A DNA stretch of 64,000 bases from Chloranthus sessilifolius (taxonomy: Eukaryota > Streptophyta > Magnoliopsida > Chloranthales > Chloranthaceae), in assembly GCA_021018995.1 (NCBI GenBank), contig CM037598.1, forward strand, positions 49,615,185 to 49,679,184, given 5' to 3'. Below the pieces are notes generated by a model. That model searched no databases and was not told the origin of the DNA. It saw only the letters and a program-made list of their open reading frames with translations. The position numbers were made by a program, and so were the translations under genes. This document shows, in pieces, positions 1-64,000 of this stretch; positions within the stretch are counted from its first letter, which is position 1, and every line of letters begins with the position of its first letter.

Positions 1-165
1 ATGTTTAATTTTCTTTCCTTTCTCCACCCTATCTGCTTTATCCATAGATAGTTTCCGTTTACCTAAAGTTTTGGCTTTTCCTTTTGCTTTTGGAGTCGAT
101 TTGCTCACTTTCTTAGCAGAGGATTTGGGGAACATAGCAGCCAATGATTTCTCTGCTTTTCCCAT
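1..165 (-). CDS. E1 third ORF, N-terminal 55 codons, partial
   Basis: An open frame begins at the ATG at 165-163 and stays open to the window edge. The product starts MGKAEKSLAAMFPKSSAKK and is very rich in Lys, Ser and Ala, as expected for a basic nuclear-targeting N-terminus. It lies at the place where E4 and E6 carry the start of their long third ORF (MGSKFIDIMAATL and MAKSLKFIDTLAAML), and the start resembles them weakly (small hydrophobic A-A-M/L motif, then basic repeats). The start codon is chosen because a TATA-like element and a roughly 300-base leader precede it. The function is unknown. Confidence 0.55.
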   Translation of the reverse strand, partial: MGKAEKSLAAMFPKSSAKKVSKSTPKAKGKAKTLGKRKLSMDKADRVEKGKKIKH

Positions 166-470
166 TCTAGATTGATGTATAAAAATGCCCAAAATAGATG
201 CTGACACAGAATCAAATTACTAAATGCTAACTAGAGAGAATGGACAGAGAAATATCGAGATCTAGGGTTTATGTTTGAACAAGTTGTTTGCTTGCAGAAA
301 TCCCCCAGATTAAAAGCTGAAATCCTTCTCTGCAAACGCAAATGATCGAACAACAGAGACAAAAGTGTAGTAAGCTTCTTAAATCGTGCAAGGAAAGAAC
401 GAAGTAGGGTTTCAGTGGAAAGAGTTGCTCTGCAGAGAGAGTTTGAAATGAAACCCCGCCGTCGAAAGGG

Positions 471-480
471 TTTAAATATA
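471..480 (-). promoter_or_regulatory. E1 internal TATA-like box before third ORF
   Basis: Minus strand TATATTTAAA, about 305 bases upstream of the third-ORF start at 165. The stretch after it on the minus strand is pyrimidine-rich and free of ATG for a while, as in a leader. It lies just downstream of the motif array at 490-795. The equivalent TTTAAATA boxes in E2 and E3 support a separate promoter, but no transcript evidence is available. Confidence 0.45.
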
Positions 481-489
481 CTCAAAGTT

Positions 490-795
490 AATATCGCAAA
501 GTGCCTTTACGTTTTCAAAAAGTTCCAAAAGAGACCTTTTTACAATTGTGAATGGCATCAGTACCATTCGACAAGTTAACAGCTTCAGAAACATTATTTC
601 ACAAAGGAATTAGCTTCAGAACGGTCTTTTCGAAAAGAAAATGGCTTCAGCACCAACTATTCGAAAAGCAAATCCTTGCTTTCGAACAGTTCCTCACAGA
701 TCCAGAGTCTATTCGAAAAGTAAATTGGACTTTGCGAAAAGAGAATTATTACTTTGCGACTTAACTTTGAGCATGTTTAAACTATGCGAAAAGAG
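490..795. repeat. E1 motif array before third ORF (TTTGCGAAAAG type)
   Basis: About nine related short motifs occur in 300 bases: ATCGCAAAG near 493, TTCGACAAG near 567, TTTCGAAAAG near 628, ATTCGAAAAG near 659 and 711, TTTCGAACAG near 680, TTTGCGAAAAG near 731, TTTGCGACTT near 753 and ATGCGAAAAG near 784. The spacing is irregular, so this is an array of sites rather than a satellite. The same motif fills the U3 part of the E1 LTR (7800-8100). Confidence 0.75.
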
Positions 796-863
796 ATAAA
801 AGCAGAAATAGAGAAAATAAGCAAAAACTATGATATACAAACATAATGTACAGTTTTCTACCA

Positions 864-2170
864 TTAGATTTTTGGAGATTCGTGATGATAGATGGGCAGC
901 ACAGGCTCCTGGGTATTTTCAATGCATGGTTTGAGCCTCTGACCATTTACCTTTATGATTCTTCCATTAGTTGGATGGAGGATGTCAACAGCTCCCGAAG
1001 GGGCTGCCTGAATGACAGTGTATGGCCCTTCCCATCTGGATCTCAGTTTTCCGGGGAAAAACTTGAGCTTTGAGTTAAATAACCATACCTTAGAACCAGT
1101 TGTAAACTCTTTTCTCAATAAATTTTTATCATGAAAAGTTTTGACTTTCACTTTATACAATCTTGAATTTGTGTATGCATCCATTCTCAGCTCCTCCAAC
1201 TCAGCAAGTTGCAGTTTCCTGTTGTTACCAGTAGTAGTTAGATCCATGTTCAATGTTTTAATGGCCCAAAAAGCTTTATATTCTAACTCTACTGGTAAAT
1301 GGCATGCTTTGCCATAGACCAACCTGAATGGGGACATACCAATTGGGGTTTTATAAGCTGTCCTGTATGCCCATAATGCATCATTCAGCTTAAAGGACTA
1401 ATTCTTTCTGTCCTTCTTCACAGTCTTTTCCAAAATATGTTTGATTTCTCTATTGGAAATCTCCACTTGTCCACTGGTTTGTGGATGATATGGAGTGGCT
1501 ACTCTATGAGTCACAGAGTATTTTTTCAATAAAGTTTCAAAATGTTTATTATTAAAATGGCTTCCCCCATCACTTATAATGGCTCTGCGAAAACCACACC
1601 TGGAAAAAATGTGGTCCTTAAGCCATTTAACGACCACTTTGTGATCGTTTGTTCTAGGGGATGTGGCTTCAATCCATTTGGTTACATAATCCTGACTACT
1701 AAAATGAAATTATTCCCATTGGAAGGAGGAAAGGACCCATGAAGTCTATCCCCAAACATCAAACAACTCAACTACCAAAATAGACATATGGCATTGAGTT
1801 TCTCTTGGAAATGTTGCCCAATTTTTAGTTTGGCAAGACTTACAATGTCTTTGCAGATCATCTTTGAAAAGTGTAGGCCAATAAAATCTGCCGCAAAACC
1901 TTTGCGTAGTTTTGTTTCCACTAAAATGACCTCCACAGCTGTTCATGGCACATAGAAAGTATTCTATGAAATTCTTGGTCAGGACACATTTTCTTATTAT
2001 TTGGTCCGCATAACTCTTAAAAGTATGAGGATCTTCCCAGATGAAATGTTTAACCTTTGAAGAAAAGATCTTTATCCATTTTATTCCAATGTTGAGGAAT
2101 TCTTCGAGCCAAAATGTTGACTATGTTTGCAAACCAAGGAGTGTACACTAATGGCAAAAGTTGCTCATCG
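864..2170 (-). pseudogene. E1 integrase region of pol
   Basis: The integrase would insert the cDNA into chromosomes. The minus-strand order is: the H2C2 zinc-binding motif (CGGHFSG ... YWPTLFKD ... HCKSCQ, about 1946-1800), the first core Asp in LFDVWG, the second in [10 protein letters not shown] (about 1560) and the Glu in [12 protein letters not shown]. The conserved Athila C-terminal segment [16 protein letters not shown] follows, ending in [11 protein letters not shown] before a stop at 864. An in-frame stop near 1398 interrupts the core. Frameshifts separate the zinc finger from the core near 1640-1750. Non-functional. Confidence 0.85.
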
Positions 2171-2195
2171 GGAAAGATTCATTGATAGCGACCTA

Positions 2196-2780
2196 TCAAT
2201 CTCGTGATTGAAATTCTAGAGGTGATCATACCACATTCTCCACCCCTTTTTATCTTTGATCCGTAAATCAAATTCCTGTAATAGGAGAATCCACCTGATT
2301 AATCTTGGTTTGGTGTCCTTCTTTGACAGAAGGTATTTCAAAGCAGAGTGGTCAGTGAACACCACTATTTGTGAACCTAAGACATATGACCTGAATTTTT
2401 CTAAAGTAAAACAATTGCGTGACTCCTTCTCGGTTGTTGTGTAATTGAGCTGCATCAATCATTGATCTATCGGCATAAGCTATGACATGAGGCAGCTTTT
2501 CTTTTCTCTCCAAGGACAACTCCCAAAGCATAACTGATGCATCACACATCGATTCAAAAGGTAATGAATAACTGAGACGCAATATTGGAGCTAAATCAAA
2601 CAATTTTTAGGAATTCAAAAGCCTTCATGCATTCATTATTGAAAACAAAAGGACATCTTGACACAAAGAATGACAAAGAGGTTTGGTTATTTTATGAAGT
2701 CCTTGATGAACCTTCAGAAATCCAAAGGCATGTCCCGAGAAAACTTGATTTGTTTAACAGTTTTGGGAGGTGGTAAATGT
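2196..2780 (-). pseudogene. E1 RNase H region of pol, broken
   Basis: Pieces of the Ty3-type RNase H are readable in shifting frames. These are LPFESMCDAS (2603-2400 frame), [11 protein letters not shown] and [36 protein letters not shown] (2458-2216). Compared with E2, sequence is lost or scrambled between the RT end at 2795 and the CDAS motif, including most of the tether after the RT. At least three frameshifts are needed. The enzyme would degrade RNA in the RNA-DNA hybrid during reverse transcription. Confidence 0.8.
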
Positions 2781-2794
2781 GCAATTAAATCAAT

Positions 2795-3830
2795 TTATGC
2801 TCTGTCCACCTCAATGCCCTTGTGAGAAACAACATGGCCAAGGACAATGCCTTGGGTGACCATGAAATGGCTCTTTTCCCAGCTCAGAACTAGATTGGTT
2901 TCTTCACATCTCTGCAATACCAATTTGAGATGATGTAAACACTGGGAAAAACTGTCTCCATAGATTGAAAAATCATCCATAAAAATCTCCATAAATTGGT
3001 CAATCATATCTGAAAAAATGGAATACATGCATCTTTGAAAGGTAGCAGGAGCATTACAAAGACCAAAAGGCATTTTCCTATAGGCAAAAGTGCCAAAAGG
3101 ACAAGTGAATGTGGTCTTTTCCTGATCTTGTGGGTACACAGGAATCTTGTTGTACCCAGAGTAACCGTCAAGAAAACAGTAATAAACTTTTCCTGCTAGC
3201 TTATCTAAAATCTGATCAATGAATGGGAGGGGGAAATGGTCTTTTCTGGTCATTGCATTTAATTTTCTGTAATCAATACAGACTCTCCACCCAGTTGTTT
3301 GTCTGGTTGACATCAGCTCACCAGAGTCTGCGGTTACAACAGTGATCCCAGATTTCTTAGGTACCACCTGTGTAGGTGCCACCCAAGCTGAATCTGAAAA
3401 TGGGGTAAATGACCCCTGCATCCAACAACTTAACAACCTCTTTCATGACCACTTCTTGCATATGAGGGTTCAACCTCCTTTGCATTTCCCTAGAAGGCTT
3501 TACATCTTCTTCCAAATGGATTTTGTGCATGCACACAACTGAACTGATTCCTCCCAAATCAGCAATAGTCTAGCGAATTGCCCTTCTATGTTCTTTCAAA
3601 ACAACCAACAGCTCTTCCTCTTGCTCCTTTGTGAGGGAGGAAGAAATTATTGCAGGCAATGATTTATGATTTCCTAAAAACACATATTTCAAATTTTCAG
3701 TTTTTAGTTCTAAATCGAAATTTGAGAAAAGAAGGTAACAAAGGTACCTTAGCTGTTTGTGGAAGGGGAAGAGTAGCAGGTTTCCAAGAAGAGAAACTTG
3801 CTGATTGATTATGAGTTCCTTGCACAACAT
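2795..3830 (-). pseudogene. E1 reverse transcriptase region of pol
   Basis: The minus frame from about 3436 to 2795 gives a nearly intact RT core. It contains [79 protein letters not shown], the catalytic FMDDF box and [13 protein letters not shown]. The FMDDF form (instead of YVDD) and the [15 protein letters not shown] segment are typical of Athila RTs. The upstream portion is present in other frames (3557-3357 and 3830-3570). A stop falls right after GIEVDRA at 2795. Compared with E2 this is the best kept catalytic part of E1. Confidence 0.88.
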
Positions 3831-3917
3831 TTATTTCCTCAGAATTTGAGATATAAACTGTTTCTTCTTCAGAATTTTTCCAACATTTGTGGTGAACTAT
3901 TCACACTGCAGAAACTG

Positions 3918-4808
3918 TTAAAACTGCAGAAACTGTTGAAAAGTCCCTTCTACCAGTTCATCCAATAAATCAACATGAAAACATTCTTCAGAACTGAATT
4001 GAGGCTGTGTGACTGCATTATAAACATTTAATTTTACCTTCATGTTTCCAAAAGAGACTTCCATAATACCAGACCTGCATTGGATGCAAGCATTTGCTGT
4101 AGCCAGGAATGATCTTCCCAAAATGACAGGGATGGAAGTTTTGCTTTTGGTTGGTTCCATGTCCAAAACTAGAAAATCAGCAAGATAGAAAAATTTATCT
4201 ACTCCTACCAATACATCTTCAATCATTCCAACTGGCTTCCTTTCAGATCTGTCTGCTAGTTGTAACACCACATGAGTGGGTTTTAATTCTCCCAAACCTA
4301 GTTTCTCATATACAGAATATGGAAGTAGGTTGACACTAGCACCCAGATCTAATAAAGCCTTTTCAATTGTATGTTCCCCAATAATGCAAGGGATTGTGGG
4401 GATTCCAGGATCTTGAAGTTTAGGAGGTGTGGCAATAGATAACACCTGATTAATTCTTTCCACAGCAAAGACCTTCTTGGACAACTGTATCCTAGACTGT
4501 CTTTTGTGAGTGCAAACACCTTTCAAAAATTTTGCAAATGCTGGAATTTGTTTGATTGCCGCAAGCAAAGGTAGATTTATCTTGACTTGCTTAAAAGTCT
4601 CCATCATTTCATCTATTTTTGTGTTCCCTTTATCAAAAGGGGATACAGATTTCATTGCATGAGGAAATGGTAAATGAGGAACTAGTTCTACATCTACAGC
4701 TTTGGAAACATTTTCAGAAACTTTTTGGATTTTTTGTTTTTCATTTTTTTGATTTTTCTGAGGTCCATCAGCACCCCCACTGCTATCACTATGCTGCTCT
4801 TGCTGCAT
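3918..4808 (-). pseudogene. E1 aspartic protease region
   Basis: A 296-codon open frame. A charged gag-pro linker (PFDKGNTKIDEMMETFKQVKINLPLL) leads into the retropepsin fold: IIGEHTIEKALLDLGASVNLLP holds the catalytic Asp in the Athila variant DLGAS, followed by VVLQLADRS, VLVGVDKFFYLADFLVLD and the flap-side PVILGRSFLATANACIQC. This protease is complete, unlike that of E2. It would cut the Gag-Pol polyprotein. A frameshift joins it to gag upstream (the frames 5014-4694 and 4808-3918 overlap), and the RT lies in other frames downstream. Confidence 0.85.
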
Positions 4809-6321
4809 ATCTTTATCATTTTTCTCATTTTTTTCTTCTTCAGTACCACTTTGTTATTTATGATTCTTCCACTTCTCAAAGTGGTAACAGTTTTTACTTC
4901 TTCATGCGAATTGGAAGCTTCTCCAACCATGAACTGTCCTTTGGGATTGTTCAAAGGTTGGCTGGGTAACTTTCCTTCCTCTCTTTTTGCCAAAGTATTT
5001 GAAAGCTGTCCCAATGTTTCTTCAATCTTCTTTATGCTCTAGCTATAAAAATTCACAGTCTGAGTTAAAGATCCTAAATTCTGGAGTGAATTTAGGACTT
5101 GATCTTCAAAAGAAGGGGACCTGGAAGGGGTTTGAAGGGCATCACGCATGTGTTGTTGTGGAATGGGCTGCTGAAAGTTTGGTTTGGCAAAAAAATTCTG
5201 CTGATAAGGCTGTGCAGTTTTGAAAGGCATTTGGTTCTTTGGTTGTTGCTGCTGTTGGGATTGATAATTCCCTTGGTTCCACCTCAAATTGGGGTGTCCT
5301 CTCCATGGATATTCATTCCTGTCAAATGATTGAGCAAAGATGAGCTTGTTCCACCATTAAATCTGGGGTGTAGTGTGGGACATTGGTCAATTGAATGAGT
5401 AGGGGACTGGCATATCAGACATGCCTCCTCTACTCTTGCAACATTTGGATTTTTAAGTGAGTCCATCAATCTATCAAACTTTGTGGTTAAATTGTCCATC
5501 TTTCTTTCCAACTCATTCACCTCATAAATCTTCCCTTTGGTGGGTTGGTGATTGTTCAACCTAGCAGGATTTTCAATATCTCTTGACAGAGATTCCGGTT
5601 GAGTTGAGTTTTCACCAATTACTTCAAACAAGTCCCAAACCTCCTTAACTGTTTTTTGCAAGTAAGTGCCTCCACAGGAGGCATCCACCATATTTTTGCC
5701 TTTTTGATCAATTCCTTGATAGAAGCTTTGAACCAGCTGCCATCTGGGAATTTGATGATGAGGACATTGCGTTAAAAGTTCCTTAAATTGTTCCCATGCT
5801 TCATGGAAAGTTTCAGTTGAGTTTTGTGAGAAGGAAATGATACTTTGTCTCAATTGACTTGTTTTAGACATTGGGAAATATTTGGCTAAAAATTGACATT
5901 GCAAATCATTCCAGGAAGTGATACTATTTGGTGCTAACATAGATAACCATGCTCTAGCTTTATCCTTTAATGAAAAAGGAAAGAGCCTAAGATTGGTTGC
6001 TTCTGGACCAAGTCCAGCTATGTTGAATGTGGTGCAAAGAGCCAAGAATTCATCCACATGTTTGTATGGATCTTCCTTACTCAACCCATGGAAGGAAGGA
6101 AGCATTTGGATAGTTCATGATTTGATCTCATAATTTCCTTCAACAGTAGGAAATTGAATGCAAAAGGGAGAATTATAAGCACTAGGTGCAAAGTAATCCC
6201 TCAAAAGTCGAGGTTCTTCACCCATAGTAGCAGAATTCTGTGTTGTTTGTTTGGTTCGTAGTAGCCTTTCAACTTCTAAATTCAGTGGGACAATCTATTT
6301 GAGAGTCCTCCTACCAAACAT
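4809..6321 (-). pseudogene. E1 gag
   Basis: The capsid-nucleocapsid protein. The likely start is ATG at 6321 (MFGRRTL, conserved as MLGRRSL in E2 and E7), with a later candidate MGEEPRLLRDYFAP at 6225. In-frame stops follow MFGRRTLK and EIKS (near 6114). The frame 6105-5284 carries the Retrotrans_gag domain (FHGLSKEDPYKHVDEF ... FSLKDKARAWL ... LQCQFLAKYFP) and a CCHC knuckle CLICQSPTHSIDQC near 5420-5380. A frameshift near 5300 leads to a Gln-rich stretch (5287-5039), then LRSGRIINN. At least four lesions. Confidence 0.85.
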
Positions 6322-6493
6322 ACATTCGGAACAAAAATCCGATTATTCACAAAAACCTTGTAATTTCTTTTTAAGTAGTTTCCCTTCTTCAAAAATTAGA
6401 CATGAATAACTGCACCGGTATAAACAATAGAATAGTTTGGTAATGATATAAAAAGTAAAAGTAAAAACTTAGGTCTATCTATTTTAGAACAAA

Positions 6494-6512
6494 TTCCCCG
6501 GCAACGGCGCCA
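6494..6512 (-). promoter_or_regulatory. E1 primer binding site (tRNA-Asp type)
   Basis: Minus strand TGGCGCCGTTGCCGGGGAA, the usual Athila-lineage PBS complementary to the 3' end of tRNA-Asp. It is separated from the LTR end by a short AGTTTT spacer. It is the best preserved PBS in the window and fixes the orientation and the LTR boundary at 6519. Confidence 0.92.
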
Positions 6513-7483
6513 AAAACTTGTTGTTACTTCTTAGTGTGCTTGATTTATGTGTTTTGAAAATGATTTATAGTCGCTAAATTACGGGCTCTAGACTATAAAA
6601 AAAAATAAAGAAATATCAAGACGATTAGAAGAGAATTAGCCTGCAAGATCAGGGCCAATTGTAGCAAGTTTTAAAAGTAAGTGAGTGAAAGATCGTCCAC
6701 AGAGAATTTGTCTAAAATGTAAGATAAACCTCCAGATCTGAGCTACCAGATCTGGCTTCTTATCCTATCTAGAAAACTGATAAGATGAGAGGTTTGAATT
6801 TGTCACGTTTAACTAACTAAAAACAAAGAAAAATTTAAACTAAATGATCCAGATCCGAGTTGGGGGAATGATTGAAACAAAGATGGAGAAGTAATATCTA
6901 AATCTGATTTGGTCTTTGAAATCTAATGAGAATAACTGCAGCTCAACAGAGGTGATCCAATCTTCATCTGGCTACAAGCACAGATGTAAGAGAGATAAAT
7001 CTAATTCAAGGATTAGGCTTACACTTATGGCTATGGTCTGTCCACTTTAATGGCCACAAACCATCCAATAGTCTTTAATCCAAATCCTCAATTCAGAATA
7101 AGAAACATCACTACAAATGCTGTAAGAGACTAGGTTACAAACACTAATTCTCACGGGGATTAATGAATCAAGGAAATTGCATGCAAAACAATGAATCTAA
7201 AGGACTCTAATGTACCGAGGAGATCAGAGGAACCCTTGACATGAGTCCGATGGAGAATGCATAGTTTGACAACCTTTAAAATTCATCCTTACAATTTACT
7301 GAGCACGGCTTAAGATTTGCGTCCTTGGATGCAAACTCTCCTTTGAGTTACAACGATCTCACATCTCTCAAATGCAAGTACAAAGTAGGCTATTACAAGG
7401 ATTGCGAGACAAGTGTCTGGCCGGGAAATGGGGATTAGAAATGAAACTCAAAACTGGATGCCCCAATTGGGCAAATGCTTGCC

Positions 7484-7491
7484 TATTTATA
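7484..7491 (-). promoter_or_regulatory. E1 LTR TATA box
   Basis: Minus strand GCTATAAATAGG context, about 310 bases downstream of the motif array and about 840 bases inside the LTR. The same arrangement is seen in every other LTR here. Confidence 0.6.
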
Positions 7492-7799
7492 GCTTTCCCG
7501 TGTCCAGGATGTATATCAACCAATCGAGAGGTTCTCGATCTGTATTGACCAATGGTAGTCGAGCACGGGATCCGTATATGTTACGCCAATCAGAATTCCT
7601 CGATCTGGTTAAGCCAATCAGGTGAAAAAGGCATCAATTCTGTTATGCATTTTGAAAGTTTGTTAGAGTTTCTAGAAGTTCCCGCCAAGTTATTCCCTCT
7701 CTAGGTGCTCACGTGGGGTGGAATATTCCTTCGCTTCATGCTTAGAACCCTCTAGAATGTCCCTAGGTTTTAAAATGCATTGGGACACGTGCAACAGAT

Positions 7800-8100
7800 T
7801 ACTGAATTGCCCTTATTAAAGCTGCGAATCTCCAGAATGCTTCTTCGCACAGCTTAGGGGCCTTTTCGCAAAGTGTTGTGACTCTTGAAGCTCTTTTCGC
7901 AATGTTCTGGTTCTGTTCGAATTGTGTTTTCTTCTTTTCGCAAAGTTCAATCCTCTCTTTGAACAGTTCAGATGCTCTTCGAATGCTACGCCTGGAGTTT
8001 TATTCCTTTTTGCATAGTTTCAGGTTCTTTGCGAAAAGTATAGGTTCTTTGCGAAAAGGACTCTGTAGTGCATTTTTCTGTTCGAATTGTTCCATATTTC
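7800..8100. repeat. E1 LTR motif array (TTTTCGCAAAG type)
   Basis: About twelve related motifs lie in 300 bases of U3: GCTGCGAAT, CTTCGCACAG, two TTTTCGCAA forms (about 7862, 7898), GTTCGAATTG twice, TTTTCGCAAAG near 7936, CTTCGAATG, TTTGCATAG and two exact TTTGCGAAAAG copies near 8031 and 8049. The exact TTTGCGAAAAG also occurs at about 731 in front of the third ORF of the same element. Confidence 0.78.
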
Positions 8101-8331
8101 TCTTCTAGGTCTTTGCTTCTTCTATTCAGACCTTTCAACAGCTGATGAGGTTGTTTCTTCACTTTCTTCCTTTGGATTGACATGGATTGTCATCTTATTG
8201 GCACTTTTATGGTTAAGCCTGTCTTTATTGTTAGCTGCAACATAAGCACTTAAAACACTTATTTAGTTCTCTCAAAGGTCTATCAAGACTCAAGTTCAGG
8301 GGTGAAAACTGGTATTTTTCACTTGTCAACA

Positions 8332-9425
8332 AGGACCCACTAGATCTGAAATCCCCATGGGAGCTTGAGCTGGTAGCCTGGTGACCATGGTGGTGGTAGC
8401 GATATTCTTGTTTTGTCTTGGGCTCCGTGAGGAGGATAGCCTCTGGGATAGTCTGTGACCATTCAAGTGGACAGATTATAGCCTTAGGGTGATTCTAATC
8501 CACCGATCCAAGATGGATCCTTCTTCTTTACACCTGAGCTTGTAGAAGGCTGGTGGGGGATTGTACAGAGGCAGACTCCCCTATATTTGTATAGATTCGC
8601 TATCAGATGATTAGATCTGATCTGGTTATAGAGATTGTAGGCTTGTGATTGGACCATTGTAGCCTCACTCAAGCAATGGACAGCTAGATCGAAGTTTACA
8701 CTCAATCTCTTGTTGGTTCTATGTGTCTGGGATATCATGGTCCTATACAGCCTTAGCCCCACACATAGAGCTTTAGAGGTTGAGGTTCCCTATGGATTCT
8801 TGAGCTGGTAGCCTGGATGAAATAGTGCCTATAATGATTAACTTGTTTTGACCCATCCCTGGATTGTGGTTCCCCTATGGGATAGTCTGTGACCATTTGA
8901 GTGGATAGGTTATAACCTTAAGGGATTGAATCATGGCAGAAGTGATGGGTTGAATCCATTCTCCTTAGTGGTGATAATATAGCCATTGGACAGGACTTCT
9001 ATAACATCAGATCTGAATTTGAGTTACAAAACTCCTCTGTTCTAGGCTCAATATCATACTTCTCACCCTTTTATATTTATTTTCCACACTCCATCCATCC
9101 TCTCACCCCTTTCTATAGTGTAGACATTAGGTTACCTTAGAATACCTAGAATAAGTGACCTTAAACTCCCCTCCTTTTTAGGACTGCTAGATTTGTAGTC
9201 AAATCTGGAGGGACTACTAGAGATGGCTCCTTTGGAGCTGTAGATCACCTTTCCGGGTGGGACAAACTCTTACTTATCAAAACTTTCCACAATGGACCCT
9301 GTATCTTGGAGTTCTAGGATTTCTTAGTTGTGCTGATTCCATCCCATGTTTTACTCTTTCTTTGAATTTTAAATTACTTTTACCACCAACCAATAAAGCA
9401 GGCACACACTCCGAAATCGCCAACA
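8332..9425 (+). repeat. E2 5' LTR, 3' portion only
   Basis: Collinear with 19259-20350 of the 3' LTR. It starts abruptly in the middle of the LTR where E1 begins and ends in CAACA at 9425 before the PBS. The missing first 1.3 kb should lie beyond the far end of E1, left of the window. It contains two copies of a repeated R/U5 module about 434 bases apart (GATAGTCTGTGACC near 8447 and 8881). Confidence 0.85.
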
Positions 9426-9431
9426 AGTTTT

Positions 9432-9445
9432 TGGCGCCGTTGCCG
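9432..9445 (+). promoter_or_regulatory. E2 primer binding site (tRNA-Asp type)
   Basis: TGGCGCCGTTGCCG, preceded by AGTTTT after the LTR end. The next bases TTGAAA differ from the GGGGAA of E1, so the match to tRNA-Asp is cut to about 14 bases. An untranslated leader of about 345 bases follows, in which I see no gene. Confidence 0.9.
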
Positions 9446-9790
9446 TTGAAAGATGATCTATTAGTAGACCCTTAGTTTTTGTATTCTTAGTATTCTTTGC
9501 AAATGTGAATAATTGATACTGCTGATATAATTTTGAACCCTTCTTACAGAGCTAGACAACAGCTGTGAAGGATAGTTGGACTGCAATTGGAGCTTAGCTA
9601 CCTCTATTTGCAAACTCTCTAACTTTTAAAAACTCTGTCTATCTTTCTTGAAAATTCTCTAGCAGTATTTAGAATAGTTGTAAATGTATTCTTTGAATAG
9701 CTATAAATTAGTTAGATAAATTTGTTAAATTGTAAAGTATTCTTTTGCAATGTGCCGGCAAGAAGCTTTCCTTGCTGTTGGTGTGCTTGT

Positions 9791-11667
9791 ATGCTAGGGA
9801 GGAGATCTCTCAGCCCTACTTTAGAGCCTCTTGACCCTGAGTTAGAAAGGGAAAGGAGACTTAGAAGAGACAGGCACACCACAGGAGAGCCCCCAAGAGA
9901 ATCTGTGACAGCAATTATGGGTGAAGAACAACCCAGAACTCTCAAGGAGTTAAATGTTCTGGATGACTATAACTCCCCTTTTAGCATTCAATTCCCTAAT
10001 GTTCAGGGGAATTATGAAATAAAAACTTCAATCATCCAGATGCTGCCCTCTTTCCATGGGCTCAGCAAGGAGGACCCGTACAAGCATATTGACCAGTTCC
10101 TGGCCTTGTGCACTACTTTTAATATCACTGGTTTGGGACCTGAGGCTACTAGGCTCTAACTCTTTCCCTTCTCTCCGAAGGATAGGGCCAGTACCTGGTT
10201 GACCACGCTTCTCAACAATAGCATTGCTTCATGGAAAGACCTGCAGACCAAGTTCCTAACCAAGTTCTTCCCTGAGACCAAAACTAGCCAGTTGAGGAAA
10301 GAGATTCTTACTTTTGCTCAATCCCCAACTGAGGATTTTAACCAGTCCTGGGATAGGTTTAAAGAAATGCTCAAACAATGCCCCTACCACAAGATCCCAG
10401 AGTGGCAGCTTCTACAAAGCTTCTACAATGGGATTGATGAGAAAATTAGAGATATGGTCGATGCCTCTTGTGGTGGATCCTACATGCACAAGACTGCTGA
10501 GAAGACATGGGAATTGTTTGAGGTGATTAGTGAGAATGCTTTTCAAAAGCCATCCCTAGCAAGAAATGGTCAGGAAACTGAGTCAAAGGTGGGACCTGCT
10601 ACTGGATCAAGAGGAAAAGTTTATGAGAGGAGTATGAGAACAATGACCTGTAGCTGCAGATGGCAAACCTCTCTATGAAGTTTGAAAAATTATTGACTGT
10701 GATGCAACCCAGAAGGGCTGCTCATGTGGTGGAGGCATGTCTGATATGCCAGTCCCCACAACACACAGTGGAGGAATGTCCATCTGCAGGGCAATTTCCT
10801 AAATTCTTTTTGGAACATGCTGCTGCTGCTCAATCTTATGGCTAGCAACAATCTGGGGGCTATAACAGACAGCCATATGGATACCAGTACCAAAATGCTG
10901 GTTACCAATGGAGAGGCCACCCAAATCTGAGGTGGAGGCAAGACAACTACATGCAGTTCCAGCAGATGTTGGCCTTACCATAAAGACCACAGCAACAGTT
11001 CAATCAAGGGAATGCCCCTAGGTCTAACTTCCAACACCATCAGCAGCCCCATCAACAACAAAATTAGTTGGTCTTACCCCACTCTCAGTCAAGAAATGCT
11101 TCTTTTGAGGACCAGGTCTTGACTTCATTACAAAACTTGGGATCCTTGGCTCAGACTGTGGACTCTCATGGTCAGAGCCTCCAGAAAATGGAAGAACAAA
11201 TAAGCCAAATTTCAAATGCCTTGGTTAGGAGAGATGAAGGGAGGTTGCCCTGCCAGCCAATTGCTAACCCCAAGGGTCAGTTTTTAATTGAGGAAGCTTC
11301 CTCAAAGTTTGAGGACACCAATGCTGTCACTACCCTAAGGTCTGGCAGGCTGGTAGACAACCAGGTGGGTAACAGACCAGCAGAGGTCATTTCCACAGAT
11401 GATGCAAATGATCATGATAGAGATGTTGTTGGACCACAAAGCCAAGAATTGCCTGCCACCCTGCAGAAGGAGAAAAATAAAGAGGCTGTCATTGAGCCTC
11501 AGCAGGAAGAAAAACATGAAAAAAGAAAGAAACAGAAGTTTAGTCATGGGCTAGCAGCTGAGGAACCAGCAGAACCTCAGCTGCCATTTCCTCAAGCTTT
11601 GGATAGCCCTGTCCCTTTTGATAAAGGGAATGCCCAGATGGAGGAAATGATGGAGACCTTCAGGTAG
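9791..11667 (+). pseudogene. E2 gag
   Basis: The start is placed at ATG 9791 (MLGRRSLSPTLEPLDPE), because this N-terminus is conserved in E7 and, more weakly, E1; a second start MGEEQPRTL lies at 9917. The Retrotrans_gag domain spans about 10040-10560 (FHGLSKEDPYKHIDQF, FPETKTSQLRKEI, WQLLQSFYNGID). The CCHC knuckle CLICQSPQHTVEEC is near 10738. A Gln-rich stretch and VTTLRSGRLVDNQ follow, then a Lys/Glu-rich tail ending PFDKGNAQMEEMMETF. Stops occur at 10157 (TAA) and near 10843, with a frameshift near 10625 and further stops near 10980 and 11065. Not translatable as one protein. Confidence 0.87.
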
Positions 11668-12230
11668 GTGAAAATCAACTTGCCCCTGCTTGAGGCAATT
11701 AAACAGGTCCCAGCCTATGAACAGTTCCTGAAAGACCTCTGCACCCAATAGAGAAAAGTTAGAGGCCATGCGTCTAAAAAGGTCTTTGCAACTGATACAG
11801 TGAATTTTGTATTTAACATATCAATGCCCGAGAAGTTGCAAGATCCAGGGATACCCACTATTCCCTACGTAATTGGAGACCATACAATTGGAAAAGCCCT
11901 TTTAGACCTTGGAGCCAGTGTTAACCTGTTGCCATACAGTGTATATCTGCAACTAGGTTTGGGGGAACTGAAAGCTACCCCCATTCAATGCAGGTCTGGA
12001 GTAATGGAGGTAACTTTTGGACATATGAAAGTTGAGCTGAATGTGTACAACAGTGCAAAGTACCCTCAGATGGACAATGAGGAGAGCTTTGCAGTGGATG
12101 TACTAGAGGAAATTGTAGAAGAGGAATTGCCCACTCTGCTAGAGTGGGGCAACATTGTCAGGAATTTAGTTAAAATTTGGGACATGGTGGAGGAAGAGAG
12201 CCCAGATGTGGTATCAAAAAACATGACCAC
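11668..12230 (+). pseudogene. E2 aspartic protease, internally deleted
   Basis: It carries VKINLPLLEAIKQ, then after a stop near 11750 the core IIP-type segment ending ALLDLGASVNLLPYSVYLQLGLGELKA with the catalytic Asp. The sequence then jumps from LGELKATP straight to IQCRSGVMEVTFGHMKVELNVYN. In E1 and E4 some 55-60 residues lie between these points (VVLQLADRS, DKFYYPTDFLVLD, PVILGRSFLATA). The gap is in frame. The second half of the retropepsin fold is therefore missing and this copy cannot make active protease. Confidence 0.85.
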
Positions 12231-13400
12231 ATTGAAGTCTTCTGTGGGCTTAGTGCAGCACTCCAGTTGGTGCCTCTTCCCTATTCTGCCATCCACCCAA
12301 CAAGCCCCTGATCTGGTACTCAAGAAGCTTCCAAAAACATTAAAATATGCCTTCCTTGAGAAAGGTGATAAGCTTTCTGTGATTATCTCTTCCTCCCTTA
12401 CCAATGAGCAGGAAGAGGAATTACTAACATTTTTGAGGAAGCACAAGAAGGCAATTGGTTGGACCATTGCTGATCTGGAAGGAATAGATGCATCAATCTG
12501 CATGCACAGGATTCATCCTGAGGATGGAGCACTACCCTCCAGGGAAATGCAGAGGAAGTTAAATCCTCACATGCAGGAAGTGGTCCTCAAGGAGATCATT
12601 AAATTGCTAGATGCAGGGGTGATTTACCCCATTTCTGATTCTCACTGGGTGGCACCTATCCAAGTGGTGCCCAAGAAATCTGGCATAACAGTGATTAACA
12701 CTGAAACGAGAGAGTTGAGGCCAGCCAAGGAGACCACTGGCTGGAGAGTGTGCATTGATTATAGGAAGCTCAACTCTAAAACCAGAAAGGACCATTTCCC
12801 TCTCCCCTTCATTGATCAAATTTTGGGCAAATTGGCTGGAAAAGCTTTTTACTGTTTTCTTGATGGGTTCTTAGGGTACAACCAAATCCCTGTGGATTCT
12901 CAAGACCAAGAGAAAACCACCTTTACCTGTCTTTTGGCTCCTTTGCTTACAGAAGGATGCCTTTTGGACTTTGTAATGCGCCAGCCACTTTTCAGAGGTG
13001 TATGTATGACATATTCTATGATATGATTGACAAGTTTTTGGAGATTTTTATGGATGATTTTTCTGTCTATGGGGACAGTTTTGGCCAGTGTCTACAACAC
13101 CTCAGCCTAGTTTTGCAAAGATGTGAGGAGACCAATTTGGTCTTAAGCTGGGAAAAGAGCCACTTCATGGTAACACAAGGCATTGTGTTGGGTCATGTAG
13201 TCTCTAAAGAAGGGCTTGAGGGAGACAAGGCTAAAGTAGACCTCATTGCCAATTTGCCCCCTCCAAAAATAGTCAAGCTAATCAGATTTTTCCTAGGGCA
13301 TGCAGGATTTTACAGGAGGTTCATTAAGGACTACAGCAAAATTGCTAAGGCATTGTGCTACCTACTCTGCCAGGATGTGCCCTTTGACTTTTCTGCTGAC
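12231..13400 (+). pseudogene. E2 reverse transcriptase region of pol
   Basis: A long open frame to 13026 carries the linker (SSSLTNEQEEELLTFLRKHKKAIGWTI), MHRIHPEDGALPSREMQRKLNPHMQEVV, VVPKKSGITVI, TGWRVCIDYRKLNSKTRKDHFPLPFIDQIL and FLGYNQIP. One frameshift between about 12930 and 12957 moves the reading to the frame 12957-13769: [20 protein letters not shown], catalytic [36 protein letters not shown], and the connection [22 protein letters not shown]. The Athila signature is strong. Confidence 0.9.
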
Positions 13401-13850
13401 TGTCTTAAGGCTTTTGAAGCATTGAAAATATGCCTCACCTCTGCCCCTGTACTCCAAACACCAGACTATACCCTACCTTTTGAGCTGATGTGTGATGCAT
13501 CAGACTTGGCAATAGGTGCTGTTTTGGGCCAAAGAAAAGATAAGCTGCTTTTGGTCATTGCTTATATCAGCAAATCACTTGCTGAAGCTCAACTGAACTA
13601 TACCACAACTGAGAAAGAGCTTCTAGCAATGGTTTATGCTGTTGACAAATTTAGAGCCTACCTACTAGGATCTAAAACTATAATCTTCACTGACCATTCA
13701 ACATTGAAGTACCTACTGTCCAAGAAAGATGCTAAGCCTAGGCTGATTAGATGGATATTCCTGCTATAGGAGTTTGACATCGAAATCAAGGACAAAAAGG
13801 CTGTGGAGAATGTGGTGGCTGACCACTTGTCCAGAATTATCTTGGAGAAA
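13401..13850 (+). pseudogene. E2 RNase H region of pol
   Basis: [20 protein letters not shown] contains the first catalytic Asp. [56 protein letters not shown] contains the catalytic Glu and FTDH, in one open frame. A stop at 13767 cuts just before [23 protein letters not shown], which continues in frame. This RNase H is otherwise intact. Confidence 0.88.
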
Positions 13851-15211
13851 TGCCTGGATGGCCCTACAAATGATGTCTTTTCGGATGAGCAATTATTTGC
13901 CATCCAATCCCTAGTCCCTTGGTTTGCACACATTATCAATTATCTAGTTATAGGAAATATTCCTCCCCACTGGACCAAAATGGACAAAGACCTATTTTTC
14001 TCAAAGGTCAAGTATTTTTTCTGGGAGGAACCTTGCCTATACAAGTACTGTGCAGACCAAATCATCCGAAGATGTGTTCCCGAAAGTGATATCCCCAGTA
14101 TTTGGCTATGTGCCATAAAAATGCCTGTGGAGGCCACTTTAGTGGGAGAAAAACAGCTGACAAAGTCTTGTAGTGTGGTTTTTACTGGCCTTCCTTATTC
14201 AAAGATGCATACACACACTGTAAGGCATGTGAGAGATGTCAAAAATTAGGAGGGATGTCCAAAAGAAATTCAATGCCTTTACAGCCCATCCTTGTGGTAG
14301 AACTGTTTGATGTATGGGGTATAGACTTCATGGGCCCCTTTCCTCCTTCTAATGGTTATCAGTTCATCTTAGTGGCAGTGGACTATGTTTCCAAATGGGT
14401 AGAAGCCATTGCCATAAGAACCAATGACAATTAGGTGGTCCTCAAATTTGTAAGGTAGCAAATTTTCTCCAGATTTGGAACCCCTAGAGCTATTATCAGT
14501 GATGGGGGTAGCCATTTCTGCAACAGAAATTTCGAGAGCTTGCTCAAGAAATATTCTATGACCCATAGGATTGCTACTCCCTACCACCCACAGACAAGTG
14601 GGCAAGTCGAAATTTCCAATAGAGAGATCAAGCACATCCTTGAGAAAACAGTAAGGACTGACAGGAGAGATTGGGCCGATAAACTGAATGATGCACTGTG
14701 GACCTATAGGACTGCCTATAAGACTCCCATTGGAATGTCCCCATTCAGACTGGTCTATGGCAAGGCTTGCCATCTCCCAGTAGAGTTAGAACACAAGGCC
14801 TATTGGGCCATTAAGAATTTAAACATGAACCTAACTTCTGCTGGTCATCATAGGTCATTGCAGCTGTCTGAATTGGATGAGCTGAGGATGGACGCTTACA
14901 CCAATGCCAGGATCTACAAGGAACGGTCTAAAGCTTTCTTTGACAAGGGCTTGCTGAGAAAAAGCCTCGAACCGAGTGGTAAGGTTTGGTTATTCAACTC
15001 TAAACTAAAATTCATTCCTGGCAAATTAAAATCCAGATGGGAAGGTCCCTACGTTGTCTTAAATGTTTCCCCATCTGGTGCTGTGGAAGTCAAGGATCCC
15101 AAAACTGGGAGGACCTTCAAAGTGAATGGTCAGAGGCTTAAGCCTTGCATTGAACAACCTACTGACCCTATGAACACTATTCATTTTCATGGGACCCCTA
15201 CATCTACCTGA
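13851..15211 (+). pseudogene. E2 integrase region of pol
   Basis: The H2C2 region (about 14040-14260) is readable only with frame changes. The frame from about 14270 has [19 protein letters not shown] (first Asp), [17 protein letters not shown], two stops near 14433 and 14457, then [11 protein letters not shown] (second Asp). The frame 14540-15211 supplies the Glu in [43 protein letters not shown] and the C-terminal [27 protein letters not shown]...[11 protein letters not shown]. The C-terminus ends at 15211 at the same place as E1 and E4. Inactive because of the stops. Confidence 0.88.
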
Positions 15212-15447
15212 CCCACAGTTGTGTCCATGTTGTACTATACTACTTTTGTTTCTTCCATATGTTTTAAGAAATTTTAGTGGTTATGTGGAGTCTGAATATG
15301 TTGAGCTTGATAGAGTTTATGTGGGATTGGTATGATTTATTCTTCTTCTTTTGTGAATTGCTGATTTTCGAATTTGAATGCATATTGTTTGAATATTTTT
15401 GATGAGTAGGCTGCACTAACTGTATTGCCCCTGTTTAGTACTAAGCC
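15212..15447 (+). other. E2 spacer after pol
   Basis: AT-rich non-coding stretch between the integrase stop and the motif array; I see no gene or repeat in it. Similar spacers follow pol in E3 and E4 (33904-34317). Confidence 0.5.
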
Positions 15448-15640
15448 CTCGCGCATTCCAAATTGAGATTTGGGAAGCTCTCGCGCAATTCACATAGCAC
15501 ATTCATCCCGCTGTCGCAAGCTTCAACAAATGCTGCAGAGTCTCTCACGCACTTCCATCCCCACCATCCATCATCGTGTGATTCAGTTATCTCATGATTC
15601 CCTTACCCAGCTGCGCAAGTCAAATGCATTTGTCATTTCC
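15448..15640 (+). repeat. E2 motif array before third ORF (CTCGCGCA type)
   Basis: CCTCGCGCATT near 15448, CTCTCGCGCAATT near 15479, CTGTCGCAAG near 15511, CTCTCACGCACTT near 15542 and CTGCGCAAG near 15611. CpG is dense here and rare in the surrounding DNA. The motif is the same as that of the array in the E2 3' LTR (18120-18570). The TATA-like box of the third ORF follows about 100 bases downstream. Confidence 0.72.
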
Positions 15641-15738
15641 CATGCTGATTGTGGGCACTTGACGATTCCCAACTCACTCTCGATTAATTGCAGTGACTTG
15701 GATGATATTCCACCGTTTCATCTTCCACCATCCTCGCC

Positions 15739-15746
15739 TTTAAATA
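15739..15746 (+). promoter_or_regulatory. E2 internal TATA-like box before third ORF
   Basis: TTTAAATA, 73 bases before the ATG at 15819, followed by a C/T-rich stretch (CATCCTTTCTCCTCTCACCC) of the type seen at plant start regions. E3 has the same TTTAAATA at the same distance, which is the main support. Confidence 0.55.
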
Positions 15747-15818
15747 CACAGGGAGCCCCTTTCATATTCATCTCATCCTTTCTCCTCTCACCCTAGCGGT
15801 CCTTCCCTAATCCAAACC

Positions 15819-16061
15819 ATGGCAGATGACAAGCCGAATGCGCTGCCTAACAAGTTTTACCCGATGTGGTTGGACCCGCCAGCACCTAAAGAGCCGGATC
15901 CCCTACAACCCCTCTGGGATGAATACGAGGAGGTTCTGCAAATCCTGGCTAAGGAGGAGGAGGAAAAGCTCCAGCCGCAGAAGAAAAAGCAAATGATAGA
16001 GCCATCCCCTGCCCCCTCCACTCCACCCCCTCCCCCACCTTCTCAACCCCCTCACCCCTGA
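15819..16061 (+). CDS. E2 short third ORF (80 aa)
   Basis: An open 80-codon frame. The product begins MADDKPNALPNKFYPMW, contains LWDEYEEVLQILAKEEEEKL (acidic, helical, probably coiled), a short basic stretch KKKQ and a Pro-rich tail. E3 has an 82-aa homologue with the same start, the same LWDEYEEV core and the same basic and proline-rich tail order, so the frame is probably real. It sits where E4, E5 and E6 have their long third ORF, with which I see no clear similarity. I do not recognise the family and no function can be assigned. Confidence 0.6.
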   Translation: MADDKPNALPNKFYPMWLDPPAPKEPDPLQPLWDEYEEVLQILAKEEEEKLQPQKKKQMIEPSPAPSTPPPPPPSQPPHP

Positions 16062-16231
16062 TCCCTCTCTCCTTTCTTCCTCTTTTTTTTTGTAATATTC
16101 TTTTTTTATATAGTTTTAATGAAATTTTCTTTTTCTGATATTCGGTACAGTTCTCTATTCTTGGTTGCTTTCTTTCTTGTTCTGGCCTTTTATGCTTTAT
16201 TAAATCTGCTGCACATACACCGTTGAATCAG

Positions 16232-16266
16232 TGAGGACACTGCTTCTCATAGGTTTGGGGGTGTGG
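16232..16266 (+). promoter_or_regulatory. E2 small hairpin plus internal PPT-like tract
   Basis: TGAGGA-CACTGC-TTCTCA forms a 6-bp stem with one mismatch, followed at once by ATAGGTTTGGGGGTGTGG. This is almost identical to the true 3' PPT (TTAGGTTTGGGGGCG at 17906-17920) about 1.65 kb downstream. Equivalent sites occur in E3, E4, E5 and E6. Confidence 0.7.
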
Positions 16267-17905
16267 CAGGCATACCCTGCCAATGGAATAGTTAACCTAA
16301 GTGCAGCAGACTCATCTGGGTAATATGGAAATGGATCTATGTTCACTTAAGAATCATGCAAATAAGAAATTTAAAATTTCTGCAAACTTTTGACATTATA
16401 AACTTTTAATATTCCACATTTCCATGATAATATCACCAACGAAACTTACTTGTATCAGCACTTAGTGAATCATTAGAGAGAGAAAAAGGTGAGGACATAC
16501 TTAAAAGTTCAAAGGAAGACCATAACCAGTGAGAATTGGGCCTATAAAAAATTTTCCATCCTTTGAGGAGTAACCAAGGTAATCTCTTCTAGTTCTAAGG
16601 ACTGGCTGAGTCACTGTGCTCACTAGAAGATAGGTAACTCCAAGTTGAAACAACTGACAATATTCATGAGACTTAGGAAAGGGTCAAGGCCTTCTCTTGG
16701 ACAGTTTGAACCTAAAAGGACCAACCCTAAAGCAACTGCCCTTGTCCATACCCCCCTTTGAGCTTTAAATCCTAAATTTCTTCAAAATACACCTGAGTAC
16801 TTGAACCTGAACCTATGAACCTACTTCAGCCTACCCTCACTCTGAGAATTCAGAAGGTAAAGGAGAAAAGGTTGGAAATGGACTAGCTATGGTCAACATT
16901 AAGTGAATGGAGAAGAAGCATCTCAAAAATTCTGGCAGTATGGTAACTGAGAACATGGTGGCATTTCTAAAAAGCAAAAACAAAAATAAAAAGAAGAAAA
17001 TTCCATCAAAAGGAAACAAAAATAATAATGAAGAGGAGTAAGGGAGGAGTCAAGAGGAACTTTCATTGGAGAATCAAAATCAAGAAGAGAAATTGACCAC
17101 TTCAAATCTGAAAATCTCAAAGAAGATGAAGGGAGCTGAATTCAAGAAGGTGAAGTCATGAATCACCTGAATCACCCCATCTTGATTTCTCAATTTGGAA
17201 CCCCTTTTCAACCTTCCATTCTTTTTAACCCTCCTCCATAAGCCACACTACAGCCCAGTTAAAAGCCCTTGTGATCCATAGTTGAGTGAGCTGTCATGTG
17301 AAGATAAAGAGTTATCCAATCTATGGTGAGGAACTGCCAATGATGTCAGCACTTAAGAACTCTGCCTATGCTCATGCTTACAGACCCATTTAGGGGATGT
17401 AACTGCTCTTGAGCCTGTGAGAAAATGAACCCCTCACCACAACCTTTATGAGAGTATGCTCTGCAAAGTTTTTGGGTGCGAACTTGAATGCATTATGCGA
17501 CCTATAACCTAATTTTTGACCTTAGGATGGGCTCGGTCTTTGGCACACTTGTGCGATTTTACGGGGTTGTAAAGCCGATTGGAAGTGTTGTGCATTCATG
17601 AAAAGTTTATGCTGTTCTGTGCAACCAATGGATTAAATTTCTTTTATGATTACTGATTCAAGAGTAAACTAAGTCTGCCCCTTGACTGCTCACTGGATGA
17701 TATTGCACTTTTGTTAACTGTTTCATTGAAGAAGTTTGTGGGTGTCTTCACTGAAAACCCTCAGGAGACTTCACTCCTCCACTAGGGATCACCTAGGGGT
17801 TTAAAAGGCTTGGTACATATGCTAAATGTATCCGTGCTCCCTACGAAAGTGGCATTTAATTTTTATAGTAGGTTTAATGTAGCTTTGCTAAGGGACTAGC
17901 AAAGA
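16267..17905 (+). other. E2 conserved non-coding block between the two PPT-like tracts
   Basis: No significant open frame. Conserved segments shared with the other elements include AATTGGGCCTA / GAGGAGT near 16535, AAGGCCTTCTCTTGGACAGTTTGA near 16690, ATGCTCATGCTTACAGACCCATTT near 17370 and, most conserved, AAACCCTCAGGAGACTTCACTCC...GGGATCACCTAGGGG near 17755-17800. Length is nearly constant among elements (about 1.64 kb). It acts presumably as 3' UTR; any further role is unknown. Confidence 0.6.
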
Positions 17906-17920
17906 TTAGGTTTGGGGGCG
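17906..17920 (+). promoter_or_regulatory. E2 3' polypurine tract
   Basis: TTAGGTTTGGGGGCG directly before the LTR start TGTTAAG. It would prime plus-strand DNA synthesis. All other 3' PPTs in the window are close variants. Confidence 0.88.
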
Positions 17921-18119
17921 TGTTAAGACCTGAAAAGTACCACTTTTCACCCCTTAACTTAACCTTTGATTAGACCCATAGCCACCTAATAAGTTCTTAT
18001 AAAGTGTTTTATGTAGGTAATAACCAGCAGTTAAATAAGGCCAGGAATCTTGCTAAGGAGCCGATTTTAGCACCAGAAGTCCCTCATAAGGATGAACTCT
18101 GAATCCAGACCTAGAATGA

Positions 18120-18570
18120 GCCTCGCGCAGCTAACCCAAGCTTTAGAGGACTGAGGAGAAATATGCCTCGCGCAGTCCAACTGAGCATCCCAAGACTCTA
18201 CAACAACTTCTCGCGCAGATGATTGACTGAAGAGCTTCAGAAGCACAAACTCGTGCACCTGTCGCGTAGTCGCCGCAGGATGCAATTATCAGAAGAGAAC
18301 TCCTCGCGTAGTTCTCGCGCCATTCAAGAAGAAAGCATCCTTGCGAAGGCAAAGCCATCTTGGCAAAGATCAATTAAGACATGAAACCTCATGCAATTCA
18401 GAACTCAGTAAAGCCTCGCGAAGTCCAGTGAAGAGAAGTGCTCGCGAAGCTCTTGCGCTATTCAAATCTGTCCTCGCGAAGATCAACCCAGCGATCGAGC
18501 AGCTACCTCGCGACTGCTTGAGCTCCAACCCCGCGACATTAGAGGCTTCGATGTCTACTCAACCTCGTGA
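18120..18570 (+). repeat. E2 LTR motif array (CTCGCGCAG / CTCGCGAAG type)
   Basis: Around fourteen copies: CTCGCGCAG at 18122, 18167 and near 18210, CTCGTGCAC near 18250, GTCGCGTAG near 18260, CTCGCGTAG and CTCGCGCCA near 18302-18323, CTCGCGAAG near 18414, 18441 and 18472, and CCTCGCGACTG near 18507. All point in the same direction. Core TCGCG. It ends about 270 bases before the TATA box. Confidence 0.8.
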
Positions 18571-18840
18571 CGGTTGAAGCTTCAATGTCAAACCATCCTC
18601 TTGAAGAGTAAAAGCTACCACGCGACGAGTCTGGGAAACAATGGCTACCTAGTGAAGCTCTGAACCTCAACTTCCATCTCTTCAGCAGAGGACCTTCTGG
18701 GAATTTCTAACGATTAGGGCACGCACTCCCATGCTCAAATCTCCGCACACGTGCCCCGAGGCATCCAAGGATCACCATTAGGCCACGTGGCATTGTTAAA
18801 ATTAGGGTTTCCTAACCCTAATGCGCCGCCATACCACTGC

Positions 18841-18848
18841 TATATAAA
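18841..18848 (+). promoter_or_regulatory. E2 LTR TATA box
   Basis: TATATAAA in the context ACTGCTATATAAACCC, the clearest TATA box in the window. The preceding bases GGGTTTCCTAACCCTAATGCGCCGCC are shared with the LTR of E5. Confidence 0.75.
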
Positions 18849-19220
18849 CCCATACTTAGCTTAGGTTGGGGAGGCCAATTTTTAGAGAGAAAAATCCTGT
18901 AATAGCTGGGAACACCTCTCATTTCTTAGAGACTGGATCTGAGATATTTTTTTTTCTTTTCTTTTGTAGCTTAAAGTAGTTTTCTTTTTCTTTGTTCCTT
19001 CTCTCCATAGTCCAGCACTTACTGGCTATGTCTTTGTATGCATTTTGAACTAGATTAATGGAAGTTCTGTAATAGGATCTACACTTTGTGGGATTTGTGA
19101 TTGAATGTGAGATGCTCTGTGCAAGGCTGCTGCCCTGTGATCCGCCATTACTTTGGTTGTGTTTCAAAGCAATTGAGAACTGATTCTAAGGGCTATTCAA
19201 ATCCAAGTGACCTGCGTGTT

Positions 19221-20084
19221 TGGGCTATCATGGTCCTATACAGCCTTAGCCCCAACACAAGACCCACTAGATCTAAAATCCCCATGGGAGCTTGAGCTAG
19301 TAGCCAGGTGACCATGGTGGTGATAGCGATATTCTTATTTTATCTTGGCCTCCGTGAGGAGGATAGCCTCTAGGATAGTCTGTGACCATTCAAGTGGACA
19401 GATTATAACCTTAGGGTGATTCTAATCTACCGATCCAAGATGGATCCTTCTTCTTTACACTTGATCTTGTACAAGCCTGGTGGGGGATTGTACAGAGGCA
19501 GACTCCCCTATATTTGTATAGATTCACTATCAGATGATTAGATCTGATCTGGTTATAGAGATTGTAGGCTTGTGACTAGACCATTGTAGCCTCACTCAAG
19601 CAATGGACAGCTAGATCGAAGTTTTCACTCAATCTCTTGTTGGTTCTGTGTCTGGGCTATCATGGTCCTATACAGCCTTAGCCCCACACATAGTGCTTTA
19701 GAGGTTGAGGTTCCCTATGGATTCTTGAGCTAGTAGCCCAGATGAAATAGTGCCTACAATGATTAACTTGTTTTGACCCATCCCTGGATTGTGGTTCCCC
19801 AATGGGATAGTCTGTGACCATTTGAATGGACAGGTTATAACCTTAAGGGATTGAATCATGGCAGAAGTGATGGGTTCAATCCATTCACCTCAATGGTAAT
19901 AATGTAGCCATTGGACAGGACTTTTGTAACATCATATATGAATCTGAGTTACAAAACTCCTCTGATCTAGGCTCAATATCATACTTCTCACCCTTTTATA
20001 TTTATTTTCCACACTCCATCCCTCCTCTCACCCCTTTCTGTAGTGTAGACATTTGGTTACCTTAGAATACCTAGAATAAGTGAC
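19221..20084 (+). repeat. Two degenerate 432-bp modules in R/U5 of the E2 3' LTR
   Basis: TGGGCTATCATGGTCCTATA occurs at 19221 and 19653. GATAGTCTGTGACCATT occurs at 19374 and 19806, each followed by an AAGTGGACAG / TTATAACCTTA-like tail. Both offsets are 432 bases. The modules have diverged strongly between the anchors. Related modules are found in the LTRs of E3, E4, E5, E6, E7 and E8. Confidence 0.75.
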
Positions 20085-20350
20085 CCTAAACTCCCCTCCT
20101 TTTTAGGACCACCAGATCTGTAGTCAAATCTGGAGGGACTACTAGAGATGGCTCCTTTAGAGCTGTAGATCACCTTTCCCAGTGGGACAAACTCTTACTT
20201 ATCAAAACTTGCAACAATGGACTCTGTATCTTGCAGGTCTAGGATTTCTTAGTTGTGCTGATTCCATCCCATGTTTTACTCTTTCTTTGAATTTTAAATT
20301 ACTTTTACCACCAACCAATAAAGCAGGCACACACTCAGAAATCGCCAACA

Positions 20351-21678
20351 ACTGCCTGTTAATGATTCGTTTTCGGATGAACAGATGTTTGCTATTAGAA
20401 CCTCTATACCTTTGTTTGCAAATATTGTGAGCTACATGGTAGTAGGTAAAATCCCCCCACATTGGAACAAAATGGACAAGGATCTGTTCTTTTCACAGAT
20501 CAAACATTATATGTGGGAGGATCCGTACCTATTCAAACATTATGCAGACCAAGTGGTGAGGAGATGTGTCCCTAATGAGGAATTCCACAATATACTAACT
20601 ATGTATCATAAACAGACTTGTGGAGGCCACTTCAGTGGGAACAAGACTGCTATCAAGGTGCTCCAATGTGGATTTTATTGGCCCACTCTCTTCAAGGATG
20701 CCTGGCTTCATTGTAAAACTTGTGAAAGATGTTAAAAGATGGGAAGTATCTCCAAAAGAAACTCCATGCCTTTACAGCCCATACTTGTGATTGAGCTGTT
20801 TGACATTTGGGGGATTGATTTCATAGGCCCTTTCCCTCCATCCTATGGATACAATTATATTCTTGGGGCTATGGAGTGTGTCCAAAACGGGTTGAGGCCA
20901 CAACTATAAGAACTAACAATCACAAGGTGGTCCTCAACTTCTTGAAAGATAACATTTTCTCCATGTTTAGCACCCCAGAGGCATCATCAGTGATGGGGGA
21001 GCTACATTTGTAATAGACAGTTTGAGAATCTACTTAGAAAGAACTCTATGACACACAGAGTTGCCACCCCATATCACCCACAAACTAGTGGGTAGGTGGA
21101 GATTTGTAAGAGAGAAATCAAACACATTTTAGAGAAAACAATGACGGTGGATAGGAAGGACTGGGTCTTGAAATTACTAGATGCTCTATGGGCTTATAGG
21201 ACTCCCTATAAGACCCCCCCCCCATAGGGATATGGCAAGGCATGCTATTTACCAGTAGAGCTTGAGCACAAGACATACTAGGTTGTTAAAGTATTGAATA
21301 CTGACTTAACTTCTGCTGGCATACATAGGAAACTCCAGTTGTCAGAGCCGAAAGAACTGAGATTGGAGGCATATTCAAATGCTAGGATCTACAAGGAGAA
21401 GACCAAGGCTTTCTATGACAAGCATTTGCTGAGGAAGGAGTTTACAGCTAGCAAGAAGGTATGGTTGTTCAACTCTAAGCTGAAATTTTTTCCAGGAAAA
21501 CTGAGTTCCAGATGGGAGGGGCCTTACATTAGTTAAGTATGTATCTCCATCTGGAGCTATTGAAATAAAGGACCCAACAGATGGAAGGACCATGAAAGTA
21601 AATCGTCAAAGGCTCAAACTTGCTATTGAAAATGTGGTGGAGCGTGTGATGATCACCCACTATTATGAACCTCCATAG
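20351..21678 (+). pseudogene. E3 integrase region of pol
   Basis: The frame 20385-20735 gives FSDEQMFAIRTSIP, HWNKMDKDLFFSQIKHYMWEDPYLFKHYADQVVRRCVP and the H2C2 finger (MYHKQTCGGHFSGNKTA...YWPTLFKD...CKTCERC). Later pieces, in several frames with many stops, are [26 protein letters not shown] with a stop in place of Gln, and [10 protein letters not shown] deletion near 21215-21230 at a run of ten C removes GMSPFRLV but keeps YGKACYLPVELE. The C-terminal part 21294-21536 is [25 protein letters not shown]. The frame ends near 21678. Confidence 0.85.
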
Positions 21679-21919
21679 CATAGCTGAGTTTCAACAATGT
21701 ACACTATGAATACTAGTTACTAATTTTGGTTATTTTTGTTATTTTTTCTGTCTTTGATTCATTTATGTTTGGCATTGTACATGAATTTTGCCATGTTTGG
21801 TTAGTGCCTCATGTAGGATAATTTGTCAAAAGTGTCAAAAAAGAAAAAAAAAAAGACTGAGTTGGAGTGTCAAAGCTGTTGAGAAAGGAACTAGGGACTG
21901 AGTGCAACTCTGTTTAAAC
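21679..21919 (+). other. E3 spacer after pol
   Basis: AT-rich, with a short A-rich run near 21840; no gene seen. Confidence 0.45.
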
Positions 21920-22340
21920 TAAAAAAATAGCCTATCGACAGGTTCTATGAACATCTCGATAGGTTCAGAGAGTGCTCAATTTACTTTTCGACTGGATCAA
22001 GAGGCTGTCCTATAGTGTGAATTAATTCTCGACAGGTGTTGAAGGTGTAAAATTAGTTGTTGATAGGATCCATATAGATTTTGAGAGGTTCTGCAGGCTT
22101 TAGTTGATCTCTCGACAGGTTCTGAGTACCTATCGAGAGGTTCTACGGACCTCCGAAAGTGATCATTTAGAAGAAGGAACCTTTCGAGAGGATTGACTGA
22201 GAAGCCCAAAAGTACCTATCGAGAGGTTCTGTGAACCTCTCGAAATGTATTCATTTAAAATATTCAACCCGTCGATCGGATTGCATGGACCTCCTGAGAG
22301 GTTCAGCAGTTTTTAACTCCTCGACAGGTTGGGACAACAT
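21920..22340 (+). repeat. E3 motif array before third ORF (TCGACAGGTT / TCGAGAGGTTC type)
   Basis: At least fourteen motif copies: TATCGACAGGTTC near 21933, CTCGATAGGTTC near 21955, CTCGACAGGTG near 22028, CTCGACAGGTTC near 22112, TATCGAGAGGTTC near 22132 and 22217, TTTCGAGAGG near 22187, CTCGACAGGTTG near 22319 and others. Several are inverted pairs. The unit at 22214-22245 is TATCGAGAGGTTC, then 3 bases, then GAACCTCTCGA. The same inverted unit recurs in the LTR of E3. Confidence 0.82.
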
Positions 22341-22525
22341 GCACTTAATAATTCATATCCCCTAGCCTTAACACCGATTTCTAAAAATAGACCTTCGTGG
22401 TATCATTCCCAATATTAAATTGCACGATGTTCCATACTTATCGAAACCAACATATCATTTTAGCAGTTAAGCTTGGAAGGATGAGACAATTTATTATGAA
22501 GATTCATATTCCACCACCCACACAT

Positions 22526-22533
22526 TTTAAATA
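22526..22533 (+). promoter_or_regulatory. E3 internal TATA-like box before third ORF
   Basis: TTTAAATA, 68 bases before the ATG at 22601; same box and nearly the same distance as in E2. Confidence 0.5.
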
Positions 22534-22600
22534 TCAGGCACGTTCACCTCCATCACATTCGCTCTCCCTTGACCTCATCAGTCCATCCCTACCCCCAATT

Positions 22601-22849
22601 ATGGCGGATGACAAGCCCATTAAGCTGCCAACGAAATTCTACCCAGTTTGGGAAGACCTACTACCACCAAAAGAGCTTGACCCATTACAATTCCTGTGGG
22701 ATGAGTATGAGGAAGTACAAAGGATTTTGGCTGAGGAGGAAAAGAAAAAGAGTAAGAGAAAGAAGAAGAAACAGAAGATAGATCCACCTGCATCTTCTCT
22801 CCCACCCTCATCACTCCATCCACCACCTGCTCAGCAGCCTTCTCCTTAA
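22601..22849 (+). CDS. E3 short third ORF (82 aa)
   Basis: Homologue of the E2 80-aa frame: MADDKPIKLPTKFYPVWEDL, core DPLQFLWDEYEEVQRILAEEE, basic stretch KKKSKRKKKKQK and a Ser/Pro tail. The upstream open frame extends to 22397 without similarity to E2, so the start at 22601 is preferred. The reading frame has survived although the pol of the same element has decayed badly. That could mean selection on this frame or chance in a short ORF. Function unknown; the acid-base layout and KKKK tract would suit a nuclear or DNA-associated protein. Confidence 0.58.
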   Translation: MADDKPIKLPTKFYPVWEDLLPPKELDPLQFLWDEYEEVQRILAEEEKKKSKRKKKKQKIDPPASSLPPSSLHPPPAQQPSP

Positions 22850-23225
22850 ATCCCTGTTCTCCCCCTTTGGTTTGTAGTTCCTCTTCCGGAAGCAACAGGT
22901 TGAGGATATCCCAGAGCCAGGAGGGCAAACCATTTTGTTTTTGTCAGATATTTTGTTAATGTGTATCTAGATTTTTCCTAGGTTTATTCTCTTTCCTGTA
23001 TTTAGTTAGGATTTTTTCTTTTATGCCATTATTCCATTGTACAACTTTCTGTGCTTAAATGAAATCTCTCTTTGTGATGTTTTGTATAGTTTACTTTCTA
23101 TCTTTATAGTTTTTTTGTTGATTGTTGGTGTGTTGCAATTGTTCGCATGTTTGTTTAATGTTTTCTTTACTTTGTATACTTCTGTTTTTACCCCTGCTGC
23201 ACATCCACATTTATCTTTGATTCAG

Positions 23226-23260
23226 TGAGGACACTGCTCCTCATAGGTTTGGGGGTGTGG
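23226..23260 (+). promoter_or_regulatory. E3 small hairpin plus internal PPT-like tract
   Basis: TGAGGA-CACTGC-TCCTCA is a perfect 6-bp stem with a 6-base loop (23226-23243), followed by ATAGGTTTGGGGGTGTGG. Confidence 0.7.
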
Positions 23261-23939
23261 CAAGGCTTGCCAACGGATAGTTCATGGTAGTACAGTAAGG
23301 TTTTAATAGAAATTGAGAAAATAAATAATTTCACACCTGATATTTTATATAGAGGAAATTAAAAACTTGTTAAAACTGGAACATGTTACAGTTCTAACAC
23401 TTTCATGAAGCAAATATCTGGTATTTTTCAAAAATCAATGCTTAGTGAGCTTGAGAAGAAAAAAAATTGTGAGGATATACCCCAAAAGTCTAATGGAAGA
23501 CCATACCCAGTGAGATTTGGGCCTGAAAAATTCTTCTTTGAAGAGTGTTTGGCAATTTCTTCTGCTCTAAGGACTGATTGAATTAACCTATGCTCACTAG
23601 AAGTTAGGCAATTACGAGTTGAAACAGCTTGAAAGCACTCATGACATTGAAGATATGAAGTAAGGCCATCCCTTGGACAGTTTGAGCTTAAAACTTCCCA
23701 CCTTTCGACTGCCCTTGATACACACCTTTTGATTCTTTCAAAATCTCAGTTTTCTTTGATGAAAACCAAAAATTTTGAACCCAAAACCTCTTTACCTATT
23801 TCAGTTCACCCTCAACTTGAGAAATTACGAAATGGAACGAGAAGTGAGGTTAAAGGAGCAAAGTTTGACAGTGATTGAAAGAGAAGAAAATACATTTCAA
23901 GGCAAGTGTGATGTATAGTTGTGGCATCCCAGCCCATAA

Positions 23940-23979
<40 letters not shown>

Positions 23980-24897
23980 TAAGATAAAGAAGCATACAAA
24001 AAGAAAAGAAAAACAGAAAACTACAACAAATGAGTGAGAAAGAGAAGTCATTTCATTGAAAATTTGAAGAGAAGAAAAAAAGCTGGCCACTTTGGCTCTA
24101 AAAATTTAAGAAGTAGATGGAACTATGCTGAAATAAAGGTTGTCAAGTTGCAAATCACCTCTTTACTTTACTGATTTCTCAATTTTGAATCCTATTGCAC
24201 CCTTTTATTCTTTATAAACTTCACCCATAAGCCACATTACAATCCAATAGAAAAACCTCACTGATCTGAAATTGATTGAGCTGTCATGTGGAGATGAGAA
24301 TTTATTTGATCTATGGTGAAAAGACTTAGAAAATTTTAGAAATTGGAGCAATGCCTATGCTCATGCATGCAGTCCTATTCGAGGGCCGTAACTGCTCTTG
24401 AGCTGTGTGAATTGATACACCCTTCTACTTTTATTGAGAGAGAGCCCTGGTGAATTTTGGGTCTAAAATTAGGATTGATGGGGGCATTTTGAAAACATGA
24501 TTCTCAATCTGAGGGTAAGCTTTGCATTAATTTTCATACAAAATACCTTGACATAAGCTGATTGATTGTGAAGGAATTACAATAGAATTTGAGTTTCAAA
24601 CTGTCATGTTTTTGCTGAGAATCCTCTAAAACTGAATGGATAAGGTGTGGAATGAATTTTTATATTGCTTGAATTTTGTTCAAATTTGTTGCACTAATAT
24701 TAACTAAATCATTGGAGAAGTTTGTGGGTAACTTCATTGAAAACCCTCAGGAGACTTCACTCCCCCACTAGGGGATCACCTAGGGGTTTTAAAGGCTTGA
24801 TGCATATGCTAAATGCAACTATGCTCCCTACAAAAGTGGCATTTTTCATTTTCAATAATTATTTTTACTTTCTGCTTTGCTCACGGACTAGCAAAGC
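23261..24897 (+). other. E3 conserved non-coding block between the two PPT-like tracts
   Basis: Collinear with the same block of E2, E4, E5 and E6; the strongest match is the CCTCAGGAGACTTCACTCC...GGGGATCACCTAGGGG segment near 24747-24790. A simple-sequence insertion (poly-A followed by TA repeats) lies at 23938-23982. No convincing coding frame. Confidence 0.58.
23938..23982. repeat. Poly-A plus (TA)n microsatellite
   Basis: About 20 A followed by about 12 TA units inside the E3 3' UTR; a similar short (TA)n lies at the matching place of E4 (38568-38584), so the locus is prone to slippage. Confidence 0.85.
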
Positions 24898-24912
24898 TTA
24901 GGTCTGGGGGCG
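24898..24912 (+). promoter_or_regulatory. E3 3' polypurine tract
   Basis: TTAGGTCTGGGGGCG, one substitution from the E2 PPT, directly before TGTTAAG. Confidence 0.85.
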
Positions 24913-25177
24913 TGTTAAGTAGTAAAAAATACCATTTTTCACCTCCTAACCTAACCTTTGGTGGACCCTTGAGCTGACTAATAATATTTTTTAAGTGTGT
25001 TTTGTAGATAAGCAATAAATTGTAGCTTAGTGCAGATATTCACTTAAAAGAGCCCAACTGGAAACGCCTAAGACCAAGTCCTGCTGCAAGGAATAAAGAT
25101 TGAACCTACTAAGGGGTTACTAAGTGTTGAACAAAGGACGAACATCACACTAAAGATGTGTGCCAGTTGTGGAAGCA

Positions 25178-25755
25178 CAAAGCAGAGATGTCGAGAGGTT
25201 TTGAGAGCAAGGAATGAAGCAGTCGAGAGGTTGAACATGTGTATAAGAAGCTGTCAAGAGGTACTGAGTTGAAAGATGAAGATCTCGAGAGGTTCCAACT
25301 CCAACCTCTCGGTTGGAGTTACAGACGTGGATCCTGTCAAGAGGATACTTCAAGGTGCAGATGAAGTTGAGAGGTTTTAGATACTTATCGTGAGGTTCAA
25401 CTGAACCTGTCGAGCAGTGCAAGATAACCTATCGACAACTTACTTGAAGCAACGCTCATTCTCGCGAGTATTGAGCCAACCTGCCAAGCACTTCACTAGA
25501 GAATGTATAACAAGTCGATAGGTTGATTGTAACCTGTCGGCATGATGAATGCAGAACTGGACAACAAGATTAATTTAATTTCCAATCCTATCAAGAGCTA
25601 CTCCCAGTCCTGTCGAGATGCTGCCAAACCTGTCGACTAGCTACTTCAATCTTGTCGAGAAGTCTACGAAGCTGTCGAAATCCAATGCAACCTATCGATG
25701 TGAATATAAAGTAGATAGAGAACCTGTCGAGAGGTTCCTTGAACCTCTCGACAAT
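25178..25755 (+). repeat. E3 LTR motif array (CTGTCGAGAGGTTC type)
   Basis: About eighteen copies, e.g. GTCGAGAGGTT near 25189 and 25218, CTCGAGAGGTTCC near 25283, CCTCTCGG near 25305, CCTGTCGAGCAG near 25407, AGTCGATAGGTT near 25512, CCTGTCGAG near 25613 and CCTGTCGAGAGGTTC then GAACCTCTCGA as an inverted pair at 25722-25753. The inverted pair matches that of 22214-22245 with only a few changes. The array ends about 280 bases before the TATA box. Confidence 0.82.
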
Positions 25756-26030
25756 CGAACTGGCAACTTCTTAGTTTCCTTTCCTCAACAACTGCCAATT
25801 CCAAAGTTTTGTGCACGAGTTCCAAAGCATGTCAGTGACCCTTGGGGTTATTTTTTATATTCAAATGAGCACGAATGGAAACCCTAACTACATCATATAT
25901 TCCTGCCAGTTGAGAACCAATGGGAGAAGAGCTTCTAGAAGAGAAATCAGCCACATCAGTAGCTCAGAATAATAGAATTATTCTCTTGAGTTCTGATTGG
26001 CTGAAATGGATCTGAGGACAGAGGAGGAGA

Positions 26031-26038
26031 CTATAAAA
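26031..26038 (+). promoter_or_regulatory. E3 LTR TATA box
   Basis: CTATAAAAGC context, downstream of the array as in the other LTRs. Confidence 0.6.
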
Positions 26039-27549
26039 GCTTGAAGAAAATACAGAATAACGATCCAGAATTTGAGAGAACCAGAGCCTAATTCCATATC
26101 CATCTTCTCCAAACACCCTCTCTCTTCCTTCTTCTCCCATTCTCTCTTTAACCAATCATGATTGACTAAACTCTTTTCAATAGTTAGGGTGAGGTCTAGA
26201 GCTGTAAATTGATGGTTTCAGAGGCTTGTAAAGGATTGTATGTTACACAGATTGCGGATTTGAGCACAATAGGATTGTAAGTTTTATGATTGCATAGAAA
26301 TTGTAGATTTTAAAGGTGATTCTGATCTATATTTCACTTTTTTATATTTGATTTCCCTTGGTCAGATATTCTTGTGGATGCCAACCAGAAATGGAGAGCT
26401 AGTAGCCTGGCATTCGCAGCATCTGTAATAGCTTTCCTATTCTAATCAAGATCCTTGGAGTGGAACAATCTCTGGGATGGTCTGTGACCATTAAAGTGGA
26501 AAGATGATAGCCTTAGGATTGCTCCAATTCTCTGGTCGACATTAGATTCTTATACCTTATGTCTGCCAAAAATGGGGAGCTTGTAGCCAGACATGCACCT
26601 CAACATCAGGTTTATGCACATTAAATTTAGATGACAAACATGCACATAATACTCTCAACACAGAACTCAAAATAGAATAAAACAAAATGGTCACAGATTA
26701 TGTAACTCAGATATAGGCTTATCTCTGCAACACTCCTTCAGATGGCTACAAGCACATCTGCAAGGAAGAGGTATCTAACTCAACTCCTACGGTTTGACTT
26801 GATCTCTTAAGGATATAACATGTCCACTGTAATAGTCACAGACTATCCAATAGAGAGGATCAAACCACATAAATTAAATCAGAAAACCAATCTGATCCAA
26901 AGGAGTAGGCTGATCTTAAGGCTATAACCTGTCCACTTTAATGGTCACAGATTGTCCAATAGATGTCCTCCACCCACTGGCTCAAATTAGATCATTAAAA
27001 CCATTGCAGACAGCATGTTTGCCAGGCTACATGCTCAAGCATCCATGGGAGCAGATAGTTCTTGAAAACTAGTGAAGGTCACAGTTGTTCAAGGGCTATT
27101 TGGGGACTTAAATACAGCTAGTCATTGCTACAAAGGCTTGCAATGACTTAGCTCATAAGTCTGCAATCACTACATAGAAATCAAATCTAACATCTGATAT
27201 TGGTCCAGTAAAATTGAGGGGAGCTTGTTCCTATCACAACCTCTAACTTCTAGTTGAATGTATAATTAAAGTACAAATTTCATTGATCAAACATACTTCC
27301 AATGAGATTTCTCAAGGCAACAGCCTTTTGCATAACAACTCTTCACAAAATCCCAAAGATTGCATGACCCATTACAAAAACTGAATAAAACTAAATCTAA
27401 TTGCTTACAGAGGGCATAGCCAACAAATGCTGGGCTAAGAGAGAAGAAAAATGGGAAAAAGAAATGATCAAACCCTAACCCTAGTCTGCTCGAGCTCACC
27501 ACAGACAGAGGTTGAAGGAGAGATAAAAATTTTACATTATAATATACAG

Positions 27550-27557
27550 CTTAAATA
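27550..27557 (-). promoter_or_regulatory. E8 LTR TATA-like box
   Basis: Minus strand GCGTATTTAAGCTG; it occupies the place of TATATAAG in the closely related E6 LTR. Confidence 0.5.
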
Positions 27558-27744
27558 CGCTGTCCTAATGCCTTAGCTAATAGGAGAGTGAACCCTAATT
27601 TTTAGGGCAGATGTGGCAATGTTATAACCCTTGGATGCCTTGGGATGTGTGCCTTGAGATCAGGGCCTCAGGATGTGCGCCCTAGACTTGAGAATCCCTA
27701 AAAGGTCCTTGAGTTAAGATTGAGAAGTGGAGAGCTCAAGCTTC

Positions 27745-28470
27745 GCAGGGCTGCCTTTTGCTTTTTAGTTCATTCGCGCAGCTACTTCGTGCTTCGCGAG
27801 GTAACTTTTGCTCACTAATTCCTTTGCATGGCTTGCAGAGTCCTTGCGAGGTAAGAATTGGCTTGGAAGGTTGTTCACTCACATAGGTGGACTTTGTATT
27901 GTCGCGTAGCTGCTTTGGCTTTGCATGCACTCACGTAGAAGAGTTTATAGTGCTTGGCTAGCTCGAGCGGCCGAGCTTCTGAATTTTCTCTCATGAGGGT
28001 GTTGCAAGGATGCCTTTAAATCTTGCTCGGTTTCTTGTTGAAGGAATAACAAAGCTCTCTCGGTAGAGGGTTGAGTTATTAAATGCATGAGAACTGCGCA
28101 AGGACATTTCTGGAGCTCTCTCTCCTCTGGACCATGCGAGGACTTTGCGAGTTTGTTATTGTTCTTTGTGCAGATTAGCTTCACGAGATAGCACGTGCGG
28201 TAGACATGCAACTTGTTCCTTGCGAGAGCTTTACGAGCTAGATTTCTGAAGGTTTAATGCGTGAGAGCTTCGAGAGTTCACAGAGTGTTGGTTGTAGCTA
28301 AAGTGTGTGGCTGCTATGCGAGAGAGTTCTTTGGGGCAATTCCTTCACTGAGCTGCATGAATTCATCACGAGTTCCCTTGTGCTACATGTAATATCTACG
28401 CAAGAATGCTTTGCTAGTGATTTGAATAGCGCGAGGCAGCACCTCTACTGTGCGAGATAACACATTTTCT
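27745..28470 (-). repeat. E8 LTR motif array
   Basis: Many related CpG motifs, seen on the plus strand as TTCGCGCAG and TTCGCGAGG near 27770-27800, TTGCGAGG near 27844, TGTCGCGTAG near 27900, ATGCGAGGACTTTGCGAG near 28134, TTGCGAGAGC near 28219, ATGCGTGAGAGCTTCGAGAG near 28258, ATGCGAGAG near 28316 and GCGCGAGG near 28430. Sense core CTCGC(A/G). Confidence 0.72.
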
Positions 28471-28781
28471 CCACTCATGCTCTGCAGCTGTTGCTGTTGC
28501 AACTCTCTCCACTTATATCTAGATTTCTCACATCTGCTGAACTTCTTGGGTCCACTTTGACATGCAACATAGTCACCATGGTGTTCCATTAATCTTTGGC
28601 TTAGATGTCATCTCTTGCTTGGATTCTCTCTCTTCTTGGCACCAAAGGCATGAACTTTGTGTTAAGCTGCACAATTTATTACTAACTACAAAACACACTA
28701 AACAAATGATTATTAGACAGCTACAAGGTGTAGCAAAGGCCATGTTAAGAGCTGAAAAGTGGTACTTTTTAGTGAATAAAA

Positions 28782-29012
28782 ATTTTCACACTTGTGTTGT
28801 CTGGCCCACTGCCATGCTGCACTTGCACATTTCTCATTCCTTAAATTAATGGACTCCTATGTTAAACCCAGCGTTACACCACAATAGACCAGAATTATGC
28901 ACACAGATCAAGATTCATAGATCACACAAAACATAGTTCACACAAAACACAGTAAATGACATAATTGAAAACAACAAAAACAGTTATGTTACACATTGTA
29001 CAAAGCTGGAGA
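28782..29012 (-). other. Short stretch between E8 integrase and LTR
   Basis: No coding frame, PPT or array seen. It presumably joins the sequence just after pol directly to the LTR after a deletion of several kilobases. Confidence 0.4.
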
Positions 29013-30112
29013 TCACATAGCATTGGGAGGTTCCTCGAAGTACATGGTTTCAGAGGACTCCATAGAATTTGCCACACAAAGTTTGAGCCTATGACCATTT
29101 ACTTTCATGACCCAACCAGAAGTGGGGTCCATGATCTCCATAGCCCCAGATGGGAATGCATGGATTACAATGAAAGGTCCATCCCATCTGGATCTTAATT
29201 TGCCTGGAAAGAATTTGAGTTTTGAGTTGAAAAGCCACACCTTGTCTCCATCAGCAAAGTCCTTCCTCAGAAGGCTCTTGTCAAAGAAGGCCTTGGCTTT
29301 CTCCTTGTAAATTCTGAAATTTGAATAGGCATCCAGCCTCAGTTTCTCCAGCTCAGACAACAGCAATTTCCTGTTTGCACCAGTAGAAGTTAGATCCATG
29401 TTTAAGCTTTTGATGACCTGAAAGGCCTTGTGCTCCAACTCCACTGGGAGATGACAAGCTTTTCCATAGACCAGTCTAAATGGGGACATTCCAATTGGAG
29501 TCTTATAGGCTATCCTGTAAGCCCACAAAGCATCATTCAATTTCAATGCCAATCTTTCCTATCAGTCCTAACTATTTTTTCCAGAATATGCTTGATTTCT
29601 CTTGCCCACTGTTCTGTGGGTGGTATGCAGTAGCAATCCTATGTCTAACAACATACTTTTTGAGCAAGGTCTCAAAGTGTCTGATACAGAATGCCTTCCC
29701 CCATAACTGATGATGGCCCTAGGGTTACCAAATCTGGAGAATATGTTCTCTTTAACAAACTTAAGGACAACTTTGTGATCATTTATCCTTGTGGCAGTAG
29801 TTTCCACCCATTTGAAAACATAGTCAACTGCCACAAGGATAAAGTTAAAGCCCATAGGAGGAAAGGGGCCCATGAAATCTATCCCCCATACATCAAATAG
29901 CTCCACAACAAGGATGGGTTGCAGTGGCATTGAATCTCTTTTTAATATGCCACCCATCCTTTTCCATCTTAAACAAGTTTTGCAGTGTTCAAAGGCATCC
30001 TTAAAAAAGGAAGGCCAGTAAAACCCACACTGTAGCACCTTAGTTGCTGTCTTTTTCCCTCCAAAGTGTCCCCTACAGGCATTTTCATGGCATATGGTTA
30101 GAATACTATGGG
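29013..30112 (-). pseudogene. E8 integrase fragment
   Basis: The minus strand starts in the zinc finger (ILTICHENACRGHFGGKKTATKVLQCGFYWPSFFKDAFEHCKTC). It continues with [36 protein letters not shown] and RAIISYGG with Asp changed to Tyr in the DGG motif, loses part of HPQTSGQVE, and resumes in another frame at [31 protein letters not shown] through to [14 protein letters not shown] with a stop at 29013. The altered DGG and a frameshift near 29560 make it inactive. The RNase H and RT that should precede it are missing at the junction. Confidence 0.83.
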
Positions 30113-30127
30113 TGTGACTTTAAGGGA

Positions 30128-30899
30128 CACAATTTCTGGCCCATCTCTTTTTAATAAGGGAAATTCTCAGATGGAGGAAATGATGGAGACCTTCAAGCCA
30201 GTCAAGATTAATTTGCCCCTGCTTAATGCTATAAAACAAGTCCCTGCCTATGCCAAATTTTTAAAGGACCTCTGCATACAAAAGAGAAAAACAAGGGTGC
30301 AGCTGTCCAAAAAGGTGTTTACTATTGAACATGTTGAATCAGTTCTGTCCATAGCCACACCTAAGAAATTGAAGGACGCAGGGGTACCTACTATCCCCTG
30401 CATAATTGGAAATCATACCATAGGTAGAGCCCTCTTGGACTTAGGGGCCAGTGTGAACCTGCTCCCATATTTTGTGTATGAGGAGCTGGGTTTGGGGGAG
30501 CTAAAATCCACATCAGTCGTGCTCCAGCTGGCTGCTAGGTCTAAGAGGAGATCTATGAATATGGTAGAGGAAGTTTTGGTAGGGGTGGACAAGTTCTACT
30601 ATCCTACTGATTTCCTAGTTTTGGACATTGACCTTTGCAAAAGTAAAACTCCAATTCCGGTCATCCTTGGCAGTAGCCATTCTTGGCCACTGCTAATAGT
30701 TGCATTCAACGCAGGTCAGGGTGATGGAGGTGACCTTTGAGAACATGAAGGCCCAATTAAATGTGTACAATACTGCTAGGCAGCCTCAGATGGACATTGA
30801 CGACTACTGTGCAATAGATGTACTAGATAGCCTTGTGGAAGAAGAATTATCTAATCTGTTGGATTGGGAAAATGCTGTTGAAAATTTATAAAATATTTA
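30128..30899 (+). pseudogene. E4 protease region with end of gag
   Basis: NKGNSQMEEMMETFKPVKINLPLLNAIKQVPAYAKFLKDLC leads into KVFTIEHVESVLSIATPKKLKDAGVPTIPCIIGNHTIGRALLDLGASVNLLP (catalytic Asp in DLGAS). VVLQLAARS, LVGVDKFYYPTDFLVLDIDLCKSKTPIPVILGSS follow. A frameshift near 30690 leads to VMEVTFENMKAQLNVYNTARQP. The segment missing from the E2 protease is present here. A stop falls at about 30888. Confidence 0.85.
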
Positions 30900-32190
30900 A
30901 AGTATGGTTGAGAAGGAGACCCAAGCTCTCATGATAAAAGACAATACCAAAGGAGAGTCTTCTGTGGGCCTAGTGCAGCATTCCAGCTGGAAACCTACAT
31001 TGATGTCCTTTCCTGAAACCACCAAGGCACCTTTGTTGCCTTCAATTGAAAGTCCCCATGATCTAGAGCTTAAGCAACTCCCAGACACATTAAAGCATGC
31101 CTTCTTGGAGCAAAGCAAAAAGCTTCCCGTAATTATCTCTTCCTCTCTCACTAGTGAGTAAGAAGAAGAATTATTGAGTGTTCTCAAGAAGCACACAAAG
31201 GCAATGGGGCGGACAATTACAGATTTAGGGGGCATTGATTCCTCAGTTTTTATGCACAAAATTCACCTGGAAGAGAGTGCAAAACCCTCTAGGGAGATAC
31301 AGAGGAAACTTAATCCACACATGCAAGAGGTGGTCTTGAAAGAGATCGTAACACTGTTGGATGCAGGGGTGATTTACCCAATTTTAGATTCAGAGTGGGT
31401 GTCACCTATTTAGGTGGTACCCAAAAAGTCAGGCATAATAGTTATTACTTTTGATTTTGGGGAGTTGATGCTAGCCAGGGAGACCACTGACTGGAGACTT
31501 TGCATTGATTATAGAAAACTCAACTCCAAGATGAGGAAAGACCACTTCCCTCTCCCTTTCATTGACCAAATCCTACATAAATTGGCTGGGAAGGAATTTT
31601 ATTATTCTCTTGATGGGTATTCAGGGTATAAACAAATCCCTGTGTATCCTCAATATCAAGAAAAAACTACTTTCACATGTCTCTTTGGCACCTTTGCTTA
31701 CAGGAGCATGCCTTTTAGACTGTGCAATGCCCCAACAACATTTCAGAGGTGCATGTATGCAAATTTCTCTAATATGATTGACAAGTTCCTGGAAATCTTC
31801 ATGGATGATTTTTCAGTATATGGGAATAGCTTTAGCGAATGCTTTAGTCACCTTGACCATGTTTTACAAATATGTGAAGAGACCAATTTGGTCTTAAGTA
31901 GGGAAAAGAGCCACTTTATGGTAACATATGGAATTGAGTTAGGCCATGTGGTCTCTCACAGAGGAATAGAGGTTGGCAAAGCTAAAGTGGACCGGATTTC
32001 ACACCTGCCTCCACCCAGGACTATCAAACAAATCAAATCCTTCGTAGGACATGCTAGATTTTACAGGAGGTTCATTAAGGACCTCAGCAAAATTGCAAAG
32101 CCATTTTTCCACCTGCTGTGTCAGGATGTGCCATTTGAATTTTCTGCTAAGTTCCTTGAGGCTTTTGAGGTTTTAAAAAAATGACTTACC
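30900..32190 (+). pseudogene. E4 reverse transcriptase region of pol
   Basis: Linker SSVGLVQHSSW and SSSLTSE with a stop near 31160. Then MHKIHLEESAKPSREIQRKLNPHMQEVV. A stop (TAG for Gln in SPI-Q-VVPKKSG) separates it from the frame 31414-32184: [83 protein letters not shown], and [22 protein letters not shown]. Apart from two stops the RT core is in one frame. Confidence 0.88.
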
Positions 32191-32655
32191 ACTACTCCTG
32201 TAATCCAGGCCCCAAATTACTCACTCCCCTTTGAACTGATGTGAGATGCATCAGACTTGGCCATAGGTTCTGTCTTAGAACTGCAGTGATTTATTATGCA
32301 AGACAAACACTAGCAAAGGCTCAGATCAATTTTACTACCACTGAGAAGGAGCAGCTTGCTATGGTGTTTGCTATGGACAAGTTTAGACCCTACTTGTTTG
32401 GGTCTAAAATTATTATTTTTACTGATCACTTAGCCCTGAAATACCTGTTGGTTAAGAAGGATGTCAAACCAAGGCTGATCAGATGGATCCTCCTATTGCA
32501 GGAGTTTAATCTTGAGATCAAGGATAAGAAAGGAGTTGAGAATGTGGTGGCTGACCACCTCTCTAGAATTGTGTTGGAAGAATGTGCAGCTGCATCTATC
32601 AATGAATTGTTCCCTGATGAGCAGCTTTTTGCTATGCAGTCTAGTGTGCCCTGAT
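32191..32655 (+). pseudogene. E4 RNase H region of pol
   Basis: After a stop at 32182 the sequence LPFELM[15 protein letters not shown] shows that the Cys before the first catalytic Asp has become TGA. About 20 bases are then lost, and the frame 32241-32654 continues [82 protein letters not shown]. Confidence 0.85.
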
Positions 32656-33903
32656 TTACACATATTGTGAATTTTCTTACTATTGGTAGGATCCCCCCTC
32701 ACTGGTCCAAGATGGACAAAGAGCTATTTTTCTCTCAGGTCAAACTTTTTTTGTGGGAGGACCCTTACCTTTCCAAATATTGTGCATATTAGATTGTTAG
32801 GAGATGTGTTCCTGAAAGTGAGTTCCATAATATTCTTTCTATGTGCCATGAGCAGGCCTGCGGAGGTCACTTTAGTGGCAAAAAGACCGCTGGAAAAGTA
32901 TTGCAATGTGGATTTTACTGGCCCTCTTTGTTTAGAGATGCACATATTCATTGCAAAGCGTGTGCAAGATGTAAAAGGTTGGGAGGCATTTCCAAGAAAG
33001 ATTCAATGCCATTGCAGCCCATCCTTGGGGTAGAACTGTTTGACAACTGGGGATTAATTTTATGGGTCCCTTTCCTCCTTCTATGGGTTTTAATTTTATA
33101 CTTGTGGCAGTGGACTATGTGTCCAAATGGGGAAGCTATTGCCACAAGAACTAATGACCACACAGTTGTTCTAAAAATTTTAAAGGATAATATCTTCTCT
33201 AGATTTGGCACCCCCAGAGTTATCATTGCTGATGGGGGGAGTCATTTCTGTAATAGGCCTTTTGAGAATCTACTCAAAAAGTACTCTGTTACACACAAGA
33301 TTTCAACTCCCTACCACCCACAAACTAGTGGGTAAGTTGAAATTTCTAATAGGGAGATCAAGCAGATCTTAGAGAAGACTGTGAGAGCAGATAGGAAGGA
33401 TTGGGCACATAAACAGAGTGATGCTTTGTGAGCTTATAGGACTGCCTATAAGACCCCTATTGGTATGTCCCCTTTTAGGTTGGTCTATGGCAAGGCCTGT
33501 CACTTGCCAATGGAGTTAGAGCACAGAGCCTATTGGGCTATTAGAACACTGAATTTTGATCTAACTACTGTTGGATCTTATAGGAAATTGCAATTGTCAG
33601 AGACTGGGAGCCTATACAAATGCCAAAATTTACAAGGAGAGATCCAAGGCATTCATTGACAAGAAACTAATGAGGAAGGACTTCAATGCTAGTACCAAGT
33701 TAAAATTATTTTTAGGGAAGTAAAAATCCAGATGGGATGGACCTTATACTGTCATCCATGTTTCCCCATCTGGTGTTGTGGAGATCTTAGATCCCATTTC
33801 TGGGAAGATAATGAAAGTGAATGGTCAAAGGCTAAAAATTTGTGTAGAAAATGCTATGGAGCCTCCTCAGACCATCCACCTTCATGAACCACCCACTGCT
33901 TAG
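32656..33903 (+). pseudogene. E4 integrase region of pol
   Basis: The zinc finger [43 protein letters not shown] is intact in the frame 32841-33335. It is followed by GVELFDNWG and, after local frameshifts, [23 protein letters not shown] and TPYHPQTSG then a stop for Gln. Beyond it, ISNREIKQI, a stop before [26 protein letters not shown] (33465), a small deletion and frameshift near 33600 and KSRWDGPYTVIHVSP...VNGQRLKICVENAMEP, ending at 33903. Confidence 0.86.
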
Positions 33904-34317
33904 TGATCCACAGTTCTATAAAATTTGTACCATACTTGTTAAATTGTTGTGTTGTTTTGTTTAAAAGTCTATCATGTGTTGTGTTGTTGTGTTGTTGATG
34001 TGAATGGGTTTATATCTGAATCTCAGGAGTATGTTCATGATGTGATTGAAATGTGCATGGATCTACATTTGTTGGGCATGTTTTCGTTGCTGCTATTGTT
34101 GTTGATGTGCTATAATTTAAATGTGCATGAATAAGTTGCAAGTTAAAATCACTTGAATGCTAACATGTTTACTCTGTGAATATGTGGATAATGGGCATTG
34201 AGATTATCATGGTGAAATGGATGAATAGGGAAGAAATGTGGTGCTAATGCATAATGGCATGATGCATGCCAGTATAGATGCACATGCCAGGGTACCACCA
34301 CTGAAAAGGTTAAATTG
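33904..34317 (+). other. E4 spacer after pol
   Basis: GT-rich, AT-rich stretch with TGTTGTGTTGTTG runs near 33943-34000; no gene or clear repeat family seen. Confidence 0.45.
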
Positions 34318-34795
34318 TGCTTTCTCGCGAGGCTCTATGGCCTCAATTTCACATTCGTGCGCCAGTTGTAGGCTTTCTCGTAGGGTTATGATAGGAATTT
34401 TGTTCCTCGTGAGAACCTCACGAGTGAAGCACCTGCGGAAGCCTGATATTGAGCCTCGCGAGGCTCTACTTTGTCCGCAACATTGAGCTGCATGAAAAAT
34501 GAAAATCACACATTTTGTTCCTCGTGAGAGCCTCACGAGAAAATTTCTGAAGCTCTTACTGAAACATACCTCACGAGGCCCTTGGCTCACTGAATATATT
34601 TTCCTCGCGAGGACCTTTGCTTCAGCTGAGCGAGGATAAACATGCCATCTCGTGCAACTCAGATACAACATCAACTCCGTGATGGACCTCACGAGACTCT
34701 TGAGTCCCTTAAAAGGTATTTCTCGTGAGATGGCATTTATACTGCACGAGAAGATTTTTTGCCAGGCGAGAACCACACGAGGCACGGGTTCATCC
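34318..34795 (+). repeat. E4 palindromic motif array before third ORF
   Basis: Perfect inverted repeats: CTCGTGAG-AAC-CTCACGAG at 34406-34424, CTCGTGAG-AGC-CTCACGAG at 34521-34539 and the 16-base palindrome GAGCCTCGCGAGGCTC at 34451-34466. Single sites include CTCGCGAGGCTC near 34324, CTCACGAGGCC near 34570, CTCGCGAGGACC near 34605, CTCACGAGACTC near 34689, CTCGTGAGATG near 34721 and CACACGAGGC near 34772. About fifteen sites in 475 bases. Confidence 0.82.
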
Positions 34796-35183
34796 ACTTA
34801 AACCCTGTGAATTTAGCATTCTTTCATTCACTCTCTATCTTTGCCCTAGCTTTCATTGCACACTTCCGATTTTCCTTCTTCCTTCTTTCTCCTCTATAAC
34901 CTAAACCACTCCAACTCAGCCACTTTTATCTTAAAATTGTGTTCCACAACACCTTTTGATTATTTTGAACTCGGTTTGGGGTGATTTAATCCACTATCCA
35001 ACGTTTGAAGTGGAACCCTAGCTCTCATTTGATAAGTTGTCTTACTCTTCCCTGTGGATTGAATTTGTAGGCTATTTCAGTGTTGAGTAGAGAAGAATTT
35101 GTAGGCAATGCCTCCATTGAAGTGTGAACTACCCAAACTTTGAATCTAAAGCCCTAATTTTAAGAATTGGAGTAGCCATAGCC

Positions 35184-37514
35184 ATGGGTTCTAAATTTAT
35201 TGATATCATGGCTGCCACGCTAAGCCCTTCACCAACTGGCAGCCCTGTGGCCACTAGGAAATCTATGAGGATTGCATAGGCCTCCACCGTGGAGATCTCT
35301 GAGGTACCAACACCATCTGTGGAGCCCCATGTGGAATTAACTAAGAAAAAGGCTGCCCCTATAAAGAAGACCAAATCTATGGCCTCTAATGCCCCTGCTC
35401 TAAAAAAGAAAGCTGCCCCTAAGAAGAGGGCCAGAGGCCACCCACCTGCTAAAAGCCCTGAGAAACCAAAGAAAAAACAAAAGAGTGGCAAGGAAGTGGC
35501 CCCTGAGATCCCTGTGGTTGTCCAAGATGATGAATCACTCAGAATCCCCTTTGAGTTTGTGGCTGCTATTAAGCTTGAAGCTGAGACAACCTTTGATAAG
35601 GCCTTCTTTGAGGAAGAGCAAGAGACAGCTGCATCAATTAAATTCCTAACTAAAACCTCACTACTCTCCCTTCTCAGGCCCCCACTACAGCTAGTCTTCT
35701 CTAGACTAGTGCAACTATTTTACCAGAACATAACGGTGAAGACTAGAGATGATAGGAACCCTGCAATGCTGGTATTGATAGATGATTTTGAGATTTAGTT
35801 AACCAAGCAGCCATTGCTGAGATTCTTGGTATTGCAGCTAAATACAGCCCAGAGTGTGGCTTGGGTCCTCCTTTGATAGCCCCAATCCCAAAAATTGCCA
35901 AGGAGCTCACTGGAGGGATCACAGCCTCTAGGGTATCAATAAGCAAGAGACACTTGGACCCTAGTCTGAAGTTTATGGATGGGTGCTGAGAAGGAATGTC
36001 TATTGCTCTGGGCACCAACAGGAGAGGAGGTTCCCCATTGCTGATGCCCTCTACTCCTTCCATTGCAACCACTACATAGATACTGCAAAGATCATATTTT
36101 AAGGAATGAAAGATATAAATGAAAAGGGGAAGAGGGAGCAGAAACCCCATTCCTTACCCTACTACAGGCTCATTACAACCCTGTTGCAGCTGGGAGGCTA
36201 CCACTTCAACATGAATGAGGAAACTCTCATTTGACCCTCACAAGTGTGGGAAGAAGCTGTGGGGCATTAGTGGTAGCTTGAATGAGAAGAAGGAGGAGGA
36301 GGAGGAGCTACAAGCTCAGCCAGCCCCCACAATTCAAGAGGTAGCTGCTACTACCTCTGTTGCCAGCTCAGCTGCTCTTTCTCAAGTTTCTACTTCCACA
36401 GTGCCAACCACCTCCAACCCCTCCACCTACCCATATACCTACACCACCCCCATCTACCCAACCCTTAACCTTAGCAGCAACATATGTTGCTGCTACACAC
36501 ATTAAAACTATTCCAGAAATACCCCCAATTACATTTACCACTGCCTCCACCCAAACTGAACCTGAACCTGAACTTGAACCTGACCCTATCCAGCCACCCA
36601 TTATTGCCTCACCTTTGGAACTCATTTTCCCATAGCCCCAACCTACAACCCTACCTGCAGTAGCCACATGTGATGCTGCCACATATGTTGAAAACATAAT
36701 CCCTACGTCCTCAAAAGCTTCACAAATAGACCAAGAAATAATAGACCTTATCCTATCTGAATCTGAAGTCCCCCAGCCTATACCCTCTACTTTCACCATA
36801 CCCATACCATCATCCATCCTTTCATCTTCATCCACACAATCCCAAGTGCTGACTGACCCTTCTTCCACTGCTAAACATACCATACTACCTGCGTCTTTCA
36901 ACCCCATGCCTCCATACTCAACCCTCCTAAGGGCAATGAAGGAAAATGCCTACATCAAGAGAGATGTGATTAGAGGCGTGGCAGACCTCAAAACCACAGT
37001 TAGGCAGACCCTCCTAGATAAAATCAAGTTTTTGGAACTCACTCATAAGATGGAGAAAAAGAGACTCAAGCGTGGTTGGAGAGAAACACTACTAAAATAT
37101 AATGAAGAGAAGAATAGAGCTGTTGGAATGGAGGATGTGATCAAGAATCTGCAGGTGGCCCTGAGATTAGTGGAGGAGAGGGCCAATGATTATGCTAGGA
37201 CTGTTGTAGCATTATAGAAGACCTTATCTAATATTGGTGATAGAGATTTAGTAGAAGTAGCTGCCAAACTCTTCACTACTGTTGCCCTTCCCCTGCCAAT
37301 TGCCCTAAAACCCAAAGAGCCAAGAAAGATCAAGCCTGGCATCAACATAAAGGAGCCTGCTTCAAAGCTAGAGCTAACTCCTAAGAAGAGAAGCGGCACC
37401 AAGCAAAAGAGGACTACTTTAAAGAGATCCCAGTCCACTGTTGTTGCTCTCAAGAGAGCAAAAGGCAAAGGTGCCCAAGACAAGATTGATGCAGCAGAAA
37501 ATTCAGATGATTAG
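35184..37514 (+). pseudogene. E4 long third ORF (Transposase_32-like domain plus coiled coil)
   Basis: Starts MGSKFIDIMAATLSPSPTGS; a stop at about residue 32. A strongly basic Lys/Ala/Pro region (PAPALKKKAAPKKRARG type, nuclear-signal-like) follows, then PFEFVAAIKLEAETTFDKAFFEEE and RLVQLFYQNITVKTRDDRNPAMLVLIDDFEI, which resemble the plant putative transposon protein domain (Transposase_32 type). After frame changes come GGSPLLMPSTPS / PYYRLITTLL fragments, a Thr/Pro-rich linker (36350-36850), then a helical segment MPPYSTLLRAMKENAYIKRDVIRGVADLKTTV and a probable coiled coil, ending in a basic tail at 37514. At least five lesions. Family by memory of motifs only. Confidence 0.7.
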
Positions 37515-37781
37515 ATTTGAACATGTAGTTAGTTAGAATGTTTTTCTAGAATCTTTTTATAGTTATTTTCACTTGCAATGTACAAATTCCTGTGTTATAA
37601 ATGAAAATTCTCATTGGTGGCTTTTATGTGAAGTTTATTTGGTCTACTTTATTTCTGCTATTTATTTGTTTGTTTATTTTACTTATTTGTGTGAGTGTGG
37701 TTTGCTTCTTTTACTTACCTTGTTTGTTGTCTTCTTTTTACCAAAATACCCTGCTGCCCATGTCCTTTAACTTTAAACCAG

Positions 37782-37816
37782 TGAGGACACTGTTCCTCAT
37801 AGGTTTGGGGGTGTGG
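37782..37816 (+). promoter_or_regulatory. E4 small hairpin plus internal PPT-like tract
   Basis: TGAGGA-CACTGT-TCCTCA perfect stem (37782-37799) overlapping ATAGGTTTGGGGGTGTGG. Confidence 0.7.
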
Positions 37817-39464
37817 CAAGGTATGCCAATGATGGAGTTAACCTAAGTGCAGCAGAATCCAGTGAGTAAGACAGAAATAAAGTTGAGTCACCTATGAAAC
37901 TTTAAAAATGAGTGATGTTAAAATTCTGTAGACCTGTAGGCATTAAAGGCTTTTAAAATTTTAACATTTCCATGAGGTGAACATCATGGAAAATCATTGG
38001 TGTCAATACTTAGTGAACCATCAAAGAGAGAAAAAGGTAAGGACATGCCTATGAGTTCAATGGAAGACCATACCTAGTGAGATTTGGGCCTACAAAAATT
38101 TTTCTCTTTGAGGAGTGTCTTAGGCAATTCTTTTTGCTTTAATGACTAGCTGAGTCTATTTCCTCACTAGAAGTTAGCATATCCAAGTTGAAATAGTTGA
38201 TAGTACCCATGACATTTAGGAAAGAATCAAGGCCTTCTCTTGGACTGTTTGAGCTTAAAGATACCAAACCTAGTAAACTGCCCTTATGCATACACCTTTT
38301 GAGCCTTAATTTCTAATTTTCTTCAAAATACACCAGAGTATTTGCACCTAAACCTGTGGACCTGATTCAAACCTACCCCACTCTGAGAATTCAAAAGGTA
38401 AAGGAGAAGGAGTTGAAGATGGACAAGCTAGGGTCAACATTTGGGGAATGCGGAAGAACCACAACAAGAAGGACAACAATGTAGCAGCTGGGAAGAAGAG
38501 GGTGGAATTACATAAAAATAAAAATAAAAAGAAAAGAAAAATGTATCCAAAAGAAAAAAATAAAATAAATATATATATATATAATGAAAAGGAATAGAGA
38601 GGAGTCAAGAGGGAATTTCATTGGAAAAAGTAAAAATAAGAGGAGAAGCTGGCCACTTAAAATCTGAAAAATATTAAAGAAGATGGAATATGCTGAAAGT
38701 AATAGAAGGTTAAGTCATGAATCACCTCCTCCACCTGCTGATTTCACAATTTTGCATCCTTTTCACCCTTCCATTCTTTGTAACCTAGACCCATAAGCCA
38801 CATTACAACCTAGTCATAAGACCCTGTGATCCTAAGTTGAATGAGTTGTTATATGGAGATGAGTTGTCCAATCTATGATGAGAAATAGTCAATGATGCCA
38901 GAATTTATAAGCCTTGCCTATGCTCATACTTGCAAATCCATTTGGGGTTTGTAACGCCTCTTGAGTTTGTGTGAAGATGAAAACCCTCAAATTTATTTGT
39001 GAGAGATAGCCTTGGTAAGCATTGGGTCTGACATTGCATGTATTGGGCATTGCCTAAACCTAATTTTTGAATTGATGATGAGCACAATACTAGCATATAC
39101 TTGTTTTTCTTGTTGTGAGCTCATTGGAAGTGATGTGCATACATGTAAGAGTTTTTATGATAAAAGTTTTGAGCATTTCATTTGTTAAACTCCTCACATT
39201 TTGAAAAGAATCAAGGGTGGACTGATGCTCTGATTATTGAATATTGATTTGATTATATTGCACTTTTGTTAACTGTTTTCATTGAGAAGTTTGTGGGTAC
39301 CTTCACTGAAAACCCTCAGGAGACTTCACTCCTCCACTGGGGATCACCTAGGGGTTTAAAAGGCTTGATGCATAAGCTAAATATATCTGCGCTCCCTATG
39401 AAAGTTGCATTTACATTCCTAGAGTAGTTGTTTAAAAATTGCTTTGCTCGAGGAGTAGCAAAGA
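37817..39464 (+). other. E4 conserved non-coding block between the two PPT-like tracts
   Basis: Same order of conserved segments as in E2, with AACCCTCAGGAGACTTCACTCC and GGGGATCACCTAGGGG near 39310-39355. No coding frame of note; (TA)n at 38568-38584. Confidence 0.58.
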
Positions 39465-39479
39465 TTAGGTTTGGGGGTA
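39465..39479 (+). promoter_or_regulatory. E4 3' polypurine tract
   Basis: TTAGGTTTGGGGGTA directly before the LTR start TGTTATTCACTG. Confidence 0.85.
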
Positions 39480-39814
39480 TGTTATTCACTGAAAAGTACT
39501 GCTTTTCACCTCTGAACCTAGCCTTCACTACTCTTTGTAGCTGACTAATAATGCTTTGTTGAGTATATTTTGTAGTCAATAATAACAATTGCAGCTTAGT
39601 TACAAACTTCAAGTGTTTAAAGCCAAAAAGAGAGAGAATTCAAGCCAAGGATAACTGCTGAGCGAAAGACTAAAGGAACACCATGGTGGTACACACCATG
39701 GTGACTAGTTTGCATGTCAAGGTTGACCAAAGAAGTCCAGCAGATGAGAGAAGTATGGATGTGAGTGGTGAAATGTGCAACAGCAGCAGCTGCATGCAGC
39801 AGAGAAGTAAAAGT

Positions 39815-40450
39815 GTTATCTCGCGCAGTCACAAGTGTGCCTTGTGCTGTTTAAGTCTGCAGAAAAGTCTTCTCGTGCAGCTGATACATGCAGCACAAAT
39901 GAACTTGCTCGAAACTCACGCACTCAGTGAAGGAGTGGTCTCAGTGATTTACTTCGTGCAATAGTCACGCACTTCTTATGCTCTCAACACAAAGTCTTCG
40001 CGAAGTTCTCATGCACCACAACCTTCAGAAATCTAACTCGCGATGCCCTCATGATGATCAAGCCTCACATAGCCATGCGCGCAGTCTCATAAGATCAATT
40101 TGCATTAAAGAATTCAAGAAAGCTCGCGTATAGTTCAAGAGGAGAGAGAGCTCCAGAAATTCCCTCGCGCAGCTCTTGCGCACATAAAAGCCTAAAGCTT
40201 TCTGCGCGAGTAGTGCTACCCAATTCACAAGGAGTAGAGTGAGATTGAAAGTCTTCCACACGAGACCCTCGCAACAGGAAGTACTTGAAGCTCTACTACG
40301 CAAGTAGAGCCAATGTAATGCAAACTCTTCCTCACGAGTGCATTAAAAGCCAAAGCAGCTGCGTGACCAATTAAAGGCCTTCTGCGAGAGTGATAAACCA
40401 TCCAAAAGTATGACCTCGCAATCACTCGACAACTTCGCGAATGAATTAGA
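39815..40450 (+). repeat. E4 LTR motif array
   Basis: CTCGCGCAG near 39818, CTCGTGCAG near 39872, CTCACGCACT near 39914, TCTTCGCGAAG near 39996, ACTCGCGATG near 40037, CTCGCGTATAG near 40121, CCTCGCGCAGCTCTTGCGCAC near 40162, TGCGCGAGTAG near 40203, CACACGAGACCCTCGCAAC near 40257, CTCACGAGTG near 40332 and CTTCGCGAAT near 40433. Some sites match the E4 third-ORF array (CTCACGAG), others match the E2-type CTCGCGCAG. Confidence 0.75.
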
Positions 40451-40658
40451 AAGCCAATGTCAGCGCCACGAAGCTCAGGATCTCCACTTCTCATTTCATA
40501 TCCAGGGACCTTTTAGGGATTTCTCCAAGTCCAGGGCACACATCTCAAGGCCTTAATCTCGAGGCACAAATTCCAAGGCATCCAAGGGTTGTAACCAAGC
40601 CATGTTTGCTAGAAAATTAGGGTTTAATATTCTTTTGGCCAAGGCATCAAAGACTGAG

Positions 40659-40666
40659 TATATAAG
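40659..40666 (+). promoter_or_regulatory. E4 LTR TATA box
   Basis: TATATAAG in GAGTATATAAGCTG, about 210 bases after the array. Confidence 0.65.
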
Positions 40667-42174
40667 CTGTCAATGTAACTAAGAAAAAGATCTCTCCTTC
40701 TTCCTCAGTCAGCTGTGAGCTCGAGCAGATTAGGGTTAGGATTTGATCACATCTTTTTTCTTTTTTTTTCTTCTTCCTTAGTCCAGTAATTGCTGGCTAT
40801 ATCTTCTATAAGAAATTAGGTTTAGTTTTAATTAGTTTTTGTAATAGGTCTTGTAACCTTTAGAGTTGTTGATGAGCTATTATGCACAAGGCTGCAGCCT
40901 TGGGGACATCTCATTGTGAGAATTGGTTTAATCAAAGAATGTCTATTTTAAATTATTATTCAATCTATTATTTTTCTATTTGCCTAAAGTTTTGTTCAAT
41001 CTATGACATGCATTTAAGATTTGAGTTGATTTAAAATACCCATGGAAGCTTGAGCTTGTAGCCCTGGTTCCATGGTGGTAGCAGCAATTTTCATGTTCCA
41101 TCTCAGTCCTCTGTGGTGTGGATGACCTCTGTGGATAGCCTGTGACCATTCAAGTGGAAAGATTATAGCCCTAGGGTGACTCCAAGCCATAGATCTGAGA
41201 GAAATTCTTTTCCTCTGCACTTGAGCTTCTAGCCTTTTGAGAGGTTGTTGCAGGAACAAGCTCCCCTCTATTTTACTTGACCAACATTAGATATTAGATC
41301 TAATTTCTCTGTAGAGTTTGCAAACTTGTGAGCTGAGTCATTGCAAGCCTTTTGTAGCAATGACCAATTGCATTTAAGTCTCCAAATAGCTTTTGAACTG
41401 TTGTGGTTTCCACTGGTTCTTCAAGAACTATTTGCTCCCATGGGTGCCTGAGCTTGTTGCCTGGCATACATGGTGTCTACAATGTTTTCATGATCTGATT
41501 TAAGCCATTGGGTGGAGGACATCTTTTACATAATCTGTGATCATTTAAGTGGATAGATTATAGCCTTAAGATCATTCTATTCCATTGGATCAGGTTGGTT
41601 TTCTTATTTAATTCATGTGGTTTGATCCTCTCCATTGGATAGCCTGTGTCCATTGAAGTGGACAGGTTCTAGCCTTAAGAGATTAGGTCAAATTATAAGA
41701 GTTGAGTCAGATAAATCTTCCTTGCAGATGTGCTTGTAGCCATCTGAGAGACTGCTGCAGAGACAAGCCTAAGTCTGAGTTCTAAAACTAAAAGAACATT
41801 AGCTTAATTGCCTACTGCCCATCAATTTTATATTTATTTTAACACACACCATTACCACCTTCTTCATAACCCTTTCTTTAGGATTGGACTGCACATTATT
41901 TCTCTTCTTGTAGTGATAATTTAGTGTAGTCGTGACACCCAACTCCCTTTCTCTAGGATTGTCAGATCTATAGCCAGATCTGGAGTCCTACTAACATAAA
42001 CCATTTTGGGTTCTAGATCAATTTCTCTGTGGGACAAACTCTTACTTACTCAAAACTTGCTACAATAGCCCTATATCTTGCAGGCTGTGTATTTCAGATT
42101 TGTTGTTTTAGCCAATTTTTATTTCTTCACTTTTTGATTAATATTTCTTCACCACTATTTTCTCACCAATAACA

Positions 42175-43696
42175 TGACAGCACATGCGAAAAGAACAACA
42201 CCCACCACCTTACCACTCCTTACGGTTGTGATTGCTTTAACTTCCACTTGGGTTGGGGAACCTTCACCAATCATATACTGGTCCTTGGGGTTGGTCATTG
42301 TTTGGCTTGACAATCTACCCTCTTCCCTCTTAGGCAGAATATTTTATATTTTACCTAGCTGGTCTTCAATTTTTTTGATACTCTGATTGTGAGAGTTCAC
42401 AGTCTGTGACAAGCAGCTGAGGTTTTACAGTGATGACAAAACCTTCGCCTCAAAGGAGGGTGCCCTGTTCTGTGGTGGTGGTGGCAAAGCTAACTGACTT
42501 GGTTGTGCCACAGGCTGAGGAAATTGCTATCTTGGAACATAATCTTGGTTGTACTGCTGAACTAGTCTATATGGCATTGCTTGTTATTGTTGGGATTGCA
42601 GAAAGTTGTCCTGTCTCCACCTTAAATTGGGGTGATTTCTCCATGGATACCCTGCAGGCTATTTCCCATATGATTGGACAGAGTTTGCATGCTCCATAAC
42701 CAGTTCAGGGTACTAACCAGTAAAAGGACAATCAAGCAGTGAGTGTGTAGAAGATTGGCATATCAGACATGCCTCTTCCTCCTGTGCGGCAGTTTGGGGT
42801 TGCAACCCACTCAACACTTTATCAAATTTTTGGAAAAGCTATCCACCTTCTTTGCCAAGTCATTGTACACATTATGCTCATACAATTTTCCCTTGGAAGT
42901 GGTTTCTTTTATTACTCTAACAGCTGGTTCCATATCATTTCTTGACAAAGACTCTTCCTGTATGGAGTTTTTACTTGTCACATCAAATAAATCCTAGGCT
43001 TCCTCATCAGTTTTGCTGAGGTATGTGCCACCACAAGATGCATCAATCATATCTTCACTCTTAGAGTCAATCCCTTGGTAGAAGCTTTAGATAAGCAGCC
43101 ACTTAGAGATTTGATGGTGTGGGTACTGCCTCAGCAGCTCTTTAAACCTTTCTCAGCCTCATGAAAATCCTCAGTTGGGAATTAAGCAAAGGAGATGATG
43201 CCCTTTCTCAACTGGCTGGTTTTATTCATAGGGAAAAATTTAGTTAAAAACTGACATTTTAGGGCATTCCAGGAGGTTATGTTGTTGGGTGGGAGCATGT
43301 TGAGCAAATTTTTGGCTTTGTCCTTTAGTGAAAAAAGAAAAAGCCTAATTTTTGTTGCCTCCTCTCCCAGACCAACAATCTTGAATGTAGTGCATAAAGT
43401 TAGGAATTCATCTATGTGCTTATAAGGATCCTCCTTATCCCATGAAAAGATGACAACATTTGGATGGTTTGGGCCTTAATTTCATAGTCGCCCTCAATAT
43501 TGGGGAATTGAATGTAGAAGGGGGATGAGTGCATCTCTGGTGCATAGTATTCCCTCAATGGGCTTGGTTGTTCACCCATCTCAAATGTTTCAATTTGGTC
43601 AGCAGGGGTAGGTGGTGTGTGTCTAGGCCTAAGGACTCTTTCAATTTCTAGATTTAAAGGTTTTAGCTTAGGATGGAGAGACCTTCTACCCAGCAT
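42175..43696 (-). pseudogene. E7 gag, C-terminally cut
   Basis: Start ATG at 43696 (MLGRRSLHPKLKPLNLEIER), second candidate at MGEQPSPLREYYAPE near 43580. IQFPNIEGDYEIKAQTIQMLSSFHG is followed by a frameshift near 43440. The Retrotrans_gag domain continues in other frames to about 43050. The CCHC knuckle (ACLICQSSTHSL) is near 42770, and the Gln-rich and NPKDQYMIGEGS-like parts lie near 42280. The sequence stops after VTTVRSGK at 42175 where E4 begins. Many stops; non-functional. Confidence 0.82.
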
Positions 43697-44001
43697 ACAA
43701 CACATCAGTAAGTAAAAAAAATACTTATAGCAGCAAAAAAGAATGATAAAAACTATTGTAAAATTCAACTGCTGAAATTAAGGCACAACAGAAGTGAAAC
43801 CAGAGCAAGGGATAAAAGGATGCAAACTAGGGCAAACAATGCTCCAGCTGTAGCTATCAACTCCCCTCTTTGTTGCTATTCCAGATCTGCAGGAAACAAA
43901 AATAAATTCAGCAGTACTTTTAATTAAATAAATAACAGGCAACAACTAAATTTATAGAAAGAAAAATAAAAACTCAGATCTACTATTTAGATCAAATGTC
44001 C

Positions 44002-44015
44002 ACGACAGCGACGTC
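44002..44015 (-). promoter_or_regulatory. E7 primer binding site, mutated
   Basis: Minus strand TGACGTCGCTGTCG in place of TGGCGCCGTTGCCG. Four changes have occurred, so pairing with tRNA-Asp would be weak. Position next to the LTR end and the ATTTTT spacer identify it. Confidence 0.75.
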
Positions 44016-45037
44016 AAAAATTGGTTGGTTTAAATTGCTTGTGTTGTTATTTCATTATTGGAAATGTGGTAAAAATAGGGCAGTAAAAATAAATAAAAAA
44101 GGGGGAGTGAAATGGAGTGAAATAACATAAAAACAATAATCTATACACACAGTCCTGCAAGATCCAAGGCCGTTATAGCAAGTTTTGATAAGTAAGAGTT
44201 TGTCCCACAGGAAAATTTGATCTAAGAATACAAGGTTGAATAGTAGACCTCCAAATCTGGCTATAGATCTGGCACCACTAACCTAAACTAGAAAGCAAAG
44301 ATAAAGAAAGGGAGTTTTGCGGTGTCATAAAACTAAAATAAATTAGAAAAGAAAATTACAGATCTACACTAAAAGAAAGGGGTTTAGAAAAGGGTGGAAA
44401 TGGATCTGGAAAAATAAATGGAAAATGGGTGAGAAGTAATAAGATAGAGATTGATTTTTCACTGAAAAAGGATGGTGAAGCAGAGCAAGGATTGGACAGC
44501 TATCCTTCATTTGGCTACAAGCTCAAATGCAAGGAAAAAGAATCCAATCCAACCCTGGGATATAGACTAGGCTTATGGATATAACCTGTCCATTTGAGTG
44601 GTCACAGATTATCCCAGAGATATACTCCAGTCATGGGGTTAAAATCAGAACATAAAAACTACTGCAACCACTATCTTTGCAAGGCTACAAGCTCAAGCAT
44701 TCATAGGTGCAGAAAACCTATAAACTATATATAAGCACAAGAGATTATAGATTCTATGAATTAAGAAAAATAACTTTCATTGCCTAAAAAGTATTTACAA
44801 TGGTCAGGCCTCAAGACTGCAGTCCTGCAGAACTCCAAGACCCTTTACAAGCTTACACACAGACCTTTTTATGGCAGAAAATCAGTCCTAACTATTACAA
44901 AATGACTTAGCCAGCAAATGCTAAGCTAAGGAAGGAAGAAAAAGGAAAAAGATGACCTAACCCTAGAATGACCTAAGCACAGACTCTCCTCCTCGCTCAA
45001 AGCAAATTAGGTTATATTAGATGCCTATTTTTGGCTA

Positions 45038-45045
45038 TTTTTATA
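45038..45045 (-). promoter_or_regulatory. E7 LTR TATA box
   Basis: Minus strand AGCTATAAAAATAGCC; about 205 bases downstream of the array. Confidence 0.6.
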
Positions 45046-45249
45046 GCTTATACACAGGCCACATAAAATATCTTTGTGCCTTGGCCAATCAGAAAAAAGA
45101 AGAATCAAGTTAGTTAGGATTTTGATGATGTGGCCTAATTATAGCCAAGTGTTGCCTTGGTTAGTGGGAACAGCTCAGCACATCGGGATGTGTGCCCTAG
45201 ATATTGTGGAACCCTAAAAGTACCCTTGAAGGTTGAATCAGAATGCTAG

Positions 45250-45850
45250 AACCCAAGCCTCGATTGGTTGGAGCTTCAGATTATGGATATTGAGAGGTTC
45301 TCGAGTGGCTAGATTAGCTCTTGAAGCTTGCTCGATAGGCTGGAATGGTTCAGATTATGCAGCTCAAGTAGATAAGGCTCCAGGTATTGTATCTCGAGAG
45401 GCTCTCGATAGGCTGGCATTCTTTAATTTGCAGCTCGATAGGATATTTCAGAAGCTCCTGGAGAGACTGTCGATAAGCTGAATTGCTTGAAATTGTAGCT
45501 CGACAGGCTGAATTTCCTCAGGCTTTAGCTGCTCGATTGGATAAATTACACATGTTGTCAACTGCTCGAGATCAGCTTGAGATGGATTTCTGAAGGTGCA
45601 TCTGCTCAAGAACCACTCAAGCAAATGTTATTTGAAAAAACTAATCCTCTAGAGATGTGCTCGAGATGATTTTCTGAACCTCAAAACCACTCGAGAACTA
45701 CTCAAGGTTGAAAATCTGAAGCTATCTTTGCTTGAACTAGTCTAGGTAGCTCGAGATGCTAATTTGTTGCAGGCCTGAAGTTCTCAAGATCTGCTCGAGC
45801 TTAATTTGCTGGGGATTTAATTGCTTGAGAGCTGCTCGAGCTTGCATTTC
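45250..45850 (-). repeat. E7 LTR motif array (CTCGATAGGCTG / CTCGAG type)
   Basis: On the plus strand: CTCGATAGGCTGG near 45331 and 45413, CTCGAGAGGCTCTCG near 45403, CTCGATAGGATA near 45434, GTCGATAAGCTG near 45469, CTCGACAGGCTG near 45500, CTCGATTGG near 45532, CTCGAGAT near 45564 and 45660, and a series of GCTCGAG sites to 45841. About fifteen. The core is TCGA as in E3 but the flanks differ (GGCTG instead of GGTTC). Confidence 0.75.
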
Positions 45851-46178
45851 TCACTATCTGCTGCTGTGCATAGCCTGCTATAGCACTCCTCACTGCTTGG
45901 GTCCACCTTTCTTTTCACTGTGGGACTTTTAGGGCCTCCAGGCATGACAAATGGCCCCTATGGTATGGACCACCATGGTGCACTCTTTGTTCTTCCATTA
46001 GCTTCAAGAGTTGAGTACAAAATGCTCTCTTCTTAGCATCCTTTATGTGGATTGTTGCTATAAGCTGTGATTTATTTCTAGCTATAAAAATATACTCAAA
46101 TGACAATTATTAGATGGCTTAAAAGTGTGGTAAAGGCTAGGTTAGGAGGTGAAAAGTGTCATTTTTCTGTGATTGACA

Positions 46179-46477
46179 ATCGTACGCCCAAAACTGTATG
46201 AAACCACACAAAATGATATCAATAAAACCCCTAAAGGAGGATGTCAAATATCAGGGACTTATAAAAGAAAATTGAAACCTCACCTGAAGAAAGGGAATGA
46301 AGTCACCAATGGTCCTGACTCCCCTCACCCGATGAAACAACTGACCATAAAGGTGGGCTTGCATCGCCACACCCCACGCATAGGTGGACACACGCTCCAA
46401 GTCCACGAGCAGCGGCAGAAATAATCTACTGATACACCCCTAGGTAGAAGATGAAAATAGAACTCCTAAAAAATGCA
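46179..46477. other. Non-Athila flank, unassigned
   Basis: Unique-looking sequence next to the E7 insertion point. No gene recognised; probably the 3' part of the unit holding the PMD-like pseudogene. Confidence 0.3.
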
Positions 46478-47541
46478 TCAAGAAGGCCCTAATAACACGA
46501 TCCGCCTCTTCCGTGCCTCCAACAAGGGAGCCCGAGCTTCTATCACTCTGCAGCGACTCTCGTATGCCGCCACAAACTCAGGATGACACCTCGTAGGAGT
46601 GAACCCTACTCCAAAAGTATCGAGGAACCAAGTGGTCCTAATCAACCCTGGCCCAAACCTGCTAGAATCATACTCGGTCCCGAAGCACTCGACACTCACC
46701 ACCTGATAGTCACATAGAATCTGTCCAGTCACAAGCTCACCCTCGAACGTCACTCCAGTGACACGTACCCAGTCCTCAGGGGTCAACAACATCATCCTTA
46801 TAGGGAAAAGCAATGCCTAATGATCCTCTCTCCACCTCCCAACTATTGCCCCGACCAAACCGACGTTAGGACAAAAAGGTTTTAGCCTTAGGATGGGTCC
46901 GGAACCAAAGGATGCAAGCCTCTCCTATTGGAATGTAGGGAGAACCCGATACCATGCATGATACTTGCCCCACACATAACTAATGCATAGGGAAATGGTC
47001 TCCAAAATGTACGATGAAAGAATAAAAGAAATGTAAGAAATACAGTACGAAACAAAACAACTTATCACGGCTAGGCGATAATAGTAAAACAAGAGAACAA
47101 AATTTATGCTGACTAATAAGCACAACATGCAAAGCAATATACAAACATGATGCATAAATACCCACACACTAGAACTAAATGCAGGTTCTACACAAAAGTA
47201 AAGAGGTTTAAATTCCCTAGAAATCTACGTTATAATTAGAATGGACCAAACACTTACCCGATTTGACAAGAAGGCGTCGGCTAATGGGATCTGTATCAGA
47301 CGCTCGGCACGAGGCAGATCATCACCCTCAGTGACATGAGGAACCACACCCTCATCACCATGAGGAACCTCATCCCCTCGACTATCACCATGACCTCGAT
47401 AACACCCTCCTCAGCACCACCGCCTCCACCAACACGAACCTCGCGCTTGACGAGAACCTCCGGGGTACCCTCACCCACCAGCATCTGCTCGATCTCTGAG
47501 ATGGTCATACTACTCTCAGGCTCCATCTCACTAGAAATCAT
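46478..47541 (-). pseudogene. Plant-mobile-domain-like gene remnant
   Basis: The minus strand has a first segment from ATG 47541 (SEMEPESSMTISEIEQMLVGEGTPEVLVKREV). The reading ends at a good splice donor, GGGTAAGTG at about 47259-47251. Downstream, VGLVGAIVGRWREDH, a stop, then ALLFPIRMMLLTPEDWVRVTGVTFEGELVTGQ resembles the W-R-P-E-T-H-T-F-x-F-P ... T-x-E-D-x-x-x-x-T-G-L core of plant mobile (PMD/MAIN-like) domains. The C-terminal part VVSVECFGTEYD...RFGPGLIRTTWFLDTFG ends at 46478. PMD sequences occur both in host genes and in transposons. The gene is interrupted by one stop; whether it was a host gene or element cargo is open. Confidence 0.4.
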
Positions 47542-47577
47542 GTGAAAAATGGAAGAAAATGTAAGAAATCGTGCCAA

Positions 47578-48947
47578 ATTCCAATGGGCAGATCACGAGA
47601 TATCAAGGCGGATCATGAAATATCAAGGAAACATGAAAACTAGAACACTCGAGAGAAGGGAAGCACAAAAGCACAGGAAGTCAGAATGCGCAACTCAAAT
47701 GAGATGAAACCGCACCTTATATAGACACATGCCCAATCCCGCGTAGGCTGCAATACATGCAATCTAATCCAGTGCAACAAAATAAGAACACATCCCATAT
47801 CCCGTGCATCACTGAAAATGTGGGATCGGAGCCCCATCAGCTGGAAGGAGGGGCAAATGAAACCTGCTAATCTTATATAGTGCGGAATTTTAATCAAGGA
47901 CTCTGGCAACAACGCAGAATTCGAAGAGGTGCTAGAACACTTGCCGTCACGACCAGACGACATTTATATCACGCGCAACATCACATGTGCGTAATTGAAT
48001 TAAGCGCCCACCATATAATGCTTAATTAACCAACGTTTCCTATGACGGGACCCAAATGCCCTTTGTAAGAATCAAAGAGAAAATCTCTTAATCTTTAAAG
48101 GAACGAATTTCCATGCGACACCCCAAACCCTCGGAAGAGCCAATAAGAAGGTGACCTCTCTTGATAGGTGAGGGCATTTTGGAATGCTAAGAGTGTAAGA
48201 ATTATTGAGAGTCTAAATACTTGTGTACGCAGGGTGTCTAGGGAACTTTGACAAAGGCACTCAATTCTGGAAATTAGTACATAAGCTATGCATACATAGG
48301 CTGTACGCCTGAACAAACTTTTGAATTTTTTAGCTATGCGTACATAGGATGTACGCACAGCTTAATATACTTATATTTTCTAGATTACAGATTCGAGTTG
48401 GGCGAAAAATGGGGTTTTTAAGGCAATGCCTCCCGGGACTCTTCTTTTAACCTTTTTCGCGTTTCTCCTCACAGTGCTTAAAGGATACAGGGCCGATTCG
48501 ATGCAACTAATGCACTCCCCAAGGTTTTAAGCTCTATAACAGGCTTGGTGACCCACCCGATATACCTCCAGTGCGACTGCCTTCTCTGATACTAGATGGG
48601 ATGGTTCTATTCGAGATCATCACCACTAGGGCTGCCGCTATACTTGGAACTGGGTCTGATATATTGTAACCTATTTTTCCCTCCCGTTTGTAAAAGCTAC
48701 CTGCGAGAAATAAAATTATTAAGTCCCTTGGCTCACTTTTAAATTTCAGTTTTAAGGAAATTTACTTAAGTCTACAAATGGGGCTTTCGCCACCATTCTA
48801 TATCCGGGCTATGACAGTCCCGTGCTGCCACTACGGGCCTACATTCATTGATGAAATATGACAAGCAATAAGAAAATGATGGGGCTAGTCAAGCGCTTAG
48901 GTGGAAATGTAAAGAAAAGTAAATGACAGAAATTTAAATCTGAGCTG
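47578..48947. other. Non-Athila intergenic stretch
   Basis: No recognisable gene. CpG is more frequent here than in the Athila copies. A short near-repeat AGCTATGC(A/G)TACATAGG...GTACGC occurs twice at 48286-48358. Open frames here are short and show no domain. Confidence 0.35.
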
Positions 48948-49079
48948 TCAAGTAGGCCTGCCAAACGGCTTTGGCGGTAAATGACGGTATTTAAATAAAA
49001 TTATCAAGTAGGCCTGGCAAACGGCTTAGGCGGTAAATGACTCAAGTAGGCCCGCCAAATGGCTTAGGCGGTAAGTGAC
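48948..49079 (+). repeat. Three copies of a 38-bp repeat
   Basis: Units at 48948-48985, 49004-49041 and 49042-49079, each TCAAGTAGGCCYGCCAAA then a GGCT / GGCGGTAARTGAC end. The last two are directly adjacent, the first separated by 18 bases. Inside each unit GGCCTGCCAAACGGC... has partial inverted symmetry with GGCGG. Confidence 0.85.
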
Positions 49080-49194
49080 AGGAATTGTAGGGGTAAATGA
49101 AAAAAATGTGGAATCGTAGGGGTGAGTAAAAAATACAAATATAGACAAAAAAAGTGAAAAACACATGCAATGGGGCCTATTTCAAGGAAAAGTT

Positions 49195-49445
49195 ATAAAA
49201 AACTATCCCTAGAGGAGTCGCCATCTGTGCAACCGTGGACCATGCGGGCCAGTCGAGACAATGCGCTGAAACATGTAGTCGCCACCAAAACCTTTTGCTG
49301 TCCCGAGATAACCAAAATCAATATCGTGTGCACCGAAGTGATAGATTTCACTTTGAATCACCGATGAATGTCAAAGCCTCTTGGGTAAGGACTTCGGTTA
49401 CCTATCGAGAAGGAATTAGGCACCCGATTGACCCGCTTGTAAGCG
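49195..49445 (+). other. Possible LTR/leader fragment of another gypsy (Tat/Ogre-like) element
   Basis: GGAGTCGCCATCTG near 49213 and GGTTACCTATCGAGAAGGAATTAGGCACCCG near 49396 recall the GAGTCGCCA ... TAGGCACCC signature common near the 5' end of plant Tat/Ogre-type elements. No pol is visible nearby, so this is a tentative call. Confidence 0.3.
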
Positions 49446-50669
49446 GTCTTTACTATTGCTAAGTGTATATAAAAAAAATGTAAAATTGTGCGGCACTTCC
49501 CCACGCCCGAAGGCACTCTGATCCTCTTTGAGCCTCCCACAGTCACCAAAATTTCGGCAGTGTGACAGCTCAAATTCTAGGATAGAGGAAAAGCAAAAGA
49601 AGGTAGAGGAATAGAGGGGAGGGCTAGAGCTCTTGAGCTCTTGTAGCATCGTCGTAGATCTTCATGTCGCTGCGAATTCGGATGAGCTTTCAAAAGTGGA
49701 TGGGTTAGAGTAAGGGTTATAACATGGTAAGGCTTGGGAGCTTGGATCTTGGGAGTAATGGCATGGGATAATGATTCTAAGGCTAAGACTTAGAGAGTTG
49801 GATGTTGGAAGTGTAATGGCTATGAGGGATGCTAGATATTCAAGGTTAGGGAAGCTTAAGACTTGAGTTTGGTGACTATTTTTTTATAGTTTTTTCTTTA
49901 GGAATGACAAAAGGTGTTAAACAAGGGGGGAGGGGTGTGGGAGGCTCTCTATTTTAAGAGGGAGAGGCGGTTAGTGAGTAATTAACTCACTAATTAACTC
50001 AATAATGTAAAATCGAAGGTTTTCTTGGATTTTTAAGGCTTAGATAGGTGGGAAATGGATTTAATGGTAGATGATAGGGTGAAGTAATAAGTGGAAATAG
50101 GGTCATAAATAAAACTAATAGGGTCACTAGAGTCCTGAAGAAACCCACCCTAAATTTTGAGGTGGTCCACAAGTCAAACCCATCAATTGAAATTCGGCCA
50201 TTTTTGAAGGAAATTAAGACTTAAGTATGGCAACCTCAATTTTTCCTTACCAGAAAACCCAGACCGTCAGATAGCACTCACAACCCACATCACGATCCAC
50301 ACCAGGTAATGAAGTGCTTCTACCTACTACCTAATGGCTCAAATTTTTCCCGAATTAAATGATTGGAAGAACCGAGCCATCACATAATGGTAAGTACTTA
50401 TACAATATAAAATCAAAGTAGCAAGCGAATAGCAAAGTGGAAGGCAAGCAAGCTAATAACAACTATTCACAAAAGATTTACAAAATTAACCCTTTGAACA
50501 TCCCATAATCACATAAAAACATCCACCGGTGAAGGTCGTTCCTCAGCTCAACCGTGTAGCCACACATCTACACATTGTATTCTTTTATCCAAGTACTTTA
50601 CCTTACAAAATCCCAAAAATCCCTCACGCTCACTCTCCCCTCAGCTAAGAATAATGCTCCTCGGGCAAG
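49446..50669. other. Non-Athila stretch up to the E6 insertion
   Basis: No gene found. AT-rich with short homopolymers; direct TAATTAACTCA copies at about 49979-50005. Probably continues the element or host sequence that starts at 46179. Confidence 0.3.
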
Positions 50670-52277
50670 TGTTGGTGTCGATGCTCAGACTGCTGCTATT
50701 TTATTATAAATCAGTGGAGAAAATAAATCAAGAGTGGAAATGTGGAGATGGGTCATTATAGCAAGTCTAAAACACACATAGTCCTATAAGATACAGGGTC
50801 CATTGTAGCAAGTTTTGATAAGTAAGAGTTTGTCCCACATAGAAATTGATCACGAACCCAAAATGGGCTATAATAGTAGGCCTCCAGATCTGGCTACAGA
50901 TCCGACAATCCTAAAGAAAGGGAGTAGGGTGTCACGACTATACTAAATTAATCCTAAAAATAGAGAAATATAATGTAGCCCTATCCTAAAGAAATCATTA
51001 AAAAGAAGATGGTGATGGTGTGTACCAGAATAAAATACAAAAGTTGTGAGAAGTAAGCAGGTTAAGCTATAATTAATGTAGTGATGTAACTCAAATTTAG
51101 TCTGTCTCTATAGCGTTCCTTGTTGAGACGCTATTAAAAGCCTCAACAAGGTAAAACTATTTGGTTTAACCCATGGAATTTGGGGTGCTTTTAGGGCTAT
51201 ACTCTGTCCACTTTAATGGTCAAAGGATATCCGATAGAGTCTATCAAATCCCATTGGTTAAAACAGACTGTGCCAATCTAACCCATAGGAGTGGACTAAT
51301 CATTCCCCCAGCCACTGGGCCAGATCAAGCTATGAATACTATTGTAGCACTATGTAATGCCAGTCTACAAGCTCCCCAGATCTGCGCACAGACCTGGCTG
51401 ACATCCATAGGTATTCCAACCCATAAGATCCTAAGTGTTTTGCTAAGGCCAACTGCTCACTAGTGCCCACAAAAGGACCATACAACAGGTTGAATAAGGC
51501 TTTAGATTCAACTGGTCATTACTACAAACGGCCTGCAATGACTCAGCCTCAACCTACAATTACTACAAAGAGATCAGATCTAACATCTGATGTTGGTTTG
51601 GTAAAACAGAGGGGAGCCAATTCCTGTACAAACCTCCTCATAAGGCTCTAGAAACTCATGTGCAGGGGAGAAGAATCCTTCTCAAACATGGGAATGGACA
51701 CAACCTTAGGGCTATACTCTATCCACTTGAATGGTCACAGGGTATTCCATTGGTGGGTCCATACTACAGAGGCCTGAGAAAGAACATGAAAACTGCTGCA
51801 ATCACCATGGTTCACAAGCCTCCGAGCTCCCTGAATCTCACTACAGATCCAGTATTGCTTTCCATGGGGCTATCAAACCAAGGGAAATCAGATGGTAAAC
51901 AATAGATCTACTAGAAACTAAATGGGCTAGTCCCAAATACAAGGATCTTATAGACATCTAAAGAAAATATAAGATCTTTAAATTCAATTAGGCATTAAAA
52001 CGACAATCCATTGATGAACACAAAACGTACAATGAACTGTCTCCAGGCTGCAGCCTGTACACAACTGCTCATCCATAATTCCAATGTATACCAAAAACCT
52101 ATTAGAAATTGAAATAAAACTAAACCTAGCTGCTTACAGGGGGGTTAACCAGCAAGCGCTGGGCTAAGAGAGAAGAAAAATAAGAAAAAGAGATGATCAA
52201 ACCCTAACCCTAGCCTGCTGAAGTTCTCAGCAGACAGAGGATGAAGGAAAGATAAAAATAATAAACTCTAAGTACAA

Positions 52278-52285
52278 CTTATATA
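52278..52285 (-). promoter_or_regulatory. E6 LTR TATA box
   Basis: Minus strand GAGTATATAAGTTG; identical core and near-identical context to E4. Confidence 0.65.
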
Positions 52286-52479
52286 CTCTGTCCATAAGGC
52301 TTTGGCTCTGAAGAGATTAACCCTAATGTTTCTAACAGACGTGGAACTGCTTCAACCCTTGGATGCCTGGAGATATGCACCTCGAAATCTGTGCCTCAGG
52401 AAGTGTGCCCTAGCCTTGGGAAATTCCTAAAAAGTCCTTCAATTAAAATTGAGAAGTGGAGAACCCGAGCTTCGTGGGG

Positions 52480-53060
52480 CTGACATCTGCATTAGTTTCA
52501 TTCATGCAGTTGAGAGCCATCACGGAGTTGCCTTTTACTGGTGAGAAGTGCTTACTTGCGCAGTCAATCTTTAGTTTGTCACAAAGTTCCTTTGAGCTGC
52601 CTTGCTGTCGTGGAGATGATCTAGAGCACCAGGACTCTTCACACAGATAGAGCTTCAGAAGCACTCTCTCTCGCTGAGTGCTCATGCAGTAAGGCGCCTG
52701 TGCTTGCGTAGTAACCGATTAGGCTCTAGGGTGCGCGAGAGCTATGCGAGAGAAATTTTGGGTGTCTCTCTCTTCTTTGGTTACGCAAGAACTCCATGAG
52801 GTGATTGATTGTTCTTTGTGCATATGAACTCGTTATGTTCTGGGTGCAACTGCTTTGGGCTCGTTCTTCGCGAGAGCTTCGTGAGGACAAATTATGAGAG
52901 TTTTAAATTGCGACATCTTTGTGATGTCTTTTCTATTCTCCTCTTGACTGCGTGGCCGATCTGAACGAGGGCAGCTTTCACTGCATCATTAGCTTCGTGA
53001 GGGGGATCCTCAACTCTGTGAGATGATTCTTTTGTCACTCTGAGGCATTGCATTTGCTGT
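52480..53060 (-). repeat. E6 LTR motif array
   Basis: Seen on the plus strand as TTGCGCAGTC near 52556, TTGCGTAG near 52704, GCGCGAGAGCTATGCGAGAG near 52733, TTACGCAAG near 52782, TTCGCGAGAGCTTCGTGAGG near 52868, TTCGTGAGG near 52993 and TCTGTGAGATG near 53016. More decayed than E2 or E3, with many CG sites turned to TG or CA. Confidence 0.65.
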
Positions 53061-53355
53061 TGTTGCGGCTTCCTCCATTCTCAGCTAACTTTTTCCATCT
53101 GCTAGGCATTTGGTCGATGATGACCAGCAATTGAATCACCATGGTGAACGCTACCAGGGTGTTCCATTAGACTTTGGGTCGGCTGTCATCTTTACATGTA
53201 TTCCCTCTCTTCTTTGGACCAAAAATCATGGATTTTGTAGCTGCACTGATTATTGCTAACTACAAGACAAACTTAAAACATGATTATTAGGGAGCTTCAA
53301 GGTCCTGTAAAGGCTAGATTAAGAGGTGAAAAGTGGTAATTTTCAATGAATAACA

Positions 53356-53370
53356 CACCCCCAAACCTAA
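53356..53370 (-). promoter_or_regulatory. E6 3' polypurine tract
   Basis: Minus strand TTAGGTTTGGGGGTG directly before TGTTATTC. Confidence 0.87.
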
Positions 53371-55002
53371 TATTTGCTAGTCCCTGAGCAAAGGAAATTT
53401 TAAAACAATTACTCTAAAAATTTAAATGCCACTTTCGTAGGGAGCACGGATACATTTTGCATATGTACCAAGCCTTTTGAACCCCTAGGTGATCCCTAGT
53501 GGGGTGAAGTCTCCTGAGGGTTTTCAGTGAAGATACCCACAAACTTCTCAATGAAACAGTTAGCAAAAGTGCAAGATCATCAAGTTAGCTATCAAGAAAC
53601 AGAGCATCTGTTCACCTTTGAATCAATACAAATGTGAGAAATTTAAATACATGGTATGCACAAACATTTAATCATCACAAACTTCTCATGAATGCATAAT
53701 ATTTCCAATTAATTCACAATAAGGGGGACAACACCTGTATGTCAACACTAAGCTCATCATTAATTCAAAAATTAGGTTAGGTCATGCCCAATACATTCAA
53801 TATCAGACCCAATGCTCTCCAGGGCATACTCTCACAACGAACCTTGAGGGTTTACATTTTCTCTCAAGCTCAAGAGCAGTTACAGCCCCCAAATGGGTAT
53901 GTAAGCATGAGCATTGGCAAAGCATCTAAGTGTTGATATCATTGGCTTGTCCTCACCATAGTTTGGGTAACTCCTCATCTCTGCATGACAGCTCATTCAA
54001 CTGTGGATCACAAGGTCTTTTGACTGGGTTGTGATGTGGCTTATGGTATGGATTATAAAGAATGGAAGGTTAAGAAGGGATTAAAAAATGAGAAGGCAAT
54101 AGGTGAAGGAATGATTCATGACTTCACCTTCTTTAATTCAACACATTTCATTTTCTTTAAAATTCTCCAGACTTGAAGTGGCCAACTTCTCCTATTTTTG
54201 ATTTTTCAAATGAAATTTTCCTCTTTGACCCCTCTCTTATTCCTCTTCAAATTTTTTTTTTAATTTTTAGATTCAATTAAACCATCAGATCTTTATTTCT
54301 CTGACCTGCCAATTCCTTCCTCAGCTGCTACAGTGCTAAGCTCTTATGTTCTCTTCTCCATTCACCCAATGTTGACCTTATCTTCTCCATCTTCATCTCT
54401 TTTTACTTTACCTTCTGATTCTTCAGAGTGAGGGTAACTTTGAATCTTGTCCATATGTTCAGGTACCAATACTCAGGTGTATTTTGAAAGAAAATTAGAA
54501 TTTAAGGCTCGAAGGGTGTATGCACAAGGGCAGTTGATTAGGGTTTGGGCTGTTTAGGCTCAAATTGTCCAAGAGAAGGCCTTGATCCTTTCCTAAGTAT
54601 CATGAGTGTTGTCAATTGTTTCGACTTGGAGATGCCGAACTTCTAATGAGGACATGCCTTAACTAGTCCTTACGGCTGGAAGAATTGCCTCAGTCACTCC
54701 TTAAAGGAAGGAAGAAAATTTTGTGTAGGCCCAAAACTCAGTAGTTATGGTCTTCTATTGAGTTCTTAGTCATGTCCGTATCTTTTTCTCTCTTTAGTGA
54801 TTTACTAAGTGCTGATGCAAGTGAGTTTTCCTAGTGTTCACCTCATGGAAAGGTTGAAATTTAATTAGTTTGTAATGCCTAAAGGCCTACAAAAATTTTA
54901 AATTTCTTTAATTTTCATGATTCTTAGGAGAACATGGGTCCATTCCTATCTTTACTTACTTGACTCTGCTGCACTTGGGTTAACTATTTCATTGGCAGAA
55001 CC
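53371..55002 (-). other. E6 conserved non-coding block between the two PPT-like tracts
   Basis: Inverted copy of the block seen in E2-E5, e.g. CCCCTAGGTGATCCC and GAAGTCTCCTGAGGGTTTTC near 53484-53525. No coding frame. Confidence 0.58.
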
Positions 55003-55039
55003 TGCCACACTCCCAAACCTATGAGGAGCAGTGTCCTTA
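55003..55039 (-). promoter_or_regulatory. E6 small hairpin plus internal PPT-like tract
   Basis: Minus strand TAAGGA-CACTGC-TCCTCA (one mismatch in the 6-bp stem) then ATAGGTTTGGGAGTGTGG; the G run carries one G-to-A change. Confidence 0.65.
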
Positions 55040-55293
55040 TTAATTCAAAGGTGAGATGCCCAGCAGGTATAAAACATAGAGATTAACTACCAAAAACTAC
55101 AAGTGAGAAAGGCAGAACACATAACAAATAACATAAAAACAAACAAACAAAAATAGAGAAAAATAGATTGGAAACCAAACAAAACTAAATAAAGAGCAGT
55201 GTAATTATACAACTAAAGTATGTGAAAGTAAACTAGACAAACAAATGACACGCTACTTCCTAACGAAATACACGTGCAAAATTTATTAAGCAT

Positions 55294-55714
55294 TTAAGGG
55301 TCAGTTGGTTCATCCTTAATGATAACTCCTTTTCCTTTCGCTCTTTCCCCAATAGCTGGTGGGGGTACTCTTCCAGTTGTTACAGCTAGTTGCCTCTCAA
55401 GGATTCCAGCCTTTTGGGTATTCAGTATTCTCTTCCTTCGCAACCTCAAGGGTCACAGTCGTGCTCTTTATCTGTTTCTACTTTGAAAATTTAGGGCTCT
55501 CAGTAGGAGGGTGCTCTCTGGCCCTCTTCTTTGGGGCAAATTTCTTCTTTTCCTTTAAAATTGTGGGGTCAGCACTAGGTGAGGGCACCGCAGAGGTCTC
55601 CACTGTGGAGGCCTCTACAATCCTTGCAGATTTTCTAGTGGCCACAAATCTGCCACTAGGAGTAGGGTTTAGCATAGCTGCCAATGTATCGATGAATTTT
55701 AAACTCTTGGCCAT
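55294..55714 (-). pseudogene. E6 third ORF, internally deleted
   Basis: Starts MAKSLKFIDTLAAMLNPTPSGRFVATRKSARIVEASTVE, a clear homologue of the E4 start, then the basic stretch KKFAPKKRAREHPPTESPKFSK and a stop at 55478. After a frame change the end GRVPPPAIGERAKGKGVIIKDEPTDP runs to a stop at 55294. The central Transposase_32-like domain, the Pro/Thr linker and the coiled coil found in E4 and E5 are missing. Only the basic N-terminus and a short tail remain. Confidence 0.7.
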
Positions 55715-56007
55715 GGGTGCTCAGAAATATTTTTTTTTAAGATGAGGGTTAACAAATCTCAAAAAATGCAGAAGGCAATGAGTACACAGAAGTACTAAAT
55801 TTTGGCTCTACTTTTCTCTAAAAATCAAATCAATCATAGAACAAAGAGTAGATGGAGATCGTACCATTTGAGTGATAGGGTTCCACCTCAACGTGTTCAC
55901 AGTGGCTTAAATCCCCTCAAACCTTGTTCAAAGAGACCGGAACGTGCTAGGGAACAAAATGGTAAGAGGAAAATGCTTAAGGTGGAGTGGCTTAAGGGGT
56001 AGAGAAG
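55715..56007 (-). other. E6 leader before third ORF, interrupted
   Basis: Matches in position the 35000-35183 region of E4. No TATA box or array is visible, as these would lie upstream of the E5 insertion point. Confidence 0.45.
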
Positions 56008-57431
56008 TGTTGGCGGATTCTGAGTGTGTGTGCTTACATTATTGGTTGGTGGTGAAAGTCATTTAAAAATCAAAGAAAGAGTAGAATAAGGGATGGAATC
56101 AGCACAACTCAGAAGTCCTAGACCTGCAAGATACAGGGTCCATTGTAACAAGTTTTGATAAGTAAGAGTTTGTCCCACAGGGAAAGGTGATCTACAGCTC
56201 CAAGGGAGCCATCTCTAGTAGTCCCTCCAGATCTGACTACAGATCTGGCAGTCCTAAAAGGAGGGCAGTTTAAGGTCACTTATTCTAAGTATTCTAATGT
56301 CTAAACTACACAAAGGGTTGAGAGGATGGATGGAGTGTGGAAAATAAATAGAAAAGGGTGAGAAGTATGTTATTAAGCCAAGATCAGAGAATTTTTGTAA
56401 CTCAGATTCAGATCTGATGTTATAGAAATCCTGTCCAGGGGCTACATTATCACCACTGAGGAGAAAGGATCCAACCCATCATTCTGCCATGATTCCACCC
56501 TTAAGGCTATAACCTGTCCACTCAAATGGTCACAGATTATCCCATAGGGGAGCCACTATCCAGGGATGGGTCAAAACACAACAAGTAAATCATTGCAGGC
56601 ACTATTTCATCCAGGCTACCAGCTCAAGAATCCATAGGGAACCTCAATCTCTAAGGCTCTATATGTGAGGCTAAGGCTGTATAGGACCATGAGAGCCCAG
56701 ACACATAGAACCAGCAAGAGATTGAGTACAACCTTTGATCTAGCTGTCCATTGCTTGAGTGAGGCTACAATGGTCCAGTCACTAGCCTATAATCTCTATA
56801 ACCAGATCCGATCCAACATCTGATGGCAGATCTATACAAATATAGGGGAGTCTGCCTCCGTACAATCTCTCACCAGGCTTCTACATGCTTAGGTGTAAAG
56901 AAGAAGGATCCATCTTGGATCGGTGGATTAGAATCACCCTAAGGCTATAATCTGTCCACTTAAATGGTCACAGACTATCCCAGAGGTTATCCTCCTCACG
57001 GAGCCCAAAATAAAATAAGAATATCGCTGCTACCACCATGGTCACAAGGCTACCAGCTCAAGCTCCCATGGGGATTTCAGATCTAGTGGGTCCTGTGGTG
57101 GGGCTAAGGCTGTAGGACCATGATATCCCAGACACACAGGTCACTTGGATCTGAATGGCCCTTAGAATCAATCCTCCATTGCTTTGAAACACAGCCAAAG
57201 TAATGGCGGATCACAAGGCAGCAGCCTTGCACAGAGCATCTCACACACGAACACCAATCCCACAAAGTACAGATCCTATTATAGAACTTCTATTAATCTA
57301 GCTCAAAAATGCATACAGAGACATAGCCAGCAAGTGCTGGACTATGGAGAGAAGGAAAAGAGAAAAAGAAAGAGAAAAGAAAAATGATCTGAGATGTGTT
57401 CCCAAATACCTAAACCTAAGCTAGGTATGGG

Positions 57432-57439
57432 TTTTTATA
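57432..57439 (-). promoter_or_regulatory. E5 LTR TATA box
   Basis: Minus strand GATATAAAAACCC, in a context shared with E2 (CTAACCCTAATGCGC just upstream). Confidence 0.6.
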
Positions 57440-57614
57440 TCAGTGGGGGCAGCGCATTAGGGTTAGGGAACCCTAATTTTAACAATGCCACGTGGCCTAA
57501 CAGTGATCCTTGGATGCATCGGGGCGCGTGCACGGAGATTTTAGCGTAGGAGTGTGTGCCCTAATCGCTGGAAATTCTCAGAAGGTCCTCTGCTGAAGAG
57601 ATGGAAGTTTAGGT

Positions 57615-58350
57615 TCAGAGCTTCGCTAGGTAGTTGTAGTTTCCCAGACTTATCACGTGGTAGCTCTTTGCTCTTTGCTAGGATGATTTGACATTGAAGC
57701 TTCAACCGTTGTGAGGTTGCCTTGGTTTGCTCTTTAGGCAGTCGCGCGGTAGAGAATTACGCTCTCGCTGGATGAGGGTTCGCGAGGTTGAGTAGAAAAC
57801 ACAGTCTCAGATGTCGCGGGGTTGAAGTTCAAGCAGTTGTGAGGTTGCTCGGTCTTCGCTGGGCTGATCTTCACGAGAGTGAATTTGAACAGTGCGAGAA
57901 CTTCGTGAGCACTTCTCTTTACTGGACTTCGCGAGTTACCTCGCGAGGCTTTAATGAGTTTTGAACTATGCGAGGTTCCATGTCTTAATTGATCTTTGCG
58001 AGGATGGCTTTGCCTTTGCCAGGATGTTTTCTTCTTGAATGGCGCGAGAACTATGCAAGGAGTTCTTCTTCTGATAATTGCATCCCGCGGTGACTGCGCG
58101 ATAGCTGCGCGAGGAATCTTCTGAAGCTCTATCTCTTCATCCGTTCTGAGCGAATTACACGAGATTGAGAGAGGTCTACTTAGAACTGTGCGACACTGCA
58201 CGATGTGTTCTACTCTTGAGCTTCGCGAGAGCTGCGCGAGTTTGAGTTTCTGAAGCTCTTCAATCACTCATATGCGCGAGAGGTTGTTGTAAAGTCTTGG
58301 GAAGCTCAGTTGAACTGCGTGAGGCATATTTCTCCTGAATCCTCTAAAGC
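57615..58350 (-). repeat. E5 LTR motif array (CTCGCGCAG type)
   Basis: Plus-strand view: AGTCGCGCGG near 57739, TTCGCGAGG near 57779, TCGCGGG near 57813, TTCGCGAGTTACCTCGCGAGG near 57928, TTTGCGAGG near 57985, GGCGCGAGA near 58041, TGCGCGATAGCTGCGCGAGG near 58094, TTCGCGAGAGCTGCGCGAG near 58221, ATGCGCGAGAGG near 58272 and GGGCGAGG near 58361. About eighteen sites, nearly the same motif as E2, its close relative by LTR sequence. Confidence 0.78.
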
Positions 58351-58422
58351 TTGGGTCAGTTGGGCGAGGCTCATTTCAGGTCTGGATTCAGAGTTCATTC
58401 TTCTAAGGGATTTCTGGTGCCA

Positions 58423-58437
58423 CACCCCCAAACCTAA
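58423..58437 (-). promoter_or_regulatory. E5 3' polypurine tract
   Basis: Minus strand TTAGGTTTGGGGGTG directly before TGGCACCAG. Confidence 0.85.
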
Positions 58438-60092
58438 TCTTTGCTAGTCCCTTAGCAAAGCTACATTAAATCTACTCTAAAAATTAAATGCCACTTTCGT
58501 AGGTAGCACGGATACATTTAGCATATGTACCAAGCCTTTTAAACCCCTAGGTGATCCCTAGTGGAGGAGTGAAGTCTCCTGAGGGTTTTCAGTGAAGACA
58601 CCCACAAACTTCTCAGTGACACAGCTAACAAGAGTGCAGTATCATTAAATGAGCAGCCAAGGAATCAGATTTAGTTTACTCTTGAATCAGTACACATAAA
58701 GGAATTTTAATCCATTGATTGCACAGAGATTTAGACAGCATAAACTTCTCATGAATGCACAACACTTCCAATCAGTTTACAACCACCGAAAACTGCACAA
58801 GTGTGTGCCAGCACTGAGCTTATCATTAGGTCAAAAATTAGGTTAAGGTCATACATAATGCATTCAAGTTCAAACCCAAAAACTTTACAGGGCATACTCT
58901 CATAAGGGTTTTGTTGAGGGGTTCATTCTCTCACAAGCTCAAGAGTAGTTACATCCCCCAAATGGGTCTGTAAGCATGAGCATAGGCAGAGTTCTTAAGT
59001 GCTAACATCATTGGTAGTTCCTCACCATAGATTGGATAATTCCTTATCTTCACATGACAGCTCACTCAACTTTGGATCACAAGGGCTTTTAACTAGGCTT
59101 TAATGTTGCTTATGGAGTAGGGTTAAAAAGAATGGACAGACGAAAAGGGGTTCCAATTTGAGAAATCAGTAGGTCACAGAGGTGGTTCATGACTTCACCA
59201 TCCATAATTCAGCTCCCTTCATCTTCTTTGAGATTTTTCGATTTGAAGTGATCAGTTTCTCTTCTTGATTTTGATTTTCCAATGAAAGTTCCTCTTGACT
59301 TCTCTCTTACTCCTCTTCATTATTATTTTTGTTTCTTTTTACTGGAGTTTCCTTCTTTTTTTTTTTGTTTTTTTTTTTTTTTGCTTTTCAGAAATGCCAC
59401 CATGTTCTCAGTTACCATACTGCCAGATTTTTAAGATCCTTCTTCTCCATTCACCTAATGTTGACCATAGCTAGTCCATCTTCAACTCTTTCTCATTTAC
59501 CTTCTGAATTCTCAGAGTGAGGGTAGGTTGAATCAGGTTCATAGGTTCAGGTTCAAGTACTCAGGTGTATTTTGAAGAAATTTAGGATTTAAAGCTCAAA
59601 GGGGGGGTATGGACAAGGACAGTTGCTTTAGGATTGGTCTTTTTAGGCTTAAACTGTCCAAGAGAAGGCCTTGATCCTTTCCTAGGTCTCATGAGTACTG
59701 TCAGTTGTTTCAACTTGGAGTTACCTAACTTCTAGTGAGCACAAGAACTCACCAAATTCCTTAGAACTAAAAGAAATGCCTTAGTTACTCCTCAAAGAAT
59801 AGAAAAATTTTGTAGGCCCAATTCTCACTGGTTATGATCATCCTTTGAACTTTCAAGTATGTCCTCACCTTTTTCTCTCTCTAATGATTCACTAAGTGCT
59901 GGTACAAGTCAGTTTCCTTGGTGATATTATCATGGAAATGTGGAATATTAAAAGTTTATACTGTCTAAAATTTGCTGAAATGTTGACTTTCTTATTTCAA
60001 TGATTCTTAAGTGAACATAGATCCATTTCCATATTACTCTGATGAGTCTGCTGCACTTATGTTAACTATTCCATTGGCAGGGTCTGCCTGCC
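58438..60092 (-). other. E5 conserved non-coding block between the two PPT-like tracts
   Basis: Inverted copy of the family block, closest to E2. A T-rich run with a few G lies near 59348-59383. The open frame at 59329-59520 on plus is an accident of this low complexity. Confidence 0.58.
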
Positions 60093-60125
60093 ATACCCCC
60101 AAACCTATGAGGAGCAGTGTCCTCA
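60093..60125 (-). promoter_or_regulatory. E5 small hairpin plus internal PPT-like tract
   Basis: Minus strand TGAGGA-CACTGC-TCCTCA perfect stem (60125-60108), then ATAGGTTTGGGGGTATGG. Confidence 0.68.
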
Positions 60126-60323
60126 CTGGTTCAAAGTGAATGTGCAGTAGAACTATTGAGGCTAAAAGAAAAGGAAAGAATAGGGAACAAAACACACAAT
60201 AGGCAAAGCAAGATAGTAAAGACAAGGGAAAAGTCTATGAAGAATTAGAAATGTACAAAATACAAGAAAACAAAAGTAAAAGAAATAGAGAAAATCCTAA
60301 GTACAATCTAGTTAGAATCTGTC

Positions 60324-63300
60324 TCAAAACTTGTCCCATCCCATCTTCTTTGCATGTTCTTGCAGGAGAGCCTCTTCTTCTTTCTTCTTTCGTTCCCTCT
60401 CTGCCTTTCTTTGCTCGGGAATTTTGGGTATGGTTGGAGCCCTGACCCTCATTTTTCTCTTCTTTGGTTCAGGAGGGATCTCTGAGATTTATTAGTGGTT
60501 GGCTCAGGGGGTTTGGTGGGAGATTTTCCTTTGGGGCCCTTACCTTTGGAGGCTTGCCCTTGCTGAGGCAGAGGGGGAATAAGAGGTGGTTGGGCTGGTG
60601 CTGGCTCAGGAGGGGCAACAGGGGATTCAGCTTTTGGTTGCACCTGAGGCAGGAGAGGACTTTTCCCTTGTGTAGGTTTAGGGGGAGGCACAGAAGATTT
60701 ATCCTATTCTCTGGCTGAAGAATGGCCGAGCTCTTCCCTTTCACTGGCTGGCTTTTTGGTGGGGCCTCTTCAAACTGGGCAGATTTGGCTTTACCAATTT
60801 TCAAGGAGGTAATTGGGGGAGTAGTCCTCTTGGAAGTAACTTTCCTTCGCTGAGGAAAAGATTGTGCAGCAAGGCTTGATGAAGGAGCAACAACAGTAGG
60901 TTGGGCACTGGGATCCGTAGGTGGTGCAGCATCAGATTCTAAGTCCGAAGGAAAAAGCACAGTGGGATCCAATCCAAGGGCAACAGCAGCCTTTCTGCGT
61001 TCCTCTTTGGAAAGTAGGCTACCATGGGGATCATCCTGAGCAGAAGCTCTGGTGACCTTTGGAGTTGGGGATGGAGGGGCCGGCCTTTTGCCTTTTGGGG
61101 CTACAGTGGCTCTTTTAGAAGTGGGCTTTTTCTTGGAAGGAGTGCGTTTTCTTTTGGGAGCAGGAGAGGGAACAGGGGGGGCACTGAGAGAGGAGCAGGA
61201 GCTGCAGTAGGGATTTGAGCAGGAGCAACAGGTTGTGTAGGTACTGCAGAAGGAACTGCAGTAGGCATTTGAGGAGGAACAGGAGGAGGTACCGGAGTTG
61301 GGGCTGTGGGAGGTGGGGGAACAGATTGTGTAGGTGTTGGGGTAGGGGCAGTGGAAGAAGATGGGGCCTCAGGGGAGCTGTGGCGAGAGGGGTGGGCTGT
61401 ATGGGTTGGGAAAGTAGGAAGGCAACTCTCTGTTCCAAGATTTCAATTTTTTTGTTAGCCCACAGGAGATTGGTATCTGCAAGCTCCTTACTGAGTCGGT
61501 TGATCTCCTGAGCATTGTTCAATTTTTTCTCTAATAGCCTGTTGTGCTTTTTCGCCCTCTGCATTGACCTTTTCAATCTCAGTAGTCATTCTGTAATATG
61601 TTGTCACAGCCTTGTTCGCATTTAGGGTCTCCAAAATTGCCTCCCACCCTTTGGAAATATCTTTCAGCTGTTCGCAGTGAGCAAGCTTCAAGTCACTAAG
61701 TTTCTGTAGCAAGGGGTATTCGATGGCTTGGCGGAGTTGGGCCATGCCATTGAGAACATCCCTCTTGATATAGGGATTGTCCCTCATGGCATGGAGGAGG
61801 GTGAAGTAGGGGGGGGTGTAATAGGAGTGTCTGGGTAAGATGGGTAGAAATGGAGTGGAAGAAGTAGAAGGGGATTGATCCTGGGGGGAAAGAGTGGGTG
61901 GTGTAAGGATGAAGTCAAGCGAAGAGGTGGAAGTGGCTGGTGTAGTCTGTGTTGAATGGTTAGTGAATTGAAGAGGGGGTGGGAGAAGAGGTGGAATGGA
62001 AGGTATGGGTGGAAAGTGAAAGGAAGGAGGGGCAGTGGATGTGGAGGGGTCTAGGTAAGGGAAGAATGGAATGGTGAAGGGTCGAAATGGAAGGGATGGG
62101 GTTGAAAAGAGGTGGGGTTGAAGGGGAAAGGTGGATGGGAATGGAATGGGGTCAGTTTGGGTAGAAGTGTTGATAAATTGAGGTGGAGGTAGTATTAGAG
62201 AGGGTAGGATAGGTGGAGAGGGAAAGGTGTGGTAGGGTATGGTGCCATGGAGGGGGAAGGGTGGAGGTAAGTCAATGTGGGTGAGGTCTGTTGGAACTGT
62301 GGAGTCAGAAGTGGAGGGGGGTTGGGTCAATGGGGTGGTAGGAGGTTGTGTAAGGATAATGGGGGTTGTCAATGTTTGAAGGGTGGATTGTATGTTGGTG
62401 ATGTCCGTTTGCATTTGGGCTTGGGTCTGTGTGGTGTTGGAGAGTTGGGTTTGGATGCCATATATGAGGGAAAGGCTATGGGTAAGGGTATCAGAGGTTG
62501 GTTGAGGTGGAGTATGAGGATAGGAAGGAACAAGTTGGAAAGGGGAAGTGTGGGCATGATGGAAAGTGGTAGGGGGAGAAGGTGAAAGGGCTTAGGAGTA
62601 ATGTGGTGAAGGGAGTGGTGAATCTGGGAGAGCGATGTCATGGGTGGGCAAGGTATCAAGCAAGGTAGTCATGAAGGCTTGATACCCTGAAGTGGTGGCT
62701 AAGTTAAAGTCCAGATCATGGAGAGGTTGGACTAAGGGTTGGCCAATATGGGGTGTGTCTGTGGGAATGACAGGGGAGGTGGAAGTGGGTCAAGATGAGG
62801 CAGGGGTATTGTGAGAGATTTTCTTTTTAAGGTAGGTTATCAAGGGAGGGCTGTCGGGGTTAAGGTCAGAGGATGTCGGAGGTACTGGGGCTGTGTATTG
62901 AGGTAAGGTGGGTGAAGGTGGAGTGTTGTCCTGGGGTGCAACACTTTCTTCCCAGGTACGGATAATAGTGGGAGGTGGAATGGAAAAAGGAGATAAAAGA
63001 GGGAAAGGGAGAGATGGAATAGGTGAAGAAGTTAGTGGAGAGACAAGTGTGGGGGATGGAGGGATTGCTGCAGAAGCAGAGGTGACAGAAGCTCACGCCA
63101 CCTTCTTTGGGGCAGGGGATTTAGCCTTCTTTTTGGGGGCAGGGGTGGCCTTTGCCACAGCAGTTTCCCCTGCCTGCTCAGAAACAGCCTGAGCTTCAGC
63201 GTTCTTCTTCTTCTTCTAGGGATCCATTAGACTTCTGCTGATCCCCCATTGTCTTTCGGCAAAAGTGGTGGGAGTGAGGTCAGCAGATAACTCTCCCACT

Positions 63301-64000
63301 GGTATCTTGTACCCTCCCTTCAGAAGTAGTCTGGTGATGAGTCTCCAATAGGGGAGAGTGTGGATTTTCTTTTGCAGCCCCAGCTTCACCATTGTATCCT
63401 TCATAGCCTCGAAGATCAACCATGCAGCATTAAATCCATGGCCCAGAGAGAAGGAATAGAGAGCATCCGCAATTGGTGTCCTCCTTTCTTGCTGATGGCG
63501 GAGCAATAGATATTCTTCCTTCGCATTGGATTGATGAACAACAGTTTGGGCTCCAAATCTCTTCTTCTGATTGAGTCCCCTGTGGCCTTTAAACCTCTTG
63601 TAATGGCCTGGGCAATTGTGTCAATGGGGGCACTCATAGGGGCACCATAACCGCAGTTGGGATCAAAACTGGCAGGGATGCCCATGACTTCAACAATTAA
63701 CTCTGGGCTAAGCAGCATCTCAAAATTGTCAACTAATGCAAGGAGGCCTGGCTGCCCCTGTGTGTCTGGTCTGACCCTAAGGTGTTGGTAAAAGAGTTGC
63801 ACTAACCTAGGATAGGCTAGTGCAAGGATCATTTACATCAAGGGGAACAAACCAGCCTTGTGCAGGAACTCAATGGCGGGAGCTGCCAACGGCTCAGATT
63901 CAAAGAATGATATATCAAAAATGGCTTCAGGTTCTAAGGGAATAGAAATGAGGAGCTCAGAGGGAGTAGAGTAATCAGGTGCATTTGCAGCCACTTCAGG
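60324..64000 (-). pseudogene. E5 long third ORF (Transposase_32-like domain, P-rich linkers, coiled coil), 5'-partial
   Basis: The minus strand enters with LLISIPLEPEAIFDISFFESEP, like the E4 PFEFVAAIKLEAETTF segment; a stop near 63833. Then RLVQLFYQHLRVRPDTQGQPGLLALVDNFEMLLSPELIVEVMGIP (63800-63650), RRRDLEPKLLFINPMRRKNIYCSA, IADALYSFSLGHGFNAAWLIFEAMKD and PYWRLITRLLLKGGYKIP to 63220 give the best copy of the Transposase_32-like domain. A very long Pro/Thr/Ser linker (about 63100-61830) follows. Then TPPYFTLLHAMRDNPYIKRDVLNGMAQLRQAIEYPLLQKL and a coiled coil continue across a frameshift near 61550 to LANTN / KIEILEQRVAFLL. Pro-rich and basic tails end at RKKKEEEALLQEHAKKMGWDKF, stop 60324-60326. 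At least six lesions. Confidence 0.72.

Follow-up and report, generated by a model that had tools for sequence, protein, structure and literature searches.

Motif arrays with a common TCG-NNN-RG core in the LTRs and ahead of the third ORF of Athila-type retrotransposons

What reads a short CpG-containing motif that retrotransposons carry in dense arrays at two distant places, the LTR and the region ahead of the third ORF? The question is raised by the window, the whole 64 kb stretch of DNA analysed, which consists of nested Athila-type (Ty3/gypsy) retrotransposons and belongs to a plant genome of 2.17 Gb. The labels E1-E8 were assigned to the elements in the present analysis, as a preliminary description had used them with no coordinates attached. 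In E2, pol runs from RT and RNase H to integrase, which is the Ty3/gypsy order. The Ty3/gypsy pol, an extra PPT before the 3'LTR and a PF20167-type ORF are Athila lineage traits that are present here; we take Athila to be the lineage name for the window elements, and the primer site assignment is likewise our assumption. An extra PPT is also among the features described for Athila4/Calypso (PMC2829016).

A common core in all eight U3 regions

Each of the eight LTRs has a U3 in which one core, TCG-NNN-RG, is enriched on both strands, and this bears out the LTR array proposed in the preliminary description. For 10 of the 12 regions tested, not one of 1000 dinucleotide shuffles reached the count; for the U3 of E7 (52470..53005, - strand), the weakest array among the eight, 3 of 1000 did. 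Both the pattern and the dyad classes were derived from the very arrays that were later scored; gap offsets, shuffles, the remainder of the window and extra genomic copies served as controls. An expectation-maximisation motif finder was too permissive and its results were not used. RG follows TCG at a gap of 3 in 108 of 220 cases in U3, and in 14/22, 19/30 and 14/23 cases in the pre-ORF3 regions of E1, E3 and E4. Elsewhere in the window the figure is 27 of 254, and gaps from 0 to 8 yield 26-46 there. Some arrays show a second gap no less frequent than gap 3 (gap 0 in the E6 U3, 23/32; gap 2 in the E4 pre-ORF3 region, 15/23). The CpG observed/expected ratio is 0.88 in eleven array stretches versus 0.20 outside.

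Half-sites stand alone or pair into dyads, for which two spacings occur. As the CpG-anchored logos pooled both strands and were hence symmetric by construction, the dyads were re-tested by strand offset. Class I (CYNNTCGANNRG) belongs to E1, E3 and E6, whose regions hold 34 of its 36 matches, and class II (CYTCRYGARG) to E2, E4, E5, E7 and E8, with 20 of 20 matches in their regions. Both the variable bases and the dyad spacing differ between families. Among class I elements, the U3 array of the E1 5'LTR (7845..8085, -) is built on CTTTNCGNAAAG, that of E3 (25189..25755, +; 18 sites) on AACCTNTCGANAGGTT, and that of E6 (45260..45840, -) on TCGAGCAG and TCGATAGG. Among class II elements, TCGCGNRG and class II dyads mark the E2 3'LTR (18121..18540, +, with an extra site at 18618) and TCGCGNRG the homologous array of E8 (57620..58240, -), while E5 (27740..28455, -) carries TCGCAAGG, TCGCGAAG and related types and E4 (39819..40445, +, with an extra site at 39658) carries CTCGYGCAG and CTCGCGAAG. 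The two LTRs of E1 are unequal, with 2 core sites in the 3'LTR U3 versus 10 in the 5'LTR U3.

The arrays had been placed about 200-380 bases before the TATA box. More exactly, their nearest edge lies 184-354 bp away when one E1 dyad at 7520-7524, some 30 bp from TATA, is left out, and they reach back to approximately 590-890 bp, with one E4 site as far as 1.0 kb upstream. A comparison of core and outside identity in seven homologous array pairs, each with 2-6 sites in register, gave a mixed picture: the core is lower in E2/E8 (0.80 vs 0.88), E4/E5 and E4/E6, equal in E5/E7, and higher in E4/E7, E4/E8 and E2/E4. Core sites are not clearly better conserved than their surroundings, which counts against binding sites.

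Inverted motif copies could also act as RNA, folding into hairpins that supply small-RNA pathways or serve them as decoys. Four of five folded arrays beat dinucleotide shuffles (z -4.28, -4.04, -4.47 and -2.36, the last equalled by 6 of 200 shuffles), whereas the E2 U3 array folds no better than they do (z -0.94), and the LTR palindromes of Sireviruses are reported as small-RNA mapping hotspots (PMC5311732). Folding, however, requires complementarity, and not a fixed TCG-NNN-RG core across families such as E1, E3 and E2, whose U3 arrays give no self-BLAST match to one another. We regard an RNA role as improbable.

Matching of the two arrays at family level

A second array between pol and the third ORF had been described for E1 to E4. 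Strong arrays are indeed present at this position in E1, E3 and E4, but not in E2. In E1 the array (CTTTTCGAAAAG, CTTTTCGCAAAG; 460..792, -) holds 14 TCGNNNRG sites, with an internal TATA-like box (471..480, -) between array and ORF3; the lysine-rich start of this ORF3 (1..165, -) runs on beyond the window into L033; the overlapping L032 was left out. The E3 array (AACCTNTCGANAGGTT; 21925..22330, +) accounts for 18 of its region's 19 sites, and the E4 array (CCTCRYGAGG; 34320..34785, +) has 14 sites. At the corresponding place in E2, look-alikes (CTCGCGCA and similar; 15447..15630, +) are not enriched: a single core site occurs among 10 TCG, and 614 of 1000 shuffles reach this count. None of eight E2-type copies (E2 and seven further ones; the truncated or mosaic L026, L027, L028 and L030 were left out of the enrichment test of further copies) has an enriched pre-ORF3 array. 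The E2 region does exceed its shuffles in the number of 7- and 8-base words shared with the U3 of E8 and of E2; despite this residual sharing, a second array in E2 is unsupported.

The preliminary description further held that the motif is common to both arrays of an element and differs between elements. For E1 and E3 the agreement is strong. All 12 matches of CTTTNCGNAAAG in the 64 kb (6 palindromic sites) fall inside the two E1 regions, and 19 of 20 matches of TCGANAGGTT in the two E3 regions, the other being in the E1 U3. When scored against the eight U3s of the window, the pre-ORF3 arrays of E1 and E3 do best with the U3 of their own element, the margins being 4.6 and 3.8 nats per site. 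Site permutations, in which sites are treated as independent, gave p values of 0.0005, 0.0005 and, for E4 (against the mean of the others), 0.0015. The two E4 arrays have the CYTCRYGARG class in common, but the pre-ORF3 one scores slightly higher against the U3 of E8 than against that of E4 itself (-0.74 vs -1.10 nats per site); exact motif identity between them is rejected, and the match is one of class only. In the ORF3-carrying E8 family it is weak but of the right class. For the pre-ORF3 arrays of three copies, 49, 4 and 29 of 300 shuffles did as well, and for ORF3 upstream regions (n=12, one repeating the L036 copy, which is also that of L041 and L020) 4-86 of 200 did; the pre-ORF3 region of E8 itself, in L034, has 3 core sites, all of the TCGCG type. 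No matching is seen in E2.

Addition of relatives set the level at which the matching holds. For none of the seven copies was its own U3 the best match of the pre-ORF3 array; for six of them the best-scoring U3 came from the same LTR family, and the E4 array was best matched by E8. The expected excess of within-element over between-element likeness is therefore found for families, four of which entered the both-region comparison, and not demonstrably for single copies. The E1/E3-type match recurs at family level in the genomic copies L024, L053 and L054. As L053 and L054 were selected by their match to the E3 pre-ORF3 region, only their U3 provides a fresh test, and they count as family replicates and not as independent events.

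Local duplication, or gene conversion linking the U3 with the pre-ORF3 region, might have produced the arrays as a side effect; it had been named as one of two routes by which the idea could fail, neither of which was borne out. Small tandem repeats inside the E1 and E3 pre-ORF3 arrays and motif-rich inserts in the E8 U3 that are missing from E2 are in line with such a process. However, the longest U3/pre-ORF3 alignment is 30 bp, and in the 11 regions with enough sites the flanks beyond approximately 6 bp from the core are near chance identity. Motif copies in unrelated flanks are not explained by duplication, and this source of the arrays, which we judge very improbable, is rejected.

The third-ORF protein and candidate readers of the arrays

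To judge from their sequences, the third ORFs of E1, E4 and E8 form one protein family with basic, NLS-like stretches. The E4 ORF3 (35184..37511, +) is broken over several frames and retains a basic N-terminus and a block homologous to that of E8. The E8 ORF3 (60472..63832, -), also broken, comprises a PF20167-like domain (by alignment to L036), a proline-rich middle and a basic tail. In L036, a close E8 relative, PF20167 is matched in an unbroken 303-aa stretch with a basic N-terminus (E 7.5e-10; 39.4 bits, below the Pfam cut-off of 45). Pfam scans of the ORF3 pieces returned PF20167, insignificant matches or nothing, and recognised neither a DNA-binding domain nor DUF1985; the E1 piece matched no Pfam entry, nor did it align significantly with the 65-aa piece of E4. 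PDB and NCBIfam searches gave nothing significant, three ORF3 queries found no homologous proteins outside the genome, and viral-contig scans yielded no matches or chance high-GC ones.

A stop-free ORF3 stretch occurs in 19 of the best 30 genomic matches (query counted). ORF3 and gag are kept without pol in four E8-family copies: in L035, L036 and L037 ORF3 comes within 727-772 bases after a Retrotrans_gag frame, leaving no room for pol, and in L034 the gag start of E8 lies 2.5 kb before the end of the window. In A. thaliana most Athila elements are likewise reported to lack pol, some retaining gag and env, with env under purifying selection at omega ~0.2-0.3 (PMC2410132). The role of this env-like ORF is given as unresolved in accounts of Athila elements (PMC7264820, PMC12844716).

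A common core with family-specific variation fits one diverged family of DNA-binding proteins. The arrays may be clustered sites for a sequence-specific, probably dimeric protein at the LTR promoter of each family and, in several families, at the internal promoter ahead of the third ORF. The basic NLS-like N-terminus, the PF20167-like domain and the divergence of E1 make the third-ORF product a reasonable candidate for the reader; the ORF3 of E1, which has the other dyad class, is more distant from those of E4 and E8 than these are from each other (n=3). Its action would be that of a self-specific activator or anti-silencer, with its own gene among the targets. Against this stand E3, whose two strong arrays go with no visible PF20167 ORF, and the ORF3 pieces, in which no DNA-binding domain was recognised. 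We favour this reading tentatively, at a little under an even chance.

Host transcription factors or chromatin proteins could instead occupy the sites, with families recruiting different paralogues for tissue- or stress-specific expression. Strong U3 arrays do occur in copies without a visible PF20167 ORF (E2, E3), and the CTTT/AAAG ends of the E1 motif presumably resemble DOF cores. Motif comparisons for Sireviruses mainly recovered stress-related host factor sites (PMC2829016). One core across families, with family variants repeated at two distant sites, is less natural if the factors are unrelated, and we consider host binding rather unlikely. Another element-encoded protein might serve instead, be it gag, integrase or the product of a short MADDKP ORF, which in E2 (15819..16058, +) stands where a PF20167 ORF3 would be. 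In E3 (22602..22846, +) and L053, two strong arrays accompany this type of ORF, with its long lysine/arginine run, and no PF20167 ORF was seen. Yet the MADDKP proteins of E2 and E3 are alike (63% over 60 aa) while their motif classes differ, and none of the eight E2-type copies has an enriched second array; this possibility appears improbable.

Returning to the ORF3 product, the matched arrays would give it a concrete candidate function, the reading of a known DNA word. More broadly, and with more doubt than belief, Athila third ORFs might be rapidly diversifying, retrotransposon-encoded self-specific activators or anti-silencers, each recognising the CpG dyad arrays of its own element, both in the LTR and at the promoter of its own gene. 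At least one family would then be a two-part system of gag-pol copies without ORF3 and gag-ORF3 copies without pol, with one LTR and one motif in common.

Comparison with VANDAL, Retand and Sirevirus elements

VANDALs are Mutator-like DNA transposons, and their VANC anti-silencing proteins, suggested earlier as a precedent, appear to be a functional analogue only. The likeness lies in a dense, short, family-specific motif in the element's own non-coding regions, with related proteins having different targets (PMC5735166). The VANC motifs, YAGTATTAY and AGTTGTCC/AGTTGTAC, are described there as arrayed in one orientation (VANC21) and as lying within tandem repeats, and the protein as carrying DUF1985 and DUF287 (PMC5735166). 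The Athila arrays, in contrast, run in both orientations in unrelated flanks, with a few short tandem repeats and none of larger units; their binding is putative, and the ORF3 pieces have no DUF1985 match. Sunflower Athila 14 has, as here, a sense PF20167-like ORF with a nuclear localisation signal after gag-pol, in a description of the element that does not extend to motif arrays or a regulatory link (PMC11728184). Retand combines tandem repeats with a TRP28 ORF between pol and the 3'LTR, but this ORF is antisense and of PF04195 type (PMC11963269).

A closer precedent, not named in the preliminary description, is the repeated motif of Sireviruses, and the matched arrays in Athila appear to be a variant of this architecture, published in 2010. 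Sirevirus RM boxes are high-copy, dyad-symmetric, mostly CpG motifs found upstream of the TATA box in the LTR and a second time upstream of the env-like gene, with one consensus per element and divergent flanks (Bousios 2010, PMC2829016). The dyad CpG cluster upstream of TATA in the Athila LTR is alike. Internal copies are reported missing from the four Sirevirus elements without env (PMC2829016); here E1 and E4 have both internal array and env-like ORF, E2-type copies have no array, the E8 family has a weak one, and E3 has a strong one with MADDKP only. The hosts differ, being Ty1/copia there and Ty3/gypsy here, as does the core, CGG-CCG in 12 of 13 Sireviruses (PMC2829016) and TCG-NNN-RG in the present elements. 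Unlike RM boxes, the Athila sites are both dyads and half-sites with two spacings, and other families served as the comparison when their two-array match was tested. Should ORF3 proteins turn out to bind the arrays of their own elements, sequence-specific self-regulation would reach beyond VANDAL into a large group of LTR retrotransposons in plants, and a reason for the unexplained Sirevirus motifs would be suggested.

Layout of the nested elements and their motif arrays

A layout of the window (G000:C15:49615185-49679184, in a host genome of 2,168,743,587 bases) was built from pol and gag domains, primer sites, polypurine tracts and self-alignments, and contains at least eight nested Athila-type elements or their LTRs. 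E1, on the minus strand, splits the 5'LTR of E2 and runs on to the left of the window into locus L033; E2 (8328-20351), E3 (from 20361) and E4 (from about 30149) are on the plus strand. E5-E8 are minus-strand LTRs: E5 is accompanied by a pol piece, E6 by a gag piece, and E7 and E8 by portions of the third-ORF region. An extra polypurine tract, TAGGTTTGGGGG, was seen approximately 1.7 kb upstream of the 3'LTR in E2, E3, E4 and E8 (16254, 23248 and 37804 (+); 60096 (-)), and tracts resembling it also occur within pol, at 11958 and 30491. Antisense within the gag region of E1, a snoR71 Rfam match was found at 5750-5855 (+) (58.9 bits, gathering threshold 40); this plant snoRNA match and the elements themselves are the grounds for assigning the DNA to a plant.

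Motif clusters were first detected by an unbiased word count in the window, and CpG-anchored comparison identified their motifs as variants of one core, TCG-NNN-RG, found on both strands. RG follows 3 bases after TCG in 108 of 220 cases in U3, compared with 27 of 254 in the remainder of the window; there, control gaps of 0-8 give 26-46 of the 254. Other gaps are equally high in a few arrays (E6 U3, gap 0, 23/32; E4 region before the third ORF (pre-ORF3), gap 2, 15/23), which we attribute to a motif that is partly palindromic or carries several terminal purines. Dinucleotide shuffles reached the observed counts in 0/1000 cases for 10 of 12 regions, and in 3/1000 for E7 U3. When further copies were included, U3 was enriched at 0/300 shuffles in 23 of 24 regions, the exception being the E1 3'LTR (84/300). 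CpG observed/expected is 0.88 across eleven array stretches and 0.20 elsewhere. The U3 arrays do lie upstream of the LTR TATA box, as the preliminary description had it, although their nearest edge is at 184-354 bp as opposed to 200-380 (leaving out one TATA-adjacent E1 dyad).

The second, pre-ORF3 array is less general. That claimed for E2 was not borne out: shuffles reach this region in 614/1000 cases, and E2-type copies (E2, L014, L015, L017, L018, L023, L029, L031) hold just 1-2 core sites there, reached by 124-239/300 shuffles. Copies with a PF20167-like third ORF (ORF3) show weak pre-ORF3 enrichment, three of them being reached by 49, 4 and 29 of 300 shuffles. Twelve upstream regions of such copies hold 2-6 core sites each (reached by 4-86/200 shuffles); of their 150 pooled TCG, 45 have gap 3, 64 gap 2 and 39 gap 6. 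Arrays also vary between LTRs. The E1 pair (7490-8327 (-) and L033:5028-5869 (-)), presumably identical when inserted, carries 10 core sites in its 5' member and 2 in its 3' member. Two motif-rich inserts of about 127 and 71 bases are present in E8 U3 (57439-58421 (-)) and missing from E2 U3 (17920-18843 (+)), indicating that arrays gain or lose blocks of sites.

Correspondence between U3 and pre-ORF3 arrays

Using position weights for the window regions, the E1 and E3 pre-ORF3 arrays pair with their own U3 by wide margins over the next U3 (4.6 and 3.8 nats per site, respectively), and word-sharing supports both pairings. The E4 array instead fits E8 U3 (-0.74) slightly better than its own (-1.10), and has more words in common with E8 and E2 than with E4 itself. 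With extra copies added, the score matrix falls into family blocks: the arrays of E1 and its relative L024 fit their own and one another's U3; those of E3 and its relatives L053 and L054 fit the U3s of the E3 family; those of ORF3-type copies fit E8 and E2 U3; and that of E4 fits E8 U3, then E4 U3. With relatives included, the own-copy U3 gave the best score for 0 of 7 pre-ORF3 arrays. The evidence thus points to matching at the family level and not to tracking inside single copies, and the earlier claim of a motif shared within each element and differing between elements holds for E1 and E3 only in this broader sense. As replicates inside one family are not independent events, the independent comparisons number four (E1, E3, E4 and E8). 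Duplication of the whole flank does not account for the likeness, as copy-to-copy identity is near chance beyond about 6 bp from the core. L053 carries 24 and 20 core sites in its two arrays and 1 elsewhere in 7.4 kb, and in L054 the two E3-type arrays are separated by a foreign LTR of the E2 family, whose sites are CG-type.

Two dyad spacings are distinguished. Class I, CYNNTCGANNRG, gives 36 matches (18 sites, the motif being palindromic), of which 34 fall in the E1, E3 and E6 regions and 2 outside them; all 20 matches to class II, CYTCRYGARG, are in the E2, E4, E5, E7 and E8 regions. The sole class I dyad of E1 U3 (7520-7524) adjoins the TATA box, outside an array built of CTTTNCGNAAAG, and the pre-ORF3 region of L047, from the class II family, holds one class I dyad.

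The third ORF and two copy types

The copy L036 has an uninterrupted 303-residue ORF3 stretch matching PF20167 (Transposase_32; E 7.5e-10, 39.4 bits, below the cut-off of 45), with a basic N-terminus that we read as NLS-like. Among shorter pieces from its close relatives, L037 gave a weak PF20167 match (E 0.021) and L035 none. A genome search with this stretch yielded 46,353 first-look candidates and 130 scored matches at 88-100% identity, query included; it is stop-free in 19 of the best-scoring 30 of the 130, a ranking that favours whole copies. The ORF3 pieces of E4 and E8 are 42-46% identical, and that of E1 (in L033) is 30% identical to L036 (E 3e-19), with no Pfam match on its own and nothing significant against the 65-residue piece of E4. 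On these three data points, the more distant ORF3 appears to accompany the other dyad class.

A Retrotrans_gag frame is followed by ORF3 within 727-772 bases in L035, L036 and L037, and E8 gag has its start in L034, 2.5 kb ahead of the window end. This proximity leaves no space for pol. Other copies of the same LTR family have the end of pol and a short ORF, MADDKP, in place of ORF3, so a split of labour between gag-pol-MADDKP and gag-ORF3 copies is possible. Across L014-L023, L029, L031 and L034-L037, both types show similar LTR-to-LTR spacing (about 10.3-11.3 kb), with the ORF3-type pair L019 13.5 kb apart. Pol-less gag-env Athila elements are already known from A. thaliana (PMC2410132).

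A candidate regulator and its precedents

We tentatively propose that a putative family-specific DNA-binding regulator acts at both the LTR promoter and an internal promoter, with activation or anti-silencing as its predicted effect. We place this proposal somewhat short of probable, and slightly lower than before since the extra-copy scores back matching of families, not of single copies. The ORF3 product, suggested earlier, stays the leading candidate, although we infer both the binding and the identity of the binder. The main difficulty is E3, where two strong arrays are present and only MADDKP is visible; a hypothetical supply of ORF3 in trans by another copy would explain this.

Full-text searches, in a collection with most subscription papers outside it, turned up no title or abstract opening that reports such arrays in Athila. 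A 3922 bp contig deposited as Streptomyces clavifer (L001, BMWJ01000030.1) resembles part of an Athila-type element from a plant, and hence probably reflects plant DNA contaminating a bacterial assembly. In its U3, the CpG-free motif ACTAATGGA occurs 10 times, always on the same strand, 42-202 bp upstream of the TATA box. The RM boxes of Sireviruses (PMC2829016; a later palindrome paper is cited in PMC5311732) share the array architecture found here, but in Ty1/copia elements, and VANC (PMC5735166) offers a model for the function of the proposed regulator.
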